Below the pieces are notes generated by a model. It did not search any database. It saw nothing but the letters and a program-made list of their open reading frames with translations, and was not told the origin of the DNA. This document shows positions 1 through 64,000 of a stretch of DNA of 64,000 nt, in pieces. A program made the translations under genes and the position numbers. Where the stretch lies: contig NZ_JAFKCU010000001.1 in the NCBI RefSeq assembly GCF_017254845.1, positions 641,048 through 705,047 of the forward strand, in the 5' to 3' direction. Source of the DNA: Algoriphagus pacificus. GTDB lineage: Bacteria; Bacteroidota; Bacteroidia; Cytophagales; Cyclobacteriaceae. Position 1 is the first letter of the stretch. Each line of letters begins with the position of its first letter.

Positions 1-493
1 TCAAAATGTCATTTCGAAAACTCGGTGTACTTGCCACGCCTGGCAAAGCCTGTATAACTTTTGAAATATCACGATTTCCCCCAGGGTACCTTTCAATCTC
101 ATTGCTATTCATTTTCCTGACTGAGAGTGGAGTCTCTTCAGATCTAGAAAACTCAGAGCTTACCACTACTTCACTCAGTTCAGAAGCATCTTCGACCAAC
201 TCAAAATCCAATTGAACCGGCTTTGCCAAAGTCACTCTGATTTCAAATCGGGTCTCAGTTTTATAGCCCACAAAACTTGCCCGCACATTGTAAAGGCCAG
301 CTGGAACATCCGTAATCTCATAAAATCCATCTTCATCGGAAATGGCTCCGAGCTCTGTTTCAAGTACCAAGACATTGGCAAATGCAACAGGCTGACCATT
401 GACAGGATTGGTGATTATTCCTCGGATAATTCCCTGAGAAAATGCAAAAATTGAAATAAACAGTAAGAATGCTGTTAGGTAAAACTTTTTCAT
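1..493 (-). CDS. TonB-dependent receptor, N-terminal part (cut by window edge)
   Basis: The 164 visible residues begin with a signal peptide (MKKFYLTAFLLFISIFAFSQ). A carboxypeptidase-regulatory-like beta-sandwich follows at about residues 22-105, with the usual pattern of substrate-receptor N-termini (GxxNPVNGQPVAFANV, DEDGFYEI, VGYKT). The start of a plug domain comes next (RDISKVIQALPGVA). This layout is that of Bacteroidota outer-membrane TonB-dependent receptors. The plug and barrel lie beyond the left edge, so the substrate cannot be guessed. It lies 60 bases downstream of crtW on the same strand with no visible terminator between them, but nothing else links it to pigment synthesis. 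Confidence 0.85.
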   Translation of the reverse strand, partial: MKKFYLTAFLLFISIFAFSQGIIRGIITNPVNGQPVAFANVLVLETELGAISDEDGFYEITDVPAGLYNVRASFVGYKTETRFEIRVTLAKPVQLDFELVEDASELSEVVVSSEFSRSEETPLSVRKMNSNEIERYPGGNRDISKVIQALPGVASTPSFRNDIL

Positions 494-553
494 GAGTCTG
501 GGTTACTAAAACATAATTACTTCAGCCAAAAAAAGTTTCTAATTAGGTGAAAT

Positions 554-1267
554 TTATGCGTGTTGTTTTTCTTTTTCTCTCCACAACCTCCACCAAGGTG
601 TGCCTGGGGAATCATGGTGTTCATAGTGATATCCAAAAAAATAACAGGACAAAAAGGCCCATAAATGATTTTTTGATTGGGTTTTTGAATGATGCTTGTT
701 ATCACTTTCTCCTCGATGTGGAAGAAATGTACCAAAGTAAAAAAGCTGAAATGTGGATAAAACAGCAGGAAGCATCCAAAAAACAATTATGTTTTCCACA
801 GGCAGAAAAAGCTTTAATACATTGAATGTAATAGCCATCAAAAGGATCTGCCAAATACTCAAGTACTGCTTAATAAAGCTGAAATACCACAAGAAGAAAT
901 TATCTGAATGATGGTAATCCGGATCTTTATCCGTAGCGACAAAACGATGATGCTCATGGTGTTTTGGAAAAAGCTTCCAATAGAAATTATAAGAGAAAAG
1001 TATGGCTGCAAGCACGCCAATTACATTGTTTACAACCTTATTGGATGAAACCAAACCATGCATGGCATCATGAGCAGTAATGAATAAACCGGTGTATAAA
1101 TGCATTTGGACCAAAATCCCTAAATAAATCCAAGGATTGCTCCAATTGATTTCCACACCCAATAAAAATATCAGCGATAGAAACCAAACTACCATCACCC
1201 CCAAAGCAATCAGGATGCCTTTAGGATCAATAGCTTTGTTTGAAGGTATGTTTTTGGCTGCATTCAT
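554..1267 (-). CDS. crtW: CrtW-type beta-carotene ketolase
   Basis: Integral-membrane di-iron oxygenase of the fatty-acid-desaturase superfamily. It introduces the 4-keto group on a beta-ionone ring. The 237 residues carry the three histidine clusters: HDAMH at 66-70, HHEHH at 103-107 and HYEHH at 214-218. The CrtW hallmarks YFGTFLPHR (about 177-185) and PWWRLW near the end separate it from plain fatty-acid desaturases. It is the last gene of the crt unit, 22 bases after ispH. With CrtZ and CruF nearby, a 3-hydroxy-4-keto ring on a monocyclic carotenoid is the expected end group. The family call is secure. The exact substrate is inferred from context. Confidence 0.9.
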   Translation of the reverse strand: MNAAKNIPSNKAIDPKGILIALGVMVVWFLSLIFLLGVEINWSNPWIYLGILVQMHLYTGLFITAHDAMHGLVSSNKVVNNVIGVLAAILFSYNFYWKLFPKHHEHHRFVATDKDPDYHHSDNFFLWYFSFIKQYLSIWQILLMAITFNVLKLFLPVENIIVFWMLPAVLSTFQLFYFGTFLPHRGESDNKHHSKTQSKNHLWAFLSCYFFGYHYEHHDSPGTPWWRLWREKEKQHA

Positions 1268-1289
1268 GTCGCAAGCACGCAGAGAATGA

Positions 1290-2135
1290 TCAAAAAGTCA
1301 AGATTTTCTCTCGAACTTGTTCCATCAACCACATAGGAGTAGAAGTTGCTCCACAGATCCCTACGGTTTCATTTTCTTTAAACCAATCGGAATCAATTTG
1401 CTCAGCATTGGAAACGAAGTAGGTATTCTCATTCTTCTCTTTGCAGACATTGAAAAGCACTTTTCCATTGGAGGACTTTGTGCCACTCACAAAAATGATT
1501 TTATCAAACCTTTCTGCAAAGGCTCTGAGCTCTTTATCTCTATTCGAAACCTGACGGCAAATGGTATCATTTGTATTCACTGAAATCCCGTTTTGCCTCA
1601 AAATTTCATTGATCTCGTAAAATTTGTCTGTGCTCTTAGTGGTCTGACTATAAAGTGTAATACTCTTCGGAAGTGTCTCCAGATCTAATTCTGAGATATC
1701 CTGAAAAACCACAGCCTTATTATTTGTCTGACCCAACAAACCTATGACTTCAGCATGTCCATGCTTTCCATAGATGTAAATGGTCTCATCTTTATCAAAA
1801 GAATTCTTGATTCTGTTTTGAAGCTTCAAAACAACGGGACAGCTGGCATCAATGAGTGTAAGATTATTTTTGATCGCAAGCTCATAGGTTGAAGGGGGTT
1901 CGCCATGTGCACGAATCAAAACCTTTTGATCTCGAAGCTCTTGTAATTGTTCATGATCAATGATTTTTAACCCTTTGTTAGTCAAACGGTTAACCTCCTC
2001 ATCATTGTGGACAATATCTCCCAGACAATACAAATAACCTTGCTCATCCAATATCTCCTCTGCCATCTCAATAGCATAGACTACTCCAAAGCAAAACCCT
2101 GAATGATCATCAATAATTACTTGTAGATTCTTCAT
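1290..2135 (-). CDS. ispH: 4-hydroxy-3-methylbut-2-enyl diphosphate reductase
   Basis: IspH/LytB is the last enzyme of the MEP pathway. It reductively dehydroxylates HMBPP to IPP and DMAPP with a 4Fe-4S cluster. At 281 residues it has normal length. The three cluster cysteines are visible at 15 (GFCFGV), 99 (DASCPVV) and 193 (TICRQV). Substrate-binding residues are also visible: His43 (VHN), His77 (AHG), the GHAEV motif with Glu129, and SSNGK near 221. It sits inside the crt operon, 6 bases after crtYcd and 22 before crtW, so C5-precursor supply is co-transcribed with carotenoid enzymes. A second housekeeping ispH elsewhere in the genome is possible and cannot be judged here. Confidence 0.93.
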   Translation of the reverse strand: MKNLQVIIDDHSGFCFGVVYAIEMAEEILDEQGYLYCLGDIVHNDEEVNRLTNKGLKIIDHEQLQELRDQKVLIRAHGEPPSTYELAIKNNLTLIDASCPVVLKLQNRIKNSFDKDETIYIYGKHGHAEVIGLLGQTNNKAVVFQDISELDLETLPKSITLYSQTTKSTDKFYEINEILRQNGISVNTNDTICRQVSNRDKELRAFAERFDKIIFVSGTKSSNGKVLFNVCKEKNENTYFVSNAEQIDSDWFKENETVGICGATSTPMWLMEQVREKILTF

Positions 2136-2141
2136 AGCATT

Positions 2142-2849
2142 TTAACTTTCAGAGGTTTGAATTGTTTGCCGACTTCTGATACTTTCAAAGAAAGATACAT
2201 TCATCAAAAGCAAAGTCAGTGAATAAATACTGTCCTCAATCGGAACAGTCCAAATACGAATGCCCAGATTTTCAGCATTGTTGTAAATCACAACTGGTTC
2301 TTCTGTGATCCCACCAGTTAGAACCCCATTACAAAGGAAGAAAGGGATCAAGTGTACCAAGTAAGCAAATAGAAACCTCCCAAGATATTTATCATTGAAA
2401 AGCAGGAAATGAATTAAAATCGCTGCTGCTCCAACGAAAAAATTGACTGAAGTGTACCATTTGTCCAAGTGCAACAATCCCATTCCAATCAAGAAAGGTA
2501 CCATTACATAAACAAAAGGCTTCCCAAAGGCCTTCAAAGGATCGTTTGGAAAAAAGAAGTTTAATACTTCATAAATAAAGACACAAGCAAAGGGAACTGT
2601 AATGAAAAACAACCATTCCTCAAGTGGGAGTTCAAAGAAATAAATGCCTATTATATACCTTGGATTAAACTCCCAAACCCCAATCAAGGTGAACCAATGA
2701 TCCCAAATCAGAAAAAATGCTGCAGTAATGGCAATGGCTGGGAATAATGCACTCCATTTCGAAGCAAACTTTATTTTTTGCTCAAAAGACCTGACCAAAG
2801 GAAAGGATATTGCAAAAATATTGACTCCTAAATAGAGGTATCTTTCCAT
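2142..2849 (-). CDS. crtYcd: Fused heterodimer-type lycopene beta-cyclase (CrtYcd)
   Basis: Polytopic lycopene cyclase of 235 residues that joins in one chain the two small subunits (CrtYc and CrtYd) found separately in actinobacteria. Each half shows the family motif of hydrophobic helix, acidic pair and aromatic residues. In the first half this is FFELPLEEWLFFITVPFACV at about 73-92. In the second half it is PIEDSIYSLTLLLMNVSFFE near the C-terminus. About 6-7 membrane segments are apparent. It cyclises one or both ends of lycopene; with CruF encoded nearby, a single ring (gamma-carotene route) is likely. The gap to crtB is 1 base, so translation is probably coupled. Confidence 0.88.
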   Translation of the reverse strand: MERYLYLGVNIFAISFPLVRSFEQKIKFASKWSALFPAIAITAAFFLIWDHWFTLIGVWEFNPRYIIGIYFFELPLEEWLFFITVPFACVFIYEVLNFFFPNDPLKAFGKPFVYVMVPFLIGMGLLHLDKWYTSVNFFVGAAAILIHFLLFNDKYLGRFLFAYLVHLIPFFLCNGVLTGGITEEPVVIYNNAENLGIRIWTVPIEDSIYSLTLLLMNVSFFESIRSRQTIQTSES

Positions 2850-2850
2850 A

Positions 2851-3696
2851 TCAGGTGATTCCCAATTTGTTTACAAAATAGCTCCCTATCAAAAGCGAGA
2901 TCTTTTTCGAATTCGGAATTCGGATCCTTGTATGAGTAATAGTTTCTGGCGGCAGACCCTTGATCTTATCAAATAACTTCTGGTAGTACAGGTAAGCTAC
3001 TCGTACTCCTAATTTGGCTCCATTCGGCAATTGATCAATTCCTACTAGTGATTCGTCAAAATCTTTCTGAATATCCTCCTCGATCAAACCCTTGATCATG
3101 GCATCAAAATGATGAAAATCCACGCCCGGGAAATAGACTCTTCCTCTCTCTTCATAATCACTCTTGATATCCCTCAGGAAATTCACCTTTTGAAAAGCTG
3201 CACCTAACTTACAGGCAGGCCCCTTCAATCGCTCGTATTCTGCCTCATCTCCTTCGCAGAAAACCCTCAGGCACATCAGACCTACAACTTCAGCAGATCC
3301 ATAAATGTATTCATGGTATTTACTATCGTCGTAAGTGGTAAAATCCAGGTCCATTTCCATGCTATGTAGAAATGCCTCGATCAATTCTTTCTCAATCTTG
3401 TATTTGTTGACAACCAACTGAAATGCATGAATAACAGGGTTCAGTGAAATTCCACTGTCAATAGCTTCGTAAGTATCTTTCTTGAAACGAGCCAGCAGTT
3501 TTTCTTTATCCTGGTTGTGAAAAGTATCTACAATTTCATCCGCATAGCGAACAAAACCATAAATCGCATAAACCGGCAAGTGGAATTTTTGATCCAGAGT
3601 TTTTATACCCAAAGTGAAGCTTGTACTGTAACGTTGGGTAATTAGTTTGCTGCACTCAAAAGTGGTTTGGTCAAATAATTCTTTCGGGTTCATCAT
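2851..3696 (-). CDS. crtB: 15-cis-phytoene synthase
   Basis: Squalene/phytoene synthase family enzyme that condenses two GGPP molecules into phytoene, the first committed carotenoid step. It has 281 residues. The first aspartate-rich motif is ADEIVD (52-57) and the second is LRDIKSDYEERGRVYFP (174-190), with Asp176 and Asp180 placed for Mg-diphosphate binding. The N-terminal LITQRYSTSFTLG matches the usual entry helix. The start is read as the second methionine of a leading MM, but either fits. It follows crtI by 15 bases in the same unit. Its substrate GGPP must come from a crtE/ispA-type gene outside the window. Confidence 0.93.
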   Translation of the reverse strand: MMNPKELFDQTTFECSKLITQRYSTSFTLGIKTLDQKFHLPVYAIYGFVRYADEIVDTFHNQDKEKLLARFKKDTYEAIDSGISLNPVIHAFQLVVNKYKIEKELIEAFLHSMEMDLDFTTYDDSKYHEYIYGSAEVVGLMCLRVFCEGDEAEYERLKGPACKLGAAFQKVNFLRDIKSDYEERGRVYFPGVDFHHFDAMIKGLIEEDIQKDFDESLVGIDQLPNGAKLGVRVAYLYYQKLFDKIKGLPPETITHTRIRIPNSKKISLLIGSYFVNKLGIT

Positions 3697-3711
3697 GATT
3701 AATATATCGAT

Positions 3712-5196
3712 TTATTGCGAATTATTTTCTTTTATTACCTCTTTCGCAACCACTTGTCCTGAAATCAGGGATGGTGGTACCCCAGGTCCTGGAACAGTCA
3801 GCTGACCTGTATAATACAAATTAGAGACTTTTTTGTTTTTGAGCGATGGCTTTAAAATTGCCGTTTGTGTGAGAGTATTTGCCAAACCATATGCATTTCC
3901 TTTGAAAGCATGGTAATCTGATTTGAAATCACTGTGAGCATAAGATCGCTTGTAAACCACATGTGATCTCACTTCCTGACCAGTGATTTGTTCCAATCTA
4001 TCCATGATGATGTGGTAATACTTTTCTCTAAGCTCTTCTGAATCTTCCAGATCAGGTGCCAAAGGAATCAACAGAAACATATTTTCCATTCCTTCTGGCG
4101 CAACGGTAGGATCTGTGATAGAAGGAACTGAAGCATAAAACAGTGGTTTTTCAGGCCATCTAGGATTTTTATAAATAGCATCTGCATGAGGACCAAGCGG
4201 CTCATCAAAGAAAAGATTATGATGACGTAGGTTTTTCAGGCGCTTATCAATGCCTAAATAAAACAGCAAACTGGAAGGGGCCATCACACGCTTATCCCAA
4301 TATTCTTCAGTGTAATTGCTGTAAGTTGGATTAATCAAATGCTTATCCACATGATGGTAATCAGCACCTGCTATCACCACATCTGCCTCAATTTTTTGAC
4401 CGGAAATCAACCGTAGGCGTTTTGCTTTACCTTCTTCGATCTCGATTTCTTCTACTTCCGAAGAATATCGGATATTCACCCCATGCTCTTCTGCAAGTTG
4501 GACCATACCTCTGATGATTTCATGCATGCCTTTTTTAGGATACCAAGTCCCCAAAACAATGTCTGCATAATTCATTAGGCTGTAGAGGGCAGGAATATTC
4601 TCAGCAGTCTCTCCTAAAAACAAAACCGGAAATTCCATCAATCGAATAATTTTATCCGATTTGAAAAATTTACGGACATGCTTAGACATGGACTGGAATA
4701 TATCCATTCGCAAAACGTCTAGTAGCAAAGAAGGAGATGTAAATTCAAAAAGAGAACGACTTGGTTTTGTAACCAAATCATGAATTCCAACTTGATATTT
4801 ATAAGCTGCCTGACTTAAAAATAGCTCCAGTTGCTTAGCCGCTCCCGGCTCAATTTCCTCCAACATCTTTTTGAACTCATCCAAATCTGCAGGAATATCC
4901 AAAACATCATCTTGTCCATAGATAACCGCGTAGGATGGATCCAAACGGATCAAATCGTAATATTCGGAAGGTTTTTTCCCAAATGCAGCGAAGTAATTTT
5001 CAAAGACATCAGGCATCCAATACCAACTTGGACCCATATCAAAAGTAAACCCCTGGTGTTCGAACTTTCTAGCTCTTCCACCTGGGGAATCGTTTTTCTC
5101 TAAAATTGTAACTCGGTAATAATTAGCTGCTAAATGGGTTGCTGCTGAAAGTCCGGCAAAACCAGAGCCGATGACAACCGCATGTTTTTGAGACAT
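3712..5196 (-). CDS. crtI: Phytoene desaturase (CrtI type)
   Basis: FAD-dependent carotenoid desaturase that converts phytoene to lycopene. At 494 residues it is of usual CrtI length. The dinucleotide-binding fold is at the N-terminus (VIGSGFAGLSAATHLA, then LEKNDSPGGRARKF and TFDMGPSWYWMP). The C-terminal FAD/carotenoid signature reads LYYTGQLTVPGPGVPPSLIS at about 462-481. It follows the ECF sigma gene by 4 bases. A CrtD-type 3',4'-desaturase is the closest alternative. Pairing with crtB, and the absence of another crtI-like gene in the cluster, favour the phytoene desaturase call. Confidence 0.93.
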   Translation of the reverse strand: MSQKHAVVIGSGFAGLSAATHLAANYYRVTILEKNDSPGGRARKFEHQGFTFDMGPSWYWMPDVFENYFAAFGKKPSEYYDLIRLDPSYAVIYGQDDVLDIPADLDEFKKMLEEIEPGAAKQLELFLSQAAYKYQVGIHDLVTKPSRSLFEFTSPSLLLDVLRMDIFQSMSKHVRKFFKSDKIIRLMEFPVLFLGETAENIPALYSLMNYADIVLGTWYPKKGMHEIIRGMVQLAEEHGVNIRYSSEVEEIEIEEGKAKRLRLISGQKIEADVVIAGADYHHVDKHLINPTYSNYTEEYWDKRVMAPSSLLFYLGIDKRLKNLRHHNLFFDEPLGPHADAIYKNPRWPEKPLFYASVPSITDPTVAPEGMENMFLLIPLAPDLEDSEELREKYYHIIMDRLEQITGQEVRSHVVYKRSYAHSDFKSDYHAFKGNAYGLANTLTQTAILKPSLKNKKVSNLYYTGQLTVPGPGVPPSLISGQVVAKEVIKENNSQ

Positions 5197-5200
5197 AGAA

Positions 5201-5713
5201 TCAATTTTTGTGCTTGTAAACCATCAAATCTTCTTTGAGCAGTTTACGGGCAATATGAATTCTATTCTTTACAGTTCCAATAGGGATCTGTAATTTATCA
5301 GCAATCTCATGGTATTTGAAACCTCTGAAATGCATCATAAAAGGTGTTTTGAAAACTTCATCCAGTTTATCAATTGCCTCATAAATATCGTCCAAAGCCA
5401 AATTTCCAAAAACTCCATTTTCGATCTGAACACTACTTGAATTCAAATAATGATTGTTATCTGTTGTGTCCACAAAAGTACCCCTTCTTACCATTCTTTG
5501 GTAATTGGTAATAAAGGTGTTTCTCATGATGGTATATAACCATGCCTTGAGGTTTGTGCCCTCAGCAAATTTATCCCTATTAGTATAGGCTTTTACCATT
5601 GTATCCTGCAGCAGGTCATTGGCATCATCAAGATCTCTTGTTAATTTCATAGCGAATGGCTTTAATGAAGTTGAAAGCTTGTTGAGAGAGTAGCTAAATT
5701 CTAGAGTCGTCAT
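5201..5713 (-). CDS. ECF-type RNA polymerase sigma factor, first gene of the crt unit
   Basis: A group-4 sigma factor of 170 residues. Region 2 includes DLDDANDLLQDTMVKAY and LKAWLYTIMRNTFITNY. Region 4 is a helix-turn-helix reading KYHEIADKLQIPIGTVKNR. The ATG giving MTTLEFSYSLNKL is chosen over an upstream in-frame TTG because that TTG falls inside the -7 element of a good promoter. The position directly in front of crtI (4-base gap) suggests it drives or tunes carotenoid expression, possibly its own. No anti-sigma gene is next to it. The family call is firm; its regulon is inferred from position only. Confidence 0.88.
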   Translation of the reverse strand: MTTLEFSYSLNKLSTSLKPFAMKLTRDLDDANDLLQDTMVKAYTNRDKFAEGTNLKAWLYTIMRNTFITNYQRMVRRGTFVDTTDNNHYLNSSSVQIENGVFGNLALDDIYEAIDKLDEVFKTPFMMHFRGFKYHEIADKLQIPIGTVKNRIHIARKLLKEDLMVYKHKN

Positions 5714-5734
5714 GGCTTCATGTTTTTGTTTAAC

Positions 5735-5765
5735 CAAATCTAATATTCATTAAACAAAAAAACAA
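5735..5765 (-). promoter_or_regulatory. Bacteroidota-type promoter of the crt unit
   Basis: On the minus strand TTG (5765-5763) is followed after 20 bases by TAGATTTG (5742-5735), matching the Bacteroidota consensus TTTG / TAnnTTTG with normal spacing. Transcription would begin around 5728, a short leader before the ATG at 5713. This argues against the longer reading of the sigma-factor gene. Confidence 0.6.
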
Positions 5766-5778
5766 GTAAATTGTATGT

Positions 5779-5786
5779 ATGTACAT
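5779..5786. promoter_or_regulatory. Palindrome ATGTACAT upstream of the crt promoter (candidate operator)
   Basis: A perfect 8-base palindrome lies within a run of TGTA/TACA units (5771-5787), 13 bases upstream of the -33 element. MerR-family regulators bind short dyads, and the CarH-like gene is encoded next door, so this is a candidate binding site. Nothing beyond position and symmetry supports it. Confidence 0.25.
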
Positions 5787-5850
5787 GAAAAAATTGTCAT
5801 TTTTAATATCAATGGTCTGTTTTTCAGGTTAAAAGGTGCCTTTAAGCCAT

Positions 5851-5880
5851 AAAAAAAGCATTTCCTCGGAAATGCTTTTG
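5851..5880 (-). terminator. Rho-independent terminator of the cruF-crtZ-carH unit
   Basis: An 11-bp perfect stem (5854-5864 with 5869-5879) closes a CTCG loop. It is followed on the minus strand by a run of seven T. It lies 27 bases after the stop of the carH-like gene and separates the two carotenoid transcription units. Confidence 0.8.
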
Positions 5881-5906
5881 TTTAACTTTTTTTCTTTTTT
5901 GATAAA

Positions 5907-6803
5907 CTATTTCTCAATCATCTCTTGTTCGATCTCATCTAAGGCATCTTTTATCTCTCTGATGTAATTAAACTGGTGAACATTTTTATCAAATACCATG
6001 TCCTGACCAGTCACAGAGTAACCAGAAACAAAAATTGTGGATTTTGAAAACTTCCTAGCCAGGTTATTTACATAGTCCTGTGCAAATTCAATGGAAGGTG
6101 AGGTAGTAATGACAGTCAAAATATACTCTGGCTCCAAAAGATCGTAGACAGCATCCAGATCATGCTTAGGTGTGCTTTGTCCCAGATAAATCACCTTATG
6201 CCCTTTACTCTTTATTATGTATGAGGCAAAAAGCAAAGAAATCTCATGCAGTTCCCCTTCTGGCAAAAACAAAAGGAATTTCTTCCCACCTAAACTTGGC
6301 ACTTGTCCATCAATCGCTACGATGAGTTTTTGTCTTACCAAGTTTGAAATGAAGTGTTCCTGCGCAGGATTGATAGCACCTGTTTGCCAAAGCACTCCGA
6401 TTTTAGAAAGGAACGGATAAATAATATTGAGCATCGTCTGCTCAAATCCCAGTTTGATGATATTCGTGGTGAGGACTTTGTCAAATCGATCCTCATCCAT
6501 TTCAATCATACAAATGGTCAAAGCATGAATCTGATCGTCATGGGTCAAGGACCTATCTGTCAACTTCATCACTTCCTGCCTGACCTCATCTGGCGACATA
6601 GAGACGATTTTACTGATCTTGAAGCCATTGTCATTTAGCAAGGCCACATTCAGGATCAGTTTTAAATCCCCGTCGTCATAGTATCTGATATTTGTTTCTG
6701 TCCTCTTTGGAGTCAATAAATTATAGCGTTGCTCCCAGATTCTCAGGGTATGCGCTTTAATTCCAGATAATTGCTCCAGATCTTTAATAGAATAACTGCT
6801 CAC
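5907..6803 (-). CDS. CarH/LitR-like B12-dependent MerR photoreceptor regulator
   Basis: The 298 residues hold a MerR winged-helix domain (about 4-75: YSIKDLEQLSGIKAHTLRIW and RYYDDGDL). A helical bundle at about 85-165 and a Rossmann-type cobalamin-binding domain at about 174-290 follow. The bundle carries W-x9-EH (W139, E149, H150), the motif that binds the upper face of adenosylcobalamin in CarH. The B12 domain has E184-L-H186 for the lower axial ligand, with Ser189 where the usual E-x-H-x-x-G motif has Gly. Known CarH proteins repress carotenoid genes as tetramers in the dark and fall apart when light breaks the Co-C bond. The gene overlaps crtZ by 4 bases. Light control here is inferred from motifs and context. 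Confidence 0.85.
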   Translation of the reverse strand: MSSYSIKDLEQLSGIKAHTLRIWEQRYNLLTPKRTETNIRYYDDGDLKLILNVALLNDNGFKISKIVSMSPDEVRQEVMKLTDRSLTHDDQIHALTICMIEMDEDRFDKVLTTNIIKLGFEQTMLNIIYPFLSKIGVLWQTGAINPAQEHFISNLVRQKLIVAIDGQVPSLGGKKFLLFLPEGELHEISLLFASYIIKSKGHKVIYLGQSTPKHDLDAVYDLLEPEYILTVITTSPSIEFAQDYVNNLARKFSKSTIFVSGYSVTGQDMVFDKNVHQFNYIREIKDALDEIEQEMIEK

Positions 6804-7246
6804 TTTTCCTCCTCTTTAAAATATTCCTTAGGTACAACAAATAATCCAAACGAAACGGCATCATCTTTTTTATTGGTACGGTGATGGGCTTGATGCGCTC
6901 TAAATATACCCTTCAAAAAATTATTTTTTGGTTTTTGAAACCACTTTAATCTTCTGTGAATCAATACGTCATGAAGAAAGAAATACAGCATCCCATAGAG
7001 GCTGATTCCTATCCCAATCCAAAATCGATAATCTAAATTCCCGACTCCAAGAAAAATCAACAAAACTGCAATGCTTCCAAACAATAAGGAAAACAGATCA
7101 TTCAGCTCAAAAGCGTATTTACTAGGCTGATGATGCGTCTTGTGAATCATCCATAAAGGTCCGTGCATTAAATACTTATGAATCGCCCATCCGGACAATT
7201 CCATGATTGCAAACCCTAAAATCGTAAAACCTATTGCTTCAATCAT
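6800..7246 (-). CDS. crtZ: CrtZ-type beta-carotene 3-hydroxylase
   Basis: Small membrane non-heme di-iron hydroxylase of 148 residues that adds the 3-hydroxyl to beta-rings. The conserved histidine boxes are complete: HKYLMH (23-28), HKTHH (35-39), HDVLIH (92-97) and HQAHH (118-122). About four transmembrane helices surround them. The stop overlaps the carH-like start by 4 bases (ATGA), so the regulator is probably translated by coupling. It follows cruF by 49-50 bases. Together with CrtW it would give a 3-hydroxy-4-keto ring. Confidence 0.92.
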   Translation of the reverse strand: MIEAIGFTILGFAIMELSGWAIHKYLMHGPLWMIHKTHHQPSKYAFELNDLFSLLFGSIAVLLIFLGVGNLDYRFWIGIGISLYGMLYFFLHDVLIHRRLKWFQKPKNNFLKGIFRAHQAHHRTNKKDDAVSFGLFVVPKEYFKEEEK

Positions 7247-7295
7247 TTAGACGGTAACTGTTTAGCTCAAAATTTGTTTTAGCTTTTTTTCTCTA

Positions 7296-7964
7296 CTATA
7301 GCTCTAAGGTGAAATTTAGAACAGCGAAAAAAAGAATCATGGCAATTAAAAGAAAGGCTGCCAATGGATTTGACTTTTCAAAGTTTGTTTTGCGATACAG
7401 TAAATGAATCAAAAAAGAAACTCCGAACCAGCCCAAATAGTTTTCAAAAGGGATAATATCAAATTTCCAATACCACATATCCAAGGCAGATGCCACAGGC
7501 TCCATCACATAATCAAAAGCTGTCATGGCTGTGGCTCCCATAAATGCAGCATAATAATCATTGGGGATACTCTTAGAAAAAACCGCGCCAGTTAGATAAA
7601 CCAATACAAACCAGTTCACGCCGATAACCAACGGTACTTCCCACAGCATAGGACCTAAAGTCGGGCCATACACATAATCCCCAAAAAGGTAACCCGTATG
7701 AATTCCTATCAATTCTGCCCCAAAACCTATCCAGAAGGCTAATGCAGCAAATATGGGGAATAAATCAGTCCAGCCTCTGTGAAAAAATAAAACTAGGCCA
7801 AGGGTAACTAATAACTGCGCAGGGGTCAGACTTTGGAAGAAAGGTCTATAATCGGGAATGCTCAATCCAACAGCTCCTACCACATACAGTGCAACCACTA
7901 TGATTTTGGCAATAAGTAAACGTTTATCCTGTGCTTCTGGGGGAGCCTGGGCGACTTTATGCAT
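7296..7964 (-). CDS. cruF: CruF-like carotenoid 1',2'-hydratase (DUF422 family)
   Basis: Polytopic membrane protein with about 7 helices, resembling the CruF/bisanhydrobacterioruberin hydratase family. Family-like stretches include HTGYLFGDYVYGPTLGPML, VPLVIGVNWFVLVY and TAFDYVMEPVASALDMWYW. CruF hydrates the open psi-end of a monocyclic carotene, giving the 1'-hydroxyl of flexixanthin-type pigments. The start MHKVAQAPPEAQDK gives 222 residues, close to family length. Upstream in-frame ATGs at 8060 and 8153 would add a non-membrane tail, and the latter would overlap the divergent gene. First gene of the cruF-crtZ-carH unit. Confidence 0.82.
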   Translation of the reverse strand: MHKVAQAPPEAQDKRLLIAKIIVVALYVVGAVGLSIPDYRPFFQSLTPAQLLVTLGLVLFFHRGWTDLFPIFAALAFWIGFGAELIGIHTGYLFGDYVYGPTLGPMLWEVPLVIGVNWFVLVYLTGAVFSKSIPNDYYAAFMGATAMTAFDYVMEPVASALDMWYWKFDIIPFENYLGWFGVSFLIHLLYRKTNFEKSNPLAAFLLIAMILFFAVLNFTLEL

Positions 7965-8075
7965 AAAAGTGGGAGCTTTGGTAGGAGTAAATTCAGATTT
8001 TCGCTTTGGGATTCCTAACTTTGAATTCTCAAATCTGTTTGCAAAAAAACAAAATTCCATCGAAACTCTCCCGAT

Positions 8076-8381
8076 ATGATCCTCTACAACATCACTTTCA
8101 CGGTCAATAATGAAATCGAAGAGGATTTTGTCCAATGGATGAAAGAGACTCATATCCCGGATATTTATGCAACAGGTCTATTTTTAGAGCATAAGTTTTT
8201 CAGGCTTTTAAACAGTCCGGATGACAGTGTGACCAATTATAGCGTTCAGTTTTTTGCAGAAAACACCCAAAAGCTAATTGAATACGAAGCAAGATTTGCG
8301 CATGCCCTACGCTATGAAACCCAAGCGAGATATGGTCAGAAAGCGATTCCTTTCCGGACTTTGATGGAGCTGGTGAAATAG
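8076..8381 (+). CDS. DUF4286-like small protein
   Basis: A 101-residue soluble protein starting MILYNITFTVNNEIEEDFVQ and ending ERYGQ-like/FRTLMELVK (here RYGQKAIPFRTLMEL). It resembles the DUF4286 family of small alpha/beta ferredoxin-like proteins common in Bacteroidota. The pattern HIPDIYATGLFLEHKFFRLL is typical. It has no signal peptide or membrane segment. It is divergent from cruF with about 110 bases between the chosen starts. No function is known to me. The family name is from memory. Confidence 0.7.
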   Translation: MILYNITFTVNNEIEEDFVQWMKETHIPDIYATGLFLEHKFFRLLNSPDDSVTNYSVQFFAENTQKLIEYEARFAHALRYETQARYGQKAIPFRTLMELVK

Positions 8382-8442
8382 TTTTAGAAATCAGTTTGCA
8401 GTTACACTAATAAGCCGTAGCGGACCTATCATCAATTTTTTT

Positions 8443-8500
8443 GAAACCGCTAAGACCATAGAGTCTCCCGCAAAGTCGCTAGAGATGAGAAGAAATGAAG
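8443..8500. repeat. Degenerate CGCTAAG-type intergenic repeat
   Basis: The stretch contains ACCGCTAAGACCATAGAG and CGCAAAGTCGCTAGAGA. It resembles the loosely conserved 'CGCTAAGACGCAAAG' sequences often seen between genes in Bacteroidota. The 262-base gap around it (8382-8643) holds no credible gene and no clear promoter for the lipoprotein array that starts at 8644. Confidence 0.45.
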
Positions 8501-8643
8501 GATAGAGGAGTAACAAGCCTAACCCAAAACCCTAAGCGCTAAACCTTTGAGATTTTCACAGCCTCGAAGGATAATTAATTTTTAGATTTATTAACTAATT
8601 TTTTTGCAAGAGTTTAACTATTTTCCCCTTTAAACACTTTTGC

Positions 8644-9795
8644 ATGCAAAGACTTTTTTTGATTTTTTGTCTGGGTTTGTTTTTCTCTTGTGAAAACTCC
8701 AAGGAGTCCAAAAATCCAGAAAATGGAAATATTTTAGAGAATCTGACTTTTTCAGTGGATACGGTCGTGATTGATGCCGGAGAAGAGATTATCAATTTAA
8801 AAAATGGGGTTAGGCTTGCTTCTGTAAATGAAAGTAAATCCCACTTTTACCTTTTTGATGATAAAGGAAGTCAAGTTCAAAAAATCTATCTGGATAAATT
8901 GGCATGGGAAGAGAACCTCCCATTTGAAAAGGAGGGCCCAAACGGCATTGGTACTGGTCGCCACTCAAAAGTAATTGTTTACTCAGAAGAGAATTTTTTA
9001 TTTGTCAGTTTTCCTATTACAGGAATTTTTTCAAAAGAGGGTGGGCTATTAAAAGATCTAACTATTCGTTATGAAGATTTTAAAATAGAGGGTCAGGAAG
9101 AGGATGAGTCATTAAACCTAACTTCCCAACTTACGCTAGCGGATGACCAAAAAACTGCGTTTGCTCTACCTACAAATCTCCTCAAAGGCACCAGAAAATT
9201 GGTTAAACTTGACTTAGAGGATTCAACAGGAAAAATCCTTCCAATCCCAGCATTGGATATTGCATCGGAGTATCATATCATAAGACAGGTGGATGATATG
9301 GGGATGACAATTTATACAGAACCGATTCACATCCAGAAATTTGGTTCTGATGTTTATCTGCTTACTCAGTCAACGAATAAAATTTATCAATTCGATTTTC
9401 ACACAGATTCTGTCCAACTTCATGAATTTGATTTTACCATTGTTGCCAATCAAAAAGAAATCCCGGTAAAAAATAAAGTAAAAACTGAAGAGGATTTTGC
9501 TAGCCAAATTGAAAAAGCCAAATCTCAGATCAACTTCGAGAAGTTAATTTATGATGAGCAATCAGAAACTTTTTATCGATTTGGAAGAAAAAATATACCT
9601 CAGGCAAATAAAGAGGTGCAAAAAATCCAGTCTTTCCTTTTTGCTTTTGACAAAGATCTTAACCTAATCGGAGAGACAGAATTAAAAGGGCTTGAGACTT
9701 TACCCGAATCTCCCTTCTTCAAAGATGGCAAGCTTTGGTCCTATGTCAATGTAGAGGATGAGCTGGGCTTTGCAGTATTCACCTTTGATTTTTAA
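8644..9795 (+). CDS. Array lipoprotein 1 (DUF4221-like, subtype A)
   Basis: First of 16 tandem paralogues. The lipobox LFFSC puts the lipidated cysteine at residue 16, followed by a charged linker (ENSKESKNPE) of the kind seen on surface-exported Bacteroidota lipoproteins. Family landmarks are NILENLTFSVDTVVIDAGEE (29-48), EGPNGIG (97-103), YDEQSETFYRFG in the C-terminal third, and the shared 26-residue tail beginning FFKDGKLWSYVN. The repeated pattern of short beta-strand segments suggests a TolB-like propeller, which is inferred. Its closest relative by eye is copy 6. Six bases separate it from copy 2. The function is unknown. Confidence 0.85.
   Translation: MQRLFLIFCLGLFFSCENSKESKNPENGNILENLTFSVDTVVIDAGEEIINLKNGVRLASVNESKSHFYLFDDKGSQVQKIYLDKLAWEENLPFEKEGPNGIGTGRHSKVIVYSEENFLFVSFPITGIFSKEGGLLKDLTIRYEDFKIEGQEEDESLNLTSQLTLADDQKTAFALPTNLLKGTRKLVKLDLEDSTGKILPIPALDIASEYHIIRQVDDMGMTIYTEPIHIQKFGSDVYLLTQSTNKIYQFDFHTDSVQLHEFDFTIVANQKEIPVKNKVKTEEDFASQIEKAKSQINFEKLIYDEQSETFYRFGRKNIPQANKEVQKIQSFLFAFDKDLNLIGETELKGLETLPESPFFKDGKLWSYVNVEDELGFAVFTFDF
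9715..9795 (+). repeat. Shared 26-codon 3' block of the array (first of eight)
   Basis: The last 26 codons plus stop recur nearly unchanged at 10831-10911, 11987-12067, 13130-13210, 15428-15508, 16584-16664, 18885-18965 and 20028-20108. The 18-base core AAAGACGGCAAGCTCTGG is identical in six of eight copies and differs by one or two third positions in the other two (copies 1 and 4). Third positions are therefore conserved while the upstream coding sequence is strongly diverged. B-type and D-type copies lack the block. Confidence 0.8.
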
Positions 9796-9801
9796 TTAGG
9801 A

Positions 9802-10911
9802 ATGAAAAAACTCTTTCTCATTTTCCTTTTCCTTGCTTCCTGTGCGATAAAAGATCCCAAGTCTGCAGTTCAGGAAAATATTTTAGAAAATCTAACTCTT
9901 TCATTGGATACCGTAATGGTGGATTCTAAGGGAAAACTTTTTGAGTTGATCCGAGGGCCGGGATCCTCATCTATTTCTGAAGATGGGAAATACCTTTTCC
10001 TATACAATCTAATGTCTAACCAGATTCAGCAGATCAACTTAGATGAGTTGACTTGGGAACAGGATTATGATTTTGAGGTGGAGGGACCGAATGGGACAAG
10101 CGATATGGTATTAAGTACCAAAACCCTTGGCGAAGACAAATTCGTGATTACTGCTTTCAATCATATAGGGATTTATAATAAAGAAGGTGTTCGACTCAAA
10201 GACCTCTCGATTTCATCACTTCCCATTTCCACAGATTTGGATGAATTGGATTATAGTATTCTACTTTCATCAGATCAAAAAAATCTTTTTTCCTTGCCAG
10301 GAATCAGATATGTAGGTCCCAGAACATTTGCTAAAATAAATCTTCAAACCTACGAATTAGAAAATTTCCCTCTTGAAGAGATGGAATGGATTTTTGACTT
10401 GAAAATTGGAACATCCACACAGACCGTTTTTCAAGAAACCATGTATTTGAAAGAGGTAAATAATCAGGTTTTGGCTCTGAGCCCTTCGAGCAGTTCTTTT
10501 TATAGATATGATTTGAAGAATGATTCCCTTATCTATCACTCCTTTAGACATATGCTCAGTCCTGAGGTCAATGAAAACAAACTCAAACCTGTCGTAGAAT
10601 CAGACCAAGAGTACCAAGAAGAAATCAGAAAATTCTTTATGGGGATGTATTTTGGACCTCTCCTTTGGGAAGATTCAAAAAAGCTTTATTTCCGATTTGG
10701 AAGAAAACCGATATTAAGTGATGAAAATCATCAATTAATCAAAAGCGAGGTTTATCTCTATGCCTATGATCTAGAGTTCAATTTGGTAGGAGAAGCTTTA
10801 CTACCTATAACCGATCGGCCAAGCGATCCTTTCTTCAAAGACGGCAAGCTCTGGTCCTATGTCAATGTCGAAGATGAGTTGGGATTCGCAGTATTCACCT
10901 TTGATTTTTAA
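9802..10911 (+). CDS. Array lipoprotein 2 (DUF4221-like, subtype A variant)
   Basis: At 369 residues it is the shortest copy. The lipid-modified cysteine is residue 14 (FLASC). The N-terminal motif reads NILENLTLSLDTVMVDSKGK, with GK in place of the usual GEE. EGPNGTS is at 94-100. The C-terminal third has LLWEDSKKLYFRFG, the FRFG signature of subtype A. The tail is the shared FFKDGKLWSYVN block, and its first 13 codons are identical in DNA to those of copy 3. The internal loop around residues 240-260 differs from other A copies (RHMLSPEVNENK), so it may be a diverged A. Four bases separate it from copy 3. Confidence 0.84.
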   Translation: MKKLFLIFLFLASCAIKDPKSAVQENILENLTLSLDTVMVDSKGKLFELIRGPGSSSISEDGKYLFLYNLMSNQIQQINLDELTWEQDYDFEVEGPNGTSDMVLSTKTLGEDKFVITAFNHIGIYNKEGVRLKDLSISSLPISTDLDELDYSILLSSDQKNLFSLPGIRYVGPRTFAKINLQTYELENFPLEEMEWIFDLKIGTSTQTVFQETMYLKEVNNQVLALSPSSSSFYRYDLKNDSLIYHSFRHMLSPEVNENKLKPVVESDQEYQEEIRKFFMGMYFGPLLWEDSKKLYFRFGRKPILSDENHQLIKSEVYLYAYDLEFNLVGEALLPITDRPSDPFFKDGKLWSYVNVEDELGFAVFTFDF

Positions 10912-10915
10912 GGAA

Positions 10916-12067
10916 ATGAGAAAGCTTCTTACGATTTCAGCTCTTGTACTTTTAACAGCTTGTGGGGAAAAGCCCAAATCCGAGGAAGTCTTAATCATCG
11001 AGGAACCCAAGAATATCCTTGAGGACCTGACTTATGTTATTGACACGGTGGTAGTGGATTCCGGGGAAGAGTTCATTAATCTGTCCCGAGGTTTATATTT
11101 TTCAGATGTTTCAATAGACAAAAATTCACTTTTCATTTTTGATAGAGGACGCCTTTCTTTTCAAGAAGTAGATTTGGATCAAATGAAACTTCTAGGAACA
11201 TATCCATTTGAAATGGAAGGGCCTAACGGAATTGGAAAGGGCGGGATCTTTCAACTTTTACCAGATCGAAAATTAATGATTCCCAGTGTTTCAAAAACTG
11301 CCATTTATAACCTGCAAGGAGAATTAATTTCCAACTTAAAACTAATAACCGATGAGCTGGATCATATGAGCGACATCGATGAATTTACACTCCTGAATGA
11401 AATCCACTTTGATCCAAAATCTGGAGTTTTTTATTCCTTACCTGGGAATTACACTTCTGGTATTCGTGAACTAGCAATAATAAACGCTACTACCAACAAA
11501 GGGAAAGCAATCAAACTTCCTGCAATGGAAAAAGCAGGAAATTTTAGAGTGTTCTTCAATACTGAAAATGAAAAAGCCATTGAAGTGGAGGAGTACTCTC
11601 TTTCCCTATTACATGATAAAATCTATATCACTTGCACTGTAACAGGTGGAGTTTATCGCTACAACCCAGCCACAGATGATCTGGAATACATTGAATTCAA
11701 CCATCAATTAATTCCAAATGAAAAAACAGGTGATATCATCAATGAAGTGTATTCTGAAAAGGAATTCAATGCAGAATATAGAAAAGTAGCCAGTCAAGTA
11801 TCCTATCTTAAATTGATGTGGGATGACGAAACTTCCAGATTTTATCGGCTTGCATACAAAGGTGTTTTGGGTGACAAACAAATTGAACCCATTTCTTATA
11901 AGGTTTTTTTACTGGCTTATACCGAGGATATGGGATTAGTGGGAGAAGCTACAATTCCTGACTTCAATAAAGTTCCTGAAAGTTACTTCTTCAAAGACGG
12001 CAAGCTCTGGTCCTATGTCAATGTCGAGGATGAGTTGGGTTTTGCGGTATTCACTTTTAATTTTTAA
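10916..12067 (+). CDS. Array lipoprotein 3 (DUF4221-like, subtype C)
   Basis: Start taken at MRKLLTISALVLLTAC, because a longer in-frame reading would begin inside copy 2. The lipidated cysteine is residue 16. Subtype C signatures are FYRLA (instead of FRFG), YLxxG-like KIYITCTVTGGVYRYN, IYNLQGE, and FDPKSGVFYSLPGN. These match copy 10 closely and copy 7 less closely. EGPNGIGKG is present near 100. It ends with the shared 26-codon tail. No B-type copy follows it, unlike copies 7 and 10. Confidence 0.85.
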   Translation: MRKLLTISALVLLTACGEKPKSEEVLIIEEPKNILEDLTYVIDTVVVDSGEEFINLSRGLYFSDVSIDKNSLFIFDRGRLSFQEVDLDQMKLLGTYPFEMEGPNGIGKGGIFQLLPDRKLMIPSVSKTAIYNLQGELISNLKLITDELDHMSDIDEFTLLNEIHFDPKSGVFYSLPGNYTSGIRELAIINATTNKGKAIKLPAMEKAGNFRVFFNTENEKAIEVEEYSLSLLHDKIYITCTVTGGVYRYNPATDDLEYIEFNHQLIPNEKTGDIINEVYSEKEFNAEYRKVASQVSYLKLMWDDETSRFYRLAYKGVLGDKQIEPISYKVFLLAYTEDMGLVGEATIPDFNKVPESYFFKDGKLWSYVNVEDELGFAVFTFNF

Positions 12068-12073
12068 AGACCA

Positions 12074-13210
12074 ATGAAAAAACTACTTCCATTATTTAGC
12101 ATCATTATCATTACAGCTTGCAGCGAAAATGGAAATTCTGCGTCTGACAACATCCTAGAAAACCTGACATATTCTATTGACACTTTGCTAGTCGATACTG
12201 GGGATGAAATCATTGACATCGGACAGGGAGCAAGACTTTCATCTATTTCAAAAGATTCTAAGAAGTATTTTTATTATGACTTGAAAAAAGCCACTATCAG
12301 TGAAATTGATTTACAAACTCTGGAACTGAGTGATATCTATCAATTCTCCAAAGAAGGTCCCAACTCTATTGGTTTCAGTCCTCCTAGGATTCAGCCTCTA
12401 AGCAATAATAGATTTTTCTTTGCTTCCTCTGCCAATGTCGGGATTTATTCTAACACTGGAGAAAAAGAAAAAAGTCTAAAGTTCAATTTCAAAGAAATAG
12501 AAGGGCTTGATATTGATGAGGGAGGAATTATTTCTTATAAAGTTCAAATTTCTCCTGATGAGAAAACTCTTTATGCACTGACTAATCCTTATCAAACTGA
12601 CTCAGATGTCCGGCTAATGATTATTGATCCTGACTCCAAAACAGGTAGAAGCATTTCCCTTCCTTCCATGATCCCAACCTTAAAACTTAGAGTAGAGTTT
12701 CAGAAAGATGGAGATTTTAAGGGAAGAGGTGAAGGAGTTTCCATGGAGTTCCTAAATGATAAACTTTTTATTACCAGTAGTGCCAATTCCAACTCCTACA
12801 TCTATGACTATCAAACTGATTCTCTTCATTTAATCGAATTTCCTCACCAGCTTGTCGCTACTCAAAAAACAGCAGAGGTTAAAAATAAGGTTGAGGATAT
12901 AGATGAGTTTTTTGCTGAAACTGAAAAATTCAAGTATCAAGTAGGCTTTGGTGAATTTCTTTGGGATAAGCAAAGGCAGCAATATTTTAGGTTTGGTTAT
13001 CAACTGATCCCTAATGAGGATCCTAAACTGGAGAAAAAGTCAGATATCTTTCTTTTTGCCTATTACGAAAACTTAAATCTAATCGGAGAGACTCAATTAA
13101 ATAATGTCGAATACAGATTCGAAGCGCCCTTCTTCAAAGACGGCAAGCTTTGGTCCTATGTCAATGTAGAGGATGAGCTGGGCTTTGCAATTTTCACTTT
13201 TGGTTTTTAA
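12074..13210 (+). CDS. Array lipoprotein 4 (DUF4221-like, subtype A)
   Basis: 378 residues with lipobox IITAC (Cys16). It shows NILENLTYSIDTLLVDTGDE, then EGPNSIG in place of EGPNGIG. Near the C-terminus come FLWDKQRQQYFRFG and ENLNLIGETQ. GQGARLSSISKDSKKYFYY resembles copies 1 and 6, placing it in subtype A. The shared tail is present, differing from the consensus at the DNA level by CTT for CTC and by two altered residues near the end (AIFTFGF). It is directly followed by a B-type copy, so the C member of a unit may have been lost here. Confidence 0.84.
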   Translation: MKKLLPLFSIIIITACSENGNSASDNILENLTYSIDTLLVDTGDEIIDIGQGARLSSISKDSKKYFYYDLKKATISEIDLQTLELSDIYQFSKEGPNSIGFSPPRIQPLSNNRFFFASSANVGIYSNTGEKEKSLKFNFKEIEGLDIDEGGIISYKVQISPDEKTLYALTNPYQTDSDVRLMIIDPDSKTGRSISLPSMIPTLKLRVEFQKDGDFKGRGEGVSMEFLNDKLFITSSANSNSYIYDYQTDSLHLIEFPHQLVATQKTAEVKNKVEDIDEFFAETEKFKYQVGFGEFLWDKQRQQYFRFGYQLIPNEDPKLEKKSDIFLFAYYENLNLIGETQLNNVEYRFEAPFFKDGKLWSYVNVEDELGFAIFTFGF

Positions 13211-13215
13211 AAAAT

Positions 13216-14352
13216 ATGAAAAAACTCTTCGCAATTTCTATACTCATCTTACTTGGAGCCTGTAGTGGAAATGAAACCAAAAATAAAGAACAGGCAAATA
13301 TTCTCGAAAATCTTCAAATTACTGTGGACACGGTAATAGTAGATTCAGGTGAAGAAATTTTTGTTCCCAACATGTTATTTGCACAGTCTCAAAGTGTTGA
13401 TGGCAAAAGACTATTTTCCTTTTATGAACAAGATTTCGAATTTTTTGAGATTTCATTAGAGGAAATGAAGCTCCTCGATAGGCATCCATTTGAGCGGGAA
13501 GGCCCACAAAGCATCAAGGGTTGGGTAGCTAATTTTCAAATGCTAAAAGGGGATGAAATATTTCTTTATGATGAAGTCAGTCCCAATCTTTTTTCGATAG
13601 AAGGACAAAAAATTAAGTACTATGATCTGGATCTTGATGCAATTTTAAATTTCAAAACCGAGGGTCCGTTCTCTTTACCTAATGACTTTCACATCAGTCC
13701 GGACAAATCAAAGTTTGTCTTTATTCCGATGAATTTTGGGGAACCTGCTGAAGGTTTGGGAATAATCGACATTGAAAAGCAAGCCGGTGAAATACGAAAA
13801 CTTCCTGCATTGGATTTGACATTCGGTTTTCAAGTGATTTTTCAACAGGAGAATTCAGCCTCATTTTTTGGTGATAATCTCAGTCTGCAGTTAGTCAATG
13901 ATCAATTTATAATATATAGTGGTTCAACAGCAGATATCTACACCTATGATTATAAGCTAGATAGCCTAAGGCTAATCACTTTTGATCATCAGTTGGTAGA
14001 AAACAAGAAGACCGGCGAATTTGATCATGTTGCGGATTCCAGAGAAAGACAAATGGAAATTGTAGGGCAGATCAGGAAGCAAATCACTTTTCAAAAATTT
14101 TATTGGGACCCAGTCAGAAAGATGTATTTCCGGTTTGGAACTAAAAACTTTGTGATGCCAAGTAAAGATGTTAAGAGGAGTGCTGATTGCTACTTATTTG
14201 TCTTTGACGAAAACTTGAATTTAATCGGTGAAAAGTTTCTGGAGGAGTTCCAAAATATTCCCTATTCTGGCTATTTCTACCAGGGAGCATTTTATTCCTA
14301 TTCACCTGTGGGGGATGAGGCTGGGTTCACTAAGTATACTTTTAACTTTTAA
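13216..14352 (+). CDS. Array lipoprotein 5 (DUF4221-like, subtype B)
   Basis: Cys16 is in the lipobox LLGAC. Subtype B is marked by DSGEEIFVPNM near the start, GSTADIYTYDYKLDSLRL in the middle, HQLVENKKTGEF followed by DSRER, and FQKFYWDPVRKMYFRFG. EGPQSIK replaces EGPNGIG. The C-terminus lacks the shared tail and reads YQGAFYSYSPVGDEAGFTKY instead. These features are shared with copies 8 and 11. Four bases separate it from copy 6. Confidence 0.84.
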   Translation: MKKLFAISILILLGACSGNETKNKEQANILENLQITVDTVIVDSGEEIFVPNMLFAQSQSVDGKRLFSFYEQDFEFFEISLEEMKLLDRHPFEREGPQSIKGWVANFQMLKGDEIFLYDEVSPNLFSIEGQKIKYYDLDLDAILNFKTEGPFSLPNDFHISPDKSKFVFIPMNFGEPAEGLGIIDIEKQAGEIRKLPALDLTFGFQVIFQQENSASFFGDNLSLQLVNDQFIIYSGSTADIYTYDYKLDSLRLITFDHQLVENKKTGEFDHVADSRERQMEIVGQIRKQITFQKFYWDPVRKMYFRFGTKNFVMPSKDVKRSADCYLFVFDENLNLIGEKFLEEFQNIPYSGYFYQGAFYSYSPVGDEAGFTKYTFNF

Positions 14353-14356
14353 AAAC

Positions 14357-15508
14357 ATGAAAAACCTATTCCTTATTCTATTTATTTTCCTTCTCATTTC
14401 CTGCGGAGAAGATAATCCAGAGCAAAGTAGCAGCTCCAAAAATATCCTTGAAAACTTCAGCTTTACTACTGATACTTTGGTAGTAAATCCTGGAGAGGAG
14501 ATTATCAATTTATCCCAAGGGGTACGGAATAGTTCTCTAGATGAATCCAAAACCTATTTTTATCTCTTCGATCTGGCGTCAACTCAGATGAATAAAATTA
14601 ATCTAGATAAGTTAATCCTTGAGGAACAGATTCCATTCGAAAAAGAAGGACCAAATGGAATTGGGGGAAATTTCATTTCAACTGCGCGCTACCTACCTGG
14701 TGAAGAATTTATCTTTTCTAGTTTTCAAAATACAGGGGTTTTTAATAAGGAAGGTGAAAAAATAGTAGATCTCTCACTCAAACCAGATGAAATAAAAATT
14801 GAAGGTTTGAGTGAGAATGCCCAATATAATCTGACAAGCCAAATTCACATTTCATCAGATAAAAAACTGATGTATTCCACACCAAGTGATTTTATGGAAG
14901 GAGCCAATTATTTGGTAAAAATAAATCTGGAAAACAAAACTGGTAATTTGATACAAATGCCCGCCCTTGATAAAGTCGGGGAATTTAATATTGTATACGA
15001 ATTGGAGGGAGGGGTATCCGTCTATCTTGAGCAGCTTTTTTTCCAGGAAATCGAGAATAACTTTTTCCTCTCAGGAAGCACTACCAATTCTATCTACAAG
15101 TTTAAGCCAGGTCAGGATTCACTGGAACTTTTCAAATTTGATTTTTCACTAGTTCCAAATGAAAAGGAAACCCCCGTAAGAACTAAAGTCTCCAATCAGT
15201 CGGATTTCGATGCGGAAATGGAAAAAGTACGAACTCAGATTGCGTTTGATAAGCTTATTTATGATGAAAAAACTAAACGCTATTTCCGATTCGGGAGAAT
15301 TTATGAACCTCGAGAAGACAAAGAAAGCCTTTCAAAAGCCCAGGTTTTTCTATTCGCGTTTGATGAAAACCTTAATTTAATAGGAGAGACCGAAATCCCA
15401 GAATTGGATAAAGTGCCAAACAGTTCATTCTTCAAAGACGGCAAGCTCTGGACTTACGTCAATGTGGAAGATGAGCTAGGCTTTGCAGTATTCACTTTTA
15501 ACCTTTAA
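14357..15508 (+). CDS. Array lipoprotein 6 (DUF4221-like, subtype A)
   Basis: The start at MKNLFLILFIFLLISC (Cys16) follows copy 5 after 4 bases; a longer reading would run back into copy 5. It is the closest match to copy 1: INLSQGVRNSSLDESKTYFYLFD-like N-terminal repeat, LNLTSQ-like YNLTSQIHISSDKK, STTNSIYKF, LIYDEKTKRYFRFG and PFEKEGPNGIGG. The shared tail is present, with TYVN for SYVN. It begins the first complete A-C-B triplet (copies 6-8). Confidence 0.85.
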   Translation: MKNLFLILFIFLLISCGEDNPEQSSSSKNILENFSFTTDTLVVNPGEEIINLSQGVRNSSLDESKTYFYLFDLASTQMNKINLDKLILEEQIPFEKEGPNGIGGNFISTARYLPGEEFIFSSFQNTGVFNKEGEKIVDLSLKPDEIKIEGLSENAQYNLTSQIHISSDKKLMYSTPSDFMEGANYLVKINLENKTGNLIQMPALDKVGEFNIVYELEGGVSVYLEQLFFQEIENNFFLSGSTTNSIYKFKPGQDSLELFKFDFSLVPNEKETPVRTKVSNQSDFDAEMEKVRTQIAFDKLIYDEKTKRYFRFGRIYEPREDKESLSKAQVFLFAFDENLNLIGETEIPELDKVPNSSFFKDGKLWTYVNVEDELGFAVFTFNL

Positions 15509-15518
15509 ACCCTTCACC

Positions 15519-16664
15519 ATGAAAAACCTGTCAGTTTTATTTTTTATTGCTTTTCTTTTCTCCTGTTCTGGAAATGAAGAAAATAAAAGTTCCTCCTCTA
15601 CCAATATCTTTGAAGACCTGACATTTACTGTAGATACAGTGGTGATGGACGCGGGAGAGGATATTTTCAATTTGTCCATGGGAATTCGGAGTTTGGACTT
15701 ATCACCAGACGATGAATTCCTGTACTATTTTGAAAACATGCCTCCCAAACTCCTGAAAGTTGATTTGGACAATAAAAACTTGGTTAGCAAAACGGAATTT
15801 GAAGCAGAAGGTCCCAATGGGATTGGGAGTTTTGTAGGGACAATCCAAGTAGGGCCAGATGAAAAATTAGCCTTGCTAGGAAATAATGGGGTTTATGGGG
15901 TTTTTGATCAAAACGGGACAAAAATCGAAAACCTGAATAACAAACCAGAAGGGATTGATCCAACTTTGGCTGAGAACAATTTCATCTTGTATGGTAATAG
16001 CATTTATGATTGGGAAAACAGGAAGATCTATTCCTGGCCATTGGAAAATGAAACAGAAAAATCAGGTTTAGTCACAATTGATTTGGCCTCAAATTCTGCC
16101 AAAATCATTGAAGCTCCTGAACTGGAAATTGTCGATCAGTATAGTATTGCCTACGAACAAAATGGATCTTTCCGTGTATCCCCTCAGCAAGTCGAGTTGA
16201 CCCAATACGATGGAAAAATTCTGATTTCATGCTCAGCAATGGGAGATTTATATGTATTTAACCCGGTAACTGAAGAATTAAAATTTATCCAAATCGATCA
16301 TCAGTTGGTACCCAATCGATTATCAGGTGAAATAAATAATAGGCCGAATTCAGAAGAAAGCTTTATGGAAGAAATGGCCAAAGTGAATGAGCAGATTCAC
16401 TATCGACAACCGCATTGGGACCCAGAAAGAGAGATTTTTCTAAGATTAGCCACCAAAGTATTTATGCCCAAAACTCCTGAGGAGAAATATAGATATGAAT
16501 ATTTTCTGTTGGCCTATGACCAAAATTTCAAGCTTCTGGGTGAGACGAAGCTAGATCAAGAGGAAAGATTCGATTATAATATGTTCTTCAAAGACGGCAA
16601 GCTCTGGTCTTATGTCAATGTAGAGGACGATCTGGGTTTTGCGGTGTTTACGTTTGATTTTTAA
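15519..16664 (+). CDS. Array lipoprotein 7 (DUF4221-like, subtype C)
   Basis: The start at MKNLSVLFFIAFLFSC gives Cys16 and 381 residues; an upstream in-frame ATG lies within copy 6 and is rejected. Subtype C features are LISCSAMGDLYVF, HQLVPNRLSGEINN, and FLRLATK in place of FRFG. NIFEDLTFTVDTVVMDAGED and EGPNGIGSF are the family landmarks. It ends in the shared tail, with EDDLGFAV instead of EDELGFAV, a variant shared only with copy 9. It is the middle gene of an A-C-B triplet. Confidence 0.84.
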   Translation: MKNLSVLFFIAFLFSCSGNEENKSSSSTNIFEDLTFTVDTVVMDAGEDIFNLSMGIRSLDLSPDDEFLYYFENMPPKLLKVDLDNKNLVSKTEFEAEGPNGIGSFVGTIQVGPDEKLALLGNNGVYGVFDQNGTKIENLNNKPEGIDPTLAENNFILYGNSIYDWENRKIYSWPLENETEKSGLVTIDLASNSAKIIEAPELEIVDQYSIAYEQNGSFRVSPQQVELTQYDGKILISCSAMGDLYVFNPVTEELKFIQIDHQLVPNRLSGEINNRPNSEESFMEEMAKVNEQIHYRQPHWDPEREIFLRLATKVFMPKTPEEKYRYEYFLLAYDQNFKLLGETKLDQEERFDYNMFFKDGKLWSYVNVEDDLGFAVFTFDF

Positions 16665-16670
16665 ACTTTG

Positions 16671-17813
16671 ATGAAAAAACTATCTATTCTTCTACTCATT
16701 TCACTTGTGATTTCCTGTACCGAAAAAGAGAAATCTGAAGGTACTCTAGCGAAAAATATCCTCGAAAATCTGACATACACAGTGGATACTGTTGCAGTAG
16801 ATGTGGGTGAGGAAATCTTCAATCCTGGGATGTATTATAGGTATGCAAAAAACGAAAATGATCCCATGGTTTATTTTGCGATGGGCGAAAACCAAGAAAT
16901 CCATGAAATAAATCTGAACTCCCTTTCCTTAACAAAAAGAATATTTCTAGAAAAAGACGGTCCAAACAGGGCGCCTCGTTATATCCAAGATTTTGATTTG
17001 TTGCCAACTGGCGAATTTTTTTTGGCGGATTATGCAACACAAGGCATATACACTGCTGAAGGGGAAAAGACTTTTGGTTTTCAGATGGACCCTGATGAGT
17101 TTGAGGGTTTGGAAGATGATTTGACCAGTCTGTATTTCAACTTGGTCTTAAGTCCAGATAAGAAAAATGGGTTTTCTACTCCCACTAAAAAAATGGAATT
17201 CATTTCTCAAATAGCCATGGTGGATTTGGAAGCCAAAACTGGAAAATTGATTGATTTACCGGCCTTAGAGCTAACAAGAAATTTTAGAACCACCTATTCT
17301 TTCGAAAATGGAAGTACTACTTACGGAGATTTTATAAACCTAAAAAAAATCAGAAATCAATTATTCATTTCCTCTGGAAGTACCTCAGACATCTATATCT
17401 ACGACTTTGCTACAGATAGCCTGACTCTTAAAAGTTTTGACCATCAACTGGTCCCCTCCAAAAAATCAGGAGAATTTCCTCCTCGGGCAGATTCCCAAGA
17501 GCGTGTCGAAGAAATAGGTGATGAAATTCGGAAGCAAGTGTCTTTTAACCAGTTTTATTGGGATGAAAGCCGTGAAATGTACTTTCGCTTTGCCACCAAA
17601 TCCAATGGTAAAACAGAAACAGGAGAAACAAAAAAACAGGATATCTATCTTTTTGCCTATGATCAAGACCTTAATTTAATTGGCGAAACTACTTTGGATT
17701 TAAGATATCCTCCCTTTAGAGCATTCTTTTATGAGGGAAAGCTTTACTCCTACATGCCAGTTGAGGAAAATCCAGGATTTGTGATTTTTGATTTAAAATT
17801 CACTGCTAATTAG
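16671..17813 (+). CDS. Array lipoprotein 8 (DUF4221-like, subtype B)
   Basis: 380 residues from MKKLSILLLISLVISC (Cys16). It carries the B-type set: DVGEEIFNPGM, GSTSDIYIYDF, HQLVPSKKSGEF with DSQER, and FNQFYWDESREMYFRFA. EKDGPNRAP replaces the EGPNGIG motif. The C-terminus is unlike the shared tail (FYEGKLYSYMPVEENPGFVI) and runs four residues further (FTAN). It closes the first complete triplet. Three bases separate it from copy 9. Confidence 0.84.
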   Translation: MKKLSILLLISLVISCTEKEKSEGTLAKNILENLTYTVDTVAVDVGEEIFNPGMYYRYAKNENDPMVYFAMGENQEIHEINLNSLSLTKRIFLEKDGPNRAPRYIQDFDLLPTGEFFLADYATQGIYTAEGEKTFGFQMDPDEFEGLEDDLTSLYFNLVLSPDKKNGFSTPTKKMEFISQIAMVDLEAKTGKLIDLPALELTRNFRTTYSFENGSTTYGDFINLKKIRNQLFISSGSTSDIYIYDFATDSLTLKSFDHQLVPSKKSGEFPPRADSQERVEEIGDEIRKQVSFNQFYWDESREMYFRFATKSNGKTETGETKKQDIYLFAYDQDLNLIGETTLDLRYPPFRAFFYEGKLYSYMPVEENPGFVIFDLKFTAN

Positions 17814-17816
17814 CCT

Positions 17817-18965
17817 ATGAAAAAACTTGTTCCCTTATCCCTATTAATTTTAATATTTTCTTGTTCTGAAAAAGAGGGATCCGAAAGCTCAGAATCTAAT
17901 AATATCTTAGAAAATATCACTTTTACCGTCGATACAGTGGTAGTGGATCCCGGAGATGAAATCATTGATTTATCCAATCATCTTCGATTGGCTGATTTCA
18001 GTGAAGACCGAAAAAAGCTCTTTTTGTTTACTGAAAGTGACAACCAACTTTCGGTCATTAATCTCGATCAACTGAATCTGGAAAAAAAGATTCCTTACGA
18101 AAAGGAAGGCCCAAATGGCGTGGGCAGTTTCCTTTGGAGGTTGGATCTCCTTTCTGGTGAAAAGTTCTATTTAATGAGTTTCAATACTGCTTCGATTTTT
18201 GATTTCCAAGGGATCAAACATGAGACTATCAATCTAGAAGAAGAGAACATCAGCGGAATCGAAGATAAGACCCTTCAAAACAATCGGCTGAAAGTAACTG
18301 GAGATCTGAAATGGTACTACACGGTACCTGGTTCTGATTTTGATAAAGAAGACCAGCCAGTGGAATTGGCAGTAATCGACCGAGAAAGCAAAGAGGGCAA
18401 GCTTTTTCCCATGCCAGCTCTGGACAAAACACAAGCTTATAAAGTAATGCTTACTGATGGCCCCATGATGCAAGTCTATGCCGAGGAATTTTTCCTTTCA
18501 GAGCATTCCGGAAAATTCTTTATCTCTTCTTCAGTCACAAGCGATATCTACCAAATTGACCTAATAACTGACTCATTAGTACTTCATTCTTATGATCTGA
18601 AGTATACTCCAAAGGAGAAAACGGATCAGCCAGCTAGGAATGAATTTACAGAAAGGGAAGCTTGGCGAGATGAAATCACAAAAATACATTCTCAAATTAC
18701 CTATGGAGATTTGCTTTGGGATGAGAGCCGAAAGATTTTTTTCAGGTTTGCCCATATCCTTATCCCAAGTCTATCTGAGGATATTCCTTCCAAAAGGGAC
18801 GTCTTCCTACTTGCATTTGACGAAAACTTAGACCTTATCGGAGAAACAGAACTAGAAGAGCTAGATGATTTCCCCGAATTCCCATTCTTCAAAGACGGCA
18901 AGCTCTGGTCTTTTGTCAATGTAGAGGACGATCTGGGTTTTGCGGTATTCACTTTTGATTTTTAA
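17817..18965 (+). CDS. Array lipoprotein 9 (DUF4221-like, subtype A)
   Basis: 382 residues with Cys16 in LIFSC. NILENITFTVDTVVVDPGDE is at about 28-47, EGPNGVGSF near 100, and LLWDESRKIFFRFA in the C-terminal third, between the FRFG of A and the RFA of B. The middle region (FISSSVTSDIYQID) also has some B character. The strand order and tail place it as the A member of the second full triplet. The shared tail reads SFVN for SYVN and EDDLGFAV as in copy 7, which hints at sequence exchange between neighbours. Confidence 0.83.
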   Translation: MKKLVPLSLLILIFSCSEKEGSESSESNNILENITFTVDTVVVDPGDEIIDLSNHLRLADFSEDRKKLFLFTESDNQLSVINLDQLNLEKKIPYEKEGPNGVGSFLWRLDLLSGEKFYLMSFNTASIFDFQGIKHETINLEEENISGIEDKTLQNNRLKVTGDLKWYYTVPGSDFDKEDQPVELAVIDRESKEGKLFPMPALDKTQAYKVMLTDGPMMQVYAEEFFLSEHSGKFFISSSVTSDIYQIDLITDSLVLHSYDLKYTPKEKTDQPARNEFTEREAWRDEITKIHSQITYGDLLWDESRKIFFRFAHILIPSLSEDIPSKRDVFLLAFDENLDLIGETELEELDDFPEFPFFKDGKLWSFVNVEDDLGFAVFTFDF

Positions 18966-18971
18966 ATGTGT

Positions 18972-20108
18972 ATGAGAAAAGTACTCACTATTTGCATTCT
19001 AGGACTTCTCTCAGCCTGCACAGGCAAAGAATCCGAAAATTCAGAACCGAAAAACATCTTGGAAAACCTAAGCTATTCTGTAGATACTGTGGTGGTAGAT
19101 TCTAAAGGAGAAATTATCAACCTAAAATATGGGATGAACTGGTTTGATCTATCGCCAGATTCTAGATCACTCTTCATTTATGATTATAATCAAACACTTT
19201 TTCAAGAAATTGATCTGGATAAGATGGTGCTAAGTAACACTTATCAATTTGAAAAGGAAGGTCCCAATGGCCTAGGAAGAAGTTCTAATTTCCAGGTTTT
19301 GCCAGATGGCACACTGATGATTCCAACTTTTCCAAATTCAGGAATTTACAATCTACAAGGGGAAATACTTTCAAGGATAAATTTAAATCCCGAGGATATA
19401 AAGGGAGTAGATGCTCCCAATCCTTTTGCTTTGATCTATGAGATCCTATTTGATCCCAAAACTGAAATCCTTTATTCCTTGCCCGGTGACTTCATCAATG
19501 GCGTAAGAGATCTTGCAGTGATCGACTCAAAAACCCAAAAAGGGAGAATTGTCAAACTCCCCAAGATGGAAAAGGCGGAAAATTTTAAAATTTTCTGGAA
19601 TTCAGATACCGGTGGATCAATTCAGACTGAGAACTATACTTTAGAGCAGATTGATGACAAATTATTAATCACTTGTACAGTAGGAAGTGGAATTTATGTC
19701 TTTGATACCAAGACTGATAGTTTAAGTTATGTGGATTTCCCTCATCAACTAATCCCCCGTGAGAAAACAGGAGAAATACAAAATGAAGTAAGTACTGAGG
19801 AAGATTTTTTCCAAGAGCTTCGAAAGGTACTATCGCAGGTTTCATTCCAAGAATTGATCTGGGATGAGCACTCCTCCAGATTCTATCGGCTTGCCATCAA
19901 ATCTTTTGTTGCTGAAAAGAAAGGTGACCCAACAACTTATGAAACTTATCTATTGGCATACGATAAGGATCTAAAGCTTCTTGGAGAATCTAAAATAGAA
20001 GGCCTTGATCAACGGCTTTCTAATTATTTCTGGAAAGACGGCAAGCTCTGGTCCTATGTCAATGTAGAAGATGAGCTAGGATTCGCAGTATTCACATTTA
20101 ATTTTTAA
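18972..20108 (+). CDS. Array lipoprotein 10 (DUF4221-like, subtype C)
   Basis: The start is taken at MRKVLTICILGLLSAC (Cys16). Another ATG two codons earlier sits directly on the stop of copy 9 and cannot be excluded. It is the nearest relative of copy 3: IYNLQGEIL, FDPKTEILYSLPGDF, KLPKMEKAENFKIF, LITCTVGSGIYVF and FYRLAIK all align. EGPNGLGR is present. The shared tail is kept except that FF becomes FW. Thirteen bases separate it from copy 11. Confidence 0.85.
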   Translation: MRKVLTICILGLLSACTGKESENSEPKNILENLSYSVDTVVVDSKGEIINLKYGMNWFDLSPDSRSLFIYDYNQTLFQEIDLDKMVLSNTYQFEKEGPNGLGRSSNFQVLPDGTLMIPTFPNSGIYNLQGEILSRINLNPEDIKGVDAPNPFALIYEILFDPKTEILYSLPGDFINGVRDLAVIDSKTQKGRIVKLPKMEKAENFKIFWNSDTGGSIQTENYTLEQIDDKLLITCTVGSGIYVFDTKTDSLSYVDFPHQLIPREKTGEIQNEVSTEEDFFQELRKVLSQVSFQELIWDEHSSRFYRLAIKSFVAEKKGDPTTYETYLLAYDKDLKLLGESKIEGLDQRLSNYFWKDGKLWSYVNVEDELGFAVFTFNF

Positions 20109-20121
20109 CCAAGTCCAACTT

Positions 20122-21252
20122 ATGAACAAATCAATTTTACTCCTTTTAGCAGTGACCCTTTTTTTGGCATGTGAGGAAAAGGAGAGCCAATCAACCTCCA
20201 ACCTTTTAGAAAATATAACCTTTACCGCTGACACAGTTTCGATAGATGTCGGAGATGAGCTTTTTAACCCTGGCTCCTATCAACATATGGATATTACTCC
20301 CGATCAGTCCAAAGGCTATTTCCTATACATGGAAATTGAAGTCCACGAAATTGACTTGGATAACATGAAGCTATTGAATCGTTTTGTCTACCAGGAAGAT
20401 GGTCCTGATGCTATTCCGAAATACCCGAACACATTTCAGGCTTTACCAAATGGAGAAGTGTTTTTGGGAGGTTTTGCTCAACAGGCTGTTTTCACCGTCT
20501 CTGGCAAAAACATTGCATCTTATAAGACCACTCCTGAAAACCTTGATGGAATCCCCAATGATGCTCCCTATTCCTTATCCAATAATATCCTGATCAGTCC
20601 AGATAAATTAACCATAGTCAGTCTTGCCGGACGTTTTGGTGAGCCATTGGAAGGGATGGCCGTGATCAATACTGCTAAAATGGAAGCCAAAATCCTCCCT
20701 TTGCCAGCACTGGACCTTACTACCAATTACCAACTGGTCTTACGGGAAGGGAATGGTGCTACTGCAGTTGGAGACTTTCAGAGAACCCAGTTTTTAAATA
20801 ATCAATTTATTGTCTACAGCGCATCTACATCCGATATCTACTCTTATGAATGGAAAACTGATTCTTTACAACTAATCAGCTTCCCGCACCAACTCGTACC
20901 ACTAAAAAAGACTGGTGAAATCTCAAACTCTGTCGATTCCAGAGAAAAACTGATAGCCGAAAGAAGGAATCTTGAAAAGCAGATCAACTTTGGTCAATTT
21001 TTTTATGATCCTGAAAAAGAAACCTATTTCAGATTCGCTAATATGAATGCTGAATATGACGATACTGGCCGTAATAAAGGATCAGATGTATACCTCTTTT
21101 CCTATGATAAAAGCTTCAATTTGACCGGTGAAAAATTATTGGAGGAGTTGGACTATCAGCCAAATCCACGATTTATGAAAGATGGAAAGTTTTATGTCTA
21201 CACTGTTCAAGGGGAAAATCCTGCATTTGTCAGATATTCAATCACTTATTAA
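20122..21252 (+). CDS. Array lipoprotein 11 (DUF4221-like, subtype B)
   Basis: 376 residues with Cys17 (LFLAC). B-type features are DVGDELFNPGS, ASTSDIYSYEW, HQLVPLKKTGEISN, DSREK, and FGQFFYDPEKETYFRFA. EDGPDAIPK replaces EGPNGIG, as in copy 8. The C-terminus (MKDGKFYVYTVQGENPAFVR) lacks the shared tail. It is the last gene of the A/B/C part. The 52-base AT-rich gap after it is the longest in the array and could hold a promoter for copies 12-16, though I find no good match to the consensus. Confidence 0.84.
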   Translation: MNKSILLLLAVTLFLACEEKESQSTSNLLENITFTADTVSIDVGDELFNPGSYQHMDITPDQSKGYFLYMEIEVHEIDLDNMKLLNRFVYQEDGPDAIPKYPNTFQALPNGEVFLGGFAQQAVFTVSGKNIASYKTTPENLDGIPNDAPYSLSNNILISPDKLTIVSLAGRFGEPLEGMAVINTAKMEAKILPLPALDLTTNYQLVLREGNGATAVGDFQRTQFLNNQFIVYSASTSDIYSYEWKTDSLQLISFPHQLVPLKKTGEISNSVDSREKLIAERRNLEKQINFGQFFYDPEKETYFRFANMNAEYDDTGRNKGSDVYLFSYDKSFNLTGEKLLEELDYQPNPRFMKDGKFYVYTVQGENPAFVRYSITY

Positions 21253-21304
21253 TTGTTGTTAAAATCATAGTTTAAACTAAAGATTTTCATATTTTTAATA
21301 GACT

Positions 21305-22465
21305 ATGAAACATCTTTTTTTAATCCTCGCTCTTTGTTCTTTTTTAATTTCCTGCTCTGAAAAGGACAAAACCAATAACTCATCATCTACCAAAGCAAGC
21401 ATTTCCTATGAGCTAGATACTGTCATGGTCGATGCTGGAGATGAGTTTATCCATGTCACCTGGCAAATGATGACTTCAGACCTCTCAAAGGATGAAAAGT
21501 ATTTATACAATTTCAAAACAGGTGCAGATAAGCCTGGTCTGGAAATCATTGACCTGGAAAACTTGAAATTGGAACGGGTAATCCCAATGAGCTTGGATGG
21601 GCCAAACAGCATCAGGCATCCTTATATTTCTGATGTCTATTCATTATCAGACGGGACATTTTATTTATCTGATAGCTATGATGTCTATCGATTTGACATG
21701 GAAGGGAACAAGCTTTCCACACTAACTTTTCGCAATCATGATTTTAAAGGAGACAAACTTCCAGAAGGGACCAGAATAGATCTGAACCAAACACTTTCAG
21801 AGGATCAAAAATCCATTCTCACCTTATATTCGGTCGAAAGATTAGTAGATCCTCCCTTAGGCTTTGCCGTGTTTGATTTAGAAAATGAATCATTCTACTA
21901 CAAACCCCTGGCTATTTTTAAGGAACTGGAAAAATACCGAATCAATCTTTATTTTAATGATAATCCTGCAGGAGCAATGTTTTCTTCCTTTCACCTGCTT
22001 GCCAAAAATGACAGCTTAATCTTTTCAAACGGAGGCGTCAACCAATTGTATTTTTATGATCTGGAGACAGATTCTTTAAGCTTCAAAAGCTACAATAGTG
22101 AATACACAACCTATGAGATAACAACAAGCTATCCCAAAAGAGTGGATAGTGAAGAGGAATATCGAGATCTGATCAAAGAGACTGATAAGGAGGTCCGCTA
22201 TGGACCTTTGTTTTATGACAGTCAAAATGAAGTTTACTGGAGGTTTACCAGTGAATTTGATCGGATGAATGGAGAAACAGCCATCTTCGATAATGTGTTA
22301 ACTGCCTTTAATCCACAATTTGAACAGTTGGGAGAAATACTGTTACAGGATGATTTCGTTTTACCATATAAAATCTTCATTAAAGACGGATTGATCTATA
22401 CTTTTCTCAATATCGATGATGAAGTAGCATTTGTACGTCTCAAACCAACCTTAACTTATGAATAA
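21305..22465 (+). CDS. Array lipoprotein 12 (DUF4221-like, subtype D)
   Basis: First of five D-type copies. It has 386 residues, with Cys17 in FLISC followed by SEKDKTNNSSS. Subtype D lacks the NILEN element and starts the domain with SYELDTVMVDAGDEF. LDGPNSIRH stands in for EGPNGIG. The C-terminal third has VYWRFTSEFDRMNGE and the ending is AFVRLKPTLTYE. The stop codon lies inside the start region of copy 13 through an 8-base overlap (ATGAATAA). Confidence 0.84.
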   Translation: MKHLFLILALCSFLISCSEKDKTNNSSSTKASISYELDTVMVDAGDEFIHVTWQMMTSDLSKDEKYLYNFKTGADKPGLEIIDLENLKLERVIPMSLDGPNSIRHPYISDVYSLSDGTFYLSDSYDVYRFDMEGNKLSTLTFRNHDFKGDKLPEGTRIDLNQTLSEDQKSILTLYSVERLVDPPLGFAVFDLENESFYYKPLAIFKELEKYRINLYFNDNPAGAMFSSFHLLAKNDSLIFSNGGVNQLYFYDLETDSLSFKSYNSEYTTYEITTSYPKRVDSEEEYRDLIKETDKEVRYGPLFYDSQNEVYWRFTSEFDRMNGETAIFDNVLTAFNPQFEQLGEILLQDDFVLPYKIFIKDGLIYTFLNIDDEVAFVRLKPTLTYE

Positions 22466-23606
22466 GTTCCTTTTGGTCTTAGCCGCATTTACATTTTTTA
22501 GTTGCTCCTCCTCAGACAAAGCAGATGAAAAATCAGATCTTGGAATGGCCTTTTCTTATGAAATGGATACTGTGCTAGTGGATTCAGGCGATCATTTCTT
22601 TTTCTTAAACTGGAGTCTAAGGATTTCAGATTTGACCCAAGACGGGAAGCTACTTTATAACTTAAATCCAGAATCGCTTCTCCTGGAAGTTATAGATATG
22701 GATGGATTGAAATTGAAAGAAACCATTCAGTTGGAAAAGGAAGGCCCCAATGGAATTGGGGGTGGTTATTTTTCCCAACTTCAGATTATAGAAAATGGGA
22801 ACTTGATGCTCTTTGGCTTCAATAAAATTGTAGAAATAAGCCCTAAAGGCGAATTGATAAAAAAATACGAATTCGATAAGACCTTATTGAGCGGGTATGA
22901 ATTTGGTGAAACTGAAATAATAGACCACTTAGGCATATTCTCCACTGATGGAAAAACCTATGTTGGTAAATTGGAAGATGAAGATTTCAGAAAACCTGCC
23001 AAAGGACTGACAGTGATTGATTTGGAAACTAAAGTAATGAAATTCGTCCCTACTGATGCCATTTCAAAGCTAAATGAATTTCAAATCATGATGGAAGTAA
23101 ACGGTAATGCGATGATGTCTCAAGATGAATTCTCTTATTTAAAATATATCAATGGGCAGTTTGTTTTAAGCAATACTGCTATGAATGAGGTCTATATCTA
23201 TGACATTGATAAGGATAGTTTGCTTCATAAGACTTTTGAAGCTAGTCTGACAGGAAATGGGCGAATCAAAAACTTTCCCACAAAAGTGGAAACAAGAGAA
23301 GCTTTTAATGAAGCTTGGAAAGAAAAAAGGAAGCAGGTATCATTTGGGCCTATGATTCCTCAAAAGGAAGAAAATCTTATTTGGAGGATCAGTACTGAAA
23401 TGGACCGTATGATCGGAGATTCAATTGTAAACAAAAATGTAGTGACTTTTTTCGATCCTGATTTTAAGATGCTGAAGGAGCAGAAATTAGAAAACTTTAC
23501 CCATTCATACTGCCTTTTTTTCAAAGATGGTATGCTTTATAATTTTTTAAATCTCGATGATGAACTCGCTTTTGTAAGACTCAAACCAACAATTACTTAT
23601 GAATAA
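22458..23606 (+). CDS. Array lipoprotein 13 (DUF4221-like, subtype D)
   Basis: 382 residues with Cys16 (TFFSC). SYEMDTVLVDSGDHFFF is near the start and EKEGPNGIGGG near 95. LIWRISTEMDRMIGDSIVNK corresponds to WRF..DRM in copy 12, and the ending AFVRLKPTITYE is typical of D. It is most similar to copy 14 (GDHFFF, EGPNGIGGG, EMDR). It begins before the stop of copy 12 and ends in the same 8-base overlap with copy 14, which suggests translation by stop-start coupling. Confidence 0.84.
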   Translation: MNKFLLVLAAFTFFSCSSSDKADEKSDLGMAFSYEMDTVLVDSGDHFFFLNWSLRISDLTQDGKLLYNLNPESLLLEVIDMDGLKLKETIQLEKEGPNGIGGGYFSQLQIIENGNLMLFGFNKIVEISPKGELIKKYEFDKTLLSGYEFGETEIIDHLGIFSTDGKTYVGKLEDEDFRKPAKGLTVIDLETKVMKFVPTDAISKLNEFQIMMEVNGNAMMSQDEFSYLKYINGQFVLSNTAMNEVYIYDIDKDSLLHKTFEASLTGNGRIKNFPTKVETREAFNEAWKEKRKQVSFGPMIPQKEENLIWRISTEMDRMIGDSIVNKNVVTFFDPDFKMLKEQKLENFTHSYCLFFKDGMLYNFLNLDDELAFVRLKPTITYE

Positions 23607-24750
23607 GAATCTAATATTTCCACTTTTTGCACTTGTGCTACTCAGTTGTTCTTCTAGAAATAGTTCAGAGGAAAATTATTCTAGTGAAAAGGACCTCTCC
23701 TATGAAATCGACACCGTGATGGTAGATCCTGGAGACCATTTCTTTTTTGTAAAATTTGGCCTAAGTATGTCGGATGTAGATGAGGCTCGGAAGCTATTTT
23801 ACAACTTTAATAGCGAGGAGATGACCATGGAAATCATCGACTTGGAAAACCTAAACTTGAAAGAGTTGAGGCAATATGAAAAAGAGGGCCCTAACGGTAT
23901 TGGAGGGGGTTTTATCATGAGGATAAAAGTACTCCCTGATGAAAGTGTCCTTTTTTATGATTTTGCAGGGATTCATCATGTCGCTCCTAATGGAGAAAAA
24001 ATAGAGACTTACAAAATCGAAGAAATGGAATGGGAAGGAGATGAGCTTTCCGAAAAACAGGTTATAAATATTTCAAGTCTGGACACCAAGGACGGTAATT
24101 ATTTTTATGGACAATATGGCACCCAAGGTATCGATAGCAAAACAGATGGTCTCGTTGAGGTCGATCTAGCAGAAAAATCTTTGAGGCTTTTCCCCTCAGA
24201 TTTTCTGGCTTTCAGTACTGATTATGATATCAGTTTTGACATGGGCGGAGGAAGAAGAGTTAAACTCCCCGAGCAGAATCTGGTAAGACTTGTAAAAGAT
24301 GAAGTAGTCATCATCACTTCTGCAAAAAACCAGCTCTGGCGATGGGATTTGGAAGGTGATAGCTTGATTAATCATTCGTACCAAAGCCAATTTACCTCAA
24401 ACAGTAAGAAGGGAAATTTCCCCGCATCAGTAGGCGAAAATGATGAATTCAGAGCTGCGATGAAAGAAAAGAGTAAAGAGGTAAATTTTGGATCTCTGAT
24501 TGAAGACTCAAAACATAATATTCTCTGGCGATACCATAAAGAAATGGACCGCTTAACTGCCGGCGATTCAATAATTTTCAAGAATGTTATAACCGCCTTC
24601 GATACTGATTTTGAGCAACTGGCAGAAAGTAGAATGCCGGATAATTTCACTATATCCAATCCCGTTTTTTCTCTGGATGGAATGCTTTGGCAGTATTTGA
24701 ATATTGATGATGAAGTTGCATTTGTACGGGTGAAACCAACCATCGAGTAA
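23599..24750 (+). CDS. Array lipoprotein 14 (DUF4221-like, subtype D)
   Basis: 383 residues, Cys17 in VLLSC. SYEIDTVMVDPGDHFFF, EKEGPNGIGGG and ILWRYHKEMDRLTAGD are present, and it ends VRVKPTIE. Its junction to copy 15 is a TAATG one-base overlap rather than the ATGAATAA form used at the other D junctions, because the TY residues before the terminal Glu are missing. Confidence 0.84.
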   Translation: MNKNLIFPLFALVLLSCSSRNSSEENYSSEKDLSYEIDTVMVDPGDHFFFVKFGLSMSDVDEARKLFYNFNSEEMTMEIIDLENLNLKELRQYEKEGPNGIGGGFIMRIKVLPDESVLFYDFAGIHHVAPNGEKIETYKIEEMEWEGDELSEKQVINISSLDTKDGNYFYGQYGTQGIDSKTDGLVEVDLAEKSLRLFPSDFLAFSTDYDISFDMGGGRRVKLPEQNLVRLVKDEVVIITSAKNQLWRWDLEGDSLINHSYQSQFTSNSKKGNFPASVGENDEFRAAMKEKSKEVNFGSLIEDSKHNILWRYHKEMDRLTAGDSIIFKNVITAFDTDFEQLAESRMPDNFTISNPVFSLDGMLWQYLNIDDEVAFVRVKPTIE

Positions 24751-25928
24751 TGAGCCGACTACCTTTTCTTTTTTTCCTATCCCTGATCATCAGTTGCTCA
24801 CCAAAAAAGGAAAAGGTAGAAGTAGTGCCCAAAACATTTACCAATCATACATTCGAATACACTCTGGACACAGTTTTTATCGATTCGGGAGACTCCATGC
24901 CCTACCTCGATATGAATTTGGTTTCTTCGGATTATGTGTCCTCAGAAGGATTGCTATATAATTTGGATCCTGGAACAGGCCGGGTAGATGTCTATGACAT
25001 TGATGCCCAAAAGCTGAAAAAACACATTCAGTTTGAGGTGCGTGGCCCAAATGGAATCAGGAAGTATTTCCCAACCGGGATCAAAAAAACCAATAATGGT
25101 GACTTGATAATCAGAGATTATTTCGAAGTGCTCAGAATGGGAGAGGACACCAAATTGAAAGATTCCTATCAACTTCTAAATCATAAACTTGATGGAGATA
25201 ATCTCGGTGAAAGCCAAGAGATCAATGGCATGGGTGAAATCTCGAACGATGGATCCTATTTCGCCAGTTATTATGGTTACTACCCATCCAATGGACGTAT
25301 TCTCGGTTTGGCAAAAGTAGATTTAACATCCAAATCCCTGAAATTGATCCCAGTGAGTTTTAGAGATCAATCGGAAAGGTTTTTGATCCGCTGGGAATAT
25401 CGAGAGGGGAAAACGATGGTAGTTCCAGAATACAAATTTCTAACACTCGATGGTCCCAACCTTATCGCCTCCAATTCCTACAAAAATGAACTCTGGTACT
25501 ATGATGCTGCAAAAGATTCCCTTTATCACAGAATTTATCAAAGCAGTCTGATCTCCAATGTCAAAAAAGGCAACTTTGGGAAGAGGGTTGGATCAATGCA
25601 GGATTTAAATAGTGCCAAAAAAAGGAAATTTCAAGAAGTCGTCTTTAGCCCCATCATCAAGGACCCAAAAAATAAACGTTTCTATCGCTATAGTAGAGAA
25701 GTCCAGCAAGAGCCTGAGCAAGGAGGCAGATATTTTAGATTTGTTTTGTCAGTATTTGATGCAAACCTTAGGATCATCCATGAAGAAAAACTAGATCTAT
25801 CAGCTTTTATACCTGGAGAATATTCCGTCAATAAGACCTTCGTCCACAAAGGTATGCTGTATACATTTTTGAATTTAAGAAATCAGATCGCCTTTGTCCG
25901 GCTTAAACCAAGTGTTACTTATGAGTAA
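24750..25928 (+). CDS. Array lipoprotein 15 (DUF4221-like, subtype D)
   Basis: At 392 residues it is the longest copy. The start MSRLPFLFFLSLIISC gives Cys16, followed by a lysine-rich linker (SPKKEKVEVV) unlike the acidic linkers of most other copies. EYTLDTVFIDSGDSMPYLDM opens the domain. VRGPNGIRK replaces EGPNGIG. RFYRYSREVQQEPEQGG is its version of the WR motif. The ending AFVRLKPSVTYE keeps the D tail and overlaps copy 16 by 8 bases. Confidence 0.83.
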   Translation: MSRLPFLFFLSLIISCSPKKEKVEVVPKTFTNHTFEYTLDTVFIDSGDSMPYLDMNLVSSDYVSSEGLLYNLDPGTGRVDVYDIDAQKLKKHIQFEVRGPNGIRKYFPTGIKKTNNGDLIIRDYFEVLRMGEDTKLKDSYQLLNHKLDGDNLGESQEINGMGEISNDGSYFASYYGYYPSNGRILGLAKVDLTSKSLKLIPVSFRDQSERFLIRWEYREGKTMVVPEYKFLTLDGPNLIASNSYKNELWYYDAAKDSLYHRIYQSSLISNVKKGNFGKRVGSMQDLNSAKKRKFQEVVFSPIIKDPKNKRFYRYSREVQQEPEQGGRYFRFVLSVFDANLRIIHEEKLDLSAFIPGEYSVNKTFVHKGMLYTFLNLRNQIAFVRLKPSVTYE

Positions 25929-27063
25929 ATACTTTTTTTTATTTTGTTTCTTACTTACTCTAGGTTGTTCCACAAAGGAAAATTCTAACGATTCGGGCAA
26001 AAATCCTGTCAAACTTTCCTATGAAATTGACACAGTTCAAATTGACTCGGGAGATGAGTTTCTGTTTTTAAAATATGATCTTCTTGATTCTGATCTCTCA
26101 AAAGATGGAAAATTATTCCTAAATGTTGACCAATTATCCAATCAAATAGAAATCATTGATCTTGAGAACCAGAGATTAATAGAGAAAATCCCATTCGAAA
26201 GAGAGGGACCAAATGGAGTTGGACCAGAGCATATTTCAAATTTTCAACTCTTGGAGAATGGAAATCTTTGCTTCTCTAATATTCATAAATTGACCATTCT
26301 AACTCCAGAACTCAAAATGGCTTCCAGCCAGTATTTTTATCCTGAATCATTCGAAGGTGATTCTCTTCCCGAAAAAGCAGAAATCCCAACGTTCTACGGA
26401 CAATTAAATAGTGATGGGTCAAAATTTGTTGGGTTTTACGATCTGTTTTGGGAAAACGAAATACTTGGAATAGCTATAATAGATCTTAAAACCGATCACC
26501 TGGATTTGATTCCCAATGATAAACTGGACTATTTAAAAGAATTGATTTATACCACTGTTTTTGAAAATGGCTCAAAAATTACTACCGGAGATGCCAAGTA
26601 TATAGATTACTTTGGAAATAAACTGATTATCAGTACCTCTGCCAAAAACGAGCTAGTGATCTATGATATGGAAAAAGATAGTCTTTGGACCAAATCATAC
26701 CAAAGTAAATTCACTTCAGATCTAAAAAAAGGGAGTTATAAAACTGAATCAAATTCTGATTTGGCATTGAAAATAAAAGACCAGGAAGTCTATTTTAATC
26801 ATCTGGTATATGATACTGAATCAGAACTTTTTTGGCGTTATAGCAGGGAATCCAAGTCCAACAATCCAGAATTTCCCGATTTCATATATGTTCTCACAGC
26901 ATTTGACAAAGAGCTGAATCAAATTCACGAGGAAAAATTGGATGTAGATTGGACACATAAACCCTCAATCAAGTTTATCAAAGATGGGATGCTATACACC
27001 TATATCAACCTAGAAGATGAATTGGGATTCCTGAGATTGAAACCGAAGCTAGAAAATGACTAA
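25921..27063 (+). CDS. Array lipoprotein 16 (DUF4221-like, subtype D), last copy
   Basis: 380 residues from MSKYFFLFCFLLTLGC (Cys16). The start ATG lies in the ATGAGTAA overlap with copy 15; a longer in-frame reading back into copy 15 is rejected. SYEIDTVQIDSGDEF, EREGPNGVGP and LFWRYSRESKSNNPEF are present. The tail reads EDELGFLRLKPKLEND, so its VNLEDELGF-like part is closer to the A/C tail than the other D copies are. It ends the array; degenerate intergenic repeats follow. Confidence 0.84.
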   Translation: MSKYFFLFCFLLTLGCSTKENSNDSGKNPVKLSYEIDTVQIDSGDEFLFLKYDLLDSDLSKDGKLFLNVDQLSNQIEIIDLENQRLIEKIPFEREGPNGVGPEHISNFQLLENGNLCFSNIHKLTILTPELKMASSQYFYPESFEGDSLPEKAEIPTFYGQLNSDGSKFVGFYDLFWENEILGIAIIDLKTDHLDLIPNDKLDYLKELIYTTVFENGSKITTGDAKYIDYFGNKLIISTSAKNELVIYDMEKDSLWTKSYQSKFTSDLKKGSYKTESNSDLALKIKDQEVYFNHLVYDTESELFWRYSRESKSNNPEFPDFIYVLTAFDKELNQIHEEKLDVDWTHKPSIKFIKDGMLYTYINLEDELGFLRLKPKLEND

Positions 27064-27076
27064 TGAAGATTTCCTT

Positions 27077-27150
27077 TCCCCGCTGATTCTCGCGGATAAA
27101 AGGCGCTAATTACACTGATTAATTTGTGCGGATATCTGCGGGAACATTAT
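27077..27150. repeat. Degenerate CGCTGATT/GCGGAT-type intergenic element
   Basis: The stretch opens CCCGCTGATTCTCGCGGAT and closes GTGCGGATATCTGCGGG, an imperfect inverted repeat around GCGCTAATTACACTGATTA. It resembles the loosely conserved 'CGCTGATTTTCGCAGATT' sequences common between Bacteroidota genes. It sits directly after the array and could fold to end its transcript, but there is no T-run. The rest of the gap (27151-27252) shows nothing recognisable. Confidence 0.5.
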
Positions 27151-27252
27151 ATAGGTGATTTCTCCTTGGGATCGAAATGCCCTAAAAGAAATTCTGATTT
27201 ACTGGTCACTGAGACTGCCCACTGATTACTCTTTCGAGCTTTTTCACTTTAT

Positions 27253-27272
27253 CCTTCTGACTTCTGACCTTC
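27253..27272. repeat. Short CTTCTGAC direct repeats
   Basis: Consecutive CTTCTGA/CTTCTGACC units lie between the lipoprotein array and the TRIC gene. A comparable CAGTATTCAGTTGTCAGTG tract lies at 27880-27898, on the other side of that gene and at the end of the methyltransferase gene. Both resemble simple intergenic tracts common in Bacteroidota. Confidence 0.35.
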
Positions 27273-27874
27273 TAATCCAATCTCGGCAGACTCAATTTAT
27301 ACTTCATGGAGATCATCCGAATACTAATCACCAAAGACATGGAGATCAACATATTATAATTCCGATCAACATCGAAATAATTCAAGACAACATATAAAAC
27401 CGCTCCTGCCAAGCAGGCTGAGGCATAAATCTCTTTTCTGAATAAAATCGGGATTTCATTGGTCAAAGTATCCCGAATCACTCCTCCCATCACAGCAGAA
27501 AACATCCCCATAATAGCTGCGATTTCCGGTCTGACGCCCAAGCTCAAAGCTTTCTCCACACCCAAGACAGTAAAAAATCCAATTCCAAGCGTATCAAATA
27601 AAAAGAAGGTTTTTCGAAGCTTACTAAGGAGGTTAGGAAATACAAATGCCGCCAATATTCCAACCAGAATAGCATACAAAAACTTCACATCTCCGATCCA
27701 AACCAAAGGATAGCTATCCAGTAAAATATCTCTCAAGGTTCCTCCACCTATTGCAGTAATAAATCCGGTAAAACCTGCTCCAAAAAGATCATGCTCCCGC
27801 TCTCGAACCGCCAAAGCCCCCGATATAGCAAAAACAAACGTCCCGACAAGTTCTAATCCGTATTGTAAATCCAT
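27272..27874 (-). CDS. UPF0126/TRIC-type membrane cation channel
   Basis: 200-residue membrane protein with about seven helices and two internally repeated halves. Each half carries the glycine-rich signature: GGGTLRDILLDSYP (about 43-56) and GGVIRDTLTNEIP (about 130-142). This matches the YadS/UPF0126 family, prokaryotic relatives of trimeric intracellular cation channels. The first half reads FAISGALAVREREHDLFGAG. A role in K+ or small-cation flux is known only for some relatives. Eleven bases separate it from the upstream methyltransferase gene on the same strand. Confidence 0.85.
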   Translation of the reverse strand: MDLQYGLELVGTFVFAISGALAVREREHDLFGAGFTGFITAIGGGTLRDILLDSYPLVWIGDVKFLYAILVGILAAFVFPNLLSKLRKTFFLFDTLGIGFFTVLGVEKALSLGVRPEIAAIMGMFSAVMGGVIRDTLTNEIPILFRKEIYASACLAGAVLYVVLNYFDVDRNYNMLISMSLVISIRMISMKYKLSLPRLD

Positions 27875-27885
27875 GTTCTCAGTAT

Positions 27886-28515
27886 TCAGTTGTCAGTGTA
27901 CTCTTTTTTCTTCATCACAAAAACTCCCATTTCCCGTTGTCCAAGTACTAAAACTGTCTTAGGGTTTTCAAGAAATTCCAATCCCATTTCCTGAAACTTA
28001 TCCACATGTTTTTGTTGCAACACAAATCGCTCGGATCCATCAGGAAGTAAATACCTGCTATCTCCCAATGATTCGGATTGCTCCAATATTCCGCCAAATC
28101 CTGTACACATCCGAAACCATAAAGTTCCTCCTGGTTTCAGCACCCGAAGCATGTCTTGGATCATTTCCCAGAAATTTTTTTCATCCTTTGCGAAATGCAG
28201 AACAGCCATGCAGATCACTGCATCAAAGGCTTCCTTGTGAAAAGGAATTTCCTCCAATTTTCCTACTTGAAACCGATGGGCATCATAGTTTGGCTTCAAA
28301 CTTTTAGCCATGTAACGACAGTATTGAACCGCAGTCTCATTTATGTCGATTCCAAAAACCTGATAGCCTGCATTGATAAAGTAAACGGCATTTCGCCCTT
28401 CTCCACATCCAGCATCCAGGATTTTCATCTCTTTGGTAAATCGCCCCTTCAGGATCTGATCCAAAAGGTAGATATCCACATTTCCCAGTAGCTTATTTAA
28501 TTCAGTTATTTCCAT
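27886..28515 (-). CDS. Class I SAM-dependent methyltransferase
   Basis: 209 residues with the SAM-binding glycine loop ILDAGCGEGRNAVYF (32-46), the acidic motif II VFGIDINE after it, and motif IV/V regions AVICMAVLHFAKDEKNF and VLKPGGTLWFRM. This is a Methyltransf_11/25-like enzyme related to tellurite-resistance TehB-type proteins in layout. The substrate is unknown. The start overlaps the end of the patatin gene by 14 bases. The 3' end runs into a CAGT-rich tract, so the last few codons may be recent. Confidence 0.82.
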   Translation of the reverse strand: MEITELNKLLGNVDIYLLDQILKGRFTKEMKILDAGCGEGRNAVYFINAGYQVFGIDINETAVQYCRYMAKSLKPNYDAHRFQVGKLEEIPFHKEAFDAVICMAVLHFAKDEKNFWEMIQDMLRVLKPGGTLWFRMCTGFGGILEQSESLGDSRYLLPDGSERFVLQQKHVDKFQEMGLEFLENPKTVLVLGQREMGVFVMKKKEYTDN

Positions 28516-29413
28516 TTTCCCATTGGTCTAAGGCTTTCGCCGCTTTTAGCCTTCCGATTTCTATCAATTCTGCTGCCCGATGGAATTCCAAAGTTCCGGC
28601 TTGATTCCTCGCAATCTGAACTGTCACATCCACAGGGTATTTTTCAATCAACAAAGAACAAAACCGATCCTGAAGCAAGTCAAAAGATCGTGTCATTAAA
28701 TTGATCGAACTCATGGATGTAACCTTCTCTGGTTTTACTTGCTCTGGAAAATATTCCCTCATTTTGTTTCTGTATTCCTTAAGCCAACCTGGCAAAGAAA
28801 TTAAGCGATGGCCCTCTGCGTCTTTTTTTGGAGGAGCCACCAGTTCAGAATCAGTAGCATTCAAACCCACTACCAGCAGCAAATTATCACCTGGATCTTG
28901 AAGCAAAGAAATCGGAACAGGATTCAAAACTCCTCCATCAATCAATTCCTGATGATTTATCCGCGCTGGCTGAAAAACGGTCGGAATACTACCAGATGCA
29001 CGAATGGCGGCATAAAGACTTCCAGATCTAAAAATGACCTCTTCACCCGAGCGATAATCCACTGCATTACATGAAAAAGCTACATCCAAATCTTCTATTT
29101 GGCAGTCTTTGATGACTTTTTTCAAAGCATTATACACTTTTTCACCTTTGATAAATCCTCTACTAGAAAAAGTGAAATCCATCAAAGAAAAAACATCCAC
29201 TCGATCCAAATGACAAATCCAGTCCTTGAAGATTTCCAACTTTCCGGCAGCATACATTCCTCCCACTAAAGCCCCAGCAGAACAGCCCGCGATTTCTTTG
29301 ATTTCATATCCTCGATTCTCAAGTTCCTCAATCACTCCCACGTGCGCTAATCCCCTTGCGCCACCGCTGCTCAAAACCAAGGAAACAGATTTTCTTTCTG
29401 ACATTTTTTTCAA
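28502..29413 (-). CDS. Patatin-like phospholipase
   Basis: 303-residue lipid acyl hydrolase of the RssA/patatin type. The oxyanion hole is GGARG (17-21). The nucleophile elbow is GCSAG (43-47) with Ser45, and the catalytic aspartate is in DGG (159-161). There is no signal peptide, so it is probably cytoplasmic. A second ATG three codons in (MSERKSV) is an equally good start. It overlaps the methyltransferase gene and is divergent from the VOC gene with a 50-base gap. Confidence 0.88.
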   Translation of the reverse strand: MKKMSERKSVSLVLSSGGARGLAHVGVIEELENRGYEIKEIAGCSAGALVGGMYAAGKLEIFKDWICHLDRVDVFSLMDFTFSSRGFIKGEKVYNALKKVIKDCQIEDLDVAFSCNAVDYRSGEEVIFRSGSLYAAIRASGSIPTVFQPARINHQELIDGGVLNPVPISLLQDPGDNLLLVVGLNATDSELVAPPKKDAEGHRLISLPGWLKEYRNKMREYFPEQVKPEKVTSMSSINLMTRSFDLLQDRFCSLLIEKYPVDVTVQIARNQAGTLEFHRAAELIEIGRLKAAKALDQWENGNN

Positions 29414-29463
29414 GGAATAATAAAGTAAATTGGACCTGAAAATTTCAAACGAAAGTACGCATT

Positions 29464-29886
29464 ATGAGCCAATTTAAACCCTTTCATCTGGCTTTCCCAA
29501 TCAGGGATATCGAAGAAACCAGAGCATTTTACGGCGATTTACTAGGCTGCGATATCGGCAGGAGCACTGATAAATGGATTGATTTCAACTTCTTTGGACA
29601 TCAACTTTCTGCCCACATCAAACCTGAGGAATTAGCCTTGGCCAAAACAAATGCAGTAGATGGCAAAAACGTGCCTGTGCGCCACTTTGGAGCTATTTTA
29701 CCTTGGGAAGAATGGCATGATTTGGCTGATAAACTGAAAGCTCATGGAATAGAATTCGTCATCGAACCTTACATTCGTTTTAAAGGCGAAGTAGGCGAGC
29801 AGGCAACCATGTTTTTCCTGGATCCTTGTGGAAATGCATTGGAATTCAAATCGTTTCAAGACCCAAGCCAGATTTTCGCAAAGTAA
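29464..29886 (+). CDS. VOC/glyoxalase-family protein
   Basis: 140 residues in one vicinal-oxygen-chelate module: [20 protein letters not shown] at the start, an HFG strand in the middle, and [15 protein letters not shown] at the end, which supplies the usual metal-ligand glutamate. It is close to dioxygenase-like VOC proteins of unknown substrate. The stop is 12 bases before the TTG start of the AONS-like gene, so the two are probably co-transcribed. Confidence 0.82.
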
Positions 29887-29898
29887 ACCCTCAAGTCT

Positions 29899-30960
29899 TT
29901 GAATACTTTTTCGCTGGATAGTAAAATAGACAGAACCCTAACAGTAAAAGGTAAAATTTACCATTACTTCAGTGGTACTTCTTACCTCGGTATCGGCCAA
30001 TCTCCTGAATTTCAGGAAGAGTTGATTCGGGGAATGGAACAATATGGGCTAAACCATGGCTTGAGTCGAATCAACAATGTAAGGCTCTCTATCTACGAAA
30101 AGTTTGAAGAAGCTTTTGCCAAACAAGCTGAAGCGGAAAATGCCATTGTGATGAGCAGTGGCTACTTGGCAGGAATGACAGCCCTCCAATACCTATCTGA
30201 TAAATGCGATCAAATTTGGGTAGCCCCTGATACTCACCCCGCGATTTTGCCTTTGGATCTCAAACCAGATCCAAAAACCAGTTTTGACTCCTGGATGCAA
30301 TCCTGCTTGGAAAAATCTCGGAAAATGCCTTCCCAAAAAATCCTGATTTTAGGAAATGCAGTAAATCCAATGATTCCTGAAATCCATTCTTACGATTGGG
30401 TTGCGCAGCTGGCAGAAAAACACGAGGTCACCTTGTTGATTGATGATAGCCATGCATTTGGAGTCATTGGGAAAAGTGTTTTTGGAACCTATTACCAATG
30501 GAAAGATTTACCGATTAATTTGCTGGTCTCTGGATCCCTGGGAAAAGGCTTAGGCCTTCCCGCTGGAATTATCCTTTGCAATGAAAAAACAGCCGAAAAC
30601 ATCCGGAAACTTCCCATCTATGGAGGAGCTTCTCCTTGTCCACCCGCCTATTTACATGCTTTTTTGAAATCAAAGGAGCTATATAGGGAGCAAAAAAGCC
30701 GTTTGATGCAGCTCATCAAATACTTTGAGAAAAAGAATGAAATCCCAGAGCATATCTATGGGATTAAAAATTATCCTGTATTCTCATATCGTCCTGAAAC
30801 TTGGGTAGAAAAGTTGGAAGCAAAAAAAATCATTACCTCCTCATTTCCCTATCCGACTTCAAAAGATAAATCAGTCAACCGGATCATACTTTCATCCTTT
30901 CACACAGCAGAGGATATTGATTCACTTTGGGCCCATATCAAAGAAATCTATCAAAGATGA
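29899..30960 (+). CDS. AONS-like PLP-dependent aminotransferase/acyltransferase
   Basis: 353-residue fold-type I PLP enzyme of the 8-amino-7-oxononanoate synthase / 2-amino-3-ketobutyrate CoA ligase group. The cofactor motif is DDSHAFG (182-188). The PLP lysine is K216 in SGSLGKGLGLPAG. YFSGTSYLGIG and GLSRINN match the family N-terminus. It starts with TTG, since the first in-frame ATG is 45 codons further in and would remove conserved sequence. No other biotin genes are here, so its acyl-CoA partner is unclear. The stop overlaps the next gene's start (ATGA). Confidence 0.82.
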   Translation: MNTFSLDSKIDRTLTVKGKIYHYFSGTSYLGIGQSPEFQEELIRGMEQYGLNHGLSRINNVRLSIYEKFEEAFAKQAEAENAIVMSSGYLAGMTALQYLSDKCDQIWVAPDTHPAILPLDLKPDPKTSFDSWMQSCLEKSRKMPSQKILILGNAVNPMIPEIHSYDWVAQLAEKHEVTLLIDDSHAFGVIGKSVFGTYYQWKDLPINLLVSGSLGKGLGLPAGIILCNEKTAENIRKLPIYGGASPCPPAYLHAFLKSKELYREQKSRLMQLIKYFEKKNEIPEHIYGIKNYPVFSYRPETWVEKLEAKKIITSSFPYPTSKDKSVNRIILSSFHTAEDIDSLWAHIKEIYQR

Positions 30961-32189
30961 AATCCTTTTTATATTACTTATCCACATTCCTAATCCTAGT
31001 TTCTTGCCAGCCAAAAGATCCAATACCTTTTGAGGATGGACTAGAAAAATACCCGACTTTACAAAAAGTCTTATCAAATCCTGATGAATACAAAGTTCAG
31101 ATTCTATACACTCAGATCGATCGAAATGAACATGGAAACCCTATGTTTACGGATTATTTTTTTCATCTGAATGATTCACTTTATTATTATCCTGCTTCTA
31201 CTGTTAAGCTCCCGGTTGCTTTGCTAGCATTGGAATGGCTGGAAGAACAGGCTGTGGATAACTTAACAAAAGAAAGTATTTTATTGATAGATTCTGTTCG
31301 ACCATCCCAGGTTCCCGCTCTTGTGGATAACTCCTCTAAAGACTCTCTACCAAGTATCGCCCATTACATCAAGAAAATCCTGATTGTTTCTGACAATGAT
31401 GCCTATAACCGGCTTTACGAAGTGCTTGGCTTAGATTATATCAATAAAAAACTTCAGGATAAAGGACTGGTTAACAGTGTAATAAGTCAGAGATTGAGTT
31501 TTCCAATTAGTGCTGAAGAAAACAGATATTTCAATCCTTTAAAATTTGTGGATAAGTCAGGAAATATTTTGCTTGAATTACCGGAGAGACATACTGATCG
31601 AGACTATAAAGTTCCGGGTGATCCAAAAATCGGGAAAGCACATATAGTGAATGATTCCTTGGTTCATGGGCCCATGGATTTTACTTACAAAAACAAATTT
31701 CCACTCAGTGAATTACACGGTGTAGTACAACGGATCATCTTTCCTTATTCCTTTACCGAATCTGAGCGTTTTAACATTTCTGAAGAGAATAGAAAATTTG
31801 TTTTGAAGTCCATGAGTACACTTCCAAGAGAAAGTGATTATCCAAGTTATCCACAACCTGAATACTACGATTCATACTCGAAGTTTTTCAAGTTTGGAGC
31901 AGACACCAGTCAAATTCCAGAGCAGTTTCGGATTTTCAATAAGACTGGTTGGTCCTATGGATTCTTGATCGACGGCTCCTATTTTGTGGACTATAAAAAC
32001 AACATAGAATTTTTCGTCTCAGCTGTTGTCTACGCTAATGAAAACGAAACGCTCAACGATAACAATTATCAATTCGAAGAAATAGGAAAACCATTTTTTG
32101 CAGAGTTGGGTGAATATCTCTACCAACTTGAATTGCAAAGAAAGAAGACAATACAGTCTGATTTGAGTTCGGTCAAGTTTAGTTACTAA
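30957..32189 (+). CDS. Class-A beta-lactamase-like serine hydrolase lipoprotein
   Basis: 410-residue lipoprotein with lipobox LVSC (Cys17). The penicillin-recognising motifs are all visible: STVK with Ser81 and Lys84, SDN at 145-147, and KTG in FNKTGWSYGF near 320. It is longer than true class-A beta-lactamases, and I do not see the Glu166 ExxLN motif. A peptidoglycan or other ester/amide hydrolase is as likely as drug resistance. The 4-base overlap with the AONS-like gene implies translational coupling. Confidence 0.8.
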   Translation: MKSFLYYLSTFLILVSCQPKDPIPFEDGLEKYPTLQKVLSNPDEYKVQILYTQIDRNEHGNPMFTDYFFHLNDSLYYYPASTVKLPVALLALEWLEEQAVDNLTKESILLIDSVRPSQVPALVDNSSKDSLPSIAHYIKKILIVSDNDAYNRLYEVLGLDYINKKLQDKGLVNSVISQRLSFPISAEENRYFNPLKFVDKSGNILLELPERHTDRDYKVPGDPKIGKAHIVNDSLVHGPMDFTYKNKFPLSELHGVVQRIIFPYSFTESERFNISEENRKFVLKSMSTLPRESDYPSYPQPEYYDSYSKFFKFGADTSQIPEQFRIFNKTGWSYGFLIDGSYFVDYKNNIEFFVSAVVYANENETLNDNNYQFEEIGKPFFAELGEYLYQLELQRKKTIQSDLSSVKFSY

Positions 32190-32226
32190 AAATGAATAGC
32201 TACTTTTTGCGCGAATCAATAAATCA

Positions 32227-33660
32227 TTAGGCCCACTTTTTCATTTCAATCATTGCATGTGGATAAGTCTTGCCCAATTCTATTTTCATCTTTTTGAGTT
32301 CGGAGGAATTTAACTCCTCTGGCTGATGGATGTCAAAACCCTTGATGGCTGCTAATTCTGGAATCCAAGCCCTCACAAAATCCCCATTCTTATCATAGTT
32401 TTTTGCCTGATTCAAAATGTTGAAATATCGGTTTTCTCTAGGGTCATTTCCAACCCCTGCCACATACATCCAATTCCCCCAATTGGAGCAAACATCGTAA
32501 TCGATCAATTTGCTTTCGAAGTAACTCGCTCCCCAAGTCCAGTCGATTCCCAGATCATTGACCAAAAAGCTTGCAACGTTTTGCCTTCCCCGATTGGACA
32601 TAAAACCTGATTGATTCAGCTCTCGCATATTTGCGTCAACAAAAGGAATTCCTGTTTTACCCTCACACCAGAGAGCAAACTGTTCCTGATCCCTATTCCA
32701 ACTATCAACCTGATTTTTGATTCCTGAAATGTGGAAAACCTGATCTCCATGCTTCTTACAGATGAAGCGGAAATAATCTCTCCAAAGCAATTCGAAAATC
32801 AGCCAATAGGTGCTGTCATTCTTTTTTCGCTCTTTCTCATACCGCTTCACTTCATAATAAATTGTCCTTGGGGAGAGACATCCCAAAGCCAACCAAGCTG
32901 AAAACCTTGAGCTGAAATCAGTCCCTAAAAGACCATTTCGGGTCTGTTTGTAATTTTTCAGTAAGTCATCATCCCAAAAATAGGATTGGAGTCGCCGCAA
33001 ACCGGCACGTTCCCCTCCAACTAACCCTATAACAGAACGCGAGGTCTGCTTTGCTTCCTCCAATCCAAATTGACTTAATTCTGGGATATCCCCTGCACTG
33101 AAAATCACCTCAGTACCAGGATATGAAACAGTAAGAGGGCTTGGTATTTCAGCCCTTACTTCTGACATTTTTTCTACAGACTTTCTAAACTGAGTAAAAA
33201 CTTCAGGAAGTTGGTTAATGGGAAAAGGGAGATCATCTAAATGATAAAGGGTACTTTGCCAAAAACTTTCTGTGACTATCCCCTTGGTCCAAGCAGCGGA
33301 TTCCAGTGAGTTATCCACATTTCTCTCCTCTGAAGTAACTTCCTTTGAAAAGTAAATCGCTTCGACTTCGTATTTTTCCGCTAATTGCAAAAGCTCTTCT
33401 TCCGGCTTGCCTTCCAGAATTATCAATTCTGCTCCTAATTCCCGTAGATTTTCCCTCAAATCTGTAACTGCCTCCACCAAAAAGCGTGTTCGATGCAAAC
33501 CTGTTTTGGGAATCCCCAACTCAGTTTGCTCAAACATACGTGGATCAAAGCAGTAGACCGGGAGTATCTCCTTTCCACTTTGGATAGCTTTGCTGAGAGT
33601 GACATTATCTCTAACTCTCAAATCATTCCGAAACCAAACGATCACTCGATTAAACTTCAT
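32227..33660 (-). CDS. DASH-type cryptochrome/photolyase
   Basis: 477-residue flavoprotein. The N-terminal photolyase alpha/beta domain starts VIVWFRNDLRVRDN. The DASH hallmark FPINQLPEVFTQFRKSVE is at about 148-165. The FAD domain contains WRDYFRFICKKHG, FVDANMRELNQSGFMSNRGR and RYFNILNQAKNYD. DASH proteins repair UV lesions mainly in single-stranded DNA and may sense blue light. It is convergent with the beta-lactamase-like gene. It adds a second light-related protein to the window but is 25 kb from the carotenoid locus. Confidence 0.9.
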   Translation of the reverse strand: MKFNRVIVWFRNDLRVRDNVTLSKAIQSGKEILPVYCFDPRMFEQTELGIPKTGLHRTRFLVEAVTDLRENLRELGAELIILEGKPEEELLQLAEKYEVEAIYFSKEVTSEERNVDNSLESAAWTKGIVTESFWQSTLYHLDDLPFPINQLPEVFTQFRKSVEKMSEVRAEIPSPLTVSYPGTEVIFSAGDIPELSQFGLEEAKQTSRSVIGLVGGERAGLRRLQSYFWDDDLLKNYKQTRNGLLGTDFSSRFSAWLALGCLSPRTIYYEVKRYEKERKKNDSTYWLIFELLWRDYFRFICKKHGDQVFHISGIKNQVDSWNRDQEQFALWCEGKTGIPFVDANMRELNQSGFMSNRGRQNVASFLVNDLGIDWTWGASYFESKLIDYDVCSNWGNWMYVAGVGNDPRENRYFNILNQAKNYDKNGDFVRAWIPELAAIKGFDIHQPEELNSSELKKMKIELGKTYPHAMIEMKKWA

Positions 33661-33842
33661 GACCTTCCAACAGCCTGTTTAATCCAAGTGTTTTAGGTTT
33701 TAGTGGAAAAAATACTGAAGGCAATGCTCAGAACTCGATTTTTAAGCCATTTTGGTAGTTGAACTATTATAATTAGACCTACCGAATCAGAAAATTTTGT
33801 GATAACTATGTAATCTGAAAAGCATTGCTCTGCGTCCGGTTT

Positions 33843-34109
33843 ATGAAAAATAAAAACTCAAAGTCTCCCTCGAAGCCCCAAAAAATCCCTTTTATCTATC
33901 GATCATTTTTCTTTTTCTGGTTGGCAGTGGTTTTACCAGCATGTACTTTGGCACTGATGATTACCAAATTATATTATAATAATACCCTCAATTGGGAGCC
34001 GCTAAAAAACCCAAACACCTGGTTTTACTTTCTTCTGATTCAGGTATTTGCAGGCTTCTTTACTTATCTGTGGGTTTATCGTGTGAAAGCCAAATTTTAT
34101 AAAAATTAG
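33843..34109 (+). CDS. Small two-helix membrane protein, unknown function
   Basis: 88 residues: a basic N-terminus (KNKNSKSPSKPQK), one hydrophobic helix at about 20-42 (FFFFWLAVVLPACTLALMI), a short loop with NTLNWEPLKNPNTW, and a second helix at about 60-80. I do not recognise the family. The ATG six codons downstream of the longest reading is preferred. Convergent with the DUF1684 gene. The upstream 180 bases (33661-33842) show no other gene or clear promoter. Confidence 0.55.
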   Translation: MKNKNSKSPSKPQKIPFIYRSFFFFWLAVVLPACTLALMITKLYYNNTLNWEPLKNPNTWFYFLLIQVFAGFFTYLWVYRVKAKFYKN

Positions 34110-34125
34110 AAGATCCTCCCGAAGA

Positions 34126-34734
34126 TCATTTTTTAAGCGAATAAGTCACACCAGCGCGAACAGCCAATTTTAGGTCATTTTCTTTTGGTGGAATCGGGCA
34201 AGAGTATTTCGAAGCATAGGCACAATAGGGATTGTAAGCCTTATTAAAATCAAGCACAATCGTATCTCCAGCTGGAATTGTCAGATCTAAATATCTGCCT
34301 CCACCATAAGTTTCACTGCCATTGGTCAGGTCGGTAAAAGGTAAAAACAGGTAATCCTTGTATTTTTCTTGAGTCCTCAATCTATGGCTTTGGTAGATAT
34401 GTAATTGATATTCTTTTCCTTCGAAAGTAAAAGTTGCTACTCCATAGATATCATAGTCTTGCAGTTGATTCGCAGTTGTTTTCATTTGAAATAAGCCTTG
34501 AGGAGGCAATTTTTCAAATTTTGCTACGACTCGATATTTTTCATCAACAGGGAAAAAAGGTAGTCCTTCAAATGCCTTTATTTCTTTTTCCGTCAAAGGT
34601 GACTCTTCAGGGTTTTTATATTCTTCATTAAGCTCCTTTTGAAAATCACGAATGGATTTTTCATAATCCTGGGCAAAGGAAAATGCAGTGCTACAAACAA
34701 ATGCAATAGACAGAAGGAAAAATTTCTTTTTCAT
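34126..34734 (-). CDS. DUF1684-like secreted protein
   Basis: 202 residues beginning with a signal peptide (FFLLSIAFVCSTAFSFA). The mature part resembles DUF1684: FEGLPFFPVDEKYRVVAKF, YQSHRLRTQEKYKDYLFLPF, ETYGGGRYLDLTIP, and the end YNPYCAYASKYSCPIPPKEN. These motifs define the family, whose biochemical role is not known to me. The paired cysteines in CAY..C may matter. It is probably periplasmic. Confidence 0.8.
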   Translation of the reverse strand: MKKKFFLLSIAFVCSTAFSFAQDYEKSIRDFQKELNEEYKNPEESPLTEKEIKAFEGLPFFPVDEKYRVVAKFEKLPPQGLFQMKTTANQLQDYDIYGVATFTFEGKEYQLHIYQSHRLRTQEKYKDYLFLPFTDLTNGSETYGGGRYLDLTIPAGDTIVLDFNKAYNPYCAYASKYSCPIPPKENDLKLAVRAGVTYSLKK

Positions 34735-34894
34735 AAAAAGAAAGAATAAGGAGCTAGAACTCTAAAATTCATAAAGCAATCTGGCATTTACAATAGCCTT
34801 TGAAATACTTTCTGCAACCAGTTAAGATTGCCCCAAGAAAGAACCCTTTGGATAATTCTTAAAACCTTTAACTTAGAAAAAATAATTTTTCACT

Positions 34895-35827
34895 ATGAAA
34901 AGACTTTCTGTTTGGTTCTGTTTCTTATTTCTTGTCTGTATTCAGGCCAAAGCACAAACGCTTGCCGAAAAAATGGGCTATCCCAAAGATGCCAAATTAT
35001 TGATTATTCATGGCGATGATGTGGGCGTATCTCATTCCCAAAACAAGGCAACTTTCGAAGCCCTGAAAAAAGGATTGGTTACTTCTACCAGTATGATGGT
35101 GCCCAGTGCTTGGTCTGCTGAGGTAGGTGTGATGGCAAAGGAAATTCCAGACGCAGATATCGGGATCCACATAACTTTAACGAATGAGTGGGAAAACTTC
35201 AATTGGCCTCCAAAAGCAGGCAGGACGAAAGTTCCAGGATTAAGTGACGAAAGAGGGTTTATGTACTCAGATTGCACTCCAGTAACAGCAAATGCCAGTC
35301 CTGAGGAAGTAGAGATAGAAATCCGTGCCCAAATCAAAGCAGCCAATCAGATGGGAATTACCCCAACTCATCTAGACTCACACATGGGTTGTATTTTCTA
35401 TGGTAAACCTGAATACATGCGTTCTTATTTAAAAATTGCGCAGGAACTCAAGATTCCAGCCATGGTCAATACCGAAATCATGGAAGGATTGATCAAGCCA
35501 AACATGGGAGTTTTCGAAGGAATCAATCTCGAAAATATCCCTGTGATCAATCAAATTATCATGGCAAATCCAGAAGATTACGAGGCTGGAATGGAGCAGT
35601 TTTATACAAAAGCCTTGAAAAACCTAGAACCTGGAGTTCATATAATTCTAGTCCATTTGGCATTTGATGATGAGGAAATGAATGCTGTCACGGCAGGACA
35701 TGACACCTATCACGCTCCTTGGAGACAAGCTGATTTTGATTTCTTTACCAGTGAAAAAGCGAAAGAACTCATTGAAAAAAATAACATTCAGCTAATTACC
35801 TGGAAGGAAATTGGAAAAACACTTTAA
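34895..35827 (+). CDS. YdjC/ChbG-like secreted carbohydrate deacetylase
   Basis: 310 residues with signal peptide (VWFCFLFLVCIQAKAQ). The metal-binding start LLIIHGDDVGVSHSQN corresponds to the ADDFG motif of ChbG-type deacetylases. IGIHITLTNEW and THLDSHMGCIF supply further histidine ligands, and VHLAFDDEEM lies near the end. Family members remove acetyl groups from amino sugars. Secretion suggests a role in glycan breakdown. Gene 35840 follows after 12 bases, so the two are probably co-transcribed. Confidence 0.82.
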   Translation: MKRLSVWFCFLFLVCIQAKAQTLAEKMGYPKDAKLLIIHGDDVGVSHSQNKATFEALKKGLVTSTSMMVPSAWSAEVGVMAKEIPDADIGIHITLTNEWENFNWPPKAGRTKVPGLSDERGFMYSDCTPVTANASPEEVEIEIRAQIKAANQMGITPTHLDSHMGCIFYGKPEYMRSYLKIAQELKIPAMVNTEIMEGLIKPNMGVFEGINLENIPVINQIIMANPEDYEAGMEQFYTKALKNLEPGVHIILVHLAFDDEEMNAVTAGHDTYHAPWRQADFDFFTSEKAKELIEKNNIQLITWKEIGKTL

Positions 35828-35839
35828 ACAGCCAAGCCA

Positions 35840-36409
35840 TTGACTATCAAAGAAGTTTTTTCGAAAATACTCTTATCTCTAGGTAGTGCATTTCTATTTT
35901 ATCTTTCAAAAGATATTCTGCTCCAATGGCCAGTTTTCCAGACAGATTCAACAGGTCAAGTGATTTTATATTGTTTGATTGCCAATATCATCATCCTCGG
36001 TGCTTTTGCTTTCGTAGGTTTTGCCTGGCCTACTTATAAGTTATTGCCTGAGGGATATTATAAAATCTCAAACCCTGATAGATTTCAGGAGATGGGAAGA
36101 AAAGTTGGTCTAACTCTATTTCAAAAATTTCTCTTACTGACTTTTTGGAAGGATAAAAAACAGCGAAAACGATATTTTGACGGCTCCAGATCAGGAATCA
36201 AACATTGGGTAATTCAGTCCAAAAGCTCGGAATTTGGACATTTCATTCCTTTTGTAATTATTATAGGACTTAGTATCTGGAGCTTAGTTTTAGGCTTCTG
36301 GACAATGGCCTTTGTTAATTTGCTCCTCAATATTTTTATCAATCTATACCCAGTTCTTTTGCAAAGAATGCATCGGGCTAGGCTCAGTAGAATTATTGAC
36401 AGGCTTTAA
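35840..36409 (+). CDS. CrtO-like membrane acyltransferase family protein
   Basis: 189 residues with about four membrane helices, starting from TTG. The C-terminal half looks like the glycosyl-diaponeurosporenoate acyltransferase (CrtO) family: EMGRKVGLTLFQKFLL, a charged segment, SSEFGHFIPF as the membrane-proximal His motif, and NIFINLYPVLLQRMHRARL at the end. If right, it may acylate a glycolipid or glycosylated carotenoid. No glycosyltransferase is in the window. The motif match is from memory and moderate. It is convergent with and overlaps the DUF5916 gene by 4 bases. Confidence 0.5.
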   Translation: MTIKEVFSKILLSLGSAFLFYLSKDILLQWPVFQTDSTGQVILYCLIANIIILGAFAFVGFAWPTYKLLPEGYYKISNPDRFQEMGRKVGLTLFQKFLLLTFWKDKKQRKRYFDGSRSGIKHWVIQSKSSEFGHFIPFVIIIGLSIWSLVLGFWTMAFVNLLLNIFINLYPVLLQRMHRARLSRIIDRL

Positions 36410-38622
36410 AGATTCAACCAATAATTCAGCTTAAAGACTAAGGAACGCTGTTTTGGTGCGAAAGTATCCGGGAAATAATTATCTGTATAAACCAGGAAGA
36501 AATCCGAAACAGGAGCAAATCTCCATTGTAAACGTGTATTGATATTCATGTTATCAATCTGGTTGTTGTACTGGATGAAGGTTGTCCAGAAGAGTTTTTT
36601 GGTAAAGGTCAAATCAATTCTAGGCCCAACTAAAACCAAATCTGCATCATTTTGTGGCTCAGGAAGTCTAATTCTCGCATAATTGAAATTCATGGAGATG
36701 TTGGCCTTATTCCCAATTCGTAAACCCATTTCACTGACAACTCTCTGGAAATCTCCAGTGTAATATTGTCCAGCTTCAGCCTCCAATTTGATCAAGAATA
36801 GGTTCCGTGGATTACTGCTGTATTCAACTTGAAGTGTCTTGGTTTTGTAATCCGTCCCAGCTTCCAATTTTTCTCCTCCGGTTCGGGTAGGGTCAAAGTC
36901 CTGAAACAGGTACACATATCTGTTTTTCTGGGTAACAGTGATTGTCGAAAATGAATTGAACTGGATATTATAACTCAGATTGATGTCCCGATCTGTTGTT
37001 CCAATAGTTTCATTCCATAATCCTTCGTATTCGATCTTAGGTCCATGACGATTGATCAAATTCGAATTAGGATAAAACAAATAGGCTATGTCTGGATTTA
37101 ATCTTTTGTAGTTTGACCTAGGAAGGTAACCCACTTCAGGATTGAAATCTTCACCGACATCTCGATAGCTAAAACTCCAAGCCCAGTGAATGTCATTGTA
37201 CAACACATAGGCATTAAATGAGTAAGGTTTTACTGTTTCTTTTGATTCAAAAGTCCTGTGGTAAAACACTTTTCCAGTCCATTTGCCATCAGCTGAATTC
37301 AAGTTGTAATCTACCCCAAGTAAACGGTTGTAATCATTAGGATTGAAAAGAGATTGATATTCATCCAAAGCGAGAGACTCCTTGTCAACGAAGATGATCC
37401 CTATATTTGAGCGTGTAAATATCTTTTTCTGAAGCGCCACCACAGAAAAGTTCTTTCCTGAAATACCCGCTTCATCATCCGTGGCAGTCTGCATGTTCAT
37501 GACTCCCAAGCGCCAGTTTTCATTGATCTTTCCACTTAATCTGGCTCCATATAGAATCTTACTTTGGATATTTTGCCCAGTTGCCGAGTCTATGTCTACC
37601 CCAATTCTTCTGGAAAAGAACGGCCTGGATTGTCTAGAACCAAAGCTTTCGAAGAGATCCGCATTTTCTAAAAAGAACTGTCTCCTCTCCGGGAAAAATA
37701 TTTCAAATCTATCCAGGTTGGTTACCTGCTGATCCACTTCTACTTGGGAAAAGTCTGGATTGAAAGTCAAATCCAAATTCATCGCAGGTCCGATACCTAC
37801 TTTTGCATCTCCACCGAATGCCGGTGAAAAACTTTCCGAAGTGTTTTCCAGATAATTTCTGGAAGTCTTACCAGCCACATAGGGGATCAAAGAAATGTTA
37901 GCTGAATTTTTTCTGACAGGCTCTTGGAAGATCAGTTTTCTATTAAATGCTGTAGAAATGATGGATAAGTTTCTAGGAATAGGAGACCAAGTACTTCTCT
38001 CACCCGTATGACTATCAATTCTATAAAAATTTACATTCCAATTTTGAGCTCCATCCTTGAAACGGATGGTAGAAAGCGGAATAATTGCCTCTACTTGCCA
38101 ATGCGTATCATAAATCTTTGCCTCCGCGTACCATTTGTTATCCCAAGCTAGACTCAAGTCTTCACTTCTGATTCCACCATTTGCTAGCAATCCTTCTCTT
38201 TGAACACCATAGGGATTTACTCCAAATTGAAAGGCATTCGTCTTATCGTTAAATGTGTCAAAGACAAAAGTGATCCCGTCATTTTGCTGTCCTCGGTAAT
38301 CTCTTCTCAAAGAAGTCGATACGTACTCCCTTGGACCATTATTTTCCATAATGGCGGCGATGTAAAGGTTGTTATCATCAAATGCGACTTTTACTCGGGT
38401 GTTGACTTCAGACAAAGAAGTATCTGAAGGAAAATACTGCATAAAATCAGTATTCCATCCTTCAGTATCTAGCCAGATTGCTTCGTCCAATTCCCCATCC
38501 AAAACAATCGGTGTGGAGATTTTAAAGGCAAAAGCATTCGGGTTTGAAATTCCTTGAGAATATGAACTAGTCGTCGTAACTAATATTATCAGAAATAATA
38601 AAATATAGTTTCGCATTATCAT
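36406..38622 (-). CDS. CBM9-like / DUF5916 outer-membrane protein
   Basis: 738 residues with signal peptide (ILLFLIILVTTTSSYSQG). The N-terminal carbohydrate-binding family-9-like sandwich spans about 35-230: VLDGELDEAIW, VAFDDNNLYIAA, VFDTFNDKTNAFQFGVNPYG and WQVEAIIPLSTIRF. A long beta-barrel-like DUF5916 region follows (DLTFNPDFSQVEVDQQVTNL, FPERRQFFLENADLFESFG) and ends in an aromatic barrel strand (FKLNYWLNL). The role is probably polymer binding or uptake at the outer membrane. A second ATG two codons in is an alternative start. Confidence 0.85.
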   Translation of the reverse strand: MIMRNYILLFLIILVTTTSSYSQGISNPNAFAFKISTPIVLDGELDEAIWLDTEGWNTDFMQYFPSDTSLSEVNTRVKVAFDDNNLYIAAIMENNGPREYVSTSLRRDYRGQQNDGITFVFDTFNDKTNAFQFGVNPYGVQREGLLANGGIRSEDLSLAWDNKWYAEAKIYDTHWQVEAIIPLSTIRFKDGAQNWNVNFYRIDSHTGERSTWSPIPRNLSIISTAFNRKLIFQEPVRKNSANISLIPYVAGKTSRNYLENTSESFSPAFGGDAKVGIGPAMNLDLTFNPDFSQVEVDQQVTNLDRFEIFFPERRQFFLENADLFESFGSRQSRPFFSRRIGVDIDSATGQNIQSKILYGARLSGKINENWRLGVMNMQTATDDEAGISGKNFSVVALQKKIFTRSNIGIIFVDKESLALDEYQSLFNPNDYNRLLGVDYNLNSADGKWTGKVFYHRTFESKETVKPYSFNAYVLYNDIHWAWSFSYRDVGEDFNPEVGYLPRSNYKRLNPDIAYLFYPNSNLINRHGPKIEYEGLWNETIGTTDRDINLSYNIQFNSFSTITVTQKNRYVYLFQDFDPTRTGGEKLEAGTDYKTKTLQVEYSSNPRNLFLIKLEAEAGQYYTGDFQRVVSEMGLRIGNKANISMNFNYARIRLPEPQNDADLVLVGPRIDLTFTKKLFWTTFIQYNNQIDNMNINTRLQWRFAPVSDFFLVYTDNYFPDTFAPKQRSLVFKLNYWLNL

Positions 38623-38710
38623 GGGATAAGCGACAAAAATATCGACGAACGTTTAGAATCAGACTTTTATTATACCAATGGTAGAAATATCGGATAGCTT
38701 TTAAAATTGG

Positions 38711-39142
38711 CTAAACCAAATCACCAAAAGCGGTAAGCATCAGATTTCTAGAAGAAGCGTGCCTTCTAAATTCGCAAAGATAAATCCCTTGCCAGGTTCC
38801 TAAGGCCAAGCGTCCGGATGAAATCGGGATATGAAGGCTGGAGTCAAAAAAACTAGCCTTGATATGCGCTGGCATGTCGTCTGGCCCCTCGTAGGTATGG
38901 ATGAATCGAGGATAATTTTCAGGAATCAATTCATTGACAAAGGTCTGAAAGTCCTTTCTAACGGTTGGGTCAGCATTTTCATTGATGGTCAATGCTGCTG
39001 AAGTATGCTGGATAAAAACCTGCAAAAATCCCGTCTTTATTTTTCTTATCTCTGGAAATTCAGACTCGATTAAATCGGTAATCAAATGATAGCCTGAAGG
39101 AAACTGGGGAAGGCGAATTTTTTTCTGGAAAAACTGACTCAT
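38711..39142 (-). CDS. YjbQ/UPF0047-family protein
   Basis: 143 residues from MSQFFQKKIRLPQFPSGY; a longer reading adds seven residues with no family match. Conserved blocks are HTSAALTINENADPTVRKD, HTYEGPDDMPAHIKASF and GRLALGTWQGIYLCEFR. Several relatives show weak thiamine-phosphate synthase activity, but the true role is unsettled. It lies 2 kb from a TPP riboswitch, which is suggestive only. It follows the terminator of the lipoprotein gene, so it needs its own promoter. Confidence 0.9.
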   Translation of the reverse strand: MSQFFQKKIRLPQFPSGYHLITDLIESEFPEIRKIKTGFLQVFIQHTSAALTINENADPTVRKDFQTFVNELIPENYPRFIHTYEGPDDMPAHIKASFFDSSLHIPISSGRLALGTWQGIYLCEFRRHASSRNLMLTAFGDLV

Positions 39143-39173
39143 CTCTAAAAGTAAAACCTCCACTCAAAATAAA

Positions 39174-39195
39174 AAAGGAGGCCTTCGCCTCCTTT
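39174..39195 (-). terminator. Hairpin terminator after the small lipoprotein gene
   Basis: A perfect 9-bp stem (AAAGGAGGC with GCCTCCTTT) around a CTTC loop, 3 bases after the stop of the lipoprotein gene. The minus strand continues with T-rich sequence. Confidence 0.8.
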
Positions 39196-39198
39196 CAA

Positions 39199-39609
39199 TT
39201 ATTCCTTGTCAAAATACAGTTTTGAACCATCACATTCATCCCAAGTTCCTGTAAGCTGCCCCTTGCTATTGATAAAATAATCTTCAACATCTGGTGTACA
39301 ACTATGCACTAAAAGACTGTTTTTGGTCGAATATTGAAATTTATAATGAGTCAAACCATCTGATAAGGATTGTTCATAGGTTCCTTGCAAAGTATACTCG
39401 CCAACAGTCTTAGTGAAACTTCCATCAGGCATCATGGAATAAACATAAGCTGAATCCTGGATGCTTGTATATTCCATTTCTCCCGAGACATTTACTTGAT
39501 ATCCGGCAAGAGCCCATTTTTGGCTTTCGTCCCTTGGTTCGGGGAGATCGTTGAAATCACAGGAAAATGTTAAAAAGACAAGTAAGGCAAAAATCGAAAA
39601 CTGTTTCAT
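39199..39609 (-). CDS. Small lipocalin-like lipoprotein, unknown function
   Basis: 136 residues from MKQFSIFALLVFLTFSC, lipidated at Cys17. The mature part (WALAGYQVNVSGEMEYT, PDGSFTKTVGEYTLQGTYE, CTPDVEDYF, LTGTWDECDGSKLYFDK) resembles small lipocalin-like or META-type beta-barrels of Bacteroidota, and two cysteines may pair. I do not recognise a named family. It has its own strong terminator. Confidence 0.65.
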   Translation of the reverse strand: MKQFSIFALLVFLTFSCDFNDLPEPRDESQKWALAGYQVNVSGEMEYTSIQDSAYVYSMMPDGSFTKTVGEYTLQGTYEQSLSDGLTHYKFQYSTKNSLLVHSCTPDVEDYFINSKGQLTGTWDECDGSKLYFDKE

Positions 39610-39691
39610 TGGTAATTTCATATATCGGCTAGTTCCGACCTATGTGTTGCAACATCTTTGCCAAGATGAATAAGCCAATGGTAAACAGATC

Positions 39692-40048
39692 TTATTTTTT
39701 ACTCTTTTTTGCAAATGGATTATATCTTAGGGCTGTTTCAACCCAAAAATCCCAGTCTTCCTGCTGGTCAAAGCCCTCAGGATCAACGTGTACAAATCCT
39801 TTCATGGGCCTTCCGGTAAAATCCATTGCTCTACAACCTGTCCTTTTCATACACATTTCTTGGGCTTCTTCCCCCACCCGCACCATTAGTCTTTCTTTTC
39901 CAGTCGCTTTATCTCTGTTCAAGCCGATGCACATTTTCTCATTGACCATAAAGGCGATGCCTCCCATCATTTTTTTGGCTTCGAAAGATGCTCCTCTCTG
40001 CTGGAGGCTTTGGCTCATTTTTTCGGCTAAATATTCATCATAAGCCAT
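39692..40048 (-). CDS. TfoX N-terminal-domain protein
   Basis: 118 residues matching the TfoX/Sxy N-terminal domain: KKMMGGIAFMVNEKMCIGL, LMVRVGEEAQEMCMK, and RPMKGFVHVDPEGFDQQEDW. A lysine-rich end follows. Stand-alone versions are common and are not shown to control competence, unlike E. coli Sxy. It starts 11 bases after the FAH-family gene, so the two are probably one transcript. Confidence 0.85.
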   Translation of the reverse strand: MAYDEYLAEKMSQSLQQRGASFEAKKMMGGIAFMVNEKMCIGLNRDKATGKERLMVRVGEEAQEMCMKRTGCRAMDFTGRPMKGFVHVDPEGFDQQEDWDFWVETALRYNPFAKKSKK

Positions 40049-40059
40049 GCCTGATAAAT

Positions 40060-40905
40060 TTAAATTTTGGCAATGAAATTCTCTAAAGTACCGATTCCTT
40101 CGATCGTAATACAGACCTTATCATCTACCTCCAGAGTGAAATCGTCAGGAACGATTCCAGTACCTGTCATCAAAAAGCAACCAATCGGGAAAGTATTCCC
40201 CTTAAAGAGCCATTCGGCCAATTCCTTCGGCTTCCGCTTCAATTGAGTCAACTCTGTTTCTCCAGTAAATGCAAGCTGACCCTCTCTGTAAATCTCCAGT
40301 TTGATCAAAGTCTCTTCGGAAATAATCTCATCCTGGACCAGAATGCATGGGCCAATGGCTGCACAGCCTTGGTAAACCTTTGCCTGCGGTAAGTAAAGCG
40401 GATTTTCACCTTCTATACTTCTACTGCTCATGTCATTGCCTACTGTAAATCCTTGGATTCTTCCCGCTGGAGAAATCAACAGCGTAAGTTCTGGCTCTGG
40501 CACATCCCAAGTAGAATCTTTTCGGATATTGACTTTTCCTCCTGGTGCCGATACTCTGCTTGAGGTGGCTTTGAAGAATAACTCGGGTCGGTCCGCAGCA
40601 TATACTTTATCGTAAAAATCCGCTCCTCCTGCATCCTGGCTTTCTTCCATTCTTGCAGTCCTACTTCTGTAATAAGTCACTCCAGCTGCCCAGATTTCCT
40701 GGTCTCCCATAGGAGATTGCAAACCTGCTTTTATCAAGTCATTAGCTTCCTCTTCTTCCAAACTTCTCCAAGTTTTAGACTCAATGGTGAGGTATTCTTT
40801 GAGGTTTTCTCTTCCCAAAAGGTCATTCCAGTTTAGGCTTGGGCCCAAAAGAAAAGAGTCGGAAGTTTGAAGTAAGGTTCCAGAAGGAAGTTTGTACAGT
40901 TTCAT
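40060..40905 (-). CDS. Fumarylacetoacetate hydrolase (FAH)-family protein
   Basis: 281 residues from MKLYKLPSGTLLQ. A longer in-frame reading up to 41196 is rejected because it would run through the oppositely oriented TPP riboswitch and its promoter. The metal-binding motifs are visible: VPEPELTLLISPAGRIQGF, then VGNDMSSRSIEGEN and GCAAIGPCI, with the family end FPIGCFLMTGTGIVPDDFTL. Relatives hydrolyse or decarboxylate 2-oxo acids in sugar-acid and aromatic catabolism. The substrate cannot be told here. Confidence 0.88.
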   Translation of the reverse strand: MKLYKLPSGTLLQTSDSFLLGPSLNWNDLLGRENLKEYLTIESKTWRSLEEEEANDLIKAGLQSPMGDQEIWAAGVTYYRSRTARMEESQDAGGADFYDKVYAADRPELFFKATSSRVSAPGGKVNIRKDSTWDVPEPELTLLISPAGRIQGFTVGNDMSSRSIEGENPLYLPQAKVYQGCAAIGPCILVQDEIISEETLIKLEIYREGQLAFTGETELTQLKRKPKELAEWLFKGNTFPIGCFLMTGTGIVPDDFTLEVDDKVCITIEGIGTLENFIAKI

Positions 40906-40991
40906 AGGTTTAAGGGTTTGTTGAAAACGGAATTTAAGGAAAAGATTTGGGAAGGCTAGCTGTGCAAAACAAGGAATTTCATTTTTGAGAA

Positions 40992-41021
40992 TTGCATAAA
41001 TGCTTTTCCCCATTACCTTTG
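40992..41021 (+). promoter_or_regulatory. Bacteroidota-type promoter of the thiamine receptor gene
   Basis: TTG (40992-40994) and TACCTTTG (41014-41021) are separated by 19 bases, a full match to the -7 consensus TAnnTTTG. Transcription would start near 41028, exactly at the 5' edge of the riboswitch. Confidence 0.7.
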
Positions 41022-41028
41022 TGTCAAG

Positions 41029-41110
41029 ATCATAAGGGGTGCCTAAATATTTCGGGCTGAGATCATACCCATAAGACCTGATCCGGGTAATGCCGGCGAA
41101 GGGAAATGAG
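41029..41110 (+). ncRNA. TPP riboswitch (THI element)
   Basis: The conserved blocks occur in order: GGGGTGCC at 41036-41043, GCTGAGAT at 41056-41063, ACCC after it, then ACCTGATCCGGGTAATGCC (41076-41094) and GGCGAAGGGAAATG. The outer stem can form between TCAT at the 5' end and ATGA at the 3' end. These blocks are diagnostic for the thiamine-pyrophosphate aptamer. It lies about 150 bases upstream of the TonB-dependent receptor gene on the same strand. Confidence 0.95.
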
Positions 41111-41143
41111 CAGCATAACATTAGTACCAAATCGAATTCGCGA

Positions 41144-41171
41144 AAAGGCGCCGTTGCGCTTTCTGTTTTGT
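41144..41171 (+). terminator. Candidate riboswitch-controlled attenuator
   Basis: A seven-pair stem AAGGCGC / GCGCTTT (one G-T pair) around CGTT is followed by TCTGTTTTG. It lies 34 bases after the aptamer. It could be the switchable terminator, but the T-run is broken. Control of translation start is an alternative. Confidence 0.4.
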
Positions 41172-41258
41172 ACAAGTTGTGCATACGGGTAAACAATCAC
41201 GGAAGACTTCCCCTAAGTTTTCTCATGTTTAACCAGAATAACCCGCAAGGGAAAACAC

Positions 41259-43649
41259 ATGAAAAAAGTACTGTTAAACCTGGCATTATGCCTGTTTGCA
41301 ATCTCCACTTGGGCTCAAAGCAGCCTTAGCGGAAAAGTCCTGGATGCCAAAACGGGAGAAGTATTAATTGGAGCTTCCGTTTGGACCGAAAAACAAGGAC
41401 GAGGAGCTGTCACTGACGAAAATGGAGATTTTACTATCACCAAATTAAAAGAAGGGGAGGTTCAACTCCGTGTTTCGTATGTAGGTTTTGAAACTCTTCA
41501 AAGAACAATACAAGTCCCTTTTGTAGGAGATTTGACACTCTCTTTAAATCCTACTGATTTGCTGACCGAGGAATTTATAGTCTCTGCTACAAGAGCCTCA
41601 GCTACAACTCCTACGACTTTCCAAACCATCGATAAAGCCGAGCTTTCCAAAAGAAACTTGGGGCAGGACATTCCGATATTATTGAATTTCACTCCTTCTG
41701 TAGTGACCAATTCAGATGCAGGAGCCGGAATCGGGTACACCAGCATGAGCATCAGAGGCTCTGATCAAAGCAGAATCAATGTGACTGTCAACGGTATTCC
41801 TATGAATGATGCAGAATCTCACGGGGTGTTTTATGTCAACATGCCGGATTTTGCTTCTTCTGTGGATAATATTCAAATCCAGCGAGGTGTTGGAACTTCC
41901 ACTAACGGAGCTGCAACCTTCGGAGCGAGTCTAAATATTCAAACAGATACAAGAAATGATGATCCTTATGCGGAAATTTCCAACTCTGTGGGTTCATTTA
42001 ATTCCTGGAAACATACGGTAAAAGCAGGAACAGGCTTGTTGAACAATCATTTCGCAGTGGATGCAAGGCTTTCTAAAATCACATCCGATGGCTATGTGGA
42101 TCGTGCATTTTCAGACCTGAAATCCTTCTTTGTCTCTGCAGGATATTATTCCGAAAACCATGTGGTAAAACTGAATGTCTTTTCTGGAAAAGAACAGACT
42201 TACCAAGCTTGGTATGGGCTTCCTGAGTCTAAGCTGGAGGATGATCGAACCTTCAATTATTACACATACGATAATGAAACTGACAATTACCAACAAGATC
42301 ATTATCAGTTGATTTACACTGGAAAAATCGGAAGTAACTGGAAAACCAACGCCGCTCTTCATTATACCTATGGAAGAGGTTATTACGAGCAGTTCCGTGA
42401 AGATGATGACTTTGCAAGTTATGGACTTCCAGATGTTCAAATTGGGGAGGAGACTATTTCCAGCACTGATATCATTCGCCGAAGATGGCTAGATAATGAC
42501 TTCTTTGGAGGTATCGCTTCAGTCAATTATATCTCGGATGATGGAAAATGGGATGTGATCTTAGGCGGTGGAGCCAATCGCTACGATGGAGATCACTTTG
42601 GTGAAATCATTTGGGCGAGAGTTGCTGGAGAAACTAATATTCGAGATCGATATTATGACAACAATGCTGTGAAAGACGATAGAAATATTTACCTGAAAGC
42701 AACCCACGAAATCAGTCCTGGATTGAATCTGTTCGGGGATTTGCAGGTGCGTGGCATTAACTACACTTTTTTTGGAGTCAACGACGATCAGAGAATCGTT
42801 GATGGAAATCAGACCTATACCTTCTTCAATCCAAAATTCGGTTTGAGTTATGAGCGAAGCAATGGTCAGGTTTGGTATGCTAGCTATGCTGTAGCCAATA
42901 GAGAGCCGAAGCGTTCGGACTTTACGGATAATCCAATCACGGAAATTCCAAGACCAGAAAGACTGAATGACATTGAAGCTGGTGTAAGAGCCCAAAAAGG
43001 CAAGTTTAATTACAATGTCAACTTCTACTACATGGATTACAAGGATCAGTTGATTCTAACTGGCCAGATCAATGATGTAGGAGCTTATATCCGGGAAAAC
43101 GTGGCCAATTCTTACCGAGCTGGAATCGAGCTTTCTGGAGCTTATCAGGTTTCAAAGGCTTTGACTTTGGGTGGGAATTTGACACTTAGCCAAAACAAGA
43201 TCGAGGAATTCACTGAATATGTGGATGATTATAGCACAGCTGAATTTCAGCAAGAAGCTTTCACTTATGAGGATACCGACATTGCTTTTTCTCCAAATGC
43301 CATTGCTTCGGCAATTATCGAGTATAGACCAGTTGAAAATCTTTCGTTGAACTGGATGTCGAAATACGTGGGCAAGCAATACTTGGATAATTCATCCAGT
43401 GACAGCAGATCTCTCGATGCCTTCTTCACCAATGACATTCGTGTGAGCTACCAAGTACAACCGAGATTCTTCAAAAGCTTGGAGTTGAACCTTTTGGTCA
43501 ATAATATCTTCAATGAACTCTACGAACCGAATGGCTACACTTTTAGCTATTACATTCCTGGAGATTCTGGAAGAGAATTAATTACTGAAAACTATTATTA
43601 CCCGATGGCAGGAACCAATTTTATGTTGGGTTTGAATTTGAAGTTTTAG
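41259..43649 (+). CDS. TPP-regulated TonB-dependent outer-membrane receptor (probable thiamine uptake)
   Basis: 796 residues. A signal peptide (LNLALCLFAISTWAQ) is followed by a carboxypeptidase-regulatory-like domain (about 22-105: GKVLDAKTGEVLIGASV, DENGDFTI). A plug follows at about 115-230 (IPILLNFTPSVVT, SMSIRGSDQSRINVTVNGIP, IQRGVGTSTNG), then a 22-strand-type barrel that ends NFMLGLNLKF. The upstream TPP riboswitch points to thiamine or a precursor as substrate, in line with THI-regulated receptors described for Bacteroidota. No inner-membrane transporter such as PnuT is adjacent. Confidence 0.9.
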   Translation: MKKVLLNLALCLFAISTWAQSSLSGKVLDAKTGEVLIGASVWTEKQGRGAVTDENGDFTITKLKEGEVQLRVSYVGFETLQRTIQVPFVGDLTLSLNPTDLLTEEFIVSATRASATTPTTFQTIDKAELSKRNLGQDIPILLNFTPSVVTNSDAGAGIGYTSMSIRGSDQSRINVTVNGIPMNDAESHGVFYVNMPDFASSVDNIQIQRGVGTSTNGAATFGASLNIQTDTRNDDPYAEISNSVGSFNSWKHTVKAGTGLLNNHFAVDARLSKITSDGYVDRAFSDLKSFFVSAGYYSENHVVKLNVFSGKEQTYQAWYGLPESKLEDDRTFNYYTYDNETDNYQQDHYQLIYTGKIGSNWKTNAALHYTYGRGYYEQFREDDDFASYGLPDVQIGEETISSTDIIRRRWLDNDFFGGIASVNYISDDGKWDVILGGGANRYDGDHFGEIIWARVAGETNIRDRYYDNNAVKDDRNIYLKATHEISPGLNLFGDLQVRGINYTFFGVNDDQRIVDGNQTYTFFNPKFGLSYERSNGQVWYASYAVANREPKRSDFTDNPITEIPRPERLNDIEAGVRAQKGKFNYNVNFYYMDYKDQLILTGQINDVGAYIRENVANSYRAGIELSGAYQVSKALTLGGNLTLSQNKIEEFTEYVDDYSTAEFQQEAFTYEDTDIAFSPNAIASAIIEYRPVENLSLNWMSKYVGKQYLDNSSSDSRSLDAFFTNDIRVSYQVQPRFFKSLELNLLVNNIFNELYEPNGYTFSYYIPGDSGRELITENYYYPMAGTNFMLGLNLKF

Positions 43650-43667
43650 AGAGACTCTAATTAAAGG

Positions 43668-43714
43668 AGCACTGGCTTTCCTAATTCTTATTAGGAAGTG
43701 TCAGTGCTTTTTTT
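43668..43714 (+). terminator. Strong terminator of the thiamine receptor gene
   Basis: A long stem formed by AGCACTG...TTTCCTAAT and ATTAGGAA...CAGTGCT with a small internal bulge and a short loop is followed by T7. It is 19 bases after the receptor stop. Confidence 0.9.
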
Positions 43715-43734
43715 GCTTAAGAATGATGAACTTT

Positions 43735-44256
43735 TCAAATCCCCAAACCACTTTTTATTTTCTCCAAAGCCATAACTGCATCTTTTTCCTGATTGTAATC
43801 CAGCACTAAAAACTTGGTGCCGTCGACAAGCATAACACATTTATAAATGGTGATGACTTGCGAAAGTGTGGGACTTATTCCATTGGGAGTATTTCTACTT
43901 TGAAAAGTATGATGGATAAGTTCTACTTTTTCGATTTTTGGTAGTTCCTGCCAGTCCCCAATTTTAACCCATAGGATACTTTGATATTCTTTGAATCTAT
44001 TTTCTTCAAAGTCGATGAGAGTTCCAGAATAAATTGAAACCATTAACAAACCAATTAAAAAAGCTCCGCCACCTACGATACCTATTTTCTGCGGGTCAGT
44101 ATTCACCTCAAAGTATAGTGGAACAAGTAAAACTATACCTCCAGCTGTTAAAAAAATGAGGCTCAATAGTCGAGTTCCATTAATTCCAGAACTTTTATTT
44201 TTATGGTTAAATTGAGACAACTCGGTCGGATATTGGTTGATTCCTAAAATTATCAA
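43735..44256 (-). CDS. Two-helix membrane protein, unknown function
   Basis: 173 residues. Two hydrophobic helices (about 30-48 LLSLIFLTAGGIVLLVPLYF, and 58-78 IGIVGGGAFLIGLLMVSIY) are followed by a soluble domain starting IDFEENRFKEYQSILWVKIG. This resembles small PH-like membrane proteins. I do not recognise a family. It is 4 bases downstream of the YceI-like gene on the same strand, so it is probably in that operon. Confidence 0.6.
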   Translation of the reverse strand: MIILGINQYPTELSQFNHKNKSSGINGTRLLSLIFLTAGGIVLLVPLYFEVNTDPQKIGIVGGGAFLIGLLMVSIYSGTLIDFEENRFKEYQSILWVKIGDWQELPKIEKVELIHHTFQSRNTPNGISPTLSQVITIYKCVMLVDGTKFLVLDYNQEKDAVMALEKIKSGLGI

Positions 44257-44260
44257 TTCC

Positions 44261-44878
44261 TCAATAAAGAGCTAATTCTATCCTAAGCTGTATTTCCCTA
44301 TCAACAAGCGTCCGATCAGCCCAACTTCCACTATATGCTATGTCCCAATTGAATCGATCAATTTCCACCGCCGCTTTAAATTGATTTTCATACTTTTTGG
44401 CTAAAAAGGAAATTCTGTTTGTAATTCCTTTTATTTCCAAATCTCCAATTATTATCAAGTCTCCATTGGCATTCCTTATAATTTGTTCAATTCTGAAAGT
44501 TGAAATAGGATACTTATCCACATTAAAAAAATCAGCACTTTTTAAATGATTCGTAAGATTTCGAATGGGAATTGGATCTGTTGCTGGAATGTCAGTTACT
44601 ATAATCCTATTCATTTCCAATAAAAATTCTCCGCCAATTAATTGGTTATACCTCTCCAAAAGGTATCCGGACCGAAGAGCTATTTCTCCTTCATGCTTAC
44701 CTAAGCCCATCATTTTTGTCCCTTTCCAAAATATTCTAGAAGCTGAGAGGTCAATTTCTAATGTATCAATTACTCCATCAGAAAAGGTTTCTGTGATATG
44801 TGGAAATGTTTTGGAATCAGACTTATCCACACAGCTAAGCATTAACATCACACTTAGAAACAAGAAAAGCTTATTCAT
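44261..44878 (-). CDS. YceI-like lipoprotein
   Basis: 205 residues with lipobox MLSC (Cys16). The domain shows YceI features: ASRIFWKGTKMMGLGKHEGE near the start, HLKSADFFNVDKYPISTFRI in the middle, and GDLEIKGITNRISF and EIDRFNWDIAYSG towards the end. The family forms lipocalin-like barrels that bind isoprenoid-type lipids. It overlaps the intradiol-dioxygenase-like gene by 8 bases, so the two are likely made together at the cell surface or periplasm. Confidence 0.85.
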   Translation of the reverse strand: MNKLFLFLSVMLMLSCVDKSDSKTFPHITETFSDGVIDTLEIDLSASRIFWKGTKMMGLGKHEGEIALRSGYLLERYNQLIGGEFLLEMNRIIVTDIPATDPIPIRNLTNHLKSADFFNVDKYPISTFRIEQIIRNANGDLIIIGDLEIKGITNRISFLAKKYENQFKAAVEIDRFNWDIAYSGSWADRTLVDREIQLRIELALY

Positions 44879-45506
44879 AATAAGGAATATTCAATCCCAG
44901 AAATAAATCTCGGTTAATCGTTAAAATGCCATTTTCCATAATGGGATTCACAACTCCAGACCCACCTCTATTTTCCAGATTTTTCCTCTTTTCAATTGTC
45001 AAAAGAGGATCGTCTTCAAATACAAAATCATCAAGATAGTAGGCTATTTTCCCAGGTTCTTTCACCGTCAGATGAATATGTTCCGGTTCATTCCGATCTG
45101 GATAAGCAGCTGGACGAAAGGTGTAAAAAGTATAATTCCCTTTTGAATCCGTCTTTACCCAGCCCCGAATAAACCCATGACGTATTGCCCAACCCTCTTC
45201 ATCTCCCTGAGTTTGATAAAAACCACTTCTATTAGTATGGTAGATGTAAATAATTACCCCTTCAGCAGGAGATTTTCCATCACTTTGATACACTTTCCCT
45301 GTGATCTTTAGCTTGGGTTCGTTCTCAATAAAAAGTGGAAGCGTATCAATTGGTAAAAGCTTTTTATCACCATATTCAAAGATTGCCTCGCAACCTTCAC
45401 AAGGTCCTCCAACGATTTTTTCTTTTTGGGATTTTGTTGATTGTGCATTGCAGGAGAAAAAACTCCAAAACGTCAAGCACAGCATGATCAGTTTACAAAT
45501 TTTCAT
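44871..45506 (-). CDS. Intradiol ring-cleavage dioxygenase-like lipoprotein
   Basis: 211 residues from MKICKLIMLC, lipidated at Cys19 (FFSC), so it acts outside the cytoplasm. The catalytic iron ligands of intradiol dioxygenases can be placed: Tyr97 (GFYQ), Tyr125 (AAYP), His133 and His135 (EHIH). GKVYQSDGKSPAEGVIIYIY and GNYTFYTFRPAAYP are the fold signatures. Cytoplasmic relatives open catechol rings. The substrate of lipoprotein versions is unknown. It overlaps the YceI-like gene. Confidence 0.83.
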   Translation of the reverse strand: MKICKLIMLCLTFWSFFSCNAQSTKSQKEKIVGGPCEGCEAIFEYGDKKLLPIDTLPLFIENEPKLKITGKVYQSDGKSPAEGVIIYIYHTNRSGFYQTQGDEEGWAIRHGFIRGWVKTDSKGNYTFYTFRPAAYPDRNEPEHIHLTVKEPGKIAYYLDDFVFEDDPLLTIEKRKNLENRGGSGVVNPIMENGILTINRDLFLGLNIPYYE

Positions 45507-45584
45507 TTCGCAGATTTTTCCCAAAAGGTTGGAAGAAGTCTACTAATGCAAAAACCAACTTGGCTGAGCTGTGGAAAATCTACC

Positions 45585-46394
45585 TTAAGACGATGAAGAC
45601 ATAGAAATCTTCTCTTTGAAGTTATCCACATAATTACGACTTAATCTGAGTTCCTGCTTGTTTGAAAGCAGCACATCATAGTCTCCATTGAGGCGGGACT
45701 TGAAGGAAGTCACATGGCTGATATTTACGATAGTGGATTTATGAATCTGCACAAATCTAGCTGGATTCAGCTCCTTCAAAATGGATTTGAGAGTTGCGGT
45801 ATGCAACTGTTTTTTATCATCATAATGAATAGCAATATAGGGTGAGGCTGCGCTGATATAGGAAATATCTGAAGTTCTGATTGCAATTTTTGTCCTTCCA
45901 GAACCAACCACCAATTGTTCTAAATATTGCAGCTTTTCAGATTGGGCGGGTTTTTTCTTTCTAATTAAAACCAATGAAATAACGGAGTAAATCAACAAGT
46001 ATTTATATAAATCCTCAGAAATAGTGTAGTTGAGGTTTCGTAAGAACCCAAAAGTATGCTTATAGAAAAGCGCAGAAATCAAATTTATCAAGCTGGCAAA
46101 AAGCAGGATGTGGATAAGTGTTGTCAGCAACACAAAAAACAACCTTTTGACAAATGGATTCGGGAGCTTTTTATTTACTGAATCCTTTTGAAAAAGCCAG
46201 TTAAAAAGAAAAGCAACCGGCAAAATCAGAATCCAAAATGTATTGAAAAGGAAAGATTCGGATGCATAAAAGGAATAGTCGTTGTATCTCGAACTTAAGT
46301 AATCCTGAAAAATTGTCACCAAAAGCACCAAAACCAAAACAACGAGATATTTAAGCGTTGCTTTGATTCTAGGTTTTTCTGGTGTCATGTTCAA
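45585..46394 (-). CDS. LytTR-domain transcriptional regulator with membrane N-terminus
   Basis: 269 residues. Four membrane helices fill about 10-150 (LVVLVLVLLVTIFQDYLS, FWILILPVAFLFNWLF, LFFVLLTTLIHILLFASLIN and LLIYSVISLVLI). A LytTR DNA-binding domain follows at about 165-262 (IRTSDISYISAASPYIAIHY, RFVQIHKSTIVNISHV, LRLSRNYVDNFKE). The membrane part suggests signal sensing. It lies 78 bases upstream of the intradiol-like/YceI genes on the same strand and is a candidate regulator of them. Confidence 0.85.
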   Translation of the reverse strand: MNMTPEKPRIKATLKYLVVLVLVLLVTIFQDYLSSRYNDYSFYASESFLFNTFWILILPVAFLFNWLFQKDSVNKKLPNPFVKRLFFVLLTTLIHILLFASLINLISALFYKHTFGFLRNLNYTISEDLYKYLLIYSVISLVLIRKKKPAQSEKLQYLEQLVVGSGRTKIAIRTSDISYISAASPYIAIHYDDKKQLHTATLKSILKELNPARFVQIHKSTIVNISHVTSFKSRLNGDYDVLLSNKQELRLSRNYVDNFKEKISMSSSS

Positions 46395-46523
46395 TAATTC
46401 TGGGTTCAGTTTAATTTACCCTTTCTCTCCAAAAAATTTTATATGCAACTGATATTTCACTCAAATGAAAATCAGATAATACAGGTCGAACAAAGAATTA
46501 ATCAACCTTTATTATCCTTATTG

Positions 46524-46556
46524 CCTCTGTGTAAATCTTTGCGAACTCAGTGGATC
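46524..46556. repeat. Degenerate CTTTGCGAACTCAG-type intergenic repeat
   Basis: CTCTGTGTAAATCTTTGCGA and GAACTCAGTGG resemble the 'CTTTGCGTAATCTTTGCG' sequences found between many Bacteroidota genes. It lies in the 174-base gap between the LytTR and amidohydrolase genes, which holds nothing else clear. Confidence 0.45.
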
Positions 46557-46568
46557 CAAGAGTTTTAA

Positions 46569-47699
46569 TCAATCCGGAAACACACTTTTATCCATTCCTG
46601 GTACGATACGAAGTGCATTTTTGTAATACAGTTTCTTCAAAACTTCATCAGAAAGGCCTAAGCCATACATCGCCCAAAAAGCATGGTATTTCTTGTAGTA
46701 AGGGAAATACTCATCGTCAGTTTCCAGGACTCTGAAGTAAGTGTAATACTCTTCCTTGTTATAGGCATCCTTTCCAAAAAGAACTCTGTCTTGGTATTTT
46801 TCAAAAAATTCTCGGGCTCTTTTCGGCTGGCGACCAAACTCTGCGATCACTGCACCTATTCCAAAATTTACATTTGGAAATTTTTCCAAATGGGCACTTG
46901 CAGCATCTAAGTCATTTGCCATCCAACCCATATGGGCATTGATGAAAGTAGTCTCAGGATGCTTCTCAAAAACATGATGTTGCTCCGCGATAATCTGTTC
47001 AAATGGAGCAGGATTATCATATCCTCTTTTTCTGTTTGGATGTGTTTTCAACTCCAACCAACGCTCGTTATTTGCATCCATTTCCTGCCAAAATTGCGCT
47101 GGGTCAGCCGAGTGAATGATTACCGGAATTCCCAATTCACCCGCTTTTGCCCAAACTGGGTCCAAATCCGGATGGTCCACAGGTACTCTGTTTCCATTGA
47201 TATCTTTCACATTCAGCCCAAGGCTTTTGTAAATTTTCAATCCACTGGCTCCGGCAGCTACATCTTCCTCTAATTCCTTCACAGCCACACGAGTCCAGTT
47301 TTCATCCCCAAATCCGGCAAAATTCAAATTGGTGAAAACCATAAACCTTCCCGGTGCATGAGTATTAAATTCACTGATCATGGATTTGATATACTCTTGT
47401 TGGCTATTGCTATCTCCTCGACCAAAGCCTCTTCCGCTGAGGTTTACCAAAACTCCCATGTTCAACTCATCCATTTCACTCACCAGCTCATCAATTCTAG
47501 CCTCATTGATTCCTCCCTGATGGCTGTGAATGTCAACGAATGGAAATTTTGCACGCTGAACAATATGTTCTGGGACTTTGAGTGTTGACGGTGGATTGTA
47601 TTCCTCAAAACTCATTTCCTGGGCAAAAGAAACTGTGGAAATTGCAAGAAAAGTAAGGGAAGCGAAGGCTTTTAATTTGAATGGTACAGATTTAAGCAT
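46569..47699 (-). CDS. Secreted amidohydrolase-family protein
   Basis: 376 residues with signal peptide (AFASLTFLAISTVSFAQ). This is an amidohydrolase_2/TIM-barrel metallo-hydrolase: FVDIHSHQGG (HxH ligands), VIIHSADPAQFW, TFINAHMGWMAND and LFGKDAYNKEEYY (final acidic ligand region). Relatives include decarboxylases and lactonases. Secretion is common in Bacteroidota paralogues. The substrate is unknown, and its neighbours do not narrow it. Confidence 0.83.
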   Translation of the reverse strand: MLKSVPFKLKAFASLTFLAISTVSFAQEMSFEEYNPPSTLKVPEHIVQRAKFPFVDIHSHQGGINEARIDELVSEMDELNMGVLVNLSGRGFGRGDSNSQQEYIKSMISEFNTHAPGRFMVFTNLNFAGFGDENWTRVAVKELEEDVAAGASGLKIYKSLGLNVKDINGNRVPVDHPDLDPVWAKAGELGIPVIIHSADPAQFWQEMDANNERWLELKTHPNRKRGYDNPAPFEQIIAEQHHVFEKHPETTFINAHMGWMANDLDAASAHLEKFPNVNFGIGAVIAEFGRQPKRAREFFEKYQDRVLFGKDAYNKEEYYTYFRVLETDDEYFPYYKKYHAFWAMYGLGLSDEVLKKLYYKNALRIVPGMDKSVFPD

Positions 47700-47812
47700 G
47701 TGATTCTTGGGTGAAAAGGGTAAATGGTTGATTTTAGATAGAACTCAAAACAATAACTTGTAAAACGGAAGAAAACACAAATTGGATGTAAGTTTTTTAA
47801 AAAACCCCAATC

Positions 47813-47847
47813 CAAAAAAAATCCCGGACCGAATGATCCGGGATTTT
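47813..47847 (-). terminator. Terminator of the M14 peptidase gene
   Basis: An 11-bp perfect stem AAAATCCCGGA / TCCGGGATTTT closes an 8-base loop and is followed on the minus strand by T8. It is about 20 bases after the peptidase stop. Confidence 0.9.
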
Positions 47848-47868
47848 AACCAAACAAATCCATAATTT

Positions 47869-50424
47869 TTATCTGCCGGTTCCTGCTTGGATGGATTGTC
47901 CAAAGAAGATGGCATTCATATAAAGCTTGTTAGTGCCGAACCAAAAAGCCCGGAAATTCATATTATCGGCAAATCCAATAATTCTTCCTCTACCTACACT
48001 GGAAACACGGATAACTCCACCGTTTTTAAGTGCTTCCAAATTTGAAGGATGCAAATATCCTGAAGCCAATGGGTTCTCAGTGTAGACTAAAGGATTGGCA
48101 TATGGGTTTTCGGATGGCTCCAAGAAGAAATTATCATTTCTAAATGTGTGGATATCCGAATGGGTGTATCCATAACCAATCGGGTGAGTCAAATCCAGCT
48201 TTGCATTGAAAATCGCTCCACCTGTAACTTTGGCGCCCGTTGCATTTTCATAGTCAGCATAGCTTTTTTGAAGCCCTTTTTCTGATTCGGAGCCAGATCG
48301 GAAAGTAAAATTACCCACCTCATTCTGTGCCAAGAATCGCAATGCACCACCTTTTGCCACAAGTGTTCCTCCATCAGCAACCCATTCTTTCAGAGCAGCT
48401 GCTCCGGATTTCCCCAAAGAATTATAGCGACCATCCGGCATCAAAATCACATTGTAGCGATCCAAGGTTCCTCCACCTATTGCATCCATTGGTAATAAGG
48501 TGATAGCCATTTCCATGCGTTGATCCAACAAATGCCAGATCTCACCAGCCTCATAGCTATCTACTCCACCGTCCACAAGCAAGGCTATTTCAGGCTTATC
48601 CAAAGGATCTGTAAAGGTAGAACCCATGTTAATACCAGTGGTGTATCCGGTGCTGATCGCATGAATATCCACATTTGAAGAAGCAGCAATCTCATTCAGT
48701 TTTTGGTACATGGCATTCTCATCCAATCCTGAATCACCCTTTCCGATCAAAATGGTGCCTCTTCCAAAAGTTTTTCTCTCAGGTGTGGTAAATTCTGCAT
48801 GGGCAACGCGAACCATAAATCCAGCCTTCATCAATTTATTGGTTGCTTTCGGAGCATAATAATTCGTCCACTCCAAAGCGTACTGATAAGCTCCAGGAGC
48901 TCCGATAACTTTACCCAGCGCAAGTTTAAAGGTGTTTTTATCAACTTTCTCAGTGCTTGCCAAATTCAGAATGCGGCTATTCAAAGCCACATAATCCAAA
49001 TCAAAAGCCATCGGATAAGTCCAAGCTGAAATATCATAAAAAAGACTATCGGCAAAAGTTGTTCGGGTCTCGAACATTGCTTTGATCAATCTGTATTGTG
49101 GCTGATTGGCTGGAACAATGAATGATTTTTCCTTCTTGAATTCCTGACCATTCAAAGTCACATCTTCTTTTAAGCTGAAGACTTCAATATCATGCTGCAA
49201 AATCAAGTCAGCCAAATGGTAGCTTTTTGCAAGGTCTTCCTTACTTCCAAAAATGTAAGCTTTGTTTACATCAGCATCGCTTTCTGTTTTCACTTCACCG
49301 TAAAAATCCTTCATCCACTGGTTTAGCTCCTGACGCATTTCTTTGGCGGCCTGAAAGGAAGAAAGGTTTGCAGTAAATTGATTTCTGATGGTAAAAGGAA
49401 AGCTTAGCATTCCATAATCCGTCTCTTGTAAATGACCTCTTGAGCTGGCCTGCTCAAAGAGAATCCCTATCGAACCTTGGACATCCGGATAAGTTGATCC
49501 TTTTCCATAGTAGAAGTCATCGTAGTTTTCCTGATTGTAATACAAAGAGCCAATTTGATCCAAAGCTTTTGCGTGGTATTCACCAATCTTTTTGGTCAAC
49601 TCAAAATTCTTGGTTGGCGTAAGGGGATGCATCCGTGCTGGAACTCCCGGTTGGAAAAAGAAGGTGCTGTTACTTCCCATTTCATGGAAATCCAAGTGGA
49701 TATTTGGAAGCCAATCCTGGAAAACCCGAACTCGATTTCTTGATTCAGGATGCTGTACAGGCAGCCAGTCTCTGTTCAAATCAAACCAATAATGGTTGGT
49801 TCTTCCTCTTGGCCAAGCTTCATTGTATTCTCTTCCATTTGGATCACCGTTGAGGTTATATGATTTATGAGAATTGACCCAAGAAGCAAATCGGTTTAAT
49901 CCATCTGGATTGATTGCTGGATCTAATAACAACACCATTTTTTCCAGATCTGGACCGACCTCTTTAGCAGCAGCAAAATGATAGATTGCCAAAAGGGAAG
50001 AATTAGATCCACTTGGCTCGTTACCATGAACTGAATATCCCATAAACATGACAATCGGCATATTGGCAACATCCACAGAAGCTCCTGGATCTCTCAATTT
50101 TGCCCTTTCTGCTTTGATTTGGTCTATTTTGGAAAGGTTCGCAGGCGAAGAAATCGTCAATAAGACTTGAAGCCTTTTTTCATAAGTTCGACCAGTCTCT
50201 TCGATAATTACACGATCAGAAGCCTCAGCCACTGCTTTCATATACATGACCAATTGATCATGGCTGACATGCCACTCTCCAACCTCATAGCCCAAAACTT
50301 CTTTGGGAGTAGGAATGGCAGGATCATAGGTATAAGCCTTTGGTAAATAGTAACTCAGATCCACTTGGGCAAACCCAGAGATGGCAAAGAGTGATAAAAT
50401 CACTAACAGAGTAACCTTTTTCAT
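47869..50424 (-). CDS. Secreted M14-family zinc carboxypeptidase
   Basis: 851 residues with signal peptide (LLVILSLFAISGFAQ). The zinc carboxypeptidase domain spans about 50-370. The HxxE motif is in YSVHGNEPSGSNSS, the third ligand histidine is in IHLDFHEMGSNSTFFF, and the catalytic glutamate region is IGILFEQASSRG. The C-terminal half has a class-I glutamine-amidotransferase-like fold (IALLVDGGVDSY, YNVILMPDGRYNSL, WVADGGTLVAKGG). It is a typical large Bacteroidota M14 protein that degrades peptides outside the cell. Confidence 0.9.
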   Translation of the reverse strand: MKKVTLLVILSLFAISGFAQVDLSYYLPKAYTYDPAIPTPKEVLGYEVGEWHVSHDQLVMYMKAVAEASDRVIIEETGRTYEKRLQVLLTISSPANLSKIDQIKAERAKLRDPGASVDVANMPIVMFMGYSVHGNEPSGSNSSLLAIYHFAAAKEVGPDLEKMVLLLDPAINPDGLNRFASWVNSHKSYNLNGDPNGREYNEAWPRGRTNHYWFDLNRDWLPVQHPESRNRVRVFQDWLPNIHLDFHEMGSNSTFFFQPGVPARMHPLTPTKNFELTKKIGEYHAKALDQIGSLYYNQENYDDFYYGKGSTYPDVQGSIGILFEQASSRGHLQETDYGMLSFPFTIRNQFTANLSSFQAAKEMRQELNQWMKDFYGEVKTESDADVNKAYIFGSKEDLAKSYHLADLILQHDIEVFSLKEDVTLNGQEFKKEKSFIVPANQPQYRLIKAMFETRTTFADSLFYDISAWTYPMAFDLDYVALNSRILNLASTEKVDKNTFKLALGKVIGAPGAYQYALEWTNYYAPKATNKLMKAGFMVRVAHAEFTTPERKTFGRGTILIGKGDSGLDENAMYQKLNEIAASSNVDIHAISTGYTTGINMGSTFTDPLDKPEIALLVDGGVDSYEAGEIWHLLDQRMEMAITLLPMDAIGGGTLDRYNVILMPDGRYNSLGKSGAAALKEWVADGGTLVAKGGALRFLAQNEVGNFTFRSGSESEKGLQKSYADYENATGAKVTGGAIFNAKLDLTHPIGYGYTHSDIHTFRNDNFFLEPSENPYANPLVYTENPLASGYLHPSNLEALKNGGVIRVSSVGRGRIIGFADNMNFRAFWFGTNKLYMNAIFFGQSIQAGTGR

Positions 50425-50520
50425 ATAGATAGATGGTTTTAAACTTTCGACTAAATTCTTACTTAGATTCCTTAAAAAAAACTATTTTGGTTCAGTGGTT
50501 AAAATAATTGAAGAAGCAAC

Positions 50521-50784
50521 ATGGATTTAATAGCACCTTCAAATGAATTGTTTGCTTGGCAAATAGGAAGTTTTTTAGTTATGGCAGGGTATTTTGGTTT
50601 TACCGTTTATGCTTTGGTTGACATGATTCGGTCTGATTTTCGAGAACATCACATGAAATTGATCTGGGCTATGTTGATTCTTATGGTTCCTGTGATCGGA
50701 ACATTTCTTTACTTAAGCATGAGCAGACGTACAAAACAAAATTTCCGCAGGTTTAATCCTGATTTTTCAAAACTTAAAGACTAA
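50521..50784 (+). CDS. PLDc_N-like small membrane protein 1
   Basis: 87 residues with two helices (about 14-36 and 48-66) joined by DMIRSDFREHHMKLIW. This matches the phospholipase-D nuclease N-terminal (PLDc_N) hairpin seen at the front of cardiolipin synthases, here without a catalytic domain. A basic tail follows (RRTKQNFRRFNPDF). First of three tandem related genes; the next begins 3 bases after its stop. Confidence 0.75.
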   Translation: MDLIAPSNELFAWQIGSFLVMAGYFGFTVYALVDMIRSDFREHHMKLIWAMLILMVPVIGTFLYLSMSRRTKQNFRRFNPDFSKLKD

Positions 50785-50787
50785 CTA

Positions 50788-51021
50788 ATGACAATTTTAT
50801 TTATTAATAATATGGGTGGCGGCGCAATCATATTTTTTCTTCTGTTAAGTCTGATCTATGGTATATTATGGATTTACTGCCTGATTGATATCCTTCGCTC
50901 AGACTTCAAAGATTCCAATATGAAATTGATCTGGATCGTAGTTATCCTATTTGCACAGGTGGTTGGACCTATTGCTTATTTGATCATGGGAAATAGTACT
51001 AAAGCTACCTTTAAGTCTTAA
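50788..51021 (+). CDS. PLDc_N-like small membrane protein 2
   Basis: 77 residues: helix, loop DILRSDFKDSNMKLIWIVVI, helix, and a short tail. The loop is clearly paralogous to that of the preceding gene (DMIRSDFREHHMKLIW), and GPIAYLIMGNS matches GTFLYLSMSRR. The gap to the third gene is 3 bases, so the three form an operon. Confidence 0.72.
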   Translation: MTILFINNMGGGAIIFFLLLSLIYGILWIYCLIDILRSDFKDSNMKLIWIVVILFAQVVGPIAYLIMGNSTKATFKS

Positions 51022-51024
51022 AAT

Positions 51025-51198
51025 ATGTTTGGATTAGGAATCATCGGCTTGGCCATTTACATCTATACAATCTATGATGTAGTCACTAGCAACTTTCACA
51101 ACTCTAACGACAGGATTATCTGGTTATTGATTGTCGTTTTACTTCCCTTTTTAGGAACGATTTTGTGGTTTTTGATCGGAAGAGGGAAGAGGATTTAA
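51025..51198 (+). CDS. PLDc_N-like small membrane protein 3 (57 aa)
   Basis: A short gene encoding MFGLGIIGLAIYIYTIYDVV, then TSNFHNSNDRIIWLLIVVLL and GTILWFLIGRGKRI. The loop NFHNSNDRIIW aligns with DFKDSNMKLIW of the neighbour, and the ending FLGTILWFLIGR matches the second helix. It is easily missed because of its length. Close spacing and homology support it as real. Confidence 0.7.
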   Translation: MFGLGIIGLAIYIYTIYDVVTSNFHNSNDRIIWLLIVVLLPFLGTILWFLIGRGKRI

Positions 51199-51213
51199 AA
51201 AATAATCCTGCAT

Positions 51214-52104
51214 TTAACCATTAAAAATATCCTTCAGCGCTGGAATCAAAATCGGAAATTCGAAATCAAATCCTGCCTTTTGGATTTTTTGGGAAGAAAC
51301 TCGATTTCCTCCGGTTACCATTTGGGACATTTCTCCAAGAATTAAATTCAGCACAAATCCCGGTACACCAATACCAATAAAAGGCTTTCCTTTGGCCCTG
51401 GCTGCCTCATGAGTCAGTCTGTAATTAGTTGCTGGATTAGGAGAAACAGCATTGAAAATTCCCTGAAGAGTGGTTTTCTCCAAGGCAAAAACAAACATAT
51501 TCGCAAGATCCTCAATATGGATCCAACTCATCCATTGGTCTCCTTTGCCAAGAGGAGCCGCAACTGGCGGTTTGAGCATTTCACCCAAAGCGCCACCTTC
51601 TTTATCCAACACAATTCCTATCCGAAGCATCACTGTTCGTAAATGCAGACTTTCGATCTTTTTGACCTCAGCCTCCCATTGGATCACCACATCTGCCAAA
51701 AAATCATGACCTGCGGGAGAAGATTCCTCCATCAAATTAGTTCCAGTATCAAAACCATAATAACCGATAGCCGAGGCAGAAATAAACGTATCAGGTTTCA
51801 TCGTAGCCTGTTCAATCGCCTGGTGCAATAGCTGAGTAGACTTGGTTCTGGATTCCAAAATCAGTTTTTTTCGCTCATCGGTCCATTTTTTATCAGCCAC
51901 TCCCGCGCCTGCCAAATGGATAACAGCATCAGCCCATTCTAATGCTTCCGGATCAATTTTTCCTTTTTCAACATCCCAAAGAAATGACTTTTGCGATTGT
52001 TGGCTTCTGCTTAGCCAAGCCACAGTTTTACCCTTTGCCTCTAACAAAGCCGTAATTCTTTTGCCAATGAGGCCAGATCCGCCGGTGATAAGAATATTTT
52101 GCAT
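51214..52104 (-). CDS. TIGR01777-family SDR epimerase
   Basis: 296 residues from MQNILITGGSGLIGKRITAL; a longer reading adds 20 unmatched residues. The NAD-binding GGSGLIG start, VIHLAGAGVADKKWTDERKK, SASAIGYYGFDTG (YYG catalytic region), and the C-terminal QMVTGGNRVSSQKIQKAGFDF are signatures of the YfcH/SDR39U1 group. The physiological substrate is unknown. It is divergent from the ClC gene. Confidence 0.9.
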   Translation of the reverse strand: MQNILITGGSGLIGKRITALLEAKGKTVAWLSRSQQSQKSFLWDVEKGKIDPEALEWADAVIHLAGAGVADKKWTDERKKLILESRTKSTQLLHQAIEQATMKPDTFISASAIGYYGFDTGTNLMEESSPAGHDFLADVVIQWEAEVKKIESLHLRTVMLRIGIVLDKEGGALGEMLKPPVAAPLGKGDQWMSWIHIEDLANMFVFALEKTTLQGIFNAVSPNPATNYRLTHEAARAKGKPFIGIGVPGFVLNLILGEMSQMVTGGNRVSSQKIQKAGFDFEFPILIPALKDIFNG

Positions 52105-52232
52105 GGGTAATTTTATTGAAGTTAACCCGAAAATCGGGAATATGTTACTTTCAATGGGAGACAATACTTGTCCGCCGCCTTATAGACTTTCATTTTCTAT
52201 GCCTAATTTGGGCCAAACTTCTTATTGAGGAA

Positions 52233-53489
52233 TTGAACTTCACATCACTGGTTACTTATTTGTTTCGTTGGATTGGATTTGGTTTGCTGATAGGTTTACT
52301 AGCCGGTACAGCATCTGCATTTTTCCTACTTGCATTGGAATGGGCTACCTTGACCAGAGAAAATAACCTTTGGATTGTGGCGCTTTTGCCATTGGGAGGA
52401 TTTCTGATCGGATGGACTTATTATAAGTACGCGGAGTCATCAGTTCGAGGAAATAATCTACTGCTGGAGGAGCTTTATCAAACACACCAACCCATCCCTT
52501 TAAGGATGACACCCTTGGTGCTTTTCGGTACGATTGCTACCCATTTATTTGGGGGTTCGGCTGGCCGAGAAGGCACTGCAGTGCAAATGGGAGGCTCTTT
52601 GGCCGATCAATTGACCAAATGGTTTAACCTGGCAAAAGAGGATAGAAGGCTGGTTTTAATTGCCGGAGTGGCAGGTGGATTTGCTTCAGTTTTTGGAACT
52701 CCACTCGCGGGAGCCATCTTCGCGCTGGAGTGGATGCTCAATAAGAAATTCAGATGGAAATCCGTTTTCCCAGCCTTTTGGACTGGGATTACTGCAAATT
52801 TTGTCTGTGCTGAATTATGGGGAGTGGGGCATACCCATTACAGCATTCCTGAAGTCCCCGATTTGACGTTTATTAATTTTATCTGGATCATTCCTGCAGG
52901 AATTGCCTTTGGATTTTCAGGTAGATTATTTGCCCAAACGACGCATTTTTTTTCTCATCAATTTTCAAAATGGATTTCCTATCCACCCCTTCGTCCGGTC
53001 ATAGGCGGACTGGTGATCGCGTTAATTGTATGGATTACGGACACCAGCACTTACATAGGATTGGGAGTTCCAAGAATCGTCGAAGCATTCCAAACCCCAC
53101 TTCCATGGTATGATTGGTTAGTAAAAACCGGAATGACAGGTTTTACTTTGGGTGCTGGGTTTAAGGGAGGAGAAGTCACTCCGCTCTTTTTTACAGGAGC
53201 TACACTTGGCAACGCACTATCTACTTGGATTCCTTTGCCGCTTGCATTGCTAGCTGGTATGGGTTTCGTAGGAGTATTTTCAGGAGCTACCAATACGCCG
53301 ATGGCTTGTACAGTGATGGGTATGGAATTATTTGGGGTAGAATCAGGCTTTTACTTGGCCATAGCCTGTTTTATCGCTTACCTTTTCAGTGGTAAATCGA
53401 GCATTTATTCTGCTCAAAATCTAGAAGGGAAGATTCACATTTATCCTAAAAAAAGGTACTTTTCCTTTCAGCGTTGGTTTAAAAAATGA
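52233..53489 (+). CDS. ClC-family chloride channel/transporter
   Basis: 418 residues with about 10-12 helices. The gating-glutamate motif is GREGT (111-115) with Glu113, inside FGGSAGREGTAVQMGGSLAD. The second anion-site helix is GGEVTPLFFTGATLGNAL. The start is taken at TTG (MNFTSLVTYLF), which begins just before the first helix; upstream in-frame sequence to 52116 does not look like protein of this family. The Met of fluoride-specific CLCs is absent, so Cl-/H+ exchange or a Cl- channel is likely. It is followed by ktrB. Confidence 0.85.
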   Translation: MNFTSLVTYLFRWIGFGLLIGLLAGTASAFFLLALEWATLTRENNLWIVALLPLGGFLIGWTYYKYAESSVRGNNLLLEELYQTHQPIPLRMTPLVLFGTIATHLFGGSAGREGTAVQMGGSLADQLTKWFNLAKEDRRLVLIAGVAGGFASVFGTPLAGAIFALEWMLNKKFRWKSVFPAFWTGITANFVCAELWGVGHTHYSIPEVPDLTFINFIWIIPAGIAFGFSGRLFAQTTHFFSHQFSKWISYPPLRPVIGGLVIALIVWITDTSTYIGLGVPRIVEAFQTPLPWYDWLVKTGMTGFTLGAGFKGGEVTPLFFTGATLGNALSTWIPLPLALLAGMGFVGVFSGATNTPMACTVMGMELFGVESGFYLAIACFIAYLFSGKSSIYSAQNLEGKIHIYPKKRYFSFQRWFKK

Positions 53490-53530
53490 AACTTTCGGAT
53501 GCTTTATCAAAAGTCTGAGATCATTCTAGC

Positions 53531-55345
53531 ATGAAACTGAAATTAAAGATTTTTTCAAATCCTGATCGAAATATCTATTTCCTCAGAAAGGTGAAGGCTA
53601 TCGTGGAAGGGGTGGTGAGATACAGCAGTTTTGTGACTTTTGGGCTCCTTTTGTATCACTTGGGATATGATCCTGAGCCATTAAGCTATGCCATCTCTTC
53701 TTTCATTTTTACATTTTGTCTGATACTTATTGGAGTTGGATATATTCTAAAAATCCTATTAAATGAGCCTTCAATCCTGGTTGGAAGGGTCATTTTAGAA
53801 ATACTTCTCTCACTATTTCTGATTGGATTTTCCCTTTTGAGATGGAATGTTTTCGGAATGGAATTCTCAGAAGGAATTCTGGATTATTCTCGGCAATACT
53901 TCCTGGTCAATATTTTGGTAGTGGTTCTGTTTTTCATTGAAACCAGTAAGTTCAGTTTGACTATAAATCGCCTAAAAGCTAGTCCAACACTGGTTTTTAT
54001 CCTGAGCTTTCTGATTTTGATATTCATTGGAGCCATATTATTGAGCCTCCCGCATGCTACTACACAAGGAATAACCTTCGTTGACGCACTATTCACATCC
54101 ACTTCCGCAGTGTGCGTTACAGGTCTAATAGTGCTCGATACGGCTAAGGATTTTACATTTTTTGGTCAAATGACGATTATGATTCTCTTTCAAATCGGAG
54201 GTTTGGGGATGATGACTTTCACCAGTTTCTTCGGGTTCTTTTTCAAAGGCAGTTATTCAATCGAGAACCAGCTATTCATCCGGGATTATATCAATGAAAA
54301 CAATGTCGGAGAAATCTATTCAACGCTATTGAAAATAGTCTTTTTCACTATCCTGACAGAAGTGGCCGCGGCCTTATTAATTTTCCATTTTACAGATGAT
54401 TCCCAATTCACAAGTAAAGGGGACCAGCTGTTTTTCGCAGCATTTCATGCCGTTTCTGCTTTTTGTAATGCAGGATTTTCAACCCTTAGCAATGGACTCT
54501 ACGAAGCAGGATTCAGAGAATCTTACAACATGCATCTTGTTTTGGCACTTGCTATCATACTCGGTGGGATAGGCTTTCCGGTTGTTATCAATTATTACAA
54601 TTATTTGAAGCACGTCATTGTCGGAGGAACCAAAAAATTGCTTGGGATAGAATCCTATCGACATGTTCCCAGAGTAACCAACATAAGTACCCGCCTTTCA
54701 CTTTATACCACCGGTATACTTTTGATCGTGGGTTTTTTGGCATTCGGGGTATTCGAAAGAGACAGTACTTTAGCAGGATTGAGTCCCTATGGACGACTCG
54801 TCACCACCATATTCGGAGCTGTTACTCCAAGAACTGCAGGTTTTAACACCGTGGATATGACGATGCTCACAGTGCCCACAATTCTAATTTACCTGATCTT
54901 GATGTGGATTGGGGCCTCGCCCGGTTCTACTGGAGGTGGTTTGAAAACCAGCACTTTCGCAGTTGCTATTTTAAATACTTTAAGTATCGCCACAGGCAAA
55001 AAACGAGTGGAAGTTTTTAGAAGACAAATCTCCAACGAGACACTCAGAAAAGCTTTTGCTGTAATTGCACTATCCTTTTTGGTGATTGGTTTTGGTGTCT
55101 TTTTAGTGATGCTTTTTAATCCGGAACTTCCCTTAATTGATGTAGCGTTTGAAGTTTTCAGTGCATTCTCTACAGTAGGTTTGAGCTTGGGAATCACTTC
55201 CCAGTTGGGAACCGCAAGTAAACTTGTGATTATGGTTTGTATGTTTATGGGCAGAGTGGGTACCCTGACCATCCTCATCGCGATTGTAAGAAAAGCCGGA
55301 GAACAACGCTATAAATACCCAGAAGAAAATGTCTTTATTACTTAA
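53531..55345 (+). CDS. ktrB: KtrB/TrkH K+ translocation subunit with extra N-terminal membrane domain
   Basis: 604 residues versus about 450 for KtrB. The first 150 residues add about four helices of unknown role. The TrkH core follows with its four pore segments: TSTSAVCVTGL (189-199), AFCNAGFSTLSNG, TPRTAGFNTVDM and AFSTVGLSLG. Each glycine of the K+ filter is present. It pairs with the RCK-domain gene 12 bases downstream to form a Ktr-type uptake system. Long N-terminal versions are seen in other Bacteroidota. Confidence 0.9.
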   Translation: MKLKLKIFSNPDRNIYFLRKVKAIVEGVVRYSSFVTFGLLLYHLGYDPEPLSYAISSFIFTFCLILIGVGYILKILLNEPSILVGRVILEILLSLFLIGFSLLRWNVFGMEFSEGILDYSRQYFLVNILVVVLFFIETSKFSLTINRLKASPTLVFILSFLILIFIGAILLSLPHATTQGITFVDALFTSTSAVCVTGLIVLDTAKDFTFFGQMTIMILFQIGGLGMMTFTSFFGFFFKGSYSIENQLFIRDYINENNVGEIYSTLLKIVFFTILTEVAAALLIFHFTDDSQFTSKGDQLFFAAFHAVSAFCNAGFSTLSNGLYEAGFRESYNMHLVLALAIILGGIGFPVVINYYNYLKHVIVGGTKKLLGIESYRHVPRVTNISTRLSLYTTGILLIVGFLAFGVFERDSTLAGLSPYGRLVTTIFGAVTPRTAGFNTVDMTMLTVPTILIYLILMWIGASPGSTGGGLKTSTFAVAILNTLSIATGKKRVEVFRRQISNETLRKAFAVIALSFLVIGFGVFLVMLFNPELPLIDVAFEVFSAFSTVGLSLGITSQLGTASKLVIMVCMFMGRVGTLTILIAIVRKAGEQRYKYPEENVFIT

Positions 55346-55357
55346 ATTGCTCTATCT

Positions 55358-56047
55358 ATGAAATACATAATTGTTGGAATGGGAAACTTTGGCGGATATC
55401 TCGCCATGAGATTGACCGATATGGGGCATGAAGTGATAGGTGTGGATAACAGTGAAAACCGAATTGATATAATCAAGGATAAAATCACGCATGCGGTAAC
55501 CATGAATGCGACAGATACCCAAGCTGTCAAAAACTTGCCATTACGGGACTGTGATGTAGTCATTATTGCCATTGGTGAGGATGTCGGAGCATCAATTATG
55601 TCCACGGCGATTTTCAAGCAATTGAATGTCAAAAGAATTATCGCAAGGGCCATCAATGACCTACATGAAACAGTTATCCGAAGCATTGGGGTAGATGAAA
55701 TTATTCATCCAGAAGAAGAAACTGCAGATCGGCTTTCAAAGAGATTACAAATGAAAGGCGTGATGGATTCTCTCGAAATCTCTGACGAATACAATATCGT
55801 AGAGGTGAAAGTGCCAAAGCGCTACATCGGAATGAAAGTTTCTGAGGCAGAAATTCGTAAGGAATTCTTTTTGAACATCCTTACTGTCATCAAGTTGGAA
55901 GACAAAACCAATTTACTGGGAATCAAAACTCAGGAAAAGAAAGTAATAGGAGTGATCACTCCTGAATATTCACTAGAAGAGAATGACATTCTTTTACTTT
56001 TTGGGAAAATCAAAAACATTCAAGAATTCTTGAATCTGGAAGATTAA
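55358..56047 (+). CDS. ktrA: KtrA/TrkA RCK regulatory subunit
   Basis: 229 residues with an RCK_N Rossmann domain (YIIVGMGNFGGYLAMRL, HEVIGVDNSENRID, CDVVIIAIGEDVGASI) and an RCK_C domain (about 135-225: IVEVKVPKRYIGMKV, EENDILLLFGK). It binds nucleotide and gates KtrB. It follows ktrB by 12 bases. Its end overlaps the convergent K+ channel gene by 4 bases. Confidence 0.92.
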   Translation: MKYIIVGMGNFGGYLAMRLTDMGHEVIGVDNSENRIDIIKDKITHAVTMNATDTQAVKNLPLRDCDVVIIAIGEDVGASIMSTAIFKQLNVKRIIARAINDLHETVIRSIGVDEIIHPEEETADRLSKRLQMKGVMDSLEISDEYNIVEVKVPKRYIGMKVSEAEIRKEFFLNILTVIKLEDKTNLLGIKTQEKKVIGVITPEYSLEENDILLLFGKIKNIQEFLNLED

Positions 56048-56856
56048 CGGAGTTTGATCCCGCAGTTTGCACAGAAATTATCTACCTGTTTCAGGTTATC
56101 CTTCCCGCAATTAGTACATGTCATCAATTTTGGGGCATCCGCTTTTTTGCGTTGGGAAGCCATCTCTGTACTTACAATTCCGGTTGGTACTGCGATGATG
56201 GCATAGCCTAACAACATGATAATGGATGATACAAATTGACCCAAAGGAGTAGAAGGAGTGATATCCCCAAAACCCACTGTGGTCAAGGTTACAATTGCCC
56301 AATACATTCCCACAGGAATACTGGTGAATCCATGCTCTGGTCCTTCTATGATAAACATCAGCGTACCCATGATCAAAACAATTGTGACCACAAACCCAAT
56401 GAAAATCATGATTTTATGGGAGCTGGCACGAAGGGATCTTTGCAAATATTCTGCTTCGGAAACATACCTGCCAAGCTTCAAAATCCGAATGACACGTAGC
56501 AATCTCAATGCTCTCACTACCGCTAATAGCTGGGAGTTTACTACGAAAAAACTGACATATGATGGTAGAATCGCCAATAAATCCACTACACCATAAAAGC
56601 TGAAAATATAACCTGATGGTTTCCTGGAAAGCCAAACCCGAAGGAAATATTCCACAGTAAACAAAGCAGTAAAAACCCACTCTAGCCATAAAAAAATCTC
56701 ACCATAAGACGCTCTGAGGCTACCTACAGAATCTAGTATAGAAACGAGGATGCTTCCAAAAATCATAAAGAGCAAAACGATATCAAAGGTCTTGGAAGCC
56801 CAATCGTCTGACTCAAAAACGATATGTGCGAGTCGTTTTTTGGAAAATTTCATCAT
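56044..56856 (-). CDS. Voltage-gated K+ channel with C-terminal zinc ribbon
   Basis: 270 residues in a six-helix layout. S4 carries regularly spaced arginines (RALRLLRVIRILKLGR, 115-130). The pore filter is TVGFGD (193-198). After S6 a short tail holds four cysteines, C247/C250 and C262/C265 (CTNC...CANC), a treble-clef/zinc-ribbon type module rather than the usual coiled coil. It is convergent with ktrA, so K+ uptake and K+ release are encoded side by side. Confidence 0.9.
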   Translation of the reverse strand: MMKFSKKRLAHIVFESDDWASKTFDIVLLFMIFGSILVSILDSVGSLRASYGEIFLWLEWVFTALFTVEYFLRVWLSRKPSGYIFSFYGVVDLLAILPSYVSFFVVNSQLLAVVRALRLLRVIRILKLGRYVSEAEYLQRSLRASSHKIMIFIGFVVTIVLIMGTLMFIIEGPEHGFTSIPVGMYWAIVTLTTVGFGDITPSTPLGQFVSSIIMLLGYAIIAVPTGIVSTEMASQRKKADAPKLMTCTNCGKDNLKQVDNFCANCGIKLR

Positions 56857-56888
56857 TGAATTTAGAAAAATTATTGGGCCTAAACCAT

Positions 56889-59360
56889 TTAGTCCAGATA
56901 GTAAACACGCTTCACCCGAGTACTGATATTTGTCAACAACTCATAAGGGATCGTTCCGATACGATCTGCTAGCTCCTGAAGTGGAATTCCTTCGCCATAA
57001 ATAATGGCTTCTTCTCCGGCTTTTATATCTGAAAAACCCGATACATCCACCATGCACATATCCATGCAGACATTTCCAATGATCGGTGCTTTCTTCCCCT
57101 GGATGAGTACAAATCCATTTCCATTAGAGAATCGACGATCATAGCCATCTGCATAACCCAAGGAAAGTGTGGCAATTTTACCTCCATTAGGCAGCATTCC
57201 TTTTCGGGAATAGCCTACTGTTTCACCAGGTTGCAGCTCTTTGATCTGTGATATGGTTGTTTTTAAAGTGCTGATGGATTTTAAGGAACTTCCGAATCTG
57301 CCAGTCACCTCTACTCCATAAAGGCCGATTCCCAGCCTGACCATGTCAAATTGATAGTCAGGAAAAGCAACAATTCCCGCCGAGTTTAAGGCATGAAAAA
57401 GCGTTTCTTTCGAAACATGCGGTATGAGAGACTTTCTCATTTCATTAAATGATTCCAGTTGTTGCAAAGAAAAATCTTTGTGAATTTCCTCATCTGCCCC
57501 TACCAAATGGGTATAAACCGAGGCGATTCTCATCCGCTTTTCCTGTTGAATCAAAGCAATCAATTCATCCAGCTGATGATGCTCAAAACCGAGCCTGTGC
57601 ATGCCAGTATCCAAATCAAGATGAATTGATAATTTACAAGCATGGGTCTTGCAATAGCTGGAGACCATTTTAAAAAACTCAGGACTGAAAACTACCGGCT
57701 CCAGTTGAAAAGCATGACAGAGATCAATGGATTCTTCTACTGGATTTAGAACCATAATCGGTAAAGTAATCCCGTGTTTTCGCAGTGTAACTCCCTCATC
57801 TGTAAAAGCAACAGCCAAATAATCCGCACCCATAGTCTGTAAATGGTTGGCGATTTCTACAGATCCACCTCCGTAAGCAAAAGCTTTCACCATGACCATC
57901 ACTTTTATTTCCGGTCGGATCAATCGCTTATAGAAGTTGTAATTATGTGTCAGTGCGTTAAGATTAATCTCTAACGTTGTGCCATGAATCCGCTGCTGCA
58001 GCTTGTTTACAATTCGCTCAAAACCAAAAGGTCTTGCTCCAGTAATCAAAATCAGATCATTGCTAAACTGATCAGGATCGAGGTTATCTAATAATGCCTC
58101 AGAGCTTTCAAAGCCTTTAAATTTTCCTTGAAAAAGCTGCTCCAATTTGAAAATATCCTCACCAACACCGAAAATTAAATCCAGTTGATGGTTTTTAATA
58201 AGATCAGCTACTTCGGCATAAAGTTTTGCGGGAGATCCTTGTTGCAGCAAATCTGAAAGAATCAGAATCTTCCTTCGCTTAGGTCTTTGTTGCTGCATAA
58301 AGTCCAACGCAACCTTCAATCCAGCCAGATCATTGTTATAGGTGTCATCGATTAGCAAAGAGTCATTTACCCCCGGTTTTAAGGTCAATCTCATATCCAC
58401 TGATTTGAGATGATCTAAACCCTGTTGGATGGAATCCGAACTTTGCCCCAAGGTCATCGATGCCACGATCACATGGGTGATATTCTCCAAAGAAGCAGGA
58501 TCCGTAAAAGGGACCTGGAATGTAAATGTGGATAAATCTGATTTTAAGAGAAGGATTTTTGCTCCTTTCTCTAAAATTTTAACTGACCTCGTGAAATCAA
58601 CTCCTACTTGATCTGACCAAGCAATTAGCTTTTCAGCATCTATTTCTCTTTCGATAATTTCTGCAAGCTCTGCTTGGTTTTTAGAATAAATGACAAAGTT
58701 GGCATTTTGAAACAAAGCTAGCTTCTCTAAAATCTTGCTTTCTTGATCGGGAAAACCCTCTTGATGTGCAGAACCTATATTTGTGAAAATCCCAAGGTTT
58801 GGCTGAATCATCCTTTGCAATGCAGCCATTTCACCCGATTTGGAAATACCCGCCTCGAGAATTGCTACTTGATGCTCTTCCTGAATACCAAATATTGACA
58901 ATGGCACTCCCACTTGAGAATTATAGCTTTTCGGGCTTTTCGCAACATGATATTTTTGACTCAAAACCTGTCCAAGCCATTCTTTGACGATGGTTTTACC
59001 ATTGCTTCCAGTGATAGAAACAACCGGGTTTTTAAATAGCGAGCGTTGAAAAGCAGCAAGCTTTTGCAAGGCCTCTCTAGTATCTGAAACGATAATAAAA
59101 CAGGAATCTGAAGTGGAAAAATCAGCGATTTCAAAATCAGAATGGACAATAAAATTCCTGACACCCAATTCAATCAAGGAAGGAATAAAAGTTTTACCAT
59201 CCGCTTTGGCTCCTTTCAAAGCAACGAAAAGCGTATGCGCTGGATTGATTATCTGCCTGGAATCAATCGCAATTTGAGATAACAAGACTTCATGGGGTTT
59301 CCCAGAGAGAACTCCAGCTGTGATTTCAGCAACCTCGGTGATCCGTAATGCCTGTAGCAT
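56889..59360 (-). CDS. MurF-alanine racemase fusion
   Basis: 823 residues join two cell-wall enzymes. Residues 1-450 are UDP-MurNAc-tripeptide:D-Ala-D-Ala ligase (MurF), with GSNGKT at 118-123 and IDDTYNNDLAGLKVALDFM. Residues about 458-823 are PLP-dependent alanine racemase, with K492 in VMVKAFAYGGG, LDLDTGMHRLGFE, GYADGYDRRF and NVCMDMCMVDVS. Making D-Ala and attaching D-Ala-D-Ala are thus in one chain, a fusion known in Bacteroidota. It is downstream of the flippase-like gene with a 1-base gap. Confidence 0.93.
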   Translation of the reverse strand: MLQALRITEVAEITAGVLSGKPHEVLLSQIAIDSRQIINPAHTLFVALKGAKADGKTFIPSLIELGVRNFIVHSDFEIADFSTSDSCFIIVSDTREALQKLAAFQRSLFKNPVVSITGSNGKTIVKEWLGQVLSQKYHVAKSPKSYNSQVGVPLSIFGIQEEHQVAILEAGISKSGEMAALQRMIQPNLGIFTNIGSAHQEGFPDQESKILEKLALFQNANFVIYSKNQAELAEIIEREIDAEKLIAWSDQVGVDFTRSVKILEKGAKILLLKSDLSTFTFQVPFTDPASLENITHVIVASMTLGQSSDSIQQGLDHLKSVDMRLTLKPGVNDSLLIDDTYNNDLAGLKVALDFMQQQRPKRRKILILSDLLQQGSPAKLYAEVADLIKNHQLDLIFGVGEDIFKLEQLFQGKFKGFESSEALLDNLDPDQFSNDLILITGARPFGFERIVNKLQQRIHGTTLEINLNALTHNYNFYKRLIRPEIKVMVMVKAFAYGGGSVEIANHLQTMGADYLAVAFTDEGVTLRKHGITLPIMVLNPVEESIDLCHAFQLEPVVFSPEFFKMVSSYCKTHACKLSIHLDLDTGMHRLGFEHHQLDELIALIQQEKRMRIASVYTHLVGADEEIHKDFSLQQLESFNEMRKSLIPHVSKETLFHALNSAGIVAFPDYQFDMVRLGIGLYGVEVTGRFGSSLKSISTLKTTISQIKELQPGETVGYSRKGMLPNGGKIATLSLGYADGYDRRFSNGNGFVLIQGKKAPIIGNVCMDMCMVDVSGFSDIKAGEEAIIYGEGIPLQELADRIGTIPYELLTNISTRVKRVYYLD

Positions 59361-59361
59361 A

Positions 59362-60429
59362 TTACTCTAGGTTTTTCTTCTTCTTTTTCTTAAAAAACAC
59401 TTGCTTGATCCATCTTGGCAAGAATAATGCCCCAAGAATCAGGTAAGGATAGTAAGAAAGCAGTCTCCATAAAATACTGGTGACGAAGGTATATTTATTC
59501 AGGAATTGAGTAAAAAACTGAGCGAAGAAAAACTCAGCTGTGCCGCTACTTCCCGGAGTAGGAGAGATCATCATCACGATCCACATGATCACTTGTCGTG
59601 CAAAAACAATGATATGCTCGTGGATATCCAAAGGAACAAATGCTGAAATGAGTGCATTGAGCATCAAGTATCTGGAGCTCCAAATAAATATGGTGGCCAA
59701 AACAATGGGTAGCCAATATTTAAAACTCTTCCCTGCCAGTTCTTTGGAAGCTTCAATAATCTGATTTCCATATTCATCCGCATCATGCTTCCATTTTCTA
59801 AGCCATTTGATCGAAAACAACTTGATCAACAGCCATTTGAAAACTCGGGGTCTGTAAAACAAAGCTGCCGCCATGACAAGACTGTACGTTGCATAAAGCG
59901 CATAACTGATCCAGAAAATCGCTTCCATACTATTCTGAAGCTGGGTTTCCAGAACTTTACTTTGAGGGAAAATATTTCCTTTGGCAAAGAAAAGGATGAT
60001 CGGCGCTCCAATGACAAAGAACAGATTATCCAAAATTGCGGTGACCATTACATAGGCAATGGCTCTACCTAATTTGATACCTTCTTTATTGAGAATGAAA
60101 ATAGCTACAGCTGTTCCTCCTACCACTGATGGTGTAACTGCAGAGGCAAATTCCCACAAAATGATTACATAAATCGCCCGAGACCAAGAGAGATGTTTAT
60201 CGGTTACTTCTCTTATTCTATAAACATACCCGGCATCTCTAAAGATGATAACTAGGATGGCCAGAAAAATCCAGGCCAAGGAGGCATCAAAAATTACACT
60301 TAAGTTTTTTGCATTGATGGACGGATCAAAATAAAACATAGCAAACACAATCCCGAGTCCAATGAGGATGGGAACCCAAACCTTATTCGGGTTTAGTGTT
60401 TGAAAGATTTTTTTATTGTCCAACTTCAT
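59362..60429 (-). CDS. UPF0104 / lysylphosphatidylglycerol-synthase transmembrane-like protein
   Basis: 355 residues with about eight helices and a lysine-rich end (FFKKKKKK). Family features are VWVPILIGLGIVFAMFYF, ASAVTPSVVGGTAVAIFIL and MMISPTPGSSGTAEFFFA, typical of the flippase-like domain of MprF relatives without the synthetase part. The substrate is probably a lipid. It lies between scpA (2-base gap) and the murF/alr fusion (1-base gap), hinting at a link to envelope growth. Confidence 0.85.
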   Translation of the reverse strand: MKLDNKKIFQTLNPNKVWVPILIGLGIVFAMFYFDPSINAKNLSVIFDASLAWIFLAILVIIFRDAGYVYRIREVTDKHLSWSRAIYVIILWEFASAVTPSVVGGTAVAIFILNKEGIKLGRAIAYVMVTAILDNLFFVIGAPIILFFAKGNIFPQSKVLETQLQNSMEAIFWISYALYATYSLVMAAALFYRPRVFKWLLIKLFSIKWLRKWKHDADEYGNQIIEASKELAGKSFKYWLPIVLATIFIWSSRYLMLNALISAFVPLDIHEHIIVFARQVIMWIVMMISPTPGSSGTAEFFFAQFFTQFLNKYTFVTSILWRLLSYYPYLILGALFLPRWIKQVFFKKKKKKNLE

Positions 60430-60431
60430 AC

Positions 60432-61181
60432 TTAGCCTGCAGCGATTGGCTCAGTCTTCTCCACCCAGAAATTATTAAATCCTTCACCGATGATAATCGT
60501 CACTTGTGAAAGCTGAAGTAATTCCAGAATGGCCAGAAAGGTGTAAATCACAAAAATTTTGTCGGGTTTGTAGGTGATAAATTCTGAAAACGGTACTTGT
60601 TTTTTGAAACTGATTTTTTCCAAAACAAAGTCCTTTTGTTGCTCAATGGTATAGGGATATTGGATGACAGTATGGGTAGTTTCATCCCTACGGGCGGCCA
60701 GTTTGGCCATGCATCTTTGAAAAACCTTTAGCAATTTGTACAAATCCACATGCTGCATTTCAGCATCGACATCGTCCACTTTGCTCAATTCCTGCAATTC
60801 AAAAAGCAAGTTTCCCCGTTTTTCCTTGGAGAGCCTTTCCTCTTCTAGGTTGGCTAAATCCTGTATTACAGATTTATACTTTTTATATTCCAAAAGGTTC
60901 CTGATCAATTCCTCTCTTGGATCTATTTCTTCTCCCTGCTCATTTAATTCAGGTCTTGGGAGAAGCATTTTAGACTTGATTCTCATCAACGTGGCAGCGA
61001 AGAGAATAAATTCACTAGCCACCTCGATTTCCATCTGCTCCAAATGATGGAGATATTCCAGAAAATCATTGGTTATCTTAGAGATGGGAATATCATATAT
61101 ATCCAGCTCATCCCGCTCGATGAAGAACAACATCAAATCGAACGGGCCCTCGAAAAGCGGTAATTTGATTTCGAAACTCAA
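60432..61181 (-). CDS. scpA: Segregation and condensation protein A
   Basis: 249 residues starting from TTG. The kleisin N-terminal motif reads FEIKLPLFEGPFDLMLFFIE, followed by DELDIYDIPISKITNDFLEYL, VASEFILFAATLMRIKSKML and the C-terminal winged helix IYTFLAILELLQLSQVTI. It bridges SMC heads in chromosome condensation. scpB is not in the window. First gene of the scpA - flippase - murF/alr operon. Confidence 0.92.
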   Translation of the reverse strand: MSFEIKLPLFEGPFDLMLFFIERDELDIYDIPISKITNDFLEYLHHLEQMEIEVASEFILFAATLMRIKSKMLLPRPELNEQGEEIDPREELIRNLLEYKKYKSVIQDLANLEEERLSKEKRGNLLFELQELSKVDDVDAEMQHVDLYKLLKVFQRCMAKLAARRDETTHTVIQYPYTIEQQKDFVLEKISFKKQVPFSEFITYKPDKIFVIYTFLAILELLQLSQVTIIIGEGFNNFWVEKTEPIAAG

Positions 61182-61359
61182 GGGATATTTAAATTATTGG
61201 TTAATTTTGCCACCTTGTAGCCAAAGATATTCAATTAAGCTTAAATTAATTGGACTTACGTGAAAGAAAGAGGAAAGCCAGTCGAGAGATTTTGATATAT
61301 CAATTATAACAAAGTTTCAAAAACAAGGTTAACTCTTTTTGACACCAGAACACCAAAAC

Positions 61360-63270
61360 ATGTTGATTCAACCAGGAGAATTATTAGCACAAATCAACAG
61401 CCCTGCTGATCTTAAAAAGTTTCCAAAAGATAAACTGGTGCAGATCTGTGATGAATTACGTCAATTCATTGTAGATAACGTTTCTGTTTATGGAGGACAT
61501 TTTGGAGCAAGTTTAGGAGTTGTTGAGTTGACAGTTGCACTTCAATATGTGCTCAATACTCCGGAAGATCAATTGGTCTGGGACGTAGGCCACCAAGCTT
61601 ATGGTCACAAAATCCTAACTGGAAGAAGAGATTCATTTCATACCAACAGGGTTTATGGTGGTATTTCTGGTTTCCCAAAAAGAAAAGAAAGCGAGTACGA
61701 TACATTTGGAGTAGGACACTCCAGTACTTCCATATCTGCAGCCCTTGGAATGGCTGTGGCCTCCAAATACAAAGGAATCAAAAAACAACATGTAGCAGTC
61801 ATTGGAGATGGATCCATGACCGGAGGAATGGCTTTCGAAGCTATGAATCATGCTGGTGTCAGTGATTCCAACCTGCTGATTATTCTGAATGATAACTGCA
61901 TGTCCATTGATCCAAATGTTGGAGCACTGAAGGATTATTTAACAGATATCACTACTTCACATACTTACAATAAAGTCAAAGATGAAGTTTGGAAATTGCT
62001 CGGCAAATTCAGCAAATTCGGAAGCAGTGCACAGGATGTAATCTCAAAAGTAGAAGGAGCGATCAAATCTGCTGTTTTACACCAAAGCAATCTTTTTGAA
62101 TCGTTGAACCTGAGATATTTCGGACCAGTAGATGGCCACGATGTGAATCATTTGGTGGAAATTCTGAAGGATATGCGAGATATCCCGGGTCCAAAAATAT
62201 TGCATTGTGTGACCGTAAAAGGTAAGGGATATGCTCCTGCGGAAAACGGAAATAAAACTACCTGGCATGCTCCAGGCACTTTTGATAAAGTAACCGGAGA
62301 GATCTTTAAAAAGATACCGTCATCTCCACAAGCTCCAAAATATCAAGATGTCTTTGGGCATACTTTAGTAGAGCTGGCAGAGCAAGACGAAAGAATTATG
62401 GGAGTGACTCCAGCAATGCCTTCGGGATCTTCTATGAATATTATGATGAAGGCAATGCCGGATCGAGCATTTGATGTGGGAATAGCCGAACAACATGCTG
62501 TTACTTTTTCAGCAGGTCTGGCCACACAAGGGCTTGTTCCTTTCTGTAATATTTATTCTACATTCATGCAGCGTGCCTATGATCAGGTAGTGCATGATGT
62601 ATGTTTGCAAAACCTTCCAGTAGTTCTTTGTCTCGATAGGGCGGGATTTGCTGGAGCTGATGGACCTACGCACCACGGTGCTTATGATATTGCTTATTTC
62701 AGATGTATTCCAAATCTGGTAGTAGCAGCACCTATGAATGAAGAAGAGCTTCGAAATATGATGTATTCCGGCTCAATTCATAATGGTCCTTATTCCATCC
62801 GATACCCAAGAGGAAAAGGTGTGATGCCTGAGTGGAAAACCCCAATGAGAAAAATCCCTGCGGGACAAGGCAGGATTATTAAGGAAGGTGAGGAAATCGC
62901 CATTCTTTCCATAGGACATATTGGCAATTATGCTGTTGAAGCATGCGAAGCAGTAGCAAAAGAAGGACTAAATCCAGCGCATTATGACATGCGTTTTGTA
63001 AAGCCTTTGGATGGAGAATTGCTTCATGAGGTTTTTGGTAAGTTCAAAAAAGTAATCACGATCGAAGATGGCTGTTTGATGGGCGGATTTGGTTCTGCTG
63101 TCATCGAATGGATGATGGATCATGGCTATCAGGCGCAAGTCAAAAGATTAGGTATCCCTGATGAAGTGATCGAACATGGCGAGCAAATAGAACTTCACAG
63201 AGAGTGTGGTTTTGATCCGGAAGGGATTGCCCAAACAATCAGAAGCATGGCCGAAGTGGTCAAAGCTTAA
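61360..63270 (+). CDS. dxs: 1-deoxy-D-xylulose-5-phosphate synthase
   Basis: About 636 residues from ATG (MLIQPGELLAQINSPADLKK); an upstream TTG is less likely. The thiamine-diphosphate motif is GDGSMTGGMAFEAMNHAG with a following NDNCMSI. GHFGASLGVVELTVAL, ADGPTHHGAYDIAYFR and SIRYPRGKG are family signatures. It condenses pyruvate and GAP as the first MEP-pathway step. It needs TPP, whose uptake gene is 20 kb upstream, and feeds the isoprenoid route ending in ispH. Confidence 0.95.
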   Translation: MLIQPGELLAQINSPADLKKFPKDKLVQICDELRQFIVDNVSVYGGHFGASLGVVELTVALQYVLNTPEDQLVWDVGHQAYGHKILTGRRDSFHTNRVYGGISGFPKRKESEYDTFGVGHSSTSISAALGMAVASKYKGIKKQHVAVIGDGSMTGGMAFEAMNHAGVSDSNLLIILNDNCMSIDPNVGALKDYLTDITTSHTYNKVKDEVWKLLGKFSKFGSSAQDVISKVEGAIKSAVLHQSNLFESLNLRYFGPVDGHDVNHLVEILKDMRDIPGPKILHCVTVKGKGYAPAENGNKTTWHAPGTFDKVTGEIFKKIPSSPQAPKYQDVFGHTLVELAEQDERIMGVTPAMPSGSSMNIMMKAMPDRAFDVGIAEQHAVTFSAGLATQGLVPFCNIYSTFMQRAYDQVVHDVCLQNLPVVLCLDRAGFAGADGPTHHGAYDIAYFRCIPNLVVAAPMNEEELRNMMYSGSIHNGPYSIRYPRGKGVMPEWKTPMRKIPAGQGRIIKEGEEIAILSIGHIGNYAVEACEAVAKEGLNPAHYDMRFVKPLDGELLHEVFGKFKKVITIEDGCLMGGFGSAVIEWMMDHGYQAQVKRLGIPDEVIEHGEQIELHRECGFDPEGIAQTIRSMAEVVKA

Positions 63271-63283
63271 TAAAATCTAGTTC

Positions 63284-64000
63284 ATGTCTGGTATTAATTT
63301 TTTCGAGAAAGGCGAAGGTCAAGCCCTTGTGCTTTTACATGGTTTCTGCGAAATAGGTGCGATGTGGGAGGATTTTGCAAACTCCTTATCTGATAATTTT
63401 CGTGTGATCTGCCCTGATTTGCCAGGTTTGGCTGGCTCAGAACTATCTTCTGATAGCCTCTCAATGGAGGAAGTAGCAGTAATTTTGGAGGAGTGGATGG
63501 AAGAACAGGACATTCAAAATCCAATTGTTATTGGTCATTCTTTGGGTGGTTATGTCACTTTGGCTCTGACTGAACTTTTGGGTCCAAAACTCAAAGCCAT
63601 CGGACTTTTTCATTCCACGGCATTTCCTGACAACGAGGATAAAAAAGGAATGCGTGACAGGACTGTCATTTTCCTGAATAAACACGGAGTAGAAACTTTC
63701 GTGACTTCATTTCTTCCGCCATTATTTCCTGAAAACAGAAGGGAAGAATTAAATCAAGAGATCCAAACGGCAATCTCACAAGCAAAAAAGTGTTCTTTGG
63801 AGGGATTGATTGCTTTCACCAAAGCGATGCGTGACAGAAAAGATAGAAGGGAAGTACTACAAAATTTCGCAGGAGGAAAGCTTATGATTGCTGGGGAGCT
63901 TGATTCTGCAGTTCCTATAGAAGCAAGTCAAGCTCATAAAACCCTCGTTACGGACTACGTGGAATTAGCAGGAACAGGCCATATGGGTATGGTGGAAAGA
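63284..64000 (+). CDS. Alpha/beta hydrolase (cut by window edge)
   Basis: 239 visible residues. LVLLHGFCEIGAMWED holds the oxyanion region, and GHSLGGYVTLAL (about 85-96) is the nucleophile elbow with its serine. GELDSAVPIE carries the probable acid, and GTGHMGM at the right edge carries the catalytic histidine. It starts 13 bases after dxs, so it is probably co-transcribed. The reaction is unknown. Confidence 0.85.
   Translation, partial: MSGINFFEKGEGQALVLLHGFCEIGAMWEDFANSLSDNFRVICPDLPGLAGSELSSDSLSMEEVAVILEEWMEEQDIQNPIVIGHSLGGYVTLALTELLGPKLKAIGLFHSTAFPDNEDKKGMRDRTVIFLNKHGVETFVTSFLPPLFPENRREELNQEIQTAISQAKKCSLEGLIAFTKAMRDRKDRREVLQNFAGGKLMIAGELDSAVPIEASQAHKTLVTDYVELAGTGHMGMVER

Follow-up and report, generated by a model that had tools for sequence, protein, structure and literature searches.

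Why do sixteen paralogous lipoprotein genes of DUF4221 (PF13970), a family without known function, stand side by side in Algoriphagus pacificus, and how does their diversity arise?

Sixteen tandem DUF4221 lipoprotein genes

The window, i.e. the whole analysed stretch of 64,000 nucleotides, contains 16 ORFs of 369-392 amino acids on one strand at 8644-27063, all with a lipobox cysteine at residue 14-17, which bears out the sixteen same-strand paralogous lipoprotein genes of the initial annotation. Its guess of a DUF4221-like family was right: in an HMM search against Pfam, all 16 proteins matched the PF13970 profile above the curated cut-off of 23.4 bits (159-240 bits; E 9e-71 to 2.3e-46), from profile positions 2-8 to 310-311, and this was their only Pfam match apart from one weak hit below the cut-off. 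NCBIfam gave no matches for the three array members tried, and a full-text literature search found no paper on DUF4221. Pairwise identity among the 16 proteins is 18-53%.

With the ATG nearest the lipobox taken as the start, the gene spacings are 6, 4, 6, 5, 4, 10, 6, 3, 6, 13 and 52 nt, followed by overlaps of 8, 8, 1 and 8 nt. The earlier description of the gaps as 0-13 bases with one exception of 52 thus holds for the 52-nt gap and the first ten (3-13 nt), but not for the last four, which are overlaps. The genes are listed below with their C-terminal block types. Nine such types were cut at 50% identity, a threshold of our choice, among 233 of the 250 array ORFs (those of 350-410 aa; 17 were excluded) found in 21 genomes; the same 233 were used for the sequence groups and the end-versus-core tests described below.

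8644..9795, + strand, array gene 1, DUF4221 lipoprotein, type A
9802..10911, + strand, array gene 2, DUF4221 lipoprotein, type A
10916..12067, + strand, array gene 3, DUF4221 lipoprotein, type A
12074..13210, + strand, array gene 4, DUF4221 lipoprotein, type A
13216..14352, + strand, array gene 5, DUF4221 lipoprotein, type F
14357..15508, + strand, array gene 6, DUF4221 lipoprotein, type A
15519..16664, + strand, array gene 7, DUF4221 lipoprotein, type A; reference for residue numbering
16671..17813, + strand, array gene 8, DUF4221 lipoprotein, type C
17817..18965, + strand, array gene 9, DUF4221 lipoprotein, type A
18972..20108, + strand, array gene 10, DUF4221 lipoprotein, type A
20122..21252, + strand, array gene 11, DUF4221 lipoprotein, type D; closes the 5' zone; the one larger gap (52 nt) comes after it
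21305..22465, + strand, array gene 12, DUF4221 lipoprotein, type B; opens the 3' zone
22458..23606, + strand, array gene 13, DUF4221 lipoprotein, type B
23599..24750, + strand, array gene 14, DUF4221 lipoprotein, type B
24750..25928, + strand, array gene 15, DUF4221 lipoprotein, type E
25921..27063, + strand, array gene 16, DUF4221 lipoprotein, type B

The complete genome has 21 DUF4221 matches, 16 in the array and five scattered; the neighbourhoods of the five solitary genes, inspected by eye, revealed no common partner. Lipoproteins of PF17170, also present in this genome and used as a yardstick, gave nine matches, all scattered.

Ten alignment columns are invariant across the 16 array proteins, including D39, T40, G98 and P99, and therefore the two motifs proposed earlier, a start resembling xDTVxVDxGEE and a version of EGPNGIG, hold up, the second of them in the loose form [EDR]GP[NQD]. 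The N-terminal motif and the last columns are the most conserved parts, and the middle varies. The C-terminal block is exemplified by gene 1:

9715..9792, + strand, type A 3' block, the final 26 codons before the stop of gene 1, in the same place in genes 2, 3, 4, 6, 7, 9 and 10

These eight type A genes have 90% amino acid identity over the last 24 columns, and most of the listed short matches across the genus repeat the end block of gene 3 at 83-95% nucleotide identity. Codon sharing within genomes is 0.71 in type A blocks versus 0.41 in the cores, and in the blocks it is higher within than between genomes, none of 500 label shuffles reaching the observed value. The excess is uneven: residues 357-366 and 376-381 show it strongly and residues 367-375 weakly, a pattern that a DNA or RNA constraint could produce. 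In type B blocks it is weak (0.51 versus 0.42 expected).

A profile search of PDB matched 3s9j, the only chain there named DUF4221; designed and natural leucine-rich repeat proteins appeared in the same search at E 5e-5 and worse, about equal to the PF17170 match. The array family has a weak profile match to PF17170, whereas an ordinary hmmsearch with that profile found nothing among the same PF17170 proteins. The array proteins contain an internal repeat, and the Pfam clan of PF13970 has a fold that we take to be the beta-propeller. The lipobox cysteine is present in 242 of the 250 array ORFs from 21 genomes, and 214 of these 242 have at least one D or E at +2 to +6, the commonest residues being G or S at +2, E at +3 and K at +4. 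To our knowledge, no lipoprotein export signal (LES) is established for Cyclobacteriaceae; the signals of Bacteroidota surface lipoproteins given in PMC5080379 are QKDDE, SDDDD and SDDFE. These sequence features make the array proteins putative beta-propellers, which may lie on the outer membrane.

A leader directly precedes the array:

8574..8643, + strand, leader, containing TTAACTA-N16-TTAACTA at 8591-8620

Its ungapped identity is 70-77% in five of 20 relatives (G016, G022, G039, G043 and G057) and 36-57% in the other 15; two stretches farther upstream, taken for comparison, have 16-39% identity in relatives. Two further leader classes occur in other relatives. TTAACTA-N16-TTAACTA is found once in the genome, versus three times for the reversed control pattern, and a repeat of the second leader class occurs once, at the array, in three of the six genomes searched. 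Promoter searches stayed near expectation: a Bacteroidetes-type pattern had five matches in the window (4.85 expected) and none in the leader, and 45 sigma-70-like promoters were found in the region versus 53.7 expected by chance. Within the array, terminator-like sites exceed the number expected by chance (29 versus 16.0, sd 4.0, on both strands and inside genes), which weakens the case for a simple single operon.

The locus in related genomes

Twenty relatives were chosen for their strong arrays among genomes with high-ranking DUF4221 members, and array sizes therefore lean large. All 20 contain 6-23 tandem ORFs, split genes being counted twice, beside the same carotenoid genes, and a 21st relative (G051) has six array ORFs at the same site. 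The nearest landmarks in the window are:

7296..8153, - strand, carotenoid biosynthesis protein (cluster 4), the constant 5' neighbour, adjoining the array in all 21 genomes
27272..27874, - strand, glycine-transporter family protein (cluster 11), the usual 3' neighbour, within the nearest eight genes in 14 of 21 genomes

The upstream genes form an identical set in all 21 genomes, and the downstream genes match those of the window in 14, form another shared set in six and are different in G007. A Pfam scan of nine upstream and ten downstream genes of the window, the other downstream sets lying outside it, identified no TonB-dependent receptor, toxin or recombinase gene among these 19 neighbours. 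Cargo of a mobile element was rejected as an origin: gene 7, the sole member searched, had no relative in phage and plasmid records, and the upstream flank is constant.

It had been foreseen that single scattered copies in close strains would make the array an assembly artefact. The related genomes contain arrays instead, and four single-contig genomes (G022, G057, G014 and G039) have 15, 12, 11 and 6 array ORFs, respectively, which excludes an artefact at the species level. G053 has an empty site, with about 0.9 kb separating the two flanking genes and at least four DUF4221 members elsewhere. Among the high-quality genomes listed, four of 51, including G018, G031 and G033 (99-100% completeness), had no DUF4221 match in a survey that scored up to 26 candidates per genome, which makes its copy counts lower bounds, and the array is therefore dispensable. 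Titles and abstract openings in the literature gave no account of such an array.

The 233 full-length genes from 21 genomes fall into 101 groups by single linkage at 60% identity, again a threshold of our choice; no group is found in more than nine genomes and new groups are still accumulating. The ratio of non-synonymous to synonymous change (omega) is 0.142 over 34 pairs and 0.05-0.17 in each window from residue 37 onward, a range in which no hypervariable patch or excess of amino acid change was found. Hypervariable patches and overall positive selection were rejected, omega being low and even. The selection for diversity suggested in the initial annotation is supported in one specific form, an open repertoire that species share and that gain, loss and exchange keep diverse, but the genes are not hypermutable.

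Exchange of single genes between species

We compared 110 interspecies pairs above 72% amino acid identity, picked for high identity (45 of the 110 are listed), with the roughly 12 kb flanking the array on each side as the sole background. In 69 pairs the synonymous difference was at least 0.1 below that of the flanking genes, and in 41 it was not. The best case is G016_14/G022_15, with 99% amino acid identity, dS of 0.02 and synonymously saturated flanks; for gene 3 and G070_04 dS is 0.28, again with saturated flanks. Gene 3 has in common with gene 4 of G070 a core of 91% nucleotide identity over 96-1149, the ends being less alike and the neighbours unlike. Finite omega values of flanking genes among the listed pairs are 0.034-0.055. 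Single genes have evidently crossed between species whose flanks are synonymously saturated.

In ten genome pairs with tracts of at least 88% nucleotide identity, the array was more alike than the flanks in seven, less alike in two and equally alike in one; the likeness of array versus flanks was, for example, 37% versus 3% in G016/G022, 15% versus 68% in G012/G024 and 23% versus 47% in G049/G072. Fifty one shared tracts (at least 82% identity over at least 400 bp) were found, 38 of them spanning one gene. Of the 51 tracts, 46 begin and 48 finish at a gene end or in the space between genes, against an expectation of about 13 in 51; this is no proof of crossovers there, since gene ends are conserved anyway.

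The ends were also compared with the core in 44 disjoint ortholog pairs (more than 75% amino acid identity, synonymous difference below 0.6 and more than five nonsynonymous differences). The synonymous difference was 0.437 at the 5' end, 0.337 in the core and 0.451 at the 3' end (p 0.013 and 0.0016), and 39 of the 44 pairs had higher amino acid change at the 5' end. The 3' end was not more divergent than the core in 14 pairs, nor the 5' end in 18. The comparison suggests loss, gain and interspecies swapping of single genes, whose ends tend to stay. It looks like frequent swapping of gene bodies between species, in non-pathogenic bacteria.

Explanations and known systems

Probably, the genes for these lipidated DUF4221 proteins form a recombining cassette array. 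Comparison of the genomes shows a fixed chromosomal site at which gene number varies and most genes are intact, an open-ended set of sequence types, and single-gene likeness between species far too recent for the flanks, in tracts ending near gene ends. On average, the protein body would be swapped and the recipient would keep its lipoprotein leader and the last ~25 codons, presumably by homologous recombination between the semi-conserved gene ends. One operon, read from the conserved leader, may produce all members at once. If the first strand and the last strands close the same blade, swapping between the ends would change the binding face and leave the closure constant.

What the members bind is a matter of more tentative judgement. 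We lean, short of an even chance, towards a different variable biotic ligand for each member, be it a competitor protein, a phage, a bacteriocin or another cell, since partners of this sort best explain why many versions stay side by side and are exchanged; an arms race is weakened by the lack of a patch of excess amino acid change, which it might leave. More speculatively, and rather improbably in its full form, Cyclobacteriaceae may hold a common library, in which 6-23 outer-membrane recognition versions are displayed at once from one operon and traded between species by recombination via constant gene ends, which would specify the propeller's closing blade, each exchange placing a new binding body in an existing expression and docking frame. 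This would be a recognition or immune repertoire at the population level against phages, bacteriocins and rival cells, with neither hypermutation nor host immunity as a driver.

A doubtful alternative is nutrient capture by surface proteins that bind different substrates and pass from one species to another with changing substrates. This would fit the purifying selection seen in the array genes, and it has a precedent in BtuG (vitamin B12) and XusB (siderophores), Bacteroides surface lipoproteins that have the propeller fold suspected for the array (PMC10404256, PMC13142918). Each of these two is, however, tied to a TonB-dependent transporter, whereas the 19 scanned neighbours contain no such receptor; they also belong to other families (XusB to DUF4374), and the cited sections of these papers describe no arrays. 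If nutrient-binding, the members would represent diversity of capture separate from any adjoining transporter gene.

Just as doubtful is a narrower form of the biotic reading, in which the members are orphan outer-membrane immunity proteins that neutralise toxins or block the use of receptors by competitors or phages. The repertoire is open, exchanged and has no fixed partner, like the rAID arrays of gut Bacteroidales, which consist of diverged protective genes without a toxin partner (PMC12247911). These are described as recombinase-associated and carry immunity domains such as SUKH, whereas the present members match a single lipoprotein family, DUF4221, and the scanned neighbours include neither toxin nor recombinase. 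Also against it, positive selection was not seen, gene 7, the one member searched, lacks phage and plasmid relatives, PHROG matches numbered zero, and PADLOC matched one member at E 0.0099 and none of the other 15 at E 0.01. If the repertoire does face phages or toxins, it would form a defence layer outside PADLOC and PHROGs.

Plain birth-and-death by unequal crossing over, with neutral turnover, ordinary transfer behind the likeness between species and diversity of no special role, is unlikely. It would account for copy numbers of 6-23, for low, even omega and for the dispensability seen in the empty site of G053 and the genomes lacking DUF4221. Neutral duplicates would be expected to decay, yet 240 of 250 array ORFs have at least 340 aa, and eight of the ten shorter ORFs make up four split pairs, each of adjacent ORFs. 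Furthermore, the adjacent gene is the best paralog for just five of the 16 window genes, all 16 find matches better than their best paralog in at least three other species, and the tracts are mostly whole genes.

Antigenic or phase variation, with one expressed copy and a variant store or a coat switched on and off, is very improbable: cassette exchange recalls known variation systems and a 17-nt inverted repeat (88%) flanks the leader and the gene 1 start, but such repeats occur in 14 of 200 random controls, 8381-27100 has no A/T homopolymer of 9 or more, G/C homopolymer of 8 or more or dinucleotide run of 6 or more, the nine weak tandem repeats of the array region reach at most 3.1 copies, the scanned neighbours lack a recombinase, and all 16 window copies are complete, with start, lipobox and full frame, where silent-cassette variation would have incomplete, promoterless donors beside one expressed gene, the relatives' copies being nearly all intact too. 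Switching by an invertible promoter or a simple-sequence tract was rejected on these grounds, and the phase-variable coat proposed earlier finds no support.

For the favoured reading, a recombining cassette array, kindred arrays are already known. The staphylococcal lpl genes (nuSa-alpha) are likewise tandem paralogous lipoprotein genes, in an operon of ten, and their conserved segment is thought to promote shuffling (PMC4470592). They belong to an unrelated family, on a genomic island of a Gram-positive organism, and have a conserved middle (92%) between variable flanks (PMC4470592), the reverse of the Algoriphagus array. Borrelia PFam54 on lp54 is alike in kind, though not in family: a head-to-tail array of 6-11 paralogous lipoprotein genes in a fixed place, its variable part without one-to-one orthology and with duplications, losses and some interspecies exchange (PMC11389397). 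The present locus likewise combines tandem genes, a fixed site, variable number and patchy orthology. PFam54 lies on a plasmid of a tick-borne pathogen, and one studied member inhibits host complement; as described there, it includes many pseudogenes and few clear interspecies transfers (PMC11389397), whereas the genes of the Algoriphagus array are nearly all intact and frequently exchanged. With its fixed locus, a version set common to species, semi-constant ends and naturally array-free species, the array makes DUF4221 tractable.

The array and its site

All 16 ORFs at window positions 8644–27063, which lie on one strand, encode 369–392 amino acids and each carry a lipoprotein signal, passed the Pfam DUF4221 (PF13970) cut-off in a profile search, which confirms the guess of the initial annotation that the family is DUF4221-like. 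Of the spacing described there (0–13 nt with one exception of 52 nt), the 52-nt gap stands, while the range does not: the other genes are separated by 3–13 nt or overlap by at most 8 nt. Pairwise protein identity of the paralogs is 18–53%, and DNA identity within three sub-groups is 34–65% per 24-codon window, except for the final window of the largest sub-group (85%); the genes are old paralogs. Five further DUF4221 members are scattered elsewhere in the genome. Other predicted lipoproteins were noticed by eye near three of these five solitary genes (regions L060, L062 and L064), with no shared partner.

DUF4221 is present in 51 of 73 genus genomes, own included, in 47 of the 51 genus genomes with completeness of at least 90% and contamination of at most 5%, and, at the family scale, in 81 of 196 genomes, spread over 35 of 76 genera. 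When species genomes were scanned with two conserved C-terminal peptides, 57 loci were found in Algoriphagus, Cyclobacterium, Aquiflexum, Cognataquiflexum, Lunatimonas and other Cyclobacteriaceae; those closest to gene 7 were all from Algoriphagus.

The count of array copies in related genomes, proposed in the initial annotation, gave a tandem array of 6–23 ORFs in all 20 fetched relatives, which had been picked by high listed DUF4221 matches; six members occupy this site in an additional genus genome, G051. The same carotenoid genes lie upstream in 21 of 21 genomes (window included). Downstream, glycine-transporter, methyltransferase and patatin genes are found in 14 of the 21 and a different common set in six, G007 being unlike both. 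In the relative G071 the array is interrupted before its last member by 4.3 kb with three genes (clusters 27–29; ~450, 530 and 286 aa; L026–L027), which in five other genomes lie downstream of the glycine-transporter gene (cluster 11). DUF4221 was not matched in four high-quality genus genomes, including G018, G031 and G033 (completeness 99–100%), and in G053 the two array neighbours are ~0.9 kb apart, its four members being located elsewhere; therefore, the array can be absent. Among 15 fetched genomes of other genera, several have looser arrays with other genes interspersed, and two (G143 and G186) have a gene pair adjoining the same downstream neighbours.

Comparison of the regions of 21 genomes revealed no gene partner moving along with the array. 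Between the carotenoid gene and the array, all 20 relatives carry a small gene of ~101 aa (cluster 9); its match in the window is:

8076–8381, +, cluster 9 match, overlapping the long start of the carotenoid ORF

Array genes compared between species

The diversity of the array appears to come from old versions that are kept and traded. The 14th array gene of G016 and the 15th of G022 are 99% identical at the amino acid level with dS of 0.02, and G016_04 and G022_07 are 98% identical with dS of 0.05, although the flanking genes of these genomes are synonymously saturated. Also against saturated flanks, the window's gene 3 shares 83% of amino acids with G070_04 (dS 0.28), and dS is 0.74 for gene 14 and G026_13 and 0.61 for gene 15 and G016_13. 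Among 110 array-gene pairs selected for high identity (>72% aa), the synonymous difference was at least 0.1 below that of the same-genome flanks in 69 and not in 41; equally alike flank proteins (71–99% identical, among the matches listed) had no low dS except in close species. Where tracts reach at least 88% nucleotide identity, in ten genome pairs, the array was more alike than the flanks in seven, for example G016/G022 (37% of the array vs 3% of the flanks, one tract extending over part of the downstream flank) and G070/window (9% vs 0%); it was equal in G001/G028 (74% vs 71%) and less alike in G012/G024 (15% vs 68%) and G049/G072 (23% vs 47%).

Tracts of at least 82% identity and at least 400 bp (51 tracts in 26 genome pairs) mostly span about one gene (38), the others two (six), three (two) or less than half a gene (five). 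Their starts (46 of 51) and ends (48 of 51) fall within the opening 15% or closing 10% of a gene, or in the space separating two genes, whereas uniform placing would give ~13. Gene 3 and G070_04 illustrate this profile: identity is 42–68% at nucleotides 10–130, 78–100% in the body and 55% past the stop.

The last ~25 codons of the array genes sort into block types. In all 21 arrays type A occupies the 5' part and type B the 3' part, the exceptions being single misplaced genes in G013, G021, G022 and G026; the first gene is of type F, C or D in 10 arrays and the last of type E or G in 11, and the order in the window is AAAAFAACAADBBBEB. The 5' motif tracks block type: N-I-L-E-N-L or a variant is present in 85 of the 112 genes of type A and in none of the 70 of type B. 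Gene 3's block, of type A, is found again across the genus, mostly at 83–95% nucleotide identity, among the short matches listed. When type A genes that have dissimilar cores are compared, codon choice at conserved sites of the block agrees at a frequency of 0.71 within and 0.63 between genomes, compared with 0.41 in the core; none of 500 label shuffles reached the within-genome excess.

In 44 disjoint ortholog pairs, all with both genes of the same block type, the mean synonymous difference is lowest for the core (0.337) and higher over the first 36 codons (0.437) and the last 25 (0.451); it exceeds that of the core at the 3' end in 30 pairs (p 0.0016; 14 opposite) and at the 5' end in 26 (p 0.013; 18 opposite), and amino acid change is greater in the 5' end in 39. 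Together with the codon sharing, this fits crossover and homogenisation at the gene ends, with gene bodies moving and the ends remaining in place. Against it, the codon excess is uneven along the type A block and weak in type B; since some pairs also go the opposite way, part of the likeness may be due to constraint at the level of DNA or RNA.

Selection, fold and possible function

The array genes are kept: of 250 array ORFs, 240 have at least 340 aa. Of the ten that are shorter, eight form four adjacent half pairs, each suggesting one split DUF4221 gene.

Adjacent part-length ORF pairs in four arrays (region, feature)
G039 L058–L059, part-length ORF pair
G069 L028–L029, part-length ORF pair
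G013 L024–L025, part-length ORF pair
G026 L040–L041, part-length ORF pair

For 34 disjoint pairs omega comes to 0.142 (0.27–0.38 ahead of residue 37 and 0.05–0.17 in every residue window onward) and that of the flanks, where their dS is finite and among the matches listed, to 0.034–0.055; hence the bodies evolve roughly three times faster than their neighbours, yet under constraint. Grouping of 233 genes at 60% identity gave 101 groups, 51 of them each confined to one genome and none found in more than nine of the 21, and the accumulation curve still gains ~2.5 groups per genome.

The proteins are likely propellers, as suggested by a sequence match of DUF4221 to the solved protein 3s9j in two stretches, an internal repeat in the profile at an offset of ~100 columns and a match to the small PF17170 profile (E 4.3e-5; four unrelated profiles, 0.05 or worse). 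After 3s9j, the PDB search returned leucine-rich repeat proteins (E 5e-5 and worse), and hmmsearch against PF17170 proteins gave no match. In most propellers the last blade is completed by the first strand, and the two semi-conserved protein ends may form such a closing blade.

The array is best read as a repertoire of binding proteins that would be produced together, replenished through exchange and directed at variable biotic partners, with nutrient capture and orphan immunity as close rival readings. The commonest residues after the lipidated cysteine are G/S, E, K and E, near but not identical to known Bacteroidota export signals given in PMC5080379. Among known systems, the Borrelia PFam54 array and the staphylococcal lpl cluster come closest; the latter, according to PMC4470592, has a conserved middle, the reverse of the DUF4221 layout. 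A literature search of partial coverage found no paper on DUF4221 and no report of this array in titles or abstract openings.

Leader and expression

The 70 nt upstream of gene 1 are 70–77% identical in five species, compared with 16–39% farther upstream. Of three leader classes, the two other than that of the window are used by most remaining relatives (L020–L059), and two of the three contain paired direct repeats 22–23 nt apart, a spacing reminiscent of LytTR regulator sites. The window leader (8574–8643) has TTAACTA twice, 23 nt apart, a pattern found once in the genome (the reversed control, three times); the second class has TAGNTTTWTAG twice, 22 nt apart, found once, directly before the array, in three of six genomes searched, with no control matches. 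These repeats are candidates for a dedicated operator.

The tight spacing and the leader suggest that the array is one operon. Terminator-like hairpins at 8200–27400 number 29, compared with 16.0 (sd 4.0) in shuffles of this nearly all-coding stretch, an excess that speaks against a simple single operon. Variants of TTGGCTTTATGGATTTTTGACTTTAATTTTTAG occur directly before a late array gene, of type E in five genomes (G070, G071, G057, G021 and G043) and unclassified in G039; this stretch is perhaps a second promoter. An element of ~98–122 nt containing AAATCGAGC...GCGAGATTC is common to gaps in the otherwise tight arrays of G071 (after gene 1), G014 (after gene 5) and G026 (after gene 8). A 17-nt inverted repeat (88%; 8509–8525/8807–8823) brackets the leader and the start of gene 1, with similar repeats in 14 of 200 random controls.
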